From a virus: a stretch of DNA of 35,050 bases. The position numbers were made by a program, and so were the translations under genes. The DNA lies in the IMG/VR virus record IMGVR_UViG_3300044612_003363, positions 1 to 35,050 of that record. One strand, 5' to 3'. Shown here piece by piece: positions 1 to 35,050 of this stretch (its first letter is position 1; each line of letters starts with the position of its first letter). Below the pieces are notes generated by a model. That model had not been told where the DNA came from and ran no database searches. It worked only from the letters and a program-made list of their open reading frames with translations.

Positions 1-41
1 AAGGGAATCCAACCCTCAATGATAAGTAATAGGAAGGTCCT

Positions 42-1502
42 ATGCCTGGCGTAGTTATATCAACTTCAGTAAGAACCGGTCCATCAACAGCGACGGTCCG
101 TGAGTCATCACAGTTATTCGTCGTTGGCTTGGCCGACAGGGGTCCAAGCGATGAAGCAGTTTTGGTTCAGAGCATTGCAGAGTTCGAGGCCATGTTCGGT
201 GACTACCGTTCAGACTCATACCTCCACCCGACAGTCGAAACATTCTTTGAAGAAGGCGGCACACAGGCATATGTTGCTCGTGTTGTTGGAGCTAGCGCAA
301 CAGTAGGAACGTTGGTATTAAACAACAGCTCGGCAGTAAACTGCATCACGCTTACGGCCAACGGTGCTGGCGCGTGGAGCTCAGACGTAGAAGCAGAAGT
401 GACGGTATCTGGAGCAACAGCAAAACTCAATCTTTCTTACGATGGCACACTCGTCTACACGACAGGAAATTGTTCAACTTCATCTCAGATGGCTGGACGA
501 ATTAACTCCAGTGCAATTGCTTCTCGCTATGTGACTGCTTCAATTCAGTCGACTACAACTCTTCCTGCAGCAATTGCATCAACACCGCTTGCAGCAGGAA
601 ACGCATATGAGAACCAAGTCACTTCGACTTACTACGTAAACGCCTTGACATTGTTCAATGACGCATTGGGAACCGGTGCTGTTTCATGCCCTGAAATTTC
701 AAATGATGACGTAGCTGTTCGCAACGGATTAGTTGCACATGCCAATAACTACAGCAGAATCGCAATTCTTCACGGAGGAGCTGTGGACAGTGCTGCAACA
801 ATCAAGGCAACCGCGCTCGCCCTTCAAGCTGAAGACAATGCAGAGCACGCAGCAATTTACTACCCTTGGGTTACTGTTCCATCTGGAGTGGCTGGTGTAA
901 CAAGAACAATTCCACCAGATGGTTATGTTGCTGCAAAAAGAGCTGTTGCCCACAATCAGACTGGCCCACATTTGCCAGCAGCTGGTTTGATATCAACCGC
1001 AAAGTTCGTTACTGGAGCTGCTGTTGATATAGACAAGACAACTGGCGATGACCTTGACGAGAACTACGTAAACGCAATCCGCGTAATTCAGAACACTGTC
1101 AGAATCTATGGTGCTCGCTCACTTTCGGTCGACACTGAGAACTTCCGCTACATAACCCAGCAAGACGTTGTCAACACGATTGTCACGGAATGCTACCGCT
1201 CGCTTGAAGACTTGGTCTTCTCAACGATTGATGGAAGAAATACAATCTTCGCAAATATCGAAGCAAGACTCGTGGTTATTCTCGCCGGAATGAGAGACCT
1301 TGGTGCACTCTACCCAGCGTTCGATGCAAATGGCAAGCAGCTTGACAATGGCTACACAGTGAAATGTGATGCCGGAATCAACCCAGCTGCACAGCTGCAA
1401 ACAGGTCTTGTCAAAGCTCGCGTTGGAGTAAGAGTATCCAGCGTTGGTGACAAGATTGAAATTGACATCGTCAAATCAAACCTGACTTCAACAGTCGTAT
1501 AA
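42..1502 (+). CDS. Contractile tail sheath protein
   Basis: Probable sheath subunit, which polymerises around the tail tube and contracts to drive it through the host envelope. The N-terminus (PGVVISTSVRTGPS) is the short leader typical of phage sheath proteins, followed by the early AVLVQSIAEFEAMFG segment. Around residues 350-365 is VRIYGARSL, equivalent to the sheath family's WGARTL motif. The C-terminus (about residues 430-486) has the charged strand pattern expected of the conserved domain that contacts the tube. The 486-residue length is normal for the family. The start is supported by AGGAAGG a few bases upstream of ATG. The tube gene follows after 14 bases, the order seen in most contractile tails. 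Function is inferred from motif, length and position. Confidence 0.93.
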   Translation: MPGVVISTSVRTGPSTATVRESSQLFVVGLADRGPSDEAVLVQSIAEFEAMFGDYRSDSYLHPTVETFFEEGGTQAYVARVVGASATVGTLVLNNSSAVNCITLTANGAGAWSSDVEAEVTVSGATAKLNLSYDGTLVYTTGNCSTSSQMAGRINSSAIASRYVTASIQSTTTLPAAIASTPLAAGNAYENQVTSTYYVNALTLFNDALGTGAVSCPEISNDDVAVRNGLVAHANNYSRIAILHGGAVDSAATIKATALALQAEDNAEHAAIYYPWVTVPSGVAGVTRTIPPDGYVAAKRAVAHNQTGPHLPAAGLISTAKFVTGAAVDIDKTTGDDLDENYVNAIRVIQNTVRIYGARSLSVDTENFRYITQQDVVNTIVTECYRSLEDLVFSTIDGRNTIFANIEARLVVILAGMRDLGALYPAFDANGKQLDNGYTVKCDAGINPAAQLQTGLVKARVGVRVSSVGDKIEIDIVKSNLTSTVV

Positions 1503-1516
1503 CGGAGGAATAGGAA

Positions 1517-2020
1517 ATGGCAAAAATTGCACAGAGACAAGTACTTGCGGAGATATTCCCAAGCAACTTTGCGAGCAACGCCAAGCAGCAAACAAACGTT
1601 CAGGCAAACCTTCCTAAGTGGACGGGTTTCAAGTTCGCTCAGGTGTCTGGTGGTGAAATAACAGCCTCCGTTGAGAAAATCTACGAAGGTGGCAAGTCAC
1701 GCCCAACAGTTCTTTGCGCTCCTTCGGAGATTGGCGACATCACTCTGACTGCACACTACGACGATGACATGGTCAGCGCCGAAACAGCAGCCGGAATTGG
1801 TGCAAAGTTGCAGGGACTTCGTAGATACGTAGGTATTGCTTACTACAACATCGTAATCTCAGTTTTTGACTGCGATATCAAGGACCCAACGAATGACCGC
1901 TACTACTATGATGCCCTTTTGGTAGGCATCACAGAGCCAGATGGTGACTCGTCATCCGGTGCCCCAGCGACATTCGCCCTTACGTTCGCCATATCTGACG
2001 TCACTTCAACCCTTAGATAA
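1517..2020 (+). CDS. Tail tube protein
   Basis: Probable inner tail tube subunit, stacked as rings through which DNA passes. It has 167 residues, is rich in beta strands, and shows the T4 gp19-like pattern: a basic lead (WTGFKFAQVSGGEI), a long loop (EKIYEGGKSRPTV), then ITLTAHYDDDMVS and a C-terminal FALTFAISDVTS strand. A strong GGAGG site precedes the ATG at 1517. It lies directly downstream of the sheath and upstream of the chaperone and tape measure genes, where a tube gene is expected. A hairpin (2032-2047) follows the stop codon and may separate this high-expression pair from the next gene. Confidence 0.9.
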   Translation: MAKIAQRQVLAEIFPSNFASNAKQQTNVQANLPKWTGFKFAQVSGGEITASVEKIYEGGKSRPTVLCAPSEIGDITLTAHYDDDMVSAETAAGIGAKLQGLRRYVGIAYYNIVISVFDCDIKDPTNDRYYYDALLVGITEPDGDSSSGAPATFALTFAISDVTSTLR

Positions 2021-2031
2021 TAAAAGGGTAC

Positions 2032-2047
2032 TTCCGCTACGGCGGAA
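2032..2047 (+). other. Hairpin with UACG tetraloop after the tube gene
   Basis: A perfect 6-bp stem (TTCCGC/GCGGAA) closes a TACG loop. In RNA this is a C(UACG)G tetraloop, one of the most stable hairpin caps known. It starts 11 bases after the tube stop codon and ends 7 bases before a promoter-like box. No T-run follows it on the plus strand (AAAGG follows), so it is not a standard intrinsic terminator. It could protect the 3' end of the sheath-tube mRNA or mark a processing site. The structure is seen directly; the role is inferred. Confidence 0.5.
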
Positions 2048-2054
2048 AAAGGTG

Positions 2055-2063
2055 TGATAGTTT
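2055..2063 (+). promoter_or_regulatory. Extended -10 box for a leaderless start at 2070
   Basis: TGA followed by TAGTTT ends six bases before ATG 2070 (spacer CAGGGC). This fits TGN-TANNNT with transcription starting at or next to the start codon. The spacer contains only a weak GGG, too close to the ATG for a normal Shine-Dalgarno site. The same geometry recurs before several other genes in the window. Confidence 0.4.
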
Positions 2064-2069
2064 CAGGGC

Positions 2070-2633
2070 ATGAGCGATAACACACTTTACACAACAGAAG
2101 ATTCAGACAGCCAGAAGCAGAAGAAGGCTTCAATCAAAGACGCCATTTCATCGGCTGCTGGCTTAACAACCGTCCCAGAAGAGACACAGCTAAACAAGCT
2201 GCGTGCCCTCGTTAAGCGCAAGGTTGAAAGAAACCCTGTACTCATTGAAGTACCAGAGCGACCAGGCCTAAGCGTCAAGGTGAGCCCAAATATCACCCAG
2301 ACACAGATGAAGAACTGGCGTAAGCAGTGCGGTGAAGATTCACGTAATGGTCTCGATGCAACAAAATTTGCTTGCATGGTCATTGGCCATACAACAATTG
2401 GCATCTACGTTGATGATGAAGAAGTATTCGATGAGTACGGCAACATCATGAATTTCGCCCATCCGTTTATTCTTGAAATGACCGAAACAACCAAGCCTGT
2501 TCCAGATGCTGTTAGAGCGCTGTTTGGCGTTGACCCACATATTGAATCAGCAGCGCTTGCAATCCTTGATGCCGCTGGATACTCAGATACGGTGTCAGCA
2601 TCGGACCCTACGAAGGAATCTTCGACGAGCTAG
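2070..2633 (+). CDS. Tail assembly chaperone, short form (gpG-like)
   Basis: Probable tail assembly chaperone, a non-structural protein that coats the tape measure during tail assembly. The assignment rests on position (between tube and tape measure), size (187 residues) and an overlapping -1 frame extension, the hallmark of the gpG/gpGT pair. The protein is acidic, starts with a polar disordered segment (about residues 1-40), and carries a central block (residues 60-150) with VLIEVPERPGLSVKVSPNIT and NRLD-type helices similar to actinophage-style chaperones. The start at ATG 2070 has no good Shine-Dalgarno site but has a TGN-TANNNT box six bases upstream. Sequence alone does not identify the fold. 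Confidence 0.72.
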   Translation: MSDNTLYTTEDSDSQKQKKASIKDAISSAAGLTTVPEETQLNKLRALVKRKVERNPVLIEVPERPGLSVKVSPNITQTQMKNWRKQCGEDSRNGLDATKFACMVIGHTTIGIYVDDEEVFDEYGNIMNFAHPFILEMTETTKPVPDAVRALFGVDPHIESAALAILDAAGYSDTVSASDPTKESSTS

Positions 2634-2806
2634 TTAAAGATTCCATAATAAAATCAGCAGCAAGACTTGGAGAGCTATTCGGGCAAAACCCGCTAGACCT
2701 ACTTGATAGAGATGATGTTGACTGGTTGTTGCTTATGGCATGTGCTAAAGTTATATCCAACGACCGCGAAGAGCAAGAGCGCAAGTCGAAGACTCAGCAG
2801 GCATAA
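2570..2806 (+). CDS. Tail assembly chaperone, -1 frame extension (gpT-like part)
   Basis: The reading frame one base behind the chaperone ORF is open from 2570 (after a TGA at 2567) to TAA at 2804-2806. It has no plausible early start codon. Read from 2600 it encodes IGPYEGIFDELVKDS, then a helical segment with LGELFGQNPLDLLDRDDVDW and a charged end (EEQERKSKTQQA). The LF/W-rich helical content is typical of the T part of a G-T fusion. A -1 shift between 2570 and 2633 would give a fusion of about 245 residues. No canonical X-XXY-YYZ heptamer such as GGGAAAG is present; the best candidates are around GGACCCT (2603-2609) and CGAAGGA (2611-2617). The remaining bases to 2881 are an untranslated gap before the tape measure gene. 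Confidence 0.6.
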   Translation, partial: CRWILRYGVSIGPYEGIFDELVKDSIIKSAARLGELFGQNPLDLLDRDDVDWLLLMACAKVISNDREEQERKSKTQQA

Positions 2807-2881
2807 CCAAATGCAGGCATAGCTCCGGCGCTTTTTACACTCACGTGACTTAACAATCACATCTAGAAGTGGCAAAGAGCT

Positions 2882-5800
2882 ATGGCTGACGAGCTTGTAA
2901 AAATCAAAATTGTATTTGATGCCAAGACTAAAGACATAGTAAAAGCACGTCTTGAATTAATGGCTCTTGACAGGGCTGCTAAAAAAATAAGCAAAAACAG
3001 CATGGGCCCGATGATGGCATCTGCTGCGCTTAGCACCACTACGGCAGCTCTAAAAATGAAGAAAAGTTTTGACGTTATTGATGCTGGCGTAAAAATGGCC
3101 GGTAAAGCAATGACCAAATTCCTGATGACTGCGATTAAGGGTGTGATTCTGGAAATGGGCCTACTTGGTGCCGCAATGCTGGCAACTCACGCTCTTTTTG
3201 CTGCAGGAAGATTCCTCATGAAGGCCTACCAAGGGGCAATGCAATTGGTAGCTGGAGGTGCAGCAGCAATGACCATGGCATTGGGGGCAGCATCTGCAGC
3301 GATAAGAGAACAGCAAGCTGCAATGTACGCATATAGAGGTAAGGGCGCTCAGCAGTTTGGCTCAGCAATGAATCAAACGAGAATGGCTATGCGCAATCTG
3401 CAGGCAGATGCAGACCTCGCGGTTCTTGGAATAGACGGTCTGAATAAGGCCTATGGGGTCATGTCAAAAACAATGAGCTCAACCCAGATAAATGCAAGCG
3501 GCAAAGCAATAAAAGCTTTGATGGATTTTGGTTCTGCTGGGCAAGACCCAGAGAAAGCCATAGAGCAAGTTGCTGCAGTTGTTGCTGCGCTGAATGACCA
3601 AAAGAAAAGTCTTGCGGATGTAAAAGCAGCTGCAAGCCAACTTGGTCCGGAAATGCAAAAAGCACTAAAAGAATCAAAATTCACACAAACAAAAGAAGGA
3701 TTCAGAGATGCCCTATTTTCTGGTCTTCTCGCTGAAAAAGGTGGTGTTGCAGGACAGTTTGCGGCAATAAACAACACATTAATAGGTCAGTTGAAATCAT
3801 ATATGACTCAACTTAGGACTGAATTTGCAGACTTTGGAGACCAATTTCTTGAACCGACAAAGGGCGCATTTGAGAGTGTATTTAAAATAATAAGAAGAGA
3901 CCTTCAGAGAATAAGTGCGACGATTCAGCAATCCATGGGGTTCGAGACTGTAACCGATGGTTTTGTTGGCGCTGTTGATGGCGTAAGCAACTGGATGGTA
4001 AAAACAATACGCGAGTACCTACCAAAAGCTGTTGGCATGTTCGACAGAATTGGCGATTGGATGACGAACTTCAAGCAGGGCTGGAGACGTGTAACCGAAT
4101 ACATGCGCCCATTGCAAGATGGTGCGCGAGTGCTTGAAAAAGCATTCAAACCGATTGGGAAAGCACTTCAAGGCGGTGCAAGCAACTTATGGTTATTTAA
4201 CGATTTGTTGCAAAAAAACGAAGGTGAAGTTACGGCATTTGGTGAAGCACTTGGCGAAATGATTACAAAAGGTTCTGAATTATTTATGAATCTTAAAAAA
4301 GGATTTTTTGACCTCCTTCCATTCTTAACAAAGATTGTAAACATGGTTTCTCAATTGCTCGGAATGATGACCAAGCTACTTACTGGAACAATGGGTCAAG
4401 GTCTTATGAGCGCACTTGCTCCACTTATCGCATTCAGTCTTGCTGGTCGAGCAATGAGTAATGTTAAAGGCCGTTTTACCCCTGAAACAAAATCGCTTTC
4501 GCAAACACAAACGATGAACGTCACAGCGCAGAATGTGATTATGCAAGGACCTGGAGTAAGTGGAAGACCTGGTCCAGTTGGTCCTGGTGGCACTGGGAGG
4601 GTGGCTGGACCAGGGGGCCCTAGCCTCGCTTCAGGAGCAACTGCAGCAACTGCAGCAGCTGGAGCAGTTAGTCCTATGGCTCTTTTGGGAATGCAGAGAA
4701 ATAAAGCTTTCTACAATCAACGTGGATATATGGGCGAACAAAACGCAGCAGCCCTAACCAATATGGACTATGACCATAGGCGCGGAGAGTTCAACAGAGG
4801 GAACACTCCAGGCTCAGATGCATATGACCAAAGAGCACTCAGTGCTTTCAGGGGTGGTGGCGCAATGACCATAGACCCAATGACAAATCACACGATGAGA
4901 AGCGCAATGGCTCAAGGCCAAGCGATGACAATGGACACTGCAGCTGGAAGCTGGTACACGGAAAGACATGAACAAAGAAAGAAGAACGCCGAAGACAGAG
5001 CCTACAACCGTGCGCTTGCAGCAGAGAAAGAACGAGCAGCTGCAGCATACATACCAGCAGGTGAAGCCGGAACAGGGACTGCCAGACAAAGAAGAGCAAG
5101 AAGAGCTGCTGCAGAGAGCGCTGCTGACATGCCTTTTAGGGACGTTAGAGGGAGTGCATTAAAAGACTTTGGTCAAGCCACAAAAGACAGAGTCACTGCT
5201 GCTGGATTAAAAGCATATGGCCGTGGTGCAGGATTAATGGCCTACATGCAACAGGGTGCATACGACCCCAACCTTGAATCAAAGTCACCGATGTTCAATC
5301 CAGATGGAAGCATCGCCATGGATGACGACGGTAATCCAATAATGCAGAGTACAAAAGGTGGGAACATTGACGTTGGTAGTCAACGTGAGCAAGTCAAAGC
5401 AAATTATAAAAACAGAATTACAGCAAGAGACGCTGGCGGAGCTGGTAGGACTGGATTTTTTTCAAGAAATATGGAGAGGGTAAATCTTGCCAGAGACCTA
5501 AATAGAATAAACAGAAATAACACAAAATTTGGCGCTGCTTCAAATAAGTTTGGAAAGAGCATGGGCGGCAAGATGGGTGCAGGAATGGGCCTTGGAATTG
5601 CCAGCCAGTACGCACCAGAAGAGATGCAGGGAGCAATGGCGCTTGGCGGTGTTGTTTCTCAATTTGACGCTAGAGCAGGAATGGCAGTAGCAGGACTTGG
5701 TGCCGCATATAACGCTCAAAGTGCAGGAGCCGGATTAATGGCTGGAGCTGCTGGTGGTGCCGCTCTCGGCTCATACCTCGGACCATACGGAGCACTTGCT

Positions 5801-7726
5801 GGCGCAGTTATCGGTGGTCTTGGTGGTGCGTTCAAGGGGATGATTAATGCCGGCAAGCAAGAAGCCAAAAAAGCAAAGAAGGCCATGGAAAATAACATGG
5901 CTGAGGTTTTTAAATCTGTAGTAAAACAAGGTGCAGGAAATTTCTTCAGGAGCCAAGACCAACTCGCAGCACTACAAGAAGCTGGAATAGACACGTCAAC
6001 AATGAAGGACAGGGGTTCATTCGAAGGTATTGGCGCAGGGTATCTAGCAAAAGCTGCAAACATAAAAGGAATGGTCACAGGAAAAGTCCAAACAGGAGGA
6101 ACGGCAGAGAGCATTGCAGCAAATAAAAAACTCCTTGAACAGGTACTAAATGAACAAGAAAAGATGGGAGTCATTACAACAGATAAAGAACGTGAAGATA
6201 TGTTCAAGAGCGATACCGCTGTTCGTTCTGCTCTTAATGCAGCTGGAACAGTTTCTCTTGGTGAGACAAGCGCATATCAAACACAAGACAGAGTTATAAC
6301 AAATCGTCTTGACCAATTCGTGAAGATGTCCGGAAAATCAATTCCAGAACTTGAAAAACTCGCACACGAGATGGGCTTTAATCTTTACGATACGACAATT
6401 AAATTTACAGACGCCTTGACGGGAATGGGTATGGCTGCTGGAAAATCGGCAGACCAAATGAAGCAGGCGTTCGTTGACATAGTTCTTGCTGGCTCAAATG
6501 CATTTACAAAAAAGAGACAGCAGCAGGAAGCGCAAAAAGTAATAAATCAGTCATCACAGGGGTTCAGGGACCAAATGATGTCTGGGGGATTGGGTGCAGC
6601 AGAAAAAACTGCGGCTACCGATGCGTATTTTGAAGATTACTTTGCCCAAGCCGTTGCTGCCGCTGGCGGAGACGGAGTAGAAGCATATTTAACAACGATG
6701 AATATGTTCGGCCAGGGCGAAGAGGGTGGAGCTTTTGCAAAGGGTGGGACTTTTGAAGGAATGGGCAAAGACGTTCTTTCTAATGAAACCTTGAAGCAAC
6801 AAATGGCCACCATGAGCAAAGAGATACTTGGAACGGCAACAACGCAGGTTTCGGGATTGTTGACTGGTGCAGGATTTGCTGGAGACGCAGGACAGATAAA
6901 AGAACGACTAACAGCGATGTCTCAAGACGACCCAACAAAGTTTGCTGCATTCTTGCGTCAAATGCAAGCAGGGGAACTAGATTTTAGTGCAACTGGAAAT
7001 CAAGACCCAACAAATGCCTTGAACTTTGCTCTCAACAAGGCTGGACTTGGTGGTTTGACAACAACAGCTCTAGAAGACCTAACTGGTGACGGTGGGGCAA
7101 AAGACCTTGACGAGGTCGCCAATAAGATGGACACTGCCAGCAAAGACTTCAAGAAGGGTGTAGAACAGTTTACGGCTGCAACAAAAGATTTCTTCAGCGG
7201 CAAGTCTGATACTCCAACATGGTGGTCTACCGCTCCTGATTGGTACAAGGAAAAGGACACATCAACCCCACGCGGAGACACAACGTCAAGCCGTCTATCG
7301 CAGACCATGTCCCGTCACGCGGACATGAATGCACAGCTAACAGGCAAGAGAACAGTCACATCTTCTTATAGGGATTTTGCACTTGGCTCGATAAATTCAG
7401 ACCACGTAACAGGAAAAGCATATGACTTGACTGGTCAGAATCTTGGCCAATATCAGAGGCTCGTACATGCAAACGGCGGGTTTGCTGAGTTCCATGGAAC
7501 ACTTGCCGACAGACACCTACATGTTGTTCCTGGTGCCGGATACGGTGACTCACCAGTTCCTTCTATGTCGCGGGTGTCTTCTGGTGGCTCTGGTGGTTCT
7601 TCAAGTTCAAATACAATGACAGTGTCGATAAACGTAAATGGAGGAAACGGGTCACCAGAACAAGTTGCGAACATGGTGATGATGAAGCTCAACGAAGAGC
7701 GCAGAAAGATGAATGAAAGAACATGA
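2882..7726 (+). CDS. Tape measure protein with C-terminal M15-type peptidase motif
   Basis: At 1614 residues this is the longest gene. It sits directly after the chaperone, as expected for the tape measure that sets tail length and helps DNA entry. The N-terminus is basic and helical, with hydrophobic segments near residues 84-108 and 118-141. A Gly/Ala-rich stretch resembling glycine zippers, possibly membrane-active, lies near residues 920-985. Near the C-terminus is a D,D-peptidase signature: SDHVTGKAYD (H1508, D1515), then E1536 and HLH (H1545, H1547). This matches the zinc-binding H-x6-D...HxH layout of M15 carboxypeptidases and would cleave peptidoglycan peptides during infection. A Ser/Gly linker and a short helical tail follow. 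The stop overlaps the next start (ATGA). Confidence 0.94.
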   Translation: MADELVKIKIVFDAKTKDIVKARLELMALDRAAKKISKNSMGPMMASAALSTTTAALKMKKSFDVIDAGVKMAGKAMTKFLMTAIKGVILEMGLLGAAMLATHALFAAGRFLMKAYQGAMQLVAGGAAAMTMALGAASAAIREQQAAMYAYRGKGAQQFGSAMNQTRMAMRNLQADADLAVLGIDGLNKAYGVMSKTMSSTQINASGKAIKALMDFGSAGQDPEKAIEQVAAVVAALNDQKKSLADVKAAASQLGPEMQKALKESKFTQTKEGFRDALFSGLLAEKGGVAGQFAAINNTLIGQLKSYMTQLRTEFADFGDQFLEPTKGAFESVFKIIRRDLQRISATIQQSMGFETVTDGFVGAVDGVSNWMVKTIREYLPKAVGMFDRIGDWMTNFKQGWRRVTEYMRPLQDGARVLEKAFKPIGKALQGGASNLWLFNDLLQKNEGEVTAFGEALGEMITKGSELFMNLKKGFFDLLPFLTKIVNMVSQLLGMMTKLLTGTMGQGLMSALAPLIAFSLAGRAMSNVKGRFTPETKSLSQTQTMNVTAQNVIMQGPGVSGRPGPVGPGGTGRVAGPGGPSLASGATAATAAAGAVSPMALLGMQRNKAFYNQRGYMGEQNAAALTNMDYDHRRGEFNRGNTPGSDAYDQRALSAFRGGGAMTIDPMTNHTMRSAMAQGQAMTMDTAAGSWYTERHEQRKKNAEDRAYNRALAAEKERAAAAYIPAGEAGTGTARQRRARRAAAESAADMPFRDVRGSALKDFGQATKDRVTAAGLKAYGRGAGLMAYMQQGAYDPNLESKSPMFNPDGSIAMDDDGNPIMQSTKGGNIDVGSQREQVKANYKNRITARDAGGAGRTGFFSRNMERVNLARDLNRINRNNTKFGAASNKFGKSMGGKMGAGMGLGIASQYAPEEMQGAMALGGVVSQFDARAGMAVAGLGAAYNAQSAGAGLMAGAAGGAALGSYLGPYGALAGAVIGGLGGAFKGMINAGKQEAKKAKKAMENNMAEVFKSVVKQGAGNFFRSQDQLAALQEAGIDTSTMKDRGSFEGIGAGYLAKAANIKGMVTGKVQTGGTAESIAANKKLLEQVLNEQEKMGVITTDKEREDMFKSDTAVRSALNAAGTVSLGETSAYQTQDRVITNRLDQFVKMSGKSIPELEKLAHEMGFNLYDTTIKFTDALTGMGMAAGKSADQMKQAFVDIVLAGSNAFTKKRQQQEAQKVINQSSQGFRDQMMSGGLGAAEKTAATDAYFEDYFAQAVAAAGGDGVEAYLTTMNMFGQGEEGGAFAKGGTFEGMGKDVLSNETLKQQMATMSKEILGTATTQVSGLLTGAGFAGDAGQIKERLTAMSQDDPTKFAAFLRQMQAGELDFSATGNQDPTNALNFALNKAGLGGLTTTALEDLTGDGGAKDLDEVANKMDTASKDFKKGVEQFTAATKDFFSGKSDTPTWWSTAPDWYKEKDTSTPRGDTTSSRLSQTMSRHADMNAQLTGKRTVTSSYRDFALGSINSDHVTGKAYDLTGQNLGQYQRLVHANGGFAEFHGTLADRHLHVVPGAGYGDSPVPSMSRVSSGGSGGSSSSNTMTVSINVNGGNGSPEQVANMVMMKLNEERRKMNERT

Positions 7727-9339
7727 GTGTGAAGTATTCACTTAATGAATATCAAATTGTGACAGTTGGGTATACAAGCCCAAACTCACCGCAACGTCCA
7801 CTTTGGCCCATAAAACAAAAGTTTAAATGCATCAATAGCGCTGGCACGAATGTTGAGCCAAGAAATCACCCCGACTGGCAGGTCCAGTACAATGGAGACA
7901 AATTTTGGCAACCATATGTTACGCCATCATCAAAACCGCACGCAACATCCTATATCGTCTACAACACAAACGACGAGTTTACTTACCAGTCAGGATTTTT
8001 GCCAGTATCAAAGATTGACCTAGTTCTTCCAACAGCAACAAAGGGGATACAGGTACACAAAGAACAGTTTGTGGACAACAACACTTCAAAAGTTTACGCT
8101 AATGAAATATATTCCGTTACTAAAGATTTTTTTATTTGGAGCGATACAGAGCTTCCAGACTCCAAAAATCCATATTCAACATACAGAATACCCAAGTGGA
8201 GAAAACAGTCAGACACGCTCAGCCAGGACTACACTCCATACTGGTATCACCCAACACTAAAACAATTTTTTCCTGTTTCAAAGAAATTAGCTGATGCGCA
8301 GTACAACGCATTAGCAAAACTAGATTTATATACTGCATTTCGCGGAGAGGCATCTGAATTCAATTTAAGCACTTTCACTAAAGCCAAAATCGAATATCTG
8401 GAGTCAACTGGTCTTTCCAATAGAGAGGCTGTTGAAAAGGCCAGGGCTGAAGCAGCTGCAGCTTCTGCGGCTGCTGCAGCAGGAAAGGGTGGTGTCGGTG
8501 GAACGGCCAGTTCTCGTTCGTCGGCAACCAAAAACGCTACTTCAAGCAGAACAAACCAATCAGGTGCTACGGCACAGGGTGAATATTCACAAAATGATGC
8601 CGGAACGCCGAACAGGGCTGTTGTTGCAACAATAAAAAAATCAATAAATTCAAGAGTTTTAGCATTGGGTGATACAACTAAAGCAGAAATGATTCAGTAC
8701 TACAGGGCGCCAGATGGGGATTACTCGCTGACACCAGACAGGTTCCAATTCAGATACTACCCAAACAATGTTTCATATACCGACCTTGGGGCAAACTGGA
8801 CGGAAGTAGACAGAGTAAACAATTCACCATTTGTTGATTTTAGAAACTTCAAGCTAATGAAAATTTCTTTCGAGTTTGTTGTTGGTGATAATACAAACTT
8901 AATGACGTCTTGTGATGACGAACTAAAAATGCTTCGACAAATGGCAACCAGGCCAGAATCTGTAATTTTTCTTGGAATGGATAAAATGTTTACGGAGCAG
9001 CTTATTTATCCATCTTGGACTGGTGGTTCTGGTATTGAATTTGCGATTGTAGATTTAACAATAAACTCAGTGCAGAGAGTACAGCAACCACCTGATGCAA
9101 ATAGCTCATCATCCCCAAGGGGAGAAATAGCGCGAGCAACCTGCAATATAACAATGCAGGAATTACCACTAGAGGGTCCAAACCTAATAGTGCTTCCTCG
9201 TCTAACTGAGATATCCACCCCGACCCCGGGAACACCAACCCCAGGACCAGGACCATGCATACCGCTTTTCTGGTCTCAGCCGGGTGTTACGAAAAACAGA
9301 GATGCATCTGGGTGCCCGAATGAACAGACGATTCCATAA
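7723..9339 (+). CDS. Tail tube terminator / baseplate connector, CIS-tube-like protein
   Basis: Probable structural protein joining tube and baseplate. The first 230 residues are Trp/Tyr-rich with no family I can name. Residues about 240-285 are a low-complexity Ala/Gly/Ser linker. The C-terminal half (about 320-500) contains FQFRYYPNNVSYTDLGANW, then FKLMKISFEFVVGD and later LRQMATRPESVIFLGM. This is the pattern of the XkdP/gp53-like connector and contractile injection tube proteins (RFQFNP...W...FELLFD). No recognisable LysM motif remains at the end; instead there is a Pro/Thr-rich tail (about 500-520) with CIPLFW. The ATGA overlap with the tape measure gene and the immediately following hub gene support a baseplate role. 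Confidence 0.65.
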   Translation: MSVKYSLNEYQIVTVGYTSPNSPQRPLWPIKQKFKCINSAGTNVEPRNHPDWQVQYNGDKFWQPYVTPSSKPHATSYIVYNTNDEFTYQSGFLPVSKIDLVLPTATKGIQVHKEQFVDNNTSKVYANEIYSVTKDFFIWSDTELPDSKNPYSTYRIPKWRKQSDTLSQDYTPYWYHPTLKQFFPVSKKLADAQYNALAKLDLYTAFRGEASEFNLSTFTKAKIEYLESTGLSNREAVEKARAEAAAASAAAAAGKGGVGGTASSRSSATKNATSSRTNQSGATAQGEYSQNDAGTPNRAVVATIKKSINSRVLALGDTTKAEMIQYYRAPDGDYSLTPDRFQFRYYPNNVSYTDLGANWTEVDRVNNSPFVDFRNFKLMKISFEFVVGDNTNLMTSCDDELKMLRQMATRPESVIFLGMDKMFTEQLIYPSWTGGSGIEFAIVDLTINSVQRVQQPPDANSSSSPRGEIARATCNITMQELPLEGPNLIVLPRLTEISTPTPGTPTPGPGPCIPLFWSQPGVTKNRDASGCPNEQTIP

Positions 9340-9341
9340 CT

Positions 9342-11102
9342 ATGGCCCAAGAACTTACAACTTTTACAAGTTGGTCATTTGCTAGAAACTTTTCTGGACC
9401 TCAGCAGAGAAGAATAATAATTGCAGATTTGCCCAATTTTGGCAAGGGCTCGTTTACCGATGTTTCTCAATTCGTCACTCAAGCAAGCGTTAATTACACG
9501 ATGGACATGGCTTCAGAACTATCTTTCGACATTCTTGACCCAGGCCTACTTATGTCTAAGAATAATTATTTTATTTTAGGAAGAGACATAATTTACCAGA
9601 CAGAAACAATAGGGCAGGTTGCCCCAGCAAGTTCTGTTACAAGACCAGTATCTCAACTTTTTGAAATTGCAAACGTTACAGTTTCTCAGGGTCCTGGTGG
9701 TAGTTGCTCTTATTCAGTCAAGTGTTACACCAAGGCGGTTCAGCAGATGAAGCGCGACAAAAAAGGTGGAACCATAAAGGGTGGCGGTAGCCAGTACGTA
9801 AAAAACGCAGCCAAGAAATATGGTTTAAAATTCGCAGGACAAGAAACAAGCAAGGGTGGCTCAACTACTTCTGCTAAGGGAAGTCGTGAGGCAGAGTCGG
9901 TTTGGGACATTATTCAACGAATCGCTGAGTCTGCAAAATTTGTTTGTTTTGAAGTTGATGGATATTTGATTTTTGCATCTGAGCAATGGCTTCTTCACAA
10001 GTGGGGTGTGGACAAGAGAACCGTTCCGAACATGATTCCAGATAAAAAGAATCCTGGAAAGAAGAAGCAAAAAGGTTTCAAGGAGCAAAGGTGGATTCCT
10101 TTGCAATTCCCCAACAATTCAGTTGACTACGTTGGAACACCGGGAAGATTCCTTCTAACAGAGCACCCGAATATAACAAAGTCGGATAATGACCCATACG
10201 CAGGAGACGGTTCATGCACTGTCGAAAGAGTGAACGGAACACAGCTGAGGCCTGGTATGACGGCTTATGTTGGGATAGTTCCGAACATGTCTGGTTTTTA
10301 CCTAATAACAGATGTCTCTTTTAACGAGATGTCCCCAGATGCGGTTTCGGTTTCGTTCAGAACAATTGAACGAACCGAACAGCAGAAGAAGAATCTAAAA
10401 CTATTACCAATTGGCGAAAAATATACTCAGACGTACGTTGTCGACAGGTCAATCCTGCCTCAAATAAAAACAACAGTAGAAGAGGCTCGTTCCGCGTCTG
10501 GACAGGCAATTACAAAAAACTCTATTGACTCCAGAATTCTCCCCATTCCGACAGATTCGAATAGGTATTCTTACCCGTCAATGGTTTACGCAAATCTCAC
10601 AAGTACACATGCAATGATAAAAAATCAAATAACTGGTGGAGAGCCAGACTCTGCAAGCACAAACGATAAGGATACTGTTATTTATGTTGGAAATTTAGAC
10701 CTTTATAATCGACCAGTTTTACCGTTCTCATTACCAGGTAGAACCCCTGACCCATACGGCATCCATACAACGTATTCCACGACTCTCGTGCAGCAGTACG
10801 GAAGTGAGTGGAGATGCGTGATTCTTCCAACTATTTACACCGTAGGTGGAGTAGCTGTAGAAAAGACTGCCGCCGAAGTGGAGGCGGCGTTTTTAGCAGC
10901 TGGTGGGTATGAGGGAAATGGAAAGCATCTAGGGGTGGTTCGTGGGGATACCGAAAAAAAGGCTCGCCTAAATGGTAGAGATTATGCCTTTTTGATTTCT
11001 ATGCAACAGGAACAAATTTCAATCAATAGATTTCCTAATGTTTCTGGAAATTTGTATCTGATACCGAATACCGCTGGTGGCATAGATTCATCATGGTATT
11101 AA
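9342..11102 (+). CDS. Baseplate hub protein (gpD/XkdQ/gp27-like)
   Basis: Probable hub protein forming the central baseplate ring below the tube. The 586-residue protein starts with a beta-rich region, including FTDVSQFVTQASVNYTMDMA followed by SELSFDILDP, which resembles hub proteins with a tube-like N-terminal fold. A central domain (residues about 160-225) carries AAKKYGLKFAG and ESVWDIIQRIAESAKFVCFE, the typical hub segment of a helix leading a strand pair. Later residues (about 285-345) contain CTVERVNGTQLRPGMTAYV and a DVSFNEMSPD turn, usual for the gpD/XkdQ family. Only two bases separate it from the upstream stop and no Shine-Dalgarno is visible, so translation is probably coupled. 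Confidence 0.75.
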   Translation: MAQELTTFTSWSFARNFSGPQQRRIIIADLPNFGKGSFTDVSQFVTQASVNYTMDMASELSFDILDPGLLMSKNNYFILGRDIIYQTETIGQVAPASSVTRPVSQLFEIANVTVSQGPGGSCSYSVKCYTKAVQQMKRDKKGGTIKGGGSQYVKNAAKKYGLKFAGQETSKGGSTTSAKGSREAESVWDIIQRIAESAKFVCFEVDGYLIFASEQWLLHKWGVDKRTVPNMIPDKKNPGKKKQKGFKEQRWIPLQFPNNSVDYVGTPGRFLLTEHPNITKSDNDPYAGDGSCTVERVNGTQLRPGMTAYVGIVPNMSGFYLITDVSFNEMSPDAVSVSFRTIERTEQQKKNLKLLPIGEKYTQTYVVDRSILPQIKTTVEEARSASGQAITKNSIDSRILPIPTDSNRYSYPSMVYANLTSTHAMIKNQITGGEPDSASTNDKDTVIYVGNLDLYNRPVLPFSLPGRTPDPYGIHTTYSTTLVQQYGSEWRCVILPTIYTVGGVAVEKTAAEVEAAFLAAGGYEGNGKHLGVVRGDTEKKARLNGRDYAFLISMQQEQISINRFPNVSGNLYLIPNTAGGIDSSWY

Positions 11103-11134
11103 TAAAGTAAAATAGAATAAGGAAGGAGACAAAA

Positions 11135-11515
11135 ATGACAAAAAGACCATTATTAGTTGATACAAAAAAAGCTTCCAAGCACAAGCTTACGCCTGGAAGG
11201 TTTTATAAGGGTCGGGTTACTTTTGTCAACGCCCAAGGTCAAGTATCAGTCAAAATCCCAGACATACAATGCAGTTATGATTCAGTCACGCCAGTTGGGA
11301 CAACCGCAACACAGCGACTCAAAGTCGGAGACGTAGTTGAATGTACCTTCAGTGATGAATTTTTTACCGATATAGTAGTTTTTGGTTCTTCGAAAGCAAA
11401 AGCTGATGTGTTCGCACAAAAAACAGTTGTTGAAAATCTTATATTAACAATAACTAGTTTACAAAATCAAATAATATCTTTAAATCAGCGCGTCACGGCA
11501 TTGGAGAATCAGTAA
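11135..11515 (+). CDS. Baseplate spike OB-fold protein with C-terminal coiled coil
   Basis: A short (126 residue) protein with an OB-like beta domain at residues about 20-95 (FYKGRVTFVNAQGQVSVKIP, then LKVGDVVECTF). This matches the N-terminal OB fold of gp5/gpV spike proteins that attaches to the hub. The last 30 residues form clear heptads (ENLILTITSLQNQIISLNQR...LENQ), a trimeric coiled coil. No lysozyme domain or Gly-rich beta-helix needle is present, so the tip may be completed by another protein. A strong AGGAGG-like site lies upstream. The stop overlaps the next start as TAATG. Confidence 0.75.
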   Translation: MTKRPLLVDTKKASKHKLTPGRFYKGRVTFVNAQGQVSVKIPDIQCSYDSVTPVGTTATQRLKVGDVVECTFSDEFFTDIVVFGSSKAKADVFAQKTVVENLILTITSLQNQIISLNQRVTALENQ

Positions 11516-11811
11516 TGGACATGCTTGCATTCCCGATTAGATTCGACAGTAGTGGGTTTAAAAAACACCGCGAAGGAAGCGACGAATATTACACGCAGCT
11601 CCTCTCTATCTGCATGCTCACAGAGCCAATGACACATCCATTTACTCCAAGGTTTGGCGTAAATGACCCGGCTTTTAGAGGGATAGATAAGGGATTGTTT
11701 GTTTTGAATGCTGCGCGATATGTCCCAGAAGTAAAAATAACATCAGTTTTGTCTTCGGAAGATTCTGACTCAAATGCAAAAGTCACATTCTCGTTCGATG
11801 TTTTGGTATAG
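11515..11811 (+). CDS. Baseplate wedge protein, gp25/gpW-like
   Basis: A 98-residue protein in the gp25 (lysozyme-like wedge) position. The N-terminus, MLAFPIRFDSSGFKKHREG, resembles the gp25 opening with its G-G/D-containing strand. The middle has LLSICMLTEPMTHPFTPRFGV, equivalent to the family's conserved ILT...GER...P.FG block. The Arg that normally precedes the proline-rich stretch is not obvious. The protein binds gpJ and the sheath initiator in related baseplates. The order OB spike, gp25, gpJ, gpI is conserved in many contractile tails and strengthens the call. It is translationally coupled to the preceding gene. Confidence 0.8.
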   Translation: MDMLAFPIRFDSSGFKKHREGSDEYYTQLLSICMLTEPMTHPFTPRFGVNDPAFRGIDKGLFVLNAARYVPEVKITSVLSSEDSDSNAKVTFSFDVLV

Positions 11812-11820
11812 GAGAAAATA

Positions 11821-13269
11821 GTGCCTGCAGATTTTTCAGACTTCATTGACCTTACGGTATTTGACCTTGAGCCGGGGGATATTTACAAAGACTCATTAGA
11901 GCTTGCGCGTCTGACCCTACCCAGCTTTGAGCTGCGAACAGGGACGCCAGAAGATGCAATTTTTCAAGCGATGGCTTACGTCAGCTCGCTAAACATAGCT
12001 GCAATAAACAGGCTGCCAAACAGGCTTATGGCCGGTTTGATGTCGATACTTGGTTTTAATAGACAAGAAGGAGTTGCATCAGAAGTAGATGTTATCTTTA
12101 CCCTTAATTCATATAATGGTGGGACAATCCCAGCTGGAACAGTAGTTACTTTTGAGACGTTCTATGAAGATGAACTTCAAGAGTACGCATTCCAAACATT
12201 GGAGGCAGTCGAAATAGGTGCTGTTGACCCAGAAGACGAAGACCTTCCCTTTGCAGTAATCCCAGTTTATTGCTTGACCCTTGGGATAATTCCTCCCGTA
12301 TCGGCAGATACAGAGCTAAACGTAATCTCTTCTGGCACAAACATAATATCGGCAATCGTAGCGAATCCAAGCGGATTCGTTAATGGAGTAAACCAAGACA
12401 CCGACTCGGACTATCTGTCGCGTGCTGCCACATACCTTCGCTCATTGTCTTCGGTTATAAATAAATCATCCCAGCTAGATGCGTACGTATTATCATCTTT
12501 CCCCGGAGTGGTAGGAAAAGTGAAGTCATACGACTTGACCAACGGAGACAGCACTTCTGGAGACATATCTGTAAAAAGAACATCTGGGGTGATACGAACA
12601 TTCAGAGATGGGGCCACGAGTCTTGCGACAATACAGACTGAAGCACCTCACCTATTTATTGCAGGAGATTCTGTAAGATTTTCTGGTTGTGGAGAATTCA
12701 ATGGAGAATTCGAAATACTCGCAACCAGCGCTTCTACAATGGTTTTCACTTCGGTAGGAGCAAACAGTGCCAGCACGGTAGTTACTGGTTCAGCATATGC
12801 GGGTGAAGATGAAGCTGGTTACGTTTCTGTTTTTGCTTATGGTCTTAACTCATATCTCAACTCAACTGAAAAAGCAGCAGTAAAATCAGACATTCAGAAT
12901 TCATCAATTGCTGGACTTACGATAAATGTTCTTGACCCAACCTTGGTAAATCTAACGGTAAATGCAAATGTGATAATAAACGACCTTTACGATGCCGCGG
13001 TTCTTGAGTCTTCAATTATTGACGCAATTGTTCAATTCTTAAGTCCTTCCAACTTCCCGGCCAATTTGGACAGGGTTAGAACAAGTCAGATTATCTCCAT
13101 CATCGCCAACGTCCCAGGTGTTGTCTATGTGGATGAAATAACAATTTCTCCAATCGGCAGTGGTTGGCTTCCAAAATATGGAAATGATTTGTTGTTTCTC
13201 AACAAGGGGACATTGCCAATTGTTTCTCACGAGGACATTGCCTTAACGGTGACTGTTTTTGCTCCGTAA
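11821..13269 (+). CDS. Baseplate J-like wedge protein
   Basis: The 482-residue baseplate J protein (gp6-like) builds the wedge ring and links to fibres. The start is GTG 11821 with GGAG six bases upstream. Family features in order: an N-terminal helix (DFSDFIDLTVFDLEPGDIYK), the segment GFNRQEGVASEVDVIFTLNS leading into GGTIPAGTVV (the conserved G..IPaGT motif), then VNGVNQDTDSDYLSRAATYL (the D.E.D.EfR.R motif) and a C-terminal NLTVNANVIINDLYD with a wedge-type VPGVVYVDEITI. An extra beta-rich insertion (residues about 255-325, FIAGDSVRFSGCGEFNGEFE) is uncommon in short J proteins. The stop overlaps the next start as TAATG. Confidence 0.88.
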   Translation: MPADFSDFIDLTVFDLEPGDIYKDSLELARLTLPSFELRTGTPEDAIFQAMAYVSSLNIAAINRLPNRLMAGLMSILGFNRQEGVASEVDVIFTLNSYNGGTIPAGTVVTFETFYEDELQEYAFQTLEAVEIGAVDPEDEDLPFAVIPVYCLTLGIIPPVSADTELNVISSGTNIISAIVANPSGFVNGVNQDTDSDYLSRAATYLRSLSSVINKSSQLDAYVLSSFPGVVGKVKSYDLTNGDSTSGDISVKRTSGVIRTFRDGATSLATIQTEAPHLFIAGDSVRFSGCGEFNGEFEILATSASTMVFTSVGANSASTVVTGSAYAGEDEAGYVSVFAYGLNSYLNSTEKAAVKSDIQNSSIAGLTINVLDPTLVNLTVNANVIINDLYDAAVLESSIIDAIVQFLSPSNFPANLDRVRTSQIISIIANVPGVVYVDEITISPIGSGWLPKYGNDLLFLNKGTLPIVSHEDIALTVTVFAP

Positions 13270-14543
13270 TGCCAACAACGGTAAATCTTCTTCCGTGGTA
13301 CGACGCTCTGTCCACCACAGGCGACGATGGGGTCATAGTATCCCTAGCTAATACTGTATATCCGCTTGACTGGGAAACAGATAATGCAACCCTCACGGTA
13401 TCTCCTACAGACTTGAACGTGACCAACAAGTTTGTTGCTCTAGCAAACCCGTCAAGTGGACAGAAAGTTACTTACCAGCTTCGCAATGTGCAGATACCGC
13501 AAGACATGAATGGTAGTGGTCTTTCTTTTAATTGTAAAATAAAAACTCTTGAGGAAGTTACCGTATCAACAAAGTTATGGATTGATTCGGCATCGGCAAC
13601 TTACTTTGTTGACCCGGAAACAAATATTGCTCAGTCTGCTTCCTCAACTGTTTCCTATCCAGTCCAAAGTAACACAAAAGCACTTTTCAGCGGACTTTAC
13701 AATGCTGTCTACTCGAACACCGCATATGTCCCAAACGATTTAATAAATCACTATGCAAATATAGATATAGAAATAATAGGACATGGTGCAACTCCAATAA
13801 AAATGACGAACCCTAATTTAATTAGAGAGTTAGGTTTTTACGAAAATCCATTTGTTGGTCAATTCAGACACTTAATTCCAGATTTTTATTGGTCCATAGA
13901 TTCAGAAGAAAGTTTCCCTTCGTATCCATTCTATAGATTAATAGATATTCTCACATCTTTTGCTGGTGATGCCAGGCGTGAATTCACAAGAATGTACGGA
14001 TATGAGCAGGATGAGCTTTACTCACCAGAACAAAAACTTGACTACTACATAAACAGCTCACTTGTTTCTCCAGTATCTGTTCGTGAGGAGTACATGCCAT
14101 GGTTGGCGCAATTCACAGGCTCTGACATAAAGCAAAACTTTCAACTCCCAGACGGTTCTTTCTACCTTGACAATCTTGCTAGCGCCGGAGACTACACCGA
14201 GTGGCAATTGCGTAATTCATATTACGGAAGAGCCGCTGGGAGTAGGCAGTCAATGATTGACTCTGCAAAAAGAGTTTTAATAAAAACAGACGACGAGGAA
14301 CAGTCAACGCTTGGTGTTTCTTTGACTCCAAAATTTGGAGGAAATCCTTGGGCCATACGAATACAAACTCTTGCAAATGAAACGCTTGACGCTATAGCGG
14401 GGGAGTCAAGCAGCTTGGTTCTTTCTGCTGTAGAGCCATCAAGGCCGCTTGGATTCGAAATAACACACTTAACAGTAGAAGAATTTTTATTGACACTTGA
14501 CGACATCACGCTTGGTCTTCTGGGCGAATATCCACTGGGATAG
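13269..14543 (+). CDS. Baseplate wedge / tail protein I-like protein with N-terminal beta domain
   Basis: The 424-residue protein follows J and precedes the fibre gene, where gpI/gp7-like wedge proteins usually lie. Its N-terminal 180 residues are beta-rich with no named motif and may bind sugar or the fibre. The C-terminal half has FYWSIDSEESFPSYPFYRLI, then YMPWLAQFTGSD, WQLRNSYYGRAAGSRQSMID and GNPWAIRIQTLANET. These resemble the tail protein I / XkdT C-terminal order of aromatic helix, LA..., R...A...GT, and a terminal beta-alpha unit. It probably joins the wedge ring to the fibre network. Coupled to J by TAATG. Confidence 0.68.
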   Translation: MPTTVNLLPWYDALSTTGDDGVIVSLANTVYPLDWETDNATLTVSPTDLNVTNKFVALANPSSGQKVTYQLRNVQIPQDMNGSGLSFNCKIKTLEEVTVSTKLWIDSASATYFVDPETNIAQSASSTVSYPVQSNTKALFSGLYNAVYSNTAYVPNDLINHYANIDIEIIGHGATPIKMTNPNLIRELGFYENPFVGQFRHLIPDFYWSIDSEESFPSYPFYRLIDILTSFAGDARREFTRMYGYEQDELYSPEQKLDYYINSSLVSPVSVREEYMPWLAQFTGSDIKQNFQLPDGSFYLDNLASAGDYTEWQLRNSYYGRAAGSRQSMIDSAKRVLIKTDDEEQSTLGVSLTPKFGGNPWAIRIQTLANETLDAIAGESSSLVLSAVEPSRPLGFEITHLTVEEFLLTLDDITLGLLGEYPLG

Positions 14544-14583
14544 CAATGATAAACTTTACAATTACAAATACAGGAGATTGACA

Positions 14584-15624
14584 ATGGCTGGTGGATTAGG
14601 TACAAGATTATTCGTTCAGGGCGACGTTATTTCAGCTGCCGACGTGAACGGATACCTGATGAATCAGTCAATCATGCGTTTCGCGACAACCGCTGAAAGA
14701 GATACTGCTTTTGGAAACGGAATTGCAGTTGGCGTCACCGTAGGTGGAACTGCTGGGGACGGAAAACCATTGCTACAAGAGGGAATGTTCGCATACATTG
14801 ACTTCAATAACGACGTCACATTTTATGACGGCTCGCAGTGGGTCTCGGCCCCAACATTCGTACTCGCAGATGGTGAAGTAACAACAGCAAAAATTGCAGA
14901 CGATGCCGTTACTAGTGCAAAGATTGCTGACGGTGCAATTACTTCTGCACATATAGCAGACGGAACTGTAATCGCATCCGACATAGCAGATGGGTCCGTG
15001 ACTTCGGCAAAGATTCTTGACGGAACTATCGTCAACGCAGATATAAACGCTTCGGCAGCAATTGCTCACAGCAAACTAGAAAACGCAACTGCGGGTCAGG
15101 TTCTTCTGGGTACTACTACAACTGGAGTAGTTACCGCAACAACTATTTCCGGGGATATAACAATTAATGGAGCTGGAGTTGCTTCAATTGCGGCAAACTC
15201 GGTAGCACTCGGAACTGATACGACAGGTAATTACATGTCGGACATAACCGCTGGAACTGGCTTGTCAGTTTCACATACCGCGGGTGAAGGTTCTTCCGCC
15301 ACAGTGTCGCTTGCTGGATTGGGCTTTACCACTTCTTCTGCTGCATATACTCTCGCGCTCACTGACAATAACAATATGGTGGAGATAACGGCAACATCGA
15401 ATGTGGATGTAACCATTCCTCCAGAAAGTGCGGTGTCTTGGCCAAGTGGAACCCAGATTGTAATTTTCCGAAGAGGAACAGGAAAGGTGAGAGTATTTCA
15501 GGGTGCTGGAGTAACCATTCTTTCAACCCCAGGAAATTATTTAAGAGCGACCAATTCTGGAGCAACGCTCGTGCGACGTGATACTAACGTTTGGATACTA
15601 TTTGGTGACCTCAGCGCAACATGA
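14584..15624 (+). CDS. Tail fibre-like protein with decapeptide repeats
   Basis: I chose ATG 14584 because GGAG lies seven bases upstream and translation from 14497 would overlap the previous gene. The 346-residue product has an N-terminal attachment region (GTRLFVQGDVISAADVNGYL) found in many actinophage-type fibres, then six decapeptide repeats at residues 99-158 (TSAKIADGAI type), which probably form a triple-stranded beta shaft. The C-terminal domain (about residues 265-346) is beta-rich and ends in WILFGDLSAT. The same domain reappears at 34838-35050 on the other strand. It probably binds the host surface or caps the baseplate. The next gene overlaps by ATGA. Confidence 0.72.
   Translation: MAGGLGTRLFVQGDVISAADVNGYLMNQSIMRFATTAERDTAFGNGIAVGVTVGGTAGDGKPLLQEGMFAYIDFNNDVTFYDGSQWVSAPTFVLADGEVTTAKIADDAVTSAKIADGAITSAHIADGTVIASDIADGSVTSAKILDGTIVNADINASAAIAHSKLENATAGQVLLGTTTTGVVTATTISGDITINGAGVASIAANSVALGTDTTGNYMSDITAGTGLSVSHTAGEGSSATVSLAGLGFTTSSAAYTLALTDNNNMVEITATSNVDVTIPPESAVSWPSGTQIVIFRRGTGKVRVFQGAGVTILSTPGNYLRATNSGATLVRRDTNVWILFGDLSAT
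14878..15057 (+). repeat. Six in-frame 30-bp repeats in the fibre gene
   Basis: Six consecutive 30-base units encode decapeptides of the form V-T-S-A-K-I-A-D-G-A with drift, e.g. AKIADDAV, AKIADGAI, AHIADGTV, SDIADGSV and AKILDGTI. DNA identity between units is low, so the repeat is old or maintained by protein selection. Such ten-residue units are common in fibre shafts. Confidence 0.75.
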
Positions 15625-17480
15625 TTGTAACTATTGGCTCCTCTGGCGGCAAGCCTGATACTCCATCTGTTGTAACTGGCTCCACGAAACTCGGAACTGT
15701 AGCTGCGACGGGTGGCACAAAGACAACAATAACTTCTGGTGGAACGCAATGGAGTTTGCATCAATTTGACAGTACTGGGGTAATAAATTTTTCCTCTGGC
15801 GGCCCAATTGAGTACATAATTGTTGGAGGCGGTGGAGGTGGTGCAGAAGGGGGAGTCGGAGCCGGAGCGGGAGCGGTTGTAACCGGAACAACTACTGTCG
15901 CTCCAGGAAATTATGCAATTACCGTGGGTGGGGGTGGTGGTGGACAGGAGGCTTGGCCTTATTTGGGCATCACTGTAAGTAATGGGCAGCCTAGTAGCGC
16001 TTTCAGCCAGACAGCAGATGGTGGTCAGTCCGGTGGTAATTCGGGGAATGGAAGAACACCTGGGGCTAGCTTTCAGTCTGGGTTTAGCAACACTGTTTCA
16101 GGCGGCGGTGGAGGCAGTGCTGCAAATGGTAACCCTGGTTCACTTCCTAGACAGGGAGGCTCGGGCGGTAGTGGTGATGACATATCTGCATTTTTAGGAC
16201 AATCTGGTGGCACCACATATAAAGGCGGCGGAGGTGGCGGTTCTGGTTTCTGGGCAAATGACTGGGGCAATGAATCAATTCTTGGTGGGGCTGGAGGGCT
16301 CGGAGGCGGAGGACTTTCACCGGGTGTAGGAGCTGTTGGCGGTGGGTATGTAATACCACAAACAGCACGTGGGGCAACCAACAGTGGCGGTGGTGGTGCT
16401 ACTGCTGCAGGAAGAATGGGACAGCCAACTGATGGCGGAGCGCGTGGAGCAAATGGCGGTTCAGGAATCGTCTATGTTCGTTATGCACTTAGTTCGCAAA
16501 CAACAGCAGAAGTCAACTTTGTGGAGCCAACATTTAAGGGCAAGAGTGGCGTTGCTCGATATAGAGTAAAGTCAAATACAAATGTTCAGACATTGGGAGA
16601 CAATTCGCCGATAGAAGTTACCGGACTAACTCCTGGTCAAAATTATAATTTTACTGTCACCACAGTTGCTGATTCTGGAATGGAATCAGATGAGTCAGCA
16701 GCATCAAATACATTTCAGCTCGGAATTGCTCCTGGCGCACCGACGATTGGTACAGCAACAGCCGGAAATTCTGCTGGTAATTACAATCGCGCAACAGTTT
16801 CGTTTACTCCTGGGACAAGTGGAACTGGAACAACTACTTACACTGCGACATCAATTCCTGGCGGATTTACAGCATCAAATACGACCGGGGACCCGATTAC
16901 TGTGACTGGTCTATCCGTTGGAGTGAGCTACACATTTACAGTTACGGCATCAAACTCATTTGGAGCAAACACATCAGCGCAATCCAATTCGATTGTAGCG
17001 AATGGAATACCACCAGCACCAGTGCTTAATAGCGTAAGTGCTTCATACAGCAGAGCATCACTGTCCTGGAGTGCGGCAGCTGGGGCAACCAGTTATACGG
17101 CATACGCTGTTGCTTCTGGATACGCTACGCGTACAGCCACAACAAGCGGAACATCGGTAACAATAAGCAGCCTAAGCACCAACGTCACATATACATTTTA
17201 TGTTGTTGCATCAAACGCTGCTGGAAGCTCTGGAAACTCCAATTCACTTACAGAATTCACCGATGTTCCTTGCCCAGCAGGAACATTCATAAACCAGGTT
17301 CAATTCCCTGGAGAGGGCACTACTTGCACGTACAACAGGGTGTGTGACGGAGACGGCGGTATAGTCAATCAGTATGTTGGCGGAGGATGCAACGTCTGCT
17401 GCACGAGCGGTAGGGTCGTTGGTCCTTACTGCGCTGGCTGCTCCCCATGCCTCAACAATGACGAGGGTGGTTGTCCGTAG
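15621..17480 (+). CDS. Glycine-rich / fibronectin type III / Cys-rich adhesin-like tail protein
   Basis: A 619-residue protein coupled to the fibre gene by an ATGA overlap. Residues about 60-290 are glycine-rich with long poly-Gly runs (EYIIVGGGGGG), a domain often seen in phage adhesins where it folds as a polyglycine-II sandwich. Residues about 300-550 contain three FN3-like units with the repeated PITVTGL...YTFTVTASNSFG pattern. Residues 551-619 form a cysteine-rich tail with ten Cys, including CNVCC and CAGCSPC. It is likely a surface-exposed receptor-binding or decoration protein. The FN3 units resemble those of the minus-strand gene at 33591. No signal peptide is seen, consistent with a virion protein. 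Confidence 0.75.
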   Translation: MIVTIGSSGGKPDTPSVVTGSTKLGTVAATGGTKTTITSGGTQWSLHQFDSTGVINFSSGGPIEYIIVGGGGGGAEGGVGAGAGAVVTGTTTVAPGNYAITVGGGGGGQEAWPYLGITVSNGQPSSAFSQTADGGQSGGNSGNGRTPGASFQSGFSNTVSGGGGGSAANGNPGSLPRQGGSGGSGDDISAFLGQSGGTTYKGGGGGGSGFWANDWGNESILGGAGGLGGGGLSPGVGAVGGGYVIPQTARGATNSGGGGATAAGRMGQPTDGGARGANGGSGIVYVRYALSSQTTAEVNFVEPTFKGKSGVARYRVKSNTNVQTLGDNSPIEVTGLTPGQNYNFTVTTVADSGMESDESAASNTFQLGIAPGAPTIGTATAGNSAGNYNRATVSFTPGTSGTGTTTYTATSIPGGFTASNTTGDPITVTGLSVGVSYTFTVTASNSFGANTSAQSNSIVANGIPPAPVLNSVSASYSRASLSWSAAAGATSYTAYAVASGYATRTATTSGTSVTISSLSTNVTYTFYVVASNAAGSSGNSNSLTEFTDVPCPAGTFINQVQFPGEGTTCTYNRVCDGDGGIVNQYVGGGCNVCCTSGRVVGPYCAGCSPCLNNDEGGCP

Positions 17481-17489
17481 GATATAGTC

Positions 17490-17507
17490 TTATCTAAACG
17501 TAGATAA
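17490..17507. promoter_or_regulatory. Perfect 7-bp inverted repeat before a small gene
   Basis: TTATCTA and TAGATAA flank a four-base AACG centre, 12 bases before ATG 17520. TATAGT at 17483-17488, just upstream, could serve as a -10 box, which would place the palindrome at the transcription start. It may be an operator or a weak RNA hairpin; no T-run makes it a terminator. Confidence 0.3.
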
Positions 17508-17519
17508 ATTGGAGCAAAA

Positions 17520-17750
17520 ATGACAGAAGAATTCATACCACCAGCACTAGTGCAGTTCGCAGTCATTGTTGGCGGCGAAGTTGTAGAAGTGCAGGGTTTT
17601 TCGGAGGATGCAGAAATGCAAATTGCTATTTACTCATCAGACCCAAAAATTGTTCGTGTAACAGAAGAGAATCGAAATATGGTTTCAGGAACTCTTCACG
17701 GGGCAACATGGGATGGCGAAAAATTCTTACCCACCCAATTAATGGAGTAA
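17520..17750 (+). CDS. Small acidic hypothetical phage protein
   Basis: A 76-residue acidic protein with GGAG five bases before the ATG. The middle reads VQFAVIVGGEVVEVQGFSEDAEM, with two beta strands, and the end GTLHGATWDGEKFLPTQL looks like a short beta unit with a conserved-looking WDG turn. Similar small proteins occur near fibre genes in aquatic phages, but I cannot name a family. It precedes the zinc-ribbon gene by six bases, so the two are probably co-translated. No function assigned. Confidence 0.65.
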   Translation: MTEEFIPPALVQFAVIVGGEVVEVQGFSEDAEMQIAIYSSDPKIVRVTEENRNMVSGTLHGATWDGEKFLPTQLME

Positions 17751-17756
17751 TCATTC

Positions 17757-17984
17757 ATGAGCGCTTGGGAAGAATACAAGAAGAAACTAGGAACAACACG
17801 CCCGTGGGATGTACTTCGCCCAAATACCGAATACTCATCAACCGAACTTGCTGCTGAAAGATTTGAAACATGCGAAGCGTGTCCAAGCCTTATTAAAGCA
17901 ACAAAGCAATGCAAAGAATGTGGCTGCTTTATGAAAATTAAAGTCAAATTAGCCGCAGCAACATGCCCGCTAGGGAAGTGGTAA
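17757..17984 (+). CDS. Small Cys-rich (zinc-ribbon-like) phage protein
   Basis: A 75-residue protein with six cysteines: C39, C42, C52, C55, C57 and C70. Their spacing in CEACP...CKECGCFM...CPLGKW suggests binding of one zinc ion. Proteins with this ending and an upstream RPNTEYSSTELAAERFETC segment are, from memory, widespread small proteins of T4-like cyanophages and other aquatic myoviruses, with unknown function. It could bind nucleic acid or assist a structural protein. A GGAG site lies nine bases before the ATG. It faces the minus-strand gene at 18010 across a short hairpin. Confidence 0.75.
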   Translation: MSAWEEYKKKLGTTRPWDVLRPNTEYSSTELAAERFETCEACPSLIKATKQCKECGCFMKIKVKLAAATCPLGKW

Positions 17985-17995
17985 TAACCGTCACC

Positions 17996-18023
17996 GAAGC
18001 GCGGTAATTTTAGCTAGCGCTTC
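17996..18023. terminator. Possible terminator between convergent genes
   Basis: GAAGCGC and GCGCTTC form a 7-bp stem around a 14-base loop between the convergent genes ending at 17984 and 18010. Only TTTC follows on the plus strand, so it is a weak terminator at best. The right arm lies in the last codons of the minus-strand gene. Confidence 0.35.
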
Positions 18024-18339
18024 TTTCTACCCACGACAGTGTCTCTTCATCCCAAATGTAGTCACCTTCTGGTCTTGGTGTTGGTGCTTGCCAATCGTTA
18101 TTACTGTCTAGTGACCATGACATAAACGGTTGGGGAGACACAAATTCGTCTCTGACCGAATCATAGGTGTATCCGGTTCCTGCATATTGCTTGCGTATTC
18201 GACCGTTATAACTAGTCTGTATCCAGGTTCCGCCTAGAAGGTTGTGACACCATTCTGCGCCGTTTTCTTCGTGCTCTTCTGCAACGACGATAACTCGTAA
18301 GACCTCATTTTCTGAGTTAATTTCTGCGAAATGTGCCAT
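18010..18339 (-). CDS. Hypothetical aquatic-phage protein (MAHFAEI type)
   Basis: A 109-residue protein of a type I recall from many marine and freshwater phages: it begins MAHFAEINSENEVLRVIVV, carries GGTWIQTSYNGRIRKQYAG and GYTYDSVRDEF, then PQPFMSWSLD and an end rich in W/E (YIWDEETLSWVE). It is usually located near tail fibre genes and may be a virion-associated or fibre-decoration protein; no biochemical function is known to me. It is the only minus-strand gene in the left two thirds, starting back-to-back with the desaturase gene over a 118-base intergenic region. An AGAAAG site lies seven bases before the ATG. Confidence 0.8.
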   Translation of the reverse strand: MAHFAEINSENEVLRVIVVAEEHEENGAEWCHNLLGGTWIQTSYNGRIRKQYAGTGYTYDSVRDEFVSPQPFMSWSLDSNNDWQAPTPRPEGDYIWDEETLSWVERSAS

Positions 18340-18442
18340 GTATTTTCTTTCTGTTCGACTACTTATCCAATAATAACAACATCAGAACCACCCATGCCGC
18401 TATTCCCGCACCTACATGCATGTTTAGCTCCCCTATGACCAG

Positions 18443-18451
18443 TGCTACCAT
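18443..18451 (+). promoter_or_regulatory. Extended -10 box for a leaderless start at 18458
   Basis: TGC followed by TACCAT ends six bases before ATG 18458, with no Shine-Dalgarno site in between. It is almost the same as the element before 19424 (AGTGCTA-C/G-CAT shared). It lies in the 118-base divergent region between 18339 and 18458; no strong -35 was seen. Confidence 0.5.
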
Positions 18452-18457
18452 TTAAGT

Positions 18458-19390
18458 ATGAAGTCGACAGAGACATGGTTTGTGAAAGAAAAATTACCAC
18501 AAGAAAAGGAAACAGAATTGGTGTCAAAGTATACAAGAAATTTTTCTTGGCCAATTGTTTTCGAGTGGATAATGGGTTTGGTGCTTTATGTCGGTGCTTT
18601 GGTTTTGTCTTTTAATGGTACCGTGCCATTATTTATGGGTTCTGCAATTATGTTTTTGTCTTACTTGGTTCTATTCAACTCAATGCATGGAGCTGGACAT
18701 AGACACTTCTCAAGAAACATAAAAAGAAACAGATGGATGGATACGATTATTGGCGAAGTATCAGCAAATTTGATACATATATCTTATAATCCATTTACAA
18801 AAATGCACCTTGAACACCACAGAAACACAAACGTACGCGACCTAGACCCTGATTTTTTGCCGAACTTTAAATTCAGGATGTTAAATGTGTTTTTTATTTT
18901 TTCATACCTAGTACGCACAGTTGCGGCTGTTCCAATTATTGGAAAAGCAATAATTAAAATGTTGCCCAAAACAGTCGAGAAGAAATGGGAGTCTAGAAAA
19001 AATAATGGATTAATCGTATACACAGATAACAGGACAAGGGCAACGCACATTATTATTTTGGCGTTTATATTTTTAGGGTACGGTTCTTATGGTTTCTGGT
19101 TGATTTTTTTGCCTTTTATCCTGCATCGTTATACGCTGATGATTGTTTTCATGTGGCTTCCTCACAGGTCGAGAAAATCAGCCAAGTACGAAAATTCCCG
19201 TGACCAAATAACTCCACTTCTTAATAGGTTGTCGTTTATGAAGGGGGTTGATTTCCACCTAGAGCACCATCTATACCCATCTATCCCAAGCTCACACTTA
19301 AGAAAACTTCATTTTGAAATACGGGATGATTTAGATAAAAACAAAGGTTCATACCTGGGTCGCTTTAACGGTAAGCCATGGATAGGTTAA
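18458..19390 (+). CDS. Membrane fatty acid desaturase / hydroxylase
   Basis: A 310-residue integral membrane di-iron enzyme. The three histidine boxes are complete: HGAGHRH (H77, H81, H83), HLEHHRN (H117, H120, H121) and HLEHHLYP (H267, H270, H271). These bind the two irons that activate oxygen. Hydrophobic segments near residues 33-73, 142-168 and 197-233 are membrane spans. The HxxHH-LYP third box is shared by fatty acid desaturases and carotenoid hydroxylases, so the substrate (lipid acyl chain, sterol-like lipid or carotenoid) is uncertain. As a phage-borne gene it would remodel host membrane lipids or pigments during infection. It has a leaderless-type start and is the first gene of the plus-strand island. 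Confidence 0.88.
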   Translation: MKSTETWFVKEKLPQEKETELVSKYTRNFSWPIVFEWIMGLVLYVGALVLSFNGTVPLFMGSAIMFLSYLVLFNSMHGAGHRHFSRNIKRNRWMDTIIGEVSANLIHISYNPFTKMHLEHHRNTNVRDLDPDFLPNFKFRMLNVFFIFSYLVRTVAAVPIIGKAIIKMLPKTVEKKWESRKNNGLIVYTDNRTRATHIIILAFIFLGYGSYGFWLIFLPFILHRYTLMIVFMWLPHRSRKSAKYENSRDQITPLLNRLSFMKGVDFHLEHHLYPSIPSSHLRKLHFEIRDDLDKNKGSYLGRFNGKPWIG

Positions 19391-19408
19391 TTTGATTAGT
19401 TCCGGAAG

Positions 19409-19417
19409 TGCTAGCAT
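19409..19417 (+). promoter_or_regulatory. Extended -10 box for a leaderless start at 19424
   Basis: TGC followed by TAGCAT ends six bases before ATG 19424 (spacer CTTGTC). There is no Shine-Dalgarno site. It lies in the 33-base gap after the desaturase gene, so the downstream lipocalin-like/peroxidase-like genes may have their own promoter. Confidence 0.5.
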
Positions 19418-19423
19418 CTTGTC

Positions 19424-19723
19424 ATGGAATTGATTGGTACGTGGTTCATAACAGCATCCTCCCCGCTCGGGAAAGAGACATACAACCTTCGCCTAAATAG
19501 TGATGGTTCTGGCTCTATTTCGCACGACAGGGGAACAGTTGAATTCTTGGACGCCTTGATAACAAGCTCTGATACATCATTAAATGTTAAAATTTGTGGC
19601 CACACAGACATTCCAATGAGCGTTGATTTCCTCTGCCAGTTTGAATCTATGGGAAAATCCCTAACTGGTTTTGTTGAGATTGGCGAATACGCAAACATTG
19701 AGCTCGCCGGGGTGAAGATATGA
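19424..19723 (+). CDS. Small lipocalin-like beta-barrel protein
   Basis: A 99-residue, strand-rich protein. It opens MELIGTWFITASSPLGKETYNLRL, then SDGSGSISHDRG, and closes LTGFVEIGEYANIELAGVKI. The GTW start, short strands every ten residues and final G-x-G-E/F-x-G strand resemble small calycin/lipocalin-like or avidin-like single-barrel proteins seen in bacteria. It may bind a small hydrophobic ligand such as a lipid or a 2OG oxygenase substrate. No signal peptide. It overlaps the peroxidase-like gene by ATGA, so the two are probably made together. Family call is tentative. Confidence 0.55.
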   Translation: MELIGTWFITASSPLGKETYNLRLNSDGSGSISHDRGTVEFLDALITSSDTSLNVKICGHTDIPMSVDFLCQFESMGKSLTGFVEIGEYANIELAGVKI

Positions 19724-20343
19724 CCATTAAATCAGTTTTTGATATGCCAATCAAATCAGTTGATGGCACCTTCGACGTGATGGATTCTGTGCGCGGTAAA
19801 GTTTGTTTATTCACGAACATAGTAACGAAGACTGACTATCAGCCAAGATGTAGTCCTATCTGGTCATACGCTAGAGCTGCAAGGCAGTTATGGGAATTTC
19901 AGAAATTGCATGAAATGTTTTCAGATAAGGGTTTTAGCGTTGTCGGTTTCCCATGCAACCAGTTTGGCGAGATGGAACCATCGAACAACGAAGATATAAG
20001 TCAATTTATTTCTGAAGCTTATCCATTTGTTACTTTTCCAATTACCGAAAAAGTTGAAGTGAACGGCCCTAACGAGCATCAAATATGGAGTTTTCTCAAA
20101 GGGGATATAGTGCGCGCCTTTGATGACAACAAAGCCGATGGCTCGGACAGGGCTGCAGATGGACAAAACCTCGCAGGACAAGCCATTATGCGAATCCCGC
20201 ATAACTATGAAAAATTTATGGTGAGCAGAGATGGCCAGCAGGTTGGAAGATTCAATTGGGCAGACCTGCCATTGGCTGACAAGCCACTCGCCGCTGGTTC
20301 ATCATGGACAGTGATGGAAGCAGTGAAATCACTTGTAGGTTAA
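19720..20343 (+). CDS. Glutathione-peroxidase-like protein lacking the usual catalytic Cys
   Basis: A 207-residue thioredoxin-fold protein with the GPx signature GFPCNQFGEMEP at residues 76-87 and FVTFPITEKVEVNG at 103-116, both diagnostic of the family. The peroxidatic site, normally NVASKC(or U)G, reads NIVTKTD (33-39), with Thr38 in the Cys position. A Cys (C44) lies six residues further on in an inserted segment (PRCSPIWSYARAARQ). The tetrad Gln (Q81) is kept, but the WNFEKF motif is HNYEKF (161-166), so the Trp is lost. It may use C44, may be a redox-inactive relative, or may have a different substrate. Coupled to the preceding gene by ATGA. Confidence 0.78.
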   Translation: MTIKSVFDMPIKSVDGTFDVMDSVRGKVCLFTNIVTKTDYQPRCSPIWSYARAARQLWEFQKLHEMFSDKGFSVVGFPCNQFGEMEPSNNEDISQFISEAYPFVTFPITEKVEVNGPNEHQIWSFLKGDIVRAFDDNKADGSDRAADGQNLAGQAIMRIPHNYEKFMVSRDGQQVGRFNWADLPLADKPLAAGSSWTVMEAVKSLVG

Positions 20344-20345
20344 TT

Positions 20346-21344
20346 ATGAAAATGCCATCTACTCCACATATTGGTGCGGAAGAACTATCAGAAATCAGCG
20401 AAATCGTTTCTGAAGACCTTGGTAGCGGGATAGTCGTTTTTAGAAACGCATTCAATGTTGAGGACTGGATTCTCAAGCACATCGACGAGTGTGCAGCAGA
20501 AGCCCACAAGAGTCGCTGGTCCTACGTGACCGATGAAGACGGCATAGAGTATGGAATCAACGAGGATGGCTTTAGGTATCGTCTAGAAGACGTCCCAAAT
20601 GCCCCTGTAAGGCTCCTGGAGCCCGTTACAGAGGCGACAAGCCCAGATGTGGTCGAATACTTCACAAGTCTTGAGGACGCCATCTACAAGTGCCTGATTC
20701 GCTATACAGATATGTTCCCATTAATCGTTGGGAGCCTCTGGTGGAGGACAAGGGGTCACATACTCAGGTACGACGGTGGCGGGATACTTGGATGGCACCA
20801 AGACAACGACACGAACTATAAAGTCACCCAGGGTGTCAGATACATGCCACGTGGGCAGGTAGCACTCAGACAGACGGCTGGCGCTTTGGCATATTTCAAT
20901 GATTGTGTAGATAGCGCCGATGAGCTTGATGGGACCAACTTTGCTGGTGGGCACCTTAAGTTTGCATACCTCGGTATTGATTACAAGCCTAGAAAAGGAG
21001 ACATCATCATGTTTCCAACCAACTACATCTGCGCACACGGAGTGACAAAGATGGAGGGTGGAACCAGGTACGCATATCTTTCGTTCTTTGGCCAAGGCGG
21101 AACCGACAATGCGGCGAATATAAGAATTAAAGAGAAAGATGCAAGCATCCAATGGTGTGAGCCAGTTTGGTTTGACAATATTTACGACGACTACGAGCTT
21201 TATTGTAAATCCGAGTACTCAATTTGGTCGAAACCAACACCAGGCCTAGAACTTGGCTCCAATCCTGTTTTCCAAAACAGATGTGTGACGCAGTATGGTG
21301 AAACACACACCGCCCTGGAGGTGAATCAAGTTGAAACGATATGA
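20346..21344 (+). CDS. 2OG-Fe(II) oxygenase, 'LGGGVVVF' subfamily, member 1
   Basis: A 332-residue Fe(II)/2-oxoglutarate dioxygenase, which would hydroxylate a protein or small-molecule substrate using O2 and 2-oxoglutarate. I start it at ATG 20346, two bases after the preceding stop. Iron ligands: H151-Q-D153 and H231; R241 (GGTRYAYLSF) binds 2OG. The N-terminus carries the subfamily signature DLGSGIVVFRNAF, the core has LWWRTRGHILRYDGGG and an NFAGGHLKF strand. Downstream ISWSKP-type residues form an extended C-tail. It aligns with the next gene along nearly its whole length, a tandem duplicate. Confidence 0.85.
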   Translation: MKMPSTPHIGAEELSEISEIVSEDLGSGIVVFRNAFNVEDWILKHIDECAAEAHKSRWSYVTDEDGIEYGINEDGFRYRLEDVPNAPVRLLEPVTEATSPDVVEYFTSLEDAIYKCLIRYTDMFPLIVGSLWWRTRGHILRYDGGGILGWHQDNDTNYKVTQGVRYMPRGQVALRQTAGALAYFNDCVDSADELDGTNFAGGHLKFAYLGIDYKPRKGDIIMFPTNYICAHGVTKMEGGTRYAYLSFFGQGGTDNAANIRIKEKDASIQWCEPVWFDNIYDDYELYCKSEYSIWSKPTPGLELGSNPVFQNRCVTQYGETHTALEVNQVETI

Positions 21345-22320
21345 AGTTGATACACCAGATATTTCGGGTGAAGCACTAGAGGAAATACGCAATCTTAAAT
21401 TCACCGACCTTGGTGGTGGGGTTGTTGTTTTTCATGATGTGATGGACGTAGACCTGCCATTGATGTCAAAGTGGATAGACGATAACGCGTTGGCCGCACA
21501 CCAACAAAGATGGAAATACGACATTGACAAAAACGGTGTTGTGTATGCAAAAAACGAAGACGGAAACAAGTTCTCTATTGAACAAGTTGAAACCGTTCCA
21601 GTGAGAGTTCTCGAGCCAGTGCAGGACGGCACAGAAGAAGAAATAGTCGAAATAATCAGAGGATGGGAAGACTCCATCTATAAAACGTTAATCAGGTACA
21701 TAGACATGTTCCCTCTGGTGGTTGGAACCATATGGTGGAGAAACCGTGGCCATGTTCTTAGATACGACCCAGGTAAGCATCTTGGTCTACATAATGACAA
21801 CGACACTAACTATAGAGCCACTGGTGGAGAGAGATACATTCCGTACGGGCAGGTTGGAGCAAGGCAGACTGTCGCCGTGCTTCTATACATAAATGATTGT
21901 GTTGATTCTGTCGACGAGCTTGATGGCACAAATTACAGCGGTGGCGAATTGTATTTCCCATACCTAAACATAAGCCATAAGGCCAAAAAAGGCGACATCA
22001 TAATCTTCCCAACAAACTATGTCGCATCCCACGGAGTTAATGAAGTAACTGGTGGAACAAGGTATGCATACTTGGAGTTCTTCTCGCAAGGCAGCCCAGA
22101 CATAAACATCAGACTCGAAGTTGCCGAGCCAGATGAGGTTTCAAGCTGGTGTGTTCCACACTGGATAGACACTGTTTACGATGATTACCAAAAGTACTCA
22201 AATCACATCAAGCAGAATTACTCTCACCTGAAAGAAAACAGCAACAAAATTGACTATCTGGTCAGGAACCTTGAAGGGGAAAAAGGTTATATAAATCCGT
22301 TAAATAGAAAGCTTGATTGA
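21331..22320 (+). CDS. 2OG-Fe(II) oxygenase, 'LGGGVVVF' subfamily, member 2
   Basis: The 329-residue tandem paralogue of the preceding gene. The start is TTG 21331, supported by GGAGG nine bases upstream; it overlaps the previous gene by 14 bases. Ligands: H154-N-D156 and H234, with R244 in GGTRYAYLEFF as the 2OG-binding Arg. Same signature (DLGGGVVVFHDVM), same core (IWWRNRGHVLRYDPG), same ELDGTNYSGGELYFPY segment. The last 60 residues are charged and probably helical. It presumably shares or complements the substrate of member 1; divergence of the N-terminal 150 residues may set specificity. Confidence 0.85.
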   Translation: MKRYEVDTPDISGEALEEIRNLKFTDLGGGVVVFHDVMDVDLPLMSKWIDDNALAAHQQRWKYDIDKNGVVYAKNEDGNKFSIEQVETVPVRVLEPVQDGTEEEIVEIIRGWEDSIYKTLIRYIDMFPLVVGTIWWRNRGHVLRYDPGKHLGLHNDNDTNYRATGGERYIPYGQVGARQTVAVLLYINDCVDSVDELDGTNYSGGELYFPYLNISHKAKKGDIIIFPTNYVASHGVNEVTGGTRYAYLEFFSQGSPDINIRLEVAEPDEVSSWCVPHWIDTVYDDYQKYSNHIKQNYSHLKENSNKIDYLVRNLEGEKGYINPLNRKLD

Positions 22321-22865
22321 TTGTGGCGAATATAGGAATTGTTTCAATGGGGAATATGGGGCTCACCATAGCGGCAAGTATGATTAACTCAGGCAACAAA
22401 ATTCACTGGACATCAGAGGGCCGCTCTGAACAAACAAAACAAAATGGGAGAAACCTTAAAGGCTCAATAGAGCACGCAAACATGCAAGAACTTTTCAATG
22501 CTTCAGATGTTGTATTTTGCATTGGCAGGCTTGGGGCAGGAATAGACACAATTAATTCAGCCGCAGATAATAAATTTGAAGGGATATATGTAGACGGGAA
22601 TAATCTCAGCGGTGAATCTTCAGAGAAAGAAATAAGCGAAATAGCTGAATCTGCAAATTTAAAATACGTAGAGGCCCTATTCAGGGGTTACCCAATTGGG
22701 TATGACCAGGGTGGTGGTGAGGATAAGCGAGACTTATATCTGTCTGGGCAATCAGAGTTTGCAAAAGTTGTTGAATCTTTATTTTCTGACGGGATTTGGA
22801 AAGTTCACATTGTCCAAGAATCAGCAAAAGCATTAAACAGAACAAGATTCAAAAGACTCTTTTAG
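22317..22865 (+). CDS. Short Rossmann-fold NAD(P)-binding protein, hydroxyisobutyrate dehydrogenase-like
   Basis: A 182-residue protein beginning ANIGIVSMGNMGLTIAAS. GIVSMGNMG matches the GxGxMG dinucleotide loop of 3-hydroxyisobutyrate/6-phosphogluconate-type dehydrogenases. The rest follows Rossmann topology (SDVVFCIGRLG, then IYVDGNNLSGESS and ALFRGYPIG). Full dehydrogenases of this family are near 290 residues; this one lacks the all-helical second domain, so it is truncated or relies on a partner. It starts at TTG 22317 (TTGA overlap with the stop of the preceding gene) or at GTG 22323. It ends four bases inside the convergent oxygenase gene. Partial oxidation of a hydroxylated product is one possible role. 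Confidence 0.65.
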   Translation: MIVANIGIVSMGNMGLTIAASMINSGNKIHWTSEGRSEQTKQNGRNLKGSIEHANMQELFNASDVVFCIGRLGAGIDTINSAADNKFEGIYVDGNNLSGESSEKEISEIAESANLKYVEALFRGYPIGYDQGGGEDKRDLYLSGQSEFAKVVESLFSDGIWKVHIVQESAKALNRTRFKRLF

Positions 22866-23590
22866 TCAACTTCCCCAACCAAGACTGTTTTCTGAAGATT
22901 ATTTCCAGTTCCAGAATTTCTTTTAAGTTCTTGAGCCCATTCATATGAGCCTTCTTTTTCTTCTTGTCCGTTGCCGTGAAAGAACCAGCTAAGGAAAGCC
23001 CATCTCTCCCCTCCGCTAACCTCGGAAACTTCGTGACATCCTATAAAGTTTGAAGGGTAGATAATTGCCGAGCCTGTTTCTGGCTTAACATTTATCCCCC
23101 ATATTCTGAATAGGACATCTCCTCCAGAGTATGAATCATTCAAAAATATTGAAGTTGTAAGCGTGTTGAAAGCCGGACTAGTTGTCATTGGTTCGAGAGT
23201 CCCATGCTTATAGGGTATGTTGCAGTCAGAGTGCGGACCCATGTCGTTTCCATCGCCATATCTAATCAAGTAGCCATCAGTTTGGCCAGTTATGCACTCC
23301 AAGGCAACCGGGAAAATTTTGCAATACTCGACTACCGCTGAGTATATAGATTCTCTGAGCTTCTTGGTTACATCGAATTCCCCTATGTTCGTGTATCTAC
23401 TCGGAGATTTGCTTTTACTAATCTCGTCAAACTCATAACCACCGTCGCTTATTGTCTTTCCATCCACTATGGAATAACCCTGGGGGGCAGTAGACTCAAA
23501 TATGTGGTTTATCTCATCTGTGTCATCTTGGGATATTTGAACCAAATCTCGCACCAAAACTATGCCGCTACCAAGGTGCACTAATTTCAT
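22862..23590 (-). CDS. 2OG-Fe(II) oxygenase, 'LGGGVVVF' subfamily, member 3 (short)
   Basis: A 242-residue paralogue. Ligands: H120-S-D122 and H186, with R196 (GGERWAFLSWF) as the 2OG-binding residue. The signature at residues 4-14 is VHLGSGIVLVRD. FLNDSYSGGDVLFRIW replaces the longer GG strand of members 1 and 2, and the C-terminal tail is shorter. GGAG lies seven bases before the ATG, while the gene overlaps its upstream neighbour by four bases (ATGA). It is the last gene of the minus-strand oxygenase series and its end overlaps the end of the plus-strand Rossmann gene by four bases. Confidence 0.83.
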   Translation of the reverse strand: MKLVHLGSGIVLVRDLVQISQDDTDEINHIFESTAPQGYSIVDGKTISDGGYEFDEISKSKSPSRYTNIGEFDVTKKLRESIYSAVVEYCKIFPVALECITGQTDGYLIRYGDGNDMGPHSDCNIPYKHGTLEPMTTSPAFNTLTTSIFLNDSYSGGDVLFRIWGINVKPETGSAIIYPSNFIGCHEVSEVSGGERWAFLSWFFHGNGQEEKEGSYEWAQELKRNSGTGNNLQKTVLVGEVD

Positions 23591-24498
23591 AGACTTTCTC
23601 CGAGGGCTAGCCTGTAAGTTTTGGAAGATTTATCCTCACCAACAGAATCTAGGTACTCTAAAAACTTTTCTCTCAAATAAGGAATATATACGTTTGAAGA
23701 TATTGCAGCTTTTTCTGGATTAACTTCTGGGTCTTCAACTTCTTCATTGACTATTGGATTTGGGGTTCCATGCGCATACCATCCAAGATATGTGAATCTT
23801 TCTCCAGATTCGACAGGAGTGACTTCGTGTGCGGCAACATAGTTGGAAGGAAACATAAGAATGTCGCCACGCATTGGACTGTAATCAATATTAAGATATG
23901 TGAATTTATGATGACCCCCAGTAAAGTCGCCAGGGCCAAAACCCTCATAACCGAAACCTCGCGAACCATAGCCATCAACACAGGTGCCAAAATAAACAAT
24001 GCAAGAGACCGTATTCCTTGACGCTAGCTGATGCGGGGGATGAGGAATTCCGTAAACGTAATCAACGCTTGTGTCACTATGCTCACCTATGTATCCACCG
24101 CAGTCAGATGAGTAGTTAACCAAATGCCCTTTGACTTTCCACCAAATATTTTTATACGACAGAGGGAACATGTGCATGTATTTGAGGAGATACCTGTCTT
24201 TTGAATCTTCCAGAAAAGTAAAAAGACTAACCACTTCAGCCCTAGTGTCCTGATGGACCCTTGAGCCTCTTTTGGGCATTTTGTCAATTCCGTTTTTTGA
24301 GAAGAAATATCCGCTTCTGTTCACATATTCTTCTTGACCACTGTCTGGATTTATTGCTGGAGAGTACATTTCTGCAACCTCTCTATCAACTATCTCCTTA
24401 GATACACTGTTGGCAAACGCCCAATCAACAGAAACAGCATTTCTAAAAACCACAACACCTCCGCCAAGGTGTTCTGCTTTAGCATCGTTAAAAATCAT
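23587..24498 (-). CDS. 2OG-Fe(II) oxygenase, 'LGGGVVVF' subfamily, member 4
   Basis: A 303-residue paralogue. Ligands: H140-S-D142 and H224, R234 (SGERFTYLGWY) for 2OG. Signature HLGGGVVVFRNAV at residues 10-22. Between the HxD site and the GG strand (DFTGGHHKFTYL) it carries an extra Gly/Tyr-rich loop (CVDGYGSRGFGYEGFGPG, residues about 173-190) not present in the others, which probably borders the substrate pocket. Overlaps the upstream member 5 by ATGA and runs into member 3 by ATGA, so the three are made as one translational unit. Confidence 0.85.
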   Translation of the reverse strand: MIFNDAKAEHLGGGVVVFRNAVSVDWAFANSVSKEIVDREVAEMYSPAINPDSGQEEYVNRSGYFFSKNGIDKMPKRGSRVHQDTRAEVVSLFTFLEDSKDRYLLKYMHMFPLSYKNIWWKVKGHLVNYSSDCGGYIGEHSDTSVDYVYGIPHPPHQLASRNTVSCIVYFGTCVDGYGSRGFGYEGFGPGDFTGGHHKFTYLNIDYSPMRGDILMFPSNYVAAHEVTPVESGERFTYLGWYAHGTPNPIVNEEVEDPEVNPEKAAISSNVYIPYLREKFLEYLDSVGEDKSSKTYRLALGESL

Positions 24499-25355
24499 TT
24501 ATGGTCATTCTTTCGTGATTTGAAAGGCATTACCTCGTTTGGTATTTTGCCTTCATCGCCATATTTATCCATTAGATATTCATCATAGTCACTTACTATG
24601 TTTTTCATCCACCACTGACCACCAACTGGTCTATCGGTATACAAATCAGGGTCCATAGGAGTTATGCCCCTATCGTCTTGCGCGGAACCCTGCGAGAATA
24701 GACATAAGTACGTGTACCTGCAGCCCGAAGTAACTTCAAGTATCTCATGTGCTCCAAGATAGTTGGATGGCATAAACACAATGCTTCCAGCTCTAGGTTT
24801 TATTGTTGCCCCTACATGCGGAATAACCATTTCTCCGCCAGAAAAAGACATTTCGCTACAATCACCGTCTTCACAATTGTCATTAAGATAAACAAGAACT
24901 GTTATTACTGCTCTTGTTGCATTCTCTACTGGCGGGAATTGCCCATACCTATAATTAACATCGTTGTCGCAATGTAGGCCAAGTTTTGCTCCAGTTGGAT
25001 ATTTGAGTGCATGTCCTTCAGTTCTCCACCATAAGCACTGCAGTATTCCGGGGAATAATTCAATATATCGCAAAAGGCATTCGTAAACCACTTTTTCGCA
25101 TTCCCAAAAAAAGGGGTGATTTAGATTTTGAATCCTTATTGGAGTTTTTGCTATTGACTCAAGTTCAAATATGAATCCACTTCTGTTCACTGCATGAATT
25201 GGCTCACCATTTTCATCAAGAATGTATTCGTACTGCTCTTTTATGGACTCCACCGCAAGCTTGTCTATTATTTTAACTATTTCACCTACGGGTACATCAA
25301 TGGCGTCTTCAAATACAACGACACCACCACCAAGGTCTCTTAGTCCAGAATTCAT
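24495..25355 (-). CDS. 2OG-Fe(II) oxygenase, 'LGGGVVVF' subfamily, member 5
   Basis: A 286-residue paralogue. Ligands: H128-C-D130 and H203, R213 (SGCRYTYLCLF). Signature DLGGGVVVFEDAI at residues 7-19; core LWWRTEGHALKYPTG like members 1 and 2. The GG strand is SFSGGEMVIPHV. It heads the three-gene translational block 25355-22862. A TGA-TATGTT box six bases before the ATG and no Shine-Dalgarno suggest a leaderless promoter, in the 21-base gap to the upstream gene. Confidence 0.85.
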   Translation of the reverse strand: MNSGLRDLGGGVVVFEDAIDVPVGEIVKIIDKLAVESIKEQYEYILDENGEPIHAVNRSGFIFELESIAKTPIRIQNLNHPFFWECEKVVYECLLRYIELFPGILQCLWWRTEGHALKYPTGAKLGLHCDNDVNYRYGQFPPVENATRAVITVLVYLNDNCEDGDCSEMSFSGGEMVIPHVGATIKPRAGSIVFMPSNYLGAHEILEVTSGCRYTYLCLFSQGSAQDDRGITPMDPDLYTDRPVGGQWWMKNIVSDYDEYLMDKYGDEGKIPNEVMPFKSRKNDHK

Positions 25356-25361
25356 GGAAAA

Positions 25362-25370
25362 AACATATCA
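25362..25370 (-). promoter_or_regulatory. Extended -10 box for a leaderless start at 25355
   Basis: On the minus strand TGA followed by TATGTT ends six bases before ATG 25355 (spacer TTTTCC). There is no Shine-Dalgarno site. It fits the TGN-TANNNT element seen before 2070, 18458, 19424 and 31424. Confidence 0.45.
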
Positions 25371-25376
25371 CATTCT

Positions 25377-26000
25377 TCAGCTTCGGCAGCTCTTAGGACC
25401 ACCTACGGCGTATTCTGACCAGTCGGGTACGACTGTAAAATTTTCGTTTTTAGGTTTAAAATTTGCACTTACAACAATTCTGTCTTCTTCACCATAATGC
25501 CTATTTGTCATATGGTGAATATAAGAATTGAATAAAACCAGTTTTCCAGTTTTTGCAGGTATCGCATACGAGCTCTCTATCATATTGCAGTGATTTGTTA
25601 GGAATATTAAATCAGCACTTCCATCTGGGGCATTGACGTAATAGGATATTGAAAAATAGTCATTTGGATGAAGGTGAGTATTCACCCTGTGTGTGTGGCC
25701 AGCTACTGATTGACCTCGCTCTAGGGTTAATGTCCATATTGAGTCAAGTTCCATATCCTTTCCAAGAATTGAATTTACTGATAACTTCAATTCCTCAATA
25801 AGCCTTGAACACTCTGGCATTGAAAATGGATAGTGCCTATCTTCATAAAAAGTATGTGCCGGATTTGGGTCTTTTATATATGGTATTGACCCAGAATATT
25901 CTTTAATTTCTCTTGCAACCAAATCATTATCAATGTTTGTAATGTCCGTCGTAAAGACATCAAGAGTTATTAAATTTATTTTTTCATACTTTTTATTCAT
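25377..26000 (-). CDS. 2OG-Fe(II) oxygenase-like protein (PF13759-like type)
   Basis: A 207-residue protein using ATG 26000, which overlaps the stop of the preceding gene. SVAGHTHRVNTHLHPNDYFS leading to ISYYVNAPDGSADLIF, then AKTGKLVLFNSYIHHMTNR (H162/H163) and RIVVSANF (R174), matches the layout of the 2OG-FeII_Oxy_5 type (H...HP..LSGVYY...LVLFPSWLxH...RISISFN). It is much more divergent than the 'LGGGVVVF' group. Likely small-molecule or protein hydroxylase; substrate unknown. The exact iron ligands cannot be fixed by eye. Confidence 0.68.
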   Translation of the reverse strand: MNKKYEKINLITLDVFTTDITNIDNDLVAREIKEYSGSIPYIKDPNPAHTFYEDRHYPFSMPECSRLIEELKLSVNSILGKDMELDSIWTLTLERGQSVAGHTHRVNTHLHPNDYFSISYYVNAPDGSADLIFLTNHCNMIESSYAIPAKTGKLVLFNSYIHHMTNRHYGEEDRIVVSANFKPKNENFTVVPDWSEYAVGGPKSCRS

Positions 26001-26664
26001 ACACAAAATTCGCCATATTGACTGGTGGATTTTTTTTCAACCATACATTAATTACCATCACATTCCTAATACCAGAAATACATGGACTTGTTTGATGTAT
26101 GACTCTCCCAGCATCAAATATAATCAACCTATTCTCTTTGAATGCGATTCTTTCTCTAAGTTCTATTGGGTCTAGTTTTGTTTTTAGATTTTCCCATTCA
26201 AGAGCGTCTTTTTCTCCAAATATTAATTTCGTTTCAAATAACTCCAAAAATCCACCAACCACTTTTTCTGCAGATGGTCCATAGTAGACACATCCGATTT
26301 CTGGCCCGTTGTAAATTTTTGTATCTTGGTAGAGAAACGTATCCTCATCGACATGTGGTCCAAGAAATTGCCCAGGGCCAAAAGTTCTAGTCCAATACTC
26401 AAACCCAAGAATATCCTCAAGAGGAATAGTAAGGTTGTTTTCCCATATTTTTCTAATTACTTGTTTTCTCACAGAGTCAGCCGGAGAATACCACCACCCA
26501 TGCCAAAACATGTATGGGGCATAGCAACTAGATTGCTCGTTATGATAGGAATTAACTTCGCTTGCTATCCTTGATTCAGCTTGCATTAATCCAGGAAAGA
26601 AGCTTTCACATTCAGAAACCAGATTGAATAGCTCGGCGTCCAAGTAGTTGTCAAGTATATTCAT
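25993..26664 (-). CDS. 2OG-Fe(II) oxygenase, divergent
   Basis: A 223-residue protein. Likely ligands H104-V-D106 (FLGPHVDEDTF) and H190 (GRVIHQTSP), with R200 in SGIRNVMVINVWL for 2OG. The N-terminal 90 residues, including HNEQSSCYAPYMFWHGWWYS, are aromatic and unlike the other oxygenases in the window, suggesting a different substrate. A TAATTT box ends six bases before the ATG, with no Shine-Dalgarno. Overlaps the next gene by eight bases (ATGAATAA). Confidence 0.72.
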   Translation of the reverse strand: MNILDNYLDAELFNLVSECESFFPGLMQAESRIASEVNSYHNEQSSCYAPYMFWHGWWYSPADSVRKQVIRKIWENNLTIPLEDILGFEYWTRTFGPGQFLGPHVDEDTFLYQDTKIYNGPEIGCVYYGPSAEKVVGGFLELFETKLIFGEKDALEWENLKTKLDPIELRERIAFKENRLIIFDAGRVIHQTSPCISGIRNVMVINVWLKKNPPVNMANFVYE

Positions 26665-26670
26665 GGTTCA

Positions 26671-26676
26671 AAATTA
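26671..26676 (-). promoter_or_regulatory. Possible -10 box (TAATTT) before 26664
   Basis: TAATTT on the minus strand ends six bases before ATG 26664 (spacer TGAACC), in the 16-base gap after the gene at 26681. There is no TGN upstream. Fits the general TANNNT-leaderless geometry but is AT-rich and could be chance. Confidence 0.3.
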
Positions 26677-26680
26677 TGCT

Positions 26681-26875
26681 CTATTGAGTTTTTCCTGAAA
26701 ACTGCAAATTTATTTCTGACAACATTTCCGCAAGTACGTATATGGGCTCAGTGAAGTGAGAATCTCTTGCATAATCAGAGCCGAAGGCACCGCTGTTAAT
26801 TAACATCGTGCGAGATAAGTTTTCGTAACTCACAGCCACCCCAGGTGAGTCATTGAACAAAACTTTAGATTCCAT
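26681..26875 (-). CDS. Small hypothetical protein
   Basis: A 64-residue protein of unknown function; its sequence MESKVLFNDSPGVAVSYEN continues with a short mixed alpha/beta part (FTEPIYVLAEMLSEINLQF). No known motif. It starts 63 bases after the methyltransferase-like gene ends, and 16 bases before the next oxygenase gene begins. A TATAAT box lies eight bases before its ATG. It may be real because both neighbours leave a space of exactly this size and the start has a promoter-like element; homology would settle this. Confidence 0.5.
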   Translation of the reverse strand: MESKVLFNDSPGVAVSYENLSRTMLINSGAFGSDYARDSHFTEPIYVLAEMLSEINLQFSGKTQ

Positions 26876-26883
26876 AAAAAGTT

Positions 26884-26889
26884 ATTATA
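26884..26889 (-). promoter_or_regulatory. TATAAT box before 26875
   Basis: A consensus TATAAT on the minus strand ends eight bases before ATG 26875, inside the 63-base gap after the methyltransferase-like gene. No -35 consensus was found and no Shine-Dalgarno. Likely promoter for the oxygenase genes downstream of it. Confidence 0.45.
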
Positions 26890-26938
26890 ACCTAGTTAGC
26901 CAAAGCAAAGATACCTAGATATGCACTGTTTAAAGGCA

Positions 26939-27688
26939 TTAATTTTTTACAAACATCGTGCAACCATAGTTGCTGGAATCATGGAAAAGCGTTCCATCCA
27001 TAGACTTGAGTGTTTTATGGAATTCGTTGTTTGGATGAAACCAATAATCATCCCTGTAAAGTTTCCCAGAGTTGTTGGATGAATTCACCATCAAAACACC
27101 AGCTGGAGCCAAAGCGTCAACGCACTTACGGACCAATTCATTATTATCGTACACAAAGTGATAAGCCTGCATAGCTATGAGCTCAAAACCAGTTGCTTCA
27201 CCTTGACCTATTTCCGACCTGTCCACGACATAGTAATCAACGTCATATTCAACTTCATTCAAATCGTCACGCATAAATTGCTCAAAATTCCACAGACTTT
27301 GGTTATTCACGAAAAACAATTGAGTTTCTGGAAATTTGGTTTTCTGCAGCCATGGTGAAGCGGTCTTGTCTGCATCAAAGTAGAGAATTTTATTTGGAGA
27401 TTTTGAAGACATAATAAATTCATTTGGTGATGCTTCTGCAACCATCATGCTGGACCACGCATCGTTCATTGCCTGCGTTATATCAACGTACCAAAGACCT
27501 TCGGTTGCACCTCTTGCGGCAATTGACAAATTCAAGTTTAAGGATTGTCTCCAGTTAAAAACTCTTTGCAATCCCTCAAATCGCTCAGCATATCCTCTTT
27601 GGGCAGACTCTTCACCAAGAATATTTTCTGGCATGTATTTTGAAATCGATGTTGATACCATCGCTGTTCTTAGTTGCTTATTGTCCAT
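26939..27688 (-). CDS. SAM-dependent methyltransferase-like protein
   Basis: A 249-residue protein from ATG 27688, which overlaps the preceding gene by 11 bases, with AAAGG upstream. Sequence shows a Rossmann-like core: NKILYFDADKT, then DVDYYVVDRSEIGQG and an aromatic-rich PAGVLMVNSSNNSGK near the end. It resembles class I SAM-dependent O-methyltransferases of phages. The canonical GxGxG loop is not plain, so the family call is moderate. It may methylate a hydroxylated product or host surface sugar. It precedes the 26875 gene and the oxygenases downstream. Confidence 0.5.
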   Translation of the reverse strand: MDNKQLRTAMVSTSISKYMPENILGEESAQRGYAERFEGLQRVFNWRQSLNLNLSIAARGATEGLWYVDITQAMNDAWSSMMVAEASPNEFIMSSKSPNKILYFDADKTASPWLQKTKFPETQLFFVNNQSLWNFEQFMRDDLNEVEYDVDYYVVDRSEIGQGEATGFELIAMQAYHFVYDNNELVRKCVDALAPAGVLMVNSSNNSGKLYRDDYWFHPNNEFHKTLKSMDGTLFHDSSNYGCTMFVKN

Positions 27689-27998
27689 TTTTTGCCGCCT
27701 TTGCAAGCGTGTAATTCCAATTTGCAGTTCTGACTCTGCCTGTCAAGAGGGCATTTTGTTTTGAAAAAAATCTTGGTATTGCATTATTGGTGTACGTAGG
27801 TTCTAGGGAGCTCCTAAGGTCGCTGCTATATCTCCACATACTCCTCAGGGCAATCACTACATCTTCAATCACCATTGAGTCAACATTTGTTGGGTCAAAG
27901 TCTAGAATGTACGCGAATATTGCGAGTGTTTCTTCGTTGTAAACAATTTCTTCATCGGCATCGTAAAGATTTTCTCCGCCAGCAGCCCTATGCCTCAC
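27678..27998 (-). CDS. Small hypothetical protein
   Basis: A 106-residue protein. I choose GTG 27998 because AGGAG lies seven bases upstream; a TTG two codons earlier (28004) is also possible. The N-terminus RHRAAGGENLYDADEEIVYN is acidic; the middle is helical (LAIFAYILDF, VVIALRSMW) and the end basic (TGRVRTANWNYTLAKAAKNG). No family recognised. It overlaps the next gene and is overlapped by the preceding one, so it belongs to a co-translated set with the 102-residue protein and the methyltransferase-like protein. Confidence 0.65.
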   Translation of the reverse strand: MRHRAAGGENLYDADEEIVYNEETLAIFAYILDFDPTNVDSMVIEDVVIALRSMWRYSSDLRSSLEPTYTNNAIPRFFSKQNALLTGRVRTANWNYTLAKAAKNGQ

Positions 27999-28296
27999 TT
28001 GCAATCTCCTCTACTACTTCATCTTTATGGAAATCGCCTGGTTCGGTAACTTCCCATTTCATTTGAGGGTCATTTGACTGCAGTAGGTCGCAGAAAAATG
28101 TTGCACCGTCTGGAAGTTCATATGACATTAACGCTGGGTTCCACCTAGCAACCTGCGAATCCCTATTTGGGTTTTCCTGTGGTTCTTGTATGTTCGGAAA
28201 ATCTGCGTCAATGTCTGGACAGACTTCATATTTCCCAGAATTCATAGCTTCTTCAACTATTGAAATTTTTTTAGGGATTTTTGGCGTTATCTTCAT
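27988..28296 (-). CDS. Small acidic hypothetical protein
   Basis: A 102-residue, very acidic protein (MKITPKIPKKISIVEEAMNS). It has a mixed core with VARWNPALMSYELPDGATF and ends acidic (FHKDEVVEEIASEA), which could be a peptide-binding or substrate-mimic region. No family recognised. It lies seven bases after the gene at 28304 ends. A TAAAAT sits four bases before its ATG, a shorter gap than the leaderless pattern, and no Shine-Dalgarno is clear. Confidence 0.6.
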   Translation of the reverse strand: MKITPKIPKKISIVEEAMNSGKYEVCPDIDADFPNIQEPQENPNRDSQVARWNPALMSYELPDGATFFCDLLQSNDPQMKWEVTEPGDFHKDEVVEEIASEA

Positions 28297-28303
28297 AAAG
28301 ATT

Positions 28304-28537
28304 TTACGCTTGGAGTCTTGCTAGCGCCGCCAATTGCAACTTAAGACATTCATACGCATCGTACTGTGCTAGCAGTGCACTGTTTTCATTAGTGGCAAGA
28401 TTAATTGGGTTCACCATATCGGCCTCGAGGTCAGCATCTTCCACCCCCAGGACGAATGCAAGGGTATAAATTGAATACTCAAGTATTTGAATTGCTTCAG
28501 CTTTTGCTTTAGCTAGTTGTTCTGCCGAAAGCGCCAT
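28304..28537 (-). CDS. Small hypothetical helical protein
   Basis: A 77-residue protein that reads as almost entirely helical (ALSAEQLAKAKAEAIQILEY), with a hydrophobic centre (YSIYTLAFVLGVED) and a C-terminal Leu/Ala helix (LKLQLAALARLQA). It is not a signal peptide. Function unknown; could be a small structural or chaperone-like phage protein. TAGGGT ends seven bases before the ATG, a possible leaderless box overlapping the preceding stop. Confidence 0.55.
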   Translation of the reverse strand: MALSAEQLAKAKAEAIQILEYSIYTLAFVLGVEDADLEADMVNPINLATNENSALLAQYDAYECLKLQLAALARLQA

Positions 28538-28544
28538 GTCCTAA

Positions 28545-28550
28545 ACCCTA
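28545..28550 (-). promoter_or_regulatory. Possible -10 box (TAGGGT) before 28537
   Basis: TAGGGT on the minus strand ends seven bases before ATG 28537 and includes the stop codon of the upstream gene. No TGN precedes it. Listed because it fits the spacing of the stronger cases; may be chance. Confidence 0.25.
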
Positions 28551-28784
28551 CTCTGCGATTCGTGACTTTATACCGTCAATCTTTGAAAGAAAATCGGCAA
28601 TCAACTTATGACCGTGAATTATTCTGCCGTCTTCTGTTCCAGGTGTAAAACTCTTTTCGTCAAACGTGTCTGGGTTAAAACCCTCTTGAAGTAGTCTCTC
28701 CATTAGCTGTCTCTCAAGGTCTTTGAGCGTTCGCTGATAGACGAGCTTTTTCTCCTGGGTTGTAAAAGAAGATTCAAATTTCAT
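28548..28784 (-). CDS. Small hypothetical helical protein
   Basis: A 78-residue helical protein with KKLVYQRTLKDLERQLMERL and, at the end, IADFLSKIDGIKSRIAE. No family recognised. GGAG lies five bases before the ATG and a TAAAAT box is about 37 bases further upstream, so this is the likely first gene of a unit through the small genes and the methyltransferase. It is separated from the DUF6065-like gene by 45 bases. Confidence 0.65.
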   Translation of the reverse strand: MKFESSFTTQEKKLVYQRTLKDLERQLMERLLQEGFNPDTFDEKSFTPGTEDGRIIHGHKLIADFLSKIDGIKSRIAE

Positions 28785-28821
28785 AGCGGCTCCATAATCC
28801 CTTTGTTGGACAAGTACCCAT

Positions 28822-28827
28822 ATTTTA
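28822..28827 (-). promoter_or_regulatory. Promoter-like TAAAAT upstream of a Shine-Dalgarno leader
   Basis: TAAAAT lies about 37 bases before ATG 28784, and GGAG five bases before it, an ordinary leadered arrangement unlike the leaderless boxes elsewhere. It sits in the 45-base gap after the DUF6065-like gene. No clear -35 box was seen. Confidence 0.35.
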
Positions 28828-28829
28828 CA

Positions 28830-29531
28830 CTATGGATTGGCTAATTTTGGCAGCCCGGTGAATGTTGGTCCTATTCTATTATTGTCAGCGTCAAGACCTG
28901 AACGAATACCCTTAGTCCACGTCCATGGGTTTTCAATACCGTTTTTCGCCTTCATCTGACCATACTTCATTCTCGACTCAACCAACTCTTTATCGTCCCA
29001 GAGACTTGACTGGATAATTTCAACATTCTCAAGGACGGAATTATCGTAGATATTAAAGAAGCAAAATGGCGTTCCGGCCTCGAACACAACAGGCTCTCCA
29101 ACTTTTGTTATTTTCCAGTTCATCTGGGATTCGTCTGGCCACCAGTAACTTGGAATTGTTGCAGTAAGTGGGGCTGCTCCGTCAATAAAATAGTTTGGCG
29201 AGCCAGTCATCCACATGCTGTAACCGTCTTCTGTGTTTACAACCCAACCCATATGAATAGAAATCATTCCTATTATTGAAGAAGTGGCTTGAGTCCGACC
29301 GTTTTCTGTAGTCTCCCCGGAGAGGATTCTTGGGGGCGTATTTCCTCCGTCCCACTGGACAACCAAGTCTTCCTCCATGACAATCTCCCACCCATAGACA
29401 TTTGCAACAGTCATCGGCATGCATTGGTAAGCATGCTTGTTATGGGTGTTATCCATCCAATCACGATTAAAACGCGATTGCTTAATTAATGGGGAAGTTT
29501 GATGTGTTTTTTTTAAAAACAATTTTGTCAT
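28830..29531 (-). CDS. DUF6065-like protein
   Basis: A 233-residue protein showing the pattern I associate with DUF6065: NRDWMDNTHNKHAYQCMPMT, then NVYGWEIVMEEDLVVQWDGG, YSMWMTGSPNYFIDGAAPL and MNWKITKVGEPVVFEAGTPF. These proteins occur in bacterial and phage genomes near 2OG oxygenases, sulfotransferases and glycan genes; their reaction is unknown. The layout is a jelly-roll-like beta protein without obvious iron ligands, so it may be a partner or an unusual enzyme. It overlaps the upstream oxygenase by ATGA, strongly linking the two. Confidence 0.75.
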   Translation of the reverse strand: MTKLFLKKTHQTSPLIKQSRFNRDWMDNTHNKHAYQCMPMTVANVYGWEIVMEEDLVVQWDGGNTPPRILSGETTENGRTQATSSIIGMISIHMGWVVNTEDGYSMWMTGSPNYFIDGAAPLTATIPSYWWPDESQMNWKITKVGEPVVFEAGTPFCFFNIYDNSVLENVEIIQSSLWDDKELVESRMKYGQMKAKNGIENPWTWTKGIRSGLDADNNRIGPTFTGLPKLANP

Positions 29532-30259
29532 TTTTTGTAAATAAACCTCTCCACCTGATTCGCACTCGGACTGACTATGCCGGGTCCGTATTCTGCATCT
29601 GTCCCATCCATGTTTTTGCCGTAACCCTTCCAGAGTTTGTGATATCTATCGTTGTAGTCAAACATCGTAACAGCGGCATACTTGGTTCCTTTTGTAACAG
29701 GCCTGGACGCATGTGAGTAAATAAAGGTAGAAGGGAATAAAACAATATCCCCATACTTTGGCTTAAATGTAATGTCAAGAAACGGAAAGAAAAGCTCCCC
29801 GCCTTCATAGTCATCGTTTAGATACATAACAGAAGAAACTGTACAGACGTAGGAAAAACCGTGGTCTGCGTGCACGTTGAAGTGTTGGCCCTCGTTGTAC
29901 CTGACATAGTTTATTGCTTCCATAAAATCCATGCGAATGTTATAACGAGATTCATAGTCCTGTAAACAGGCAGTCAGTCCTGTCACTGTGTCGTTGTATA
30001 TATTTATCAATTCGCTGAATTGTTCTGGGCAATTTTCAAAGTGCGCAGGACTCATTTTGCAATCAACACAGTCTCTGTAATCCTTCATGACTTGTCCATC
30101 ACCAACAAGAGCCTCCATCCATGAGTACGGAGGTGTATCGCTGTTTCCTATTGTCGCCTCAAGCCGCTCTGGTATTTTCAGGTCTTGATTTAGAACATTT
30201 CTATAGACCAAAAAACCAGCCTTTGGGTCTCCCACATACTCAACATCGATGTTTCTCAT
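29528..30259 (-). CDS. Prolyl 4-hydroxylase-like 2OG-Fe(II) oxygenase
   Basis: A 243-residue P4H-type oxygenase. Ligands: H130-A-D132 (FNVHADHGF) and H183 (YSHASRPVTKG). The GG strand YEGGELFFPF and the FKPKYGDIVLFP turn are classical P4H features. The 2OG-binding position, usually Arg, is Lys193 (KGTKYAAVTMF), as in some prolyl hydroxylases. The N-terminal 100 residues (with CVDCKMSPAHF) have no match to the others. It is coupled to the DUF6065-like gene by ATGA. A TATGAT box ends six bases before the ATG. Confidence 0.85.
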   Translation of the reverse strand: MRNIDVEYVGDPKAGFLVYRNVLNQDLKIPERLEATIGNSDTPPYSWMEALVGDGQVMKDYRDCVDCKMSPAHFENCPEQFSELINIYNDTVTGLTACLQDYESRYNIRMDFMEAINYVRYNEGQHFNVHADHGFSYVCTVSSVMYLNDDYEGGELFFPFLDITFKPKYGDIVLFPSTFIYSHASRPVTKGTKYAAVTMFDYNDRYHKLWKGYGKNMDGTDAEYGPGIVSPSANQVERFIYKK

Positions 30260-30265
30260 TTGCTC

Positions 30266-30271
30266 ATCATA
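30266..30271 (-). promoter_or_regulatory. -10-like TATGAT box for a leaderless start at 30259
   Basis: TATGAT on the minus strand ends six bases before ATG 30259 (spacer GAGCAA). There is no TGN upstream. GAGCAA could count as a poor Shine-Dalgarno, so both readings remain open. Confidence 0.35.
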
Positions 30272-30797
30272 TCCCGGAAAACCATATTGCCAAACTCACC
30301 CTATTGCCACTAAACACGCTATCCACATAGTGCCGGTGTATCAAATCGCTCGGGAATATCACACAATCACAAATATTTGGTTTGTATCGATAGTCAATCC
30401 CCGGAAACACCAAGTCACCGCCCGTGAAATCGCTGTTTAAGTAGACCACTGCAGAAATAACAAAATTACTACAGCCAGGTTTTGGTGTTCCGTCAAGATT
30501 CTGGTTGTCTGCATGTTCTTCTGTTGTATTCCCCGGAACCACCTCAATTAAGGCTGCTTGGTCAATCTCCAGATTGAGACCAAACTCTTGTTCGGCTAAT
30601 CCAAGAACCCGTTCGCATATCTCTTCAAGGATTCCATATGCAAAAAAATCGTACTCCAATAGCTGCGATTTTTGATAGTACCCAGTGGATGGGTCATCTT
30701 TTGCTAGATTTGAAGGTAATCCAATTGCTTTTATTGCGCTAGTAATTACTTCGCATTCTTTTTGCTTTACAGCGTCTTTTTTTATGATAACCATCAT
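30267..30797 (-). CDS. Short 2OG-Fe(II) oxygenase
   Basis: A 176-residue compact oxygenase. Ligands: H95-A-D97 (EEHADNQ) and H156 (HRHYVDSV), with R166 in SGNRVSLAIWF. It has the GG strand TGGDLVFPGIDY followed by YRYKPNICDCVIFP. It lacks the long N-terminal domain of the others. Start ATG 30797 is directly after the stop of the upstream gene (TAGATG), so translation is coupled. P4H-type active site; substrate unknown. Confidence 0.8.
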   Translation of the reverse strand: MMVIIKKDAVKQKECEVITSAIKAIGLPSNLAKDDPSTGYYQKSQLLEYDFFAYGILEEICERVLGLAEQEFGLNLEIDQAALIEVVPGNTTEEHADNQNLDGTPKPGCSNFVISAVVYLNSDFTGGDLVFPGIDYRYKPNICDCVIFPSDLIHRHYVDSVFSGNRVSLAIWFSGI

Positions 30798-31424
30798 CTA
30801 CTGAACCGTATAGAACGAAGGTGTCGTGTATCTGCACCCCTCTGTCACCATAGTGACTCCATGTAGATAATTGACATCACCTGGATGAGCAACGGCTAGA
30901 CCTGGTTTTGGCTTGATACTTATACCGTGTTGGGGGTAATAAAGCTCCCCTCCCTCGAAGTTGTCATTGTAGTAGAAAAGAGAATTTATGTCGTAGTCAA
31001 CGAAGGCGTTTGGTTCTCCATTGTTTAACTGTTTGTCAGCGTGCGGCTTTTGCTCAATTCCAGGACGCCACTTCATAATTACTGGTGGTCGTGGAGATAG
31101 CTCTACACCGTAGATATCTTCAAGCACTGATTGCATCTTATCTATATATTTCTCAATTATTAAAAATACCTGTGGAGAAAGCTTTTGAAGAATATCGCTA
31201 CTACACGTTCTGTCATTCCAGTAATCTGCATTATATAGACAGGTCCCATCTTCTGCATAGACGCTTTCCTGTGAGTTGTTCCATTCGTTAATTTTCGGAC
31301 AGAATTCCTGCACTGTAATCAAGTCCTCGGCATCGATGAAGTTCTCAAAAATATGTATATTTTCAGGACCTGACCCAAAGTGCCCAGGTTTTATTTTCCA
31401 TGGTGATTTGCTGTCTGTTGACAT
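30798..31424 (-). CDS. Prolyl 4-hydroxylase-like 2OG-Fe(II) oxygenase
   Basis: A 208-residue oxygenase. Ligands: H128-A-D130 (KPHADKQL) and H188 (YLHGVTMV), R198 (EGCRYTTPSFY) for 2OG. GG strand: FEGGELYYPQHG; then KPKPGLAVAHP. It is a close relative of the 32957 gene (shared HAD...YNDNFEGGELYYPQ layout and Y-T-T/S-P-x-F end). A TGT-TAGTGT box ends seven bases before the ATG. Confidence 0.85.
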   Translation of the reverse strand: MSTDSKSPWKIKPGHFGSGPENIHIFENFIDAEDLITVQEFCPKINEWNNSQESVYAEDGTCLYNADYWNDRTCSSDILQKLSPQVFLIIEKYIDKMQSVLEDIYGVELSPRPPVIMKWRPGIEQKPHADKQLNNGEPNAFVDYDINSLFYYNDNFEGGELYYPQHGISIKPKPGLAVAHPGDVNYLHGVTMVTEGCRYTTPSFYTVQ

Positions 31425-31431
31425 GCCAATA

Positions 31432-31440
31432 ACACTAACA
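31432..31440 (-). promoter_or_regulatory. Extended -10 box for a leaderless start at 31424
   Basis: TGT followed by TAGTGT on the minus strand ends seven bases before ATG 31424 (spacer TATTGGC). No Shine-Dalgarno site. It lies in the 18-base gap after the sulfotransferase-like gene. Confidence 0.45.
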
Positions 31441-31442
31441 GG

Positions 31443-32189
31443 CTATCGATGCTTGGATTTGACTAAATCGTACAGAATAACATCGAGAAACGACCTTTCA
31501 AGTATTTCCAGTTTCGTACGATTTGAGATTTTAATATCTTGACTGGTTATTGAATTCATTTTCAAATAAGCGTTTTCCGAAAGTGTAAATCCATGGGTAA
31601 ATTTGACTTTATCAGCCAGCCAATTAATTGCTGTTTCTCTATCTTCCATAGCAAAAAGATTCATACTTTCAGTGCATTCACTTATTGCGCTTGGTTCTGG
31701 TAGGTCTGATTCTATAAAAACTAAGTTCACACTACTTGCGACGTCAATTTCACGTAATGCAACTACCGACTCGTCACATGTAGCCAATCTGCAGAAAAGC
31801 ATTTTTGACTGTATATTTCCCGAACTTGAAAATAGTTCATTGGCTCCAAATGGAGTAACACTACCCCACATGAATTCTTCAAGAAAATAATTGTCAAACT
31901 CCACATTGCCACTTTTGGCTACGTATTTAGCGATACTCAGATAATGCTGAATAGGCTCTCTAATAAGTGAAAATACATCGTAGGCATTTCTATTTTGAAA
32001 AATTGGGTTTGAAGCAAAATGACCAGATACGTATGGATTATCCCTAAATATATCTTGTGAAAAGATTTCACTCTGAGTAGGTTTATGTAAATGGAAACCT
32101 TGTTCTGAAAATGTTTTTTCTAATGCATTAGCAATCCCGTATCCAGATGTTCTGGGTATGTGCAGATGATATATTTTTTTATCATTCAT
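31443..32189 (-). CDS. Sulfotransferase-like protein 1
   Basis: A 248-residue protein with HIPRTSGYGI (residues 10-19), equivalent to the 5'-phosphosulfate-binding P-loop-like IPKTAGTS motif, and SLIREPIQHYLSIAKY (residues 74-89), equivalent to the 3'-phosphate-binding RDP...S motif (R77, S85). This is the layout of sulfotransferases that use PAPS and act on carbohydrates (Sulfotransfer_2 type). A GHFA element between the two motifs is also typical. The usual catalytic base cannot be fixed by eye, so activity is uncertain. Overlaps the paralogue by eight bases. May sulfate surface or capsule sugars, or an oxygenase product. Confidence 0.7.
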   Translation of the reverse strand: MNDKKIYHLHIPRTSGYGIANALEKTFSEQGFHLHKPTQSEIFSQDIFRDNPYVSGHFASNPIFQNRNAYDVFSLIREPIQHYLSIAKYVAKSGNVEFDNYFLEEFMWGSVTPFGANELFSSSGNIQSKMLFCRLATCDESVVALREIDVASSVNLVFIESDLPEPSAISECTESMNLFAMEDRETAINWLADKVKFTHGFTLSENAYLKMNSITSQDIKISNRTKLEILERSFLDVILYDLVKSKHR

Positions 32190-32970
32190 GTTCTGTTTCT
32201 TTTATTTTTTCATACAGTTCAAGGTCTATTTCAATTTTTGAATATATTTTTGATTTGTGTTGCCTGCTTATTCTAAATGTTGGTTTAGGGGTTTCGTTAA
32301 TTACTGAATTGTTATTAGACATTCTGATTCCATATAAATCAAATAAAATCTTATTTATTCTTTCTACAAAAAAAGCCCTATTTTCTAAAGTCCCTATTAT
32401 TATTTTGTCTAATCTTTTACTTAATTCTGAATAAGACTTCGGCTTTTCTACAAAGAACGCTTGATACCTGGCTTCAACCAAGTTCCCATATGAGTCTAGA
32501 TAGGGTTCATTTTCAATGCATGCAATTTTGGAGAACAAAAAACAAGACTGTGGATTATTGCATCCAGAAATTCCTTCAAATTGAGTATTGAATTCGTCAT
32601 CATTATTTAAGAATAAGTCTAGAAATTCTTCGGTAAAATTAACTCCAGACTGAACTGCTGCATATTTCGCCAAACTTAGATACTGCTCAAATGGTTCTCT
32701 TATTATGGAGAATGTTATTAAATCATCCACCAATGCAATCGGATTTCTGGCAAAGTGCCCACATATTATGTCGTATGAATCTGCTATTGATGGGTCAAAA
32801 ACAAACTCGAATTTATCACCTTTATGCTGTGACCGGTTTGTATCCTGCGCATATACTTTTGGCTTATTTTTTAACAGACTTCTCGATGAGGCATCAATCA
32901 ATTCGTATTGCATTTTGATGCCAGATGTTTTTGGTATATGTAAGAAATAAAGTTTTTTACTTTTGAACAT
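32182..32970 (-). CDS. Sulfotransferase-like protein 2
   Basis: A 262-residue paralogue of the next gene downstream, with HIPKTSGIKM (residues 11-20), GHFARNP and SIIREPFEQYLSLAKY (residues 88-103; R91, S99) in the same order. The C-terminal half is divergent and rich in Lys/Glu/Ile, which should set acceptor choice. The two are tandem and overlapping, and this gene also overlaps the upstream prolyl-hydroxylase-like gene by 14 bases. The pair looks like a duplication within one operon. A role in sulfating polysaccharide or a small molecule is inferred. Confidence 0.7.
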   Translation of the reverse strand: MFKSKKLYFLHIPKTSGIKMQYELIDASSRSLLKNKPKVYAQDTNRSQHKGDKFEFVFDPSIADSYDIICGHFARNPIALVDDLITFSIIREPFEQYLSLAKYAAVQSGVNFTEEFLDLFLNNDDEFNTQFEGISGCNNPQSCFLFSKIACIENEPYLDSYGNLVEARYQAFFVEKPKSYSELSKRLDKIIIGTLENRAFFVERINKILFDLYGIRMSNNNSVINETPKPTFRISRQHKSKIYSKIEIDLELYEKIKETEHE

Positions 32971-33580
32971 CCATGGCCGCCATCTCCATCAATATCTTAT
33001 GTTTTACTGGAATCCAGAAATGTGGAGAAGTGTACCTAACCCCATCCGTGACTTCAGTAACCCCGTGAGCGTACATGTTTGTTGATGGGAAAAAAACCAG
33101 CGTTCCAGGTTGTGGCTTCATGTGAATGTTGTATTTTGGAAAGAAAAGTTCCCCACCCTCGTAGTCGTCATTTAGGTAGATAATTGAGCCGTAGTCGACT
33201 ATGTAGTTATATCCAGGCCAACCATCTGCCGTTTCCCCATCTGCGTGGATGGCTTGATTTTCACCAGTGTTCCATTTTCTTATTCCTGGCTTTGTTCTTT
33301 CAAGAAATCTGCCAAATTTATACTGCACTTCATGCTGTACTGCATCTACGTATTCTTGCATTATTGAAAAAATTTCCGGAGAATTTTTTTCAATCAACTC
33401 TGGAGTATGAATACTGTCAGTCCCAAGCTGGCTTTGAGACTCCCATTCTTTGGTCGAGCGGCAGTAATCAAGTATTTTTGCAAGGTGTTCTTTGGTTATA
33501 AAATTTTCTTTTATTACTATGTTTGATGGGTCGGCAAAAGGGAGACTATCAAGCTGCAATGATTCGTCCCGGAAAATCAT
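32957..33580 (-). CDS. Prolyl 4-hydroxylase-like 2OG-Fe(II) oxygenase next to PPFF-repeat gene
   Basis: A 207-residue P4H-type oxygenase. Ligands: H112-A-D114 (NQAIHADGET), H172 (YAHGVTEV), and R182 (DGVRYTSPHFW) for 2OG. The GG strand is YEGGELFFPKYN followed by MKPQPGTLVFFP. It is related to the 30798 gene. GAGG lies seven bases before ATG 33580, and only about ten bases separate it from the FN3 gene whose C-terminus is a PPFF repeat. Because P4H-type enzymes hydroxylate Pro-rich peptides, the adjacent repeat is a likely, though unproven, substrate. Confidence 0.85.
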   Translation of the reverse strand: MIFRDESLQLDSLPFADPSNIVIKENFITKEHLAKILDYCRSTKEWESQSQLGTDSIHTPELIEKNSPEIFSIMQEYVDAVQHEVQYKFGRFLERTKPGIRKWNTGENQAIHADGETADGWPGYNYIVDYGSIIYLNDDYEGGELFFPKYNIHMKPQPGTLVFFPSTNMYAHGVTEVTDGVRYTSPHFWIPVKHKILMEMAAMDVQK

Positions 33581-33590
33581 CCGGAAACCT

Positions 33591-34834
33591 CACTTAAATC
33601 CAGGACCAAATGGTGGTGGGAAGAAAGGTGGAAAGAATGGTGGGAAGAACGGAGGGAAAAACGGAGGGAAGAAAGGTGGGAAAAATGGAGGAAAGAAAGG
33701 CGGGAAAAACGGCGGGAAATAAGGAGGAAAATACGGTGGCGCAACTGGTGTTACCGAGTTTGAAGGCGCAGAAGCCTGTGAACCGTAAGCATTAGACGCA
33801 GTAACTGTGAATGTGTAAGCAGTACCGTTGGTAAGGCCAGTAATAGTGATTGGTGATGTTCCAGTTCCAGTAAGACCACCTGGGGAAGACGTTGCAGTAA
33901 ATGTTGTCGTTCCAGTTCCTGCAGCTCCAGCGGTATACGTAACAGTTGCTTGAGCGTTTCCGCCAGTAGCAGTACCAATGGTTGGAGCTCCAGGCCTATT
34001 TCCCGCTGTAACCGAGTTTGACGAAGAAGAGTCGGCTGTTCCGTAAGTTGTGGACGTTCTCACAATAAACGTATAAGCCTGCCCTGCTGTCAAGCTGGTT
34101 GCTCTGATTGGACTTGTCCCACTGAACTGCGCACCACCTGGACTTGCTATTGCCGTATAGGTTGGTGAACCTGTTCCTGCGGAACCAGGTGTAAACGGCA
34201 CGTCAATAGCTCTATCCACATTTTGCACTATCGCAGCAGTTCCGATTGTTGCAGCGGTTGGTGCATTACCTGCTGTCACAGAGTTGGAAGCAGCGGAAGT
34301 TGAAGAACCAAATAGGTTTGATGCAGTTACAGTAAACGTGTACGAGGTTCCAGCAGTAAGACCAGTAACACGAATTGGACTGGCCCCAGTGGCCGTTATC
34401 CCTCCGGGTGATGAAGTCGCAGTAAATGTAGTTGCACCAGTTCCAGCCGCTCCAGCGGTGTAGGTGACGTCAACTTCTCTGTTTGCATTCTGGACTATGG
34501 TCGCTGTTCCGATTGTTGGTGCGCCAGGGTTCTGTCCTACTGCAACAGAGCTAGTTGTAACTGTGTCTGAGGATACGCCATAGTTTGTTGTAGCTACTAG
34601 CGTGAATGTGTAACTGGTTCCAGCAGTTAAACCAGTAACAGTTATTGGTGAGCTTGAAGCTGATGCGCTAACGCTTCCAGGGTTTGATGTGGCTATATAG
34701 GTGATTGCGTCTTTACCAATATATTCAGAAGGAGTAAAAGATATTGCGGCAGCAGTGCCTACGCCAGTGTTCGTCGCCGTTACGTTGGTTGGCGTTGTTG
34801 GCTTTTTACCACCACTATCTTTTAGTGCTTCCAT
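33591..34834 (-). CDS. Four-FN3 protein with C-terminal PPFF repeat tail
   Basis: A 414-residue protein. Four FN3-like units span residues about 14-100, 104-192, 193-280 and 281-362; units carry SPITVTGLTAGTSYTFTVT and ATSSPGG repeats and closely resemble the FN3 units at 15621. Residues 366-414 are two PPYF, then eight PPFF units and PPPFGPGFK, probably a polyproline-II rod with aromatic faces. No signal peptide. It is probably a virion fibre, baseplate decoration or adhesin. It starts three bases after the stop of the upstream fibre gene. The exact stop may be one base off from 33591 because the local base count is hard to fix by eye. Confidence 0.78.
33605..33740 (-). repeat. 12-bp tandem repeat encoding PPFF/PPYF
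   Basis: About ten 12-base units of the general form (coding strand) CCNCCNTTTTTC encode PPYF or PPFF. Third positions vary, so the repeat is kept at protein level. Its boundaries here are approximate. On the plus strand it reads as GGNGGNAAGAAN-type purine-rich repeats. Confidence 0.75.
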
Positions 34835-34837
34835 GAT

Positions 34838-35050
34838 TTACGCCGAAAGGTCTCCGATGAGCACCCAGGTATCTGCTGCTCGTTTGATTAGCGTAGCACC
34901 AGACCACTGAGCGCGAAGCTTACGTCCTGGAGTTGCGTTAATCGTCACACCAGAGCCTTGAGTGACAGTGCACTGTCCTGAGCCGGTCTGAATAATCGTG
35001 ATATGGGTTCCGGTTGGGAAGAGGACGGTTGAGTCTGGCGGAACCGTCAA
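34838..35050 (-). CDS. Tail fibre-like protein, C-terminal part (truncated by window edge)
   Basis: The last 70 codons of a fibre gene whose N-terminus lies beyond the window. The visible part (TVPPDSTVLFPTGTHITII...GATLIKRAADTWVLIGDLSA) is clearly homologous to the C-terminal domain of the fibre at 14584 (TIPPESAVSWPSGTQIVIF...WILFGDLSAT). The stop TAA is followed by the FN3 gene start after three bases, the same fibre-then-FN3 order as at 14584-17480. The apparent TTG at the edge is not a real start. Confidence 0.7.
   Translation of the reverse strand: MTVPPDSTVLFPTGTHITIIQTGSGQCTVTQGSGVTINATPGRKLRAQWSGATLIKRAADTWVLIGDLSA

Follow-up and report, generated by a model that had tools for sequence, protein, structure and literature searches.

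Aquatic phages commonly carry 2OG-Fe(II) oxygenases among their auxiliary genes, and bacterial P4H-type enzymes hydroxylate EF-Tu or ribosomal proteins. The role of the viral oxygenases has been termed cryptic or uninvestigated (PMC9602691, PMC9301287). The best-studied viral P4H, vCPH of the algal virus PBCV-1, hydroxylates proline-containing peptides in vitro (Eriksson et al. 1999, as reported in PMC7019647), and hydroxyproline went undetected in PBCV-1 virion proteins (PMC7019647). For cyanophage S-SCSM1, 24 2OG oxygenase genes have been published (PMC9602691), and we found 11 2OG matches in each of the isolates S-SCSM2R, S-SSM7 and Sf-FS3, spread across 216-244 kb. Searching the literature for prolyl hydroxylation of phage tails, we found no precedent.

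Here we analyse a window, the whole 35,050-nucleotide stretch of the viral record IMGVR_UViG_3300044612_003363, in which multiple 2OG oxygenase genes lie beside a tail gene encoding a Pro-Phe repeat. Like vCPH, the locus encodes a P4H-fold 2OG oxygenase of viral origin, whereas vCPH is a lone enzyme of an algal virus with no known operon containing a PPxF adhesin and DUF6065. Its oxygenases share a superfamily and phage families (phrog_61, phrog_81) with those of cyanophages, and in cyanophages ACG-2014f and Sf-FS3 a 2OG gene likewise adjoins collagen-like or S74 tail-fibre genes; the cyanophage genes, however, are scattered through the genome without DUF6065, and a metabolic role has been proposed for them. 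The P4Hs of eukaryotic collagen and algal cell walls (C-P4H-II, 7zsc; algal P4H, 3gze) have the same fold and act on repeat proteins, rich in proline, from which structural fibres are made, as we propose for the island, but their substrates are GPP or SP repeats, and they do not form a set of as many as twelve enzymes tied to a single PP-x-F repeat encoded by a phage tail gene. Phage tail fibres of the collagen-like (G-X-Y)n kind are also tail proteins with a proline-rich repeat, whereas the PPxF repeat has no glycine register and contigs with (PPG)n lack 2OG arrays. New here are the repeat gene at the island edge and the tie between multi-gene 2OG islands and one concrete candidate substrate, a link that we tested statistically in three directions.

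Results

Eleven oxygenases in a compact array

The island holds eleven 2OG-Fe(II) oxygenase ORFs within 13 kb, at the positions given in the initial annotation. Two are on the plus strand, ox1 (20346..21344; H151, D153, H231, R241) and ox2 (21331..22320; H154, D156, H234, R244). The remainder are on the minus strand: ox3 (22862..23590; H120, D122, H186, R196), ox4 (23587..24498; H140, D142, H224, R234), the P4H-fold ox5 (24495..25355; H128, D130, H203, R213), ox6 (25377..26006), the divergent ox7 (25993..26664; H104, D106, H190, R200), ox8 (29528..30259; H130, D132, H183, K193), ox9 (30267..30797; H95, D97, H156, R166), ox10 (30798..31424; H128, D130, H188, R198) and ox11 (32957..33580; H112, D114, H172, R182), of which ox8, ox10 and ox11 are P4H-like. 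The leftward array, from 34834 to 22862, occupies one strand almost without gaps, the single gap being 274 bp. Two starts need comment: the ORF of ox1 spans 20304-21344, 20346 being an internal ATG directly after the stop of the preceding gene, and the ORF of ox6 opens on TTG, a start two codons further in being more likely.

Pfam profiles 2OG-FeII_Oxy_3 or _5 matched all eleven genes, including ox5. Nine passed the curated cut-off; just short of 27 bits were ox10 at 26.0 bits, rising above the cut-off to 27.8 bits in a genome-mode search, and ox7 at 22.4 bits (PF13640 2.5e-4, under cut-off). PF13640 matched ox8 at 3e-13, ox9 at 1.1e-9 and ox11 at 2.5e-9, and ox6, which carries an H-x-H variant of the iron motif, is of the PF13759 type (7.3e-11). 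Iron- and 2OG-binding residues are at least 95% conserved within each of ten ortholog groups, and low dN/dS values of 0.009-0.14 across all eleven genes indicate strong purifying selection. The ORFs, the Pfam matches and the conserved iron-site residues bear out the earlier claim of eleven such oxygenases in one block. Several families had also been proposed, assembled by expansion plus recruitment, and the tree agrees: the old tandem paralogs ox1-ox5 group in a single clade, with ox6, ox7, ox8, ox9 and ox10/ox11 placed outside it.

Phmmer against PDB sequences gave no match for ox5 or the DUF6065 protein, and their folds were therefore predicted. AlphaFold modelling, a check suggested at the outset, covered ox5 among the eleven oxygenases. 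Compared with the PDB, the best 50 matches to this model were all prolyl hydroxylases (Z 15-16), and Foldseek placed PBCV-1 vCPH (PDB 5c5t) first. In the phmmer search, ox8 matched the bacterial P4H 3itq (E 8e-8). Together these data suggest that ox5 and ox8 fit the P4H-type group, genomic association being what points to a possible peptidyl-proline activity. Neither ox6 nor ox7 clearly resembles prolyl hydroxylases.

Island order is conserved among relatives

Relatives were found through a phage backbone gene, baseplate J. Related IMG/VR contigs carry 5-12 2OG genes each, in conserved order and with a DUF6065 gene, as the proposed search of metagenomic viral contigs for the same set was meant to reveal. 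This order is kept among relatives whose proteins share just 36-60% identity; the linkage is thus conserved, and the scattering in related phages that would have spoken against it was not seen. Across 55 loci, in which ox5 is present in all by construction of the set, ox4 and ox8 were likewise found in 55/55, ox10 in 54, ox7 in 50, ox1 in 49 and ox2 in 40, making ox4, ox5, ox8 and ox10 core and ox7 near-core. Less regular are ox6 (23/55), ox3 (20/55) and the accessory ox9 (14/55).

Two diverged island types could be distinguished, both with DUF6065 and arrays of 3-12 prolyl-hydroxylase-like 2OG-Fe(II) oxygenases, and in both the gene of a tail-region FN3 protein with a C-terminal (PP-x-F)n arm heads the array or adjoins it. 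In type II, the usual order on one strand is the repeat gene, ox8, ox8, DUF6065, ox10 and ox11s, and in some type I relatives the strand of ox10 is reversed. The block had been called exceptional for the number of its oxygenases. Gene number does not bear this out, given the 11 matches in each of three isolates and the 24 genes of S-SCSM1; it is dense clustering that sets the island apart, and such clustering is typical for this phage group. Among isolated phages, we found no near-identical DNA and no match to ox7.

Partner genes

The most constant partner is the DUF6065 protein (28830..29531, minus strand; PF19541 7.8e-45), which scored 153.6 bits against a cut-off of 26.6 and is present in 55/55 loci. 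Its model has a dUTPase-like fold (Z ~10), which yielded no functional lead. No DUF6065 match was found among 50,697 phage isolate records. In cellular data, two loci from genome contigs proved to be phage-like contigs within MAGs, and one further copy occurred among 369 genomes of that class, with no island gene recognised nearby. A glutathione peroxidase (GPx)-like protein (19720..20343, plus strand; PF00255 1.3e-24), whose stop directly precedes ox1, is a conserved partner in 54/55 loci. It exceeds the Pfam cut-off, yet the usual peroxidatic Cys is replaced: the Cys/Sec position of NVASxCG is non-Cys in most orthologs shown, and these have a conserved Cys further along.

Other genes are less constant. 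The membrane fatty-acid desaturase (18458..19390, plus strand; PF00487 1.1e-31; 7/55 loci) and the short NAD(P)-binding Rossmann protein (22317..22865, plus strand; PF03807 and PF03446 above cut-off; 22/55) were, like DUF6065, correctly named in the initial annotation. The supposed methyltransferase (26939..27706, minus strand; 17/55) has no Pfam, PHROG or NCBIfam match and belongs to an unknown family. Both sulfotransferase-like genes, st1 (31443..32189, minus strand; phrog_3347, E 0.011; 14/55) and st2 (32182..32970, minus strand; phrog_3347, E 0.0036; 9/55), have weak PHROG matches and no Pfam match. The locus counts of the sulfotransferase-like, methyltransferase-like and desaturase genes (14 and 9, 17, and 7 of 55) do not support them as part of the core. 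Four small minus-strand ORFs complete the array, of 108 (27678..28004; 17/55), 102 (27988..28296; 15/55), 77 (28304..28537; 19/55) and 78 amino acids (28548..28784; 36/55), the last of them conserved.

A Pro-Phe repeat gene opens the operon

In the leftward operon, the first gene to be complete, here termed REP (33590..34834, minus strand; Pfam fn3 1.4e-14), encodes an FN3-repeat protein that ends in a (PP[YF]F)n arm at its C-terminus and that we propose as virion adhesin and substrate. Ten PP[YF]F units span REP residues 366-405 (33620..33739, minus strand, derived from the residue numbers); they differ at synonymous sites with their amino acids kept. As PP-x-F without G-X-Y triplets, the repeat is not collagen-like. 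REP adjoins the C-terminal tip domain of a tail fibre (34838..35050, minus strand), which runs off the record and is 54% identical to the end of a tail-fibre-like gene on the opposite flank of the island (14497..15624, plus strand; phrog_8780 1.9e-17). The tail block also contains a Gly-rich and FN3 protein (15621..17480, plus strand) with 41-44% identity to the FN3 region of REP, and a baseplate J/wedge protein (11821..13269, plus strand; PF04865 4.6e-11). In one relative (L114), the repeat gene comes after the baseplate J and fibre genes. REP had no match among isolates, a search that low-complexity masking may have blinded. The (PPYF)n adhesin gene opening the operon, the GPx-like gene and the universal partnership of DUF6065 are additions to the initial annotation.

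The repeat is associated with oxygenase arrays

Within one tail lineage, the repeat was present in 30/32 records that carry five or more PF13640 genes and in 0/9 that carry three or fewer (Fisher 1.6e-7); the two repeat-less records of the former group, G001 and G024, are both cut at the repeat edge. We also chose contigs solely by their repeat codons, and 44/50 of these carried 2OG genes, 31/50 at least five. Contigs chosen by a tail-fibre motif had PF13640 genes in just 3/50 cases (at least five in one), which puts the clustered oxygenases beyond chance; collagen-like (PPG)n contigs had 2OG genes in 11/50, none with five or more. After de-replication by stricter clustering, since looser clustering merged most loci, the figures were 40/45 for the repeat, 3/45 for tail-fibre and 10/48 for (PPG)n contigs (P ≤ 2e-11). 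The lone control contig with six 2OG matches itself has the repeat, ~600 bp upstream of the main cluster. Among type II DUF6065 loci, 2OG genes were present in 55/55, and a Pro-Phe repeat protein in 51/51 of those uncut at the repeat edge. The association is specific for the PPxF repeat and does not extend to tail-fibre or collagen-like genes.

About four repeat contigs (G047, G050, G079, G090) have no PF13640 gene and no obvious cut. Neither the number of repeat units (rho 0.15, P 0.22) nor the Tyr fraction of the repeat correlated with oxygenase number. A random-placement test of adjacency within island loci had little power because these loci are full of oxygenases.

Discussion

The packing of oxygenases beside a tail protein with a Pro-Phe repeat suggests that the phage modifies its own attachment protein. 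We give slightly better than even chances to the block being a cassette for virion maturation whose enzymes hydroxylate a tail adhesin on its proline-rich arm, where we infer both substrate and chemistry. The initial annotation had envisaged a tailoring pathway for a polymer, natural product or adhesin; the adhesin option is the one supported here, and the natural-product option finds no support. The broader proposal, somewhat short of even chances, is a widespread phage system of post-translational modification in which up to twelve prolyl-hydroxylase-like enzymes, in a battery that includes DUF6065, densely hydroxylate the (PPxF)n arm of a tail adhesin, giving a hydroxyproline-rich attachment fibre with no described phage counterpart.

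These data allow us to hypothesise how such a system might operate. The carrier would be a large uncultured myovirus, whose enzymes, late in infection, would spend O2 and host 2-oxoglutarate on the newly made arm. The invariant prolines are the most likely targets, and aromatic residues possible ones. Hydroxylation would occur before or during joining of the arm to the tail, and the modified arm could form a tip for attachment to the host that is stiff, more polar or adhesive. The many old paralogs may differ in the site that they modify, in their turn in the order of modification or in the adhesin that they serve; DUF6065 may be a partner in assembly or presentation, and accessory genes, sulfotransferase-like or other, may add strain-specific decoration. 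If so, phages use enzymes that they encode themselves to make attachment fibres rich in hydroxyproline, oxygen and 2-oxoglutarate become requirements for attachment, and a new class is added to the known protein materials and enzymes. The cryptic role of 2OG oxygenases thereby becomes a question for simple co-expression and mass spectrometry.

Several observations weigh against a maturation cassette. The association could reflect co-inherited tail modules; eleven enzymes would find few kinds of site on a single PPxF arm; unit number does not follow oxygenase number, and some repeat contigs lack PF13640; PBCV-1 virions are without detected hydroxyproline; and the strand flip of ox10 occurs in some type I relatives.

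Some of these points favour a different reading, in which the oxygenases act on tail proteins other than the repeat protein, on polymers of the host surface or on some small metabolite and the repeat adhesin is a co-travelling host-range module. Eleven paralogs suggest several substrates, the missing correlation with unit count fits, some islands contain sulfotransferase-like, Rossmann and desaturase genes, and isolated cyanophages keep single 2OG genes amid glycosyltransferase, heptose and epimerase genes. We nevertheless consider this reading unlikely, given that the accessory genes are sporadic (7-22/55 loci) where the repeat is universal wherever testable, that a complete sugar pathway is absent from the window, and that the association is particular to PPxF.

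Hydroxylation of host proteins such as EF-Tu or ribosomal proteins, which would steer host translation, is brought to mind by the structural neighbours of the ox5 model, among them the complex of P. putida P4H with EF-Tu and an entry whose title describes a bacterial P4H that modifies EF-Tu. It appears improbable: host targets need no 5-12 enzymes linked to one phage repeat, and the position in the tail block and the repeat association would go unexplained. We also considered, and ranked lower, a natural-product cluster, hypermodification of DNA and simple depletion of 2OG. A metabolic role, in which consumption of 2-oxoglutarate shifts the nitrogen and energy metabolism of the host, has been put forward for cyanophage 2OG oxygenases (PMC3037559; PMC9602691), but it requires neither up to twelve ordered, diverged paralogs nor DUF6065 nor an operon that includes a tail repeat gene, and we regard it as highly improbable here. 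Hypermodification of DNA bases by TET/JBP-like oxygenases, to which weak Tet_JBP (PF12851) matches and the dUTPase-like fold of the DUF6065 model might point, is barely plausible, given that those matches (E 0.001-0.12) reach at most 18.8 bits against a cut-off of 34.9, that no base hydroxymethylase or base glucosyltransferase was found in the window, and that the predicted fold of ox5 is that of a prolyl hydroxylase.

Clustered oxygenase genes in the window

The window, a complete IMG/VR virus record of 35,050 bases, is probably a fragment; relatives reach 210 kb. Its left half is a module for a contractile tail, with genes for sheath, tube, chaperone and baseplate J as well as tail-fibre-like genes. 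The initial annotation had proposed that eleven ORFs at 20346-33580 encode clustered 2OG-Fe(II) oxygenases. This was confirmed, as all eleven (ox1-ox11, left to right) were found and each has a Pfam 2OG-Fe(II) oxygenase match. Each ortholog group conserves its iron ligands and its 2OG-binding Arg/Lys to at least 95%, with ox6 carrying H-x-H in place of the usual iron motif. Given the low dN/dS against close relatives (0.009-0.14), the eleven are working genes.

In a quickly built tree with several long branches, ox1-ox5 form a single clade of tandem paralogs whose split predates the divergence of the phages, and ox8, ox9, ox10 with ox11, ox6 and ox7 fall outside it. This grouping and the identities between window paralogs (53% for ox1 and ox2, 37% for ox10 and ox11) fit the earlier suggestion of expansion plus recruitment. 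Structural neighbours of the ox5 AlphaFold model (pLDDT 88) were first listed with Foldseek and then re-aligned; the best 50 re-aligned PDB rows were all prolyl hydroxylases (Z 15-16), including PHD2, PBCV-1 vCPH, an algal P4H with a (Ser-Pro)5 peptide and human P3H1. ox8 matches a bacterial P4H at sequence level.

To assess conservation we used 55 related loci among those listed, each of at least 15 kb and fetched through an ox5 relative. ox4, ox5 (by construction of the set), ox8 and the DUF6065 gene occur in 55/55. Next come the GPx-like gene and ox10 (54 loci each), ox7 (50) and ox1 (49), and the remaining partners are sporadic. Close relatives carry 5-12 PF13640 genes per whole record, and several remoter relatives retrieved via baseplate J carry 0-3. 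Isolated cyanophages have up to 11 hits, but these are dispersed across 216-244 kb; 24 such ORFs are reported for S-SCSM1 (PMC9602691). Such a cluster, previously described as exceptional, is thus the norm within this uncultured group, though unusual for isolates. All fetched sets are samples, and counts hold among the matches listed.

A proline-rich repeat gene opens the operon

The leftward operon's first complete gene is the repeat gene (33590-34834, minus strand), which encodes FN3 domains and, at the C-terminus, an arm made up of ten PP[YF]F units. All genes from here to 22862 share one strand; the gaps between them range from -29 to +45 bases, bar one of 274. Proline codons in the array end in A, T or G and the units differ mainly synonymously (135 vs 48 codon differences), so what is kept is the amino-acid sequence and not the DNA. 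The FN3 part varies from contig to contig while P-P-x-F persists, usually with F or Y at x and sometimes with R or H. Since the prolines and last Phe are constant, one or the other is the likely target of modification.

A tail-fibre tip domain (34838-35050) sits upstream of the repeat gene. It shares 54% identity with the end of the fibre at 14497-15624, so that the domain is duplicated and flanks the island on both sides. One related locus, L197, has two tandem pairs of fibre-tip and repeat.

The repeat and the oxygenases are linked in three directions

Of the 41 lineage records listed, 32 have five or more PF13640 genes, and 30 of these contain the repeat; it is absent from all 9 records with three or fewer. 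Both exceptions are cut at the repeat-side edge: L012 (G001) starts at the small ORF g27988 (27988-28296, minus strand), and L075 (G024) has only 1.7 kb ahead of ox5. In the reverse direction, 50 listed contigs were selected by repeat codons alone; 44 carried 2OG genes and 31 five or more, against 3/50 and 1/50 for a tail-fibre-motif control and 11/50 and 0/50 for a collagen-like-repeat control. After de-replication the values were 40/45, 3/45 and 10/48, respectively. The repeat also occurs in the one control contig that scored six 2OG hits, where it lies ~600 bp upstream of the main cluster. Of the six repeat contigs lacking a PF13640 match, two are simply explained: G084 terminates at the repeat, and G082/L199 has an ox10 relative missed by the Pfam search. 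Repeat-unit number did not correlate with oxygenase number.

Starting from DUF6065, 2OG genes were found in 55/55 listed loci of a diverged island type (type II) and a Pro-Phe repeat gene in 51; the remaining four loci start at the island's first gene or close to it. Type II islands are ordered repeat, ox8, ox8, DUF6065, ox10, ox11s, and their proteins are mostly 25-47% identical to those of the window's type I island. Despite this divergence, both types follow the same logic. In some type II loci (L556, L568, L569, L572, L575) a further repeat gene is found downstream of the island. In L204 (8063-9304, minus strand) and L515 (1-564, plus strand) the Pro-Phe repeat is followed, by eye, by Hint/intein-like sequence (CIGADTEILTVNG... 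and CIAEGTLVDTPRG..., respectively). This suggests that a self-cleaving domain of the Hint/intein type may release or join the arm in some type II islands.

A model for arm modification

Gene order, linkage, active-site residues, the predicted fold of one enzyme and selection are directly supported. Of the tailoring roles first suggested (polymer, natural product or adhesin), we favour that of an adhesin, now specified as the repeat arm. The repeat protein would be a tail adhesin, its arm would be hydroxylated by the island oxygenases, and the hydroxylated arm may serve attachment. The nearest viral precedent is chlorovirus PBCV-1, in whose virions hydroxyproline was not found (PMC7019647), a real caution for this model. 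No description of the system was found in the open-licence papers searched.

Of the partner proteins, the DUF6065 model (28830-29531, minus strand) has a dUTPase-like fold (Z ~10 over 50 rows), with residues 23-38 poorly predicted. The GPx-like protein (19720-20343, plus strand) lacks the usual peroxidatic Cys and has a conserved Cys ~8 residues on (P[KQR]CSxxWSYAR). The same island occurs on phage contigs binned in a Verrucomicrobiales MAG (L141, 10723-13366) and a Gammaproteobacteria MAG (L140, 7365-8165); by eye, these contigs carry one to three TauD-like oxygenases besides the island, and L141 has LPxVLP repeats close to it. In the isolated cyanophage ACG-2014f (L506, 88-5564), a 2OG oxygenase gene is flanked by collagen-repeat and tail-fibre genes, an arrangement hinting that tail modification may extend more widely.
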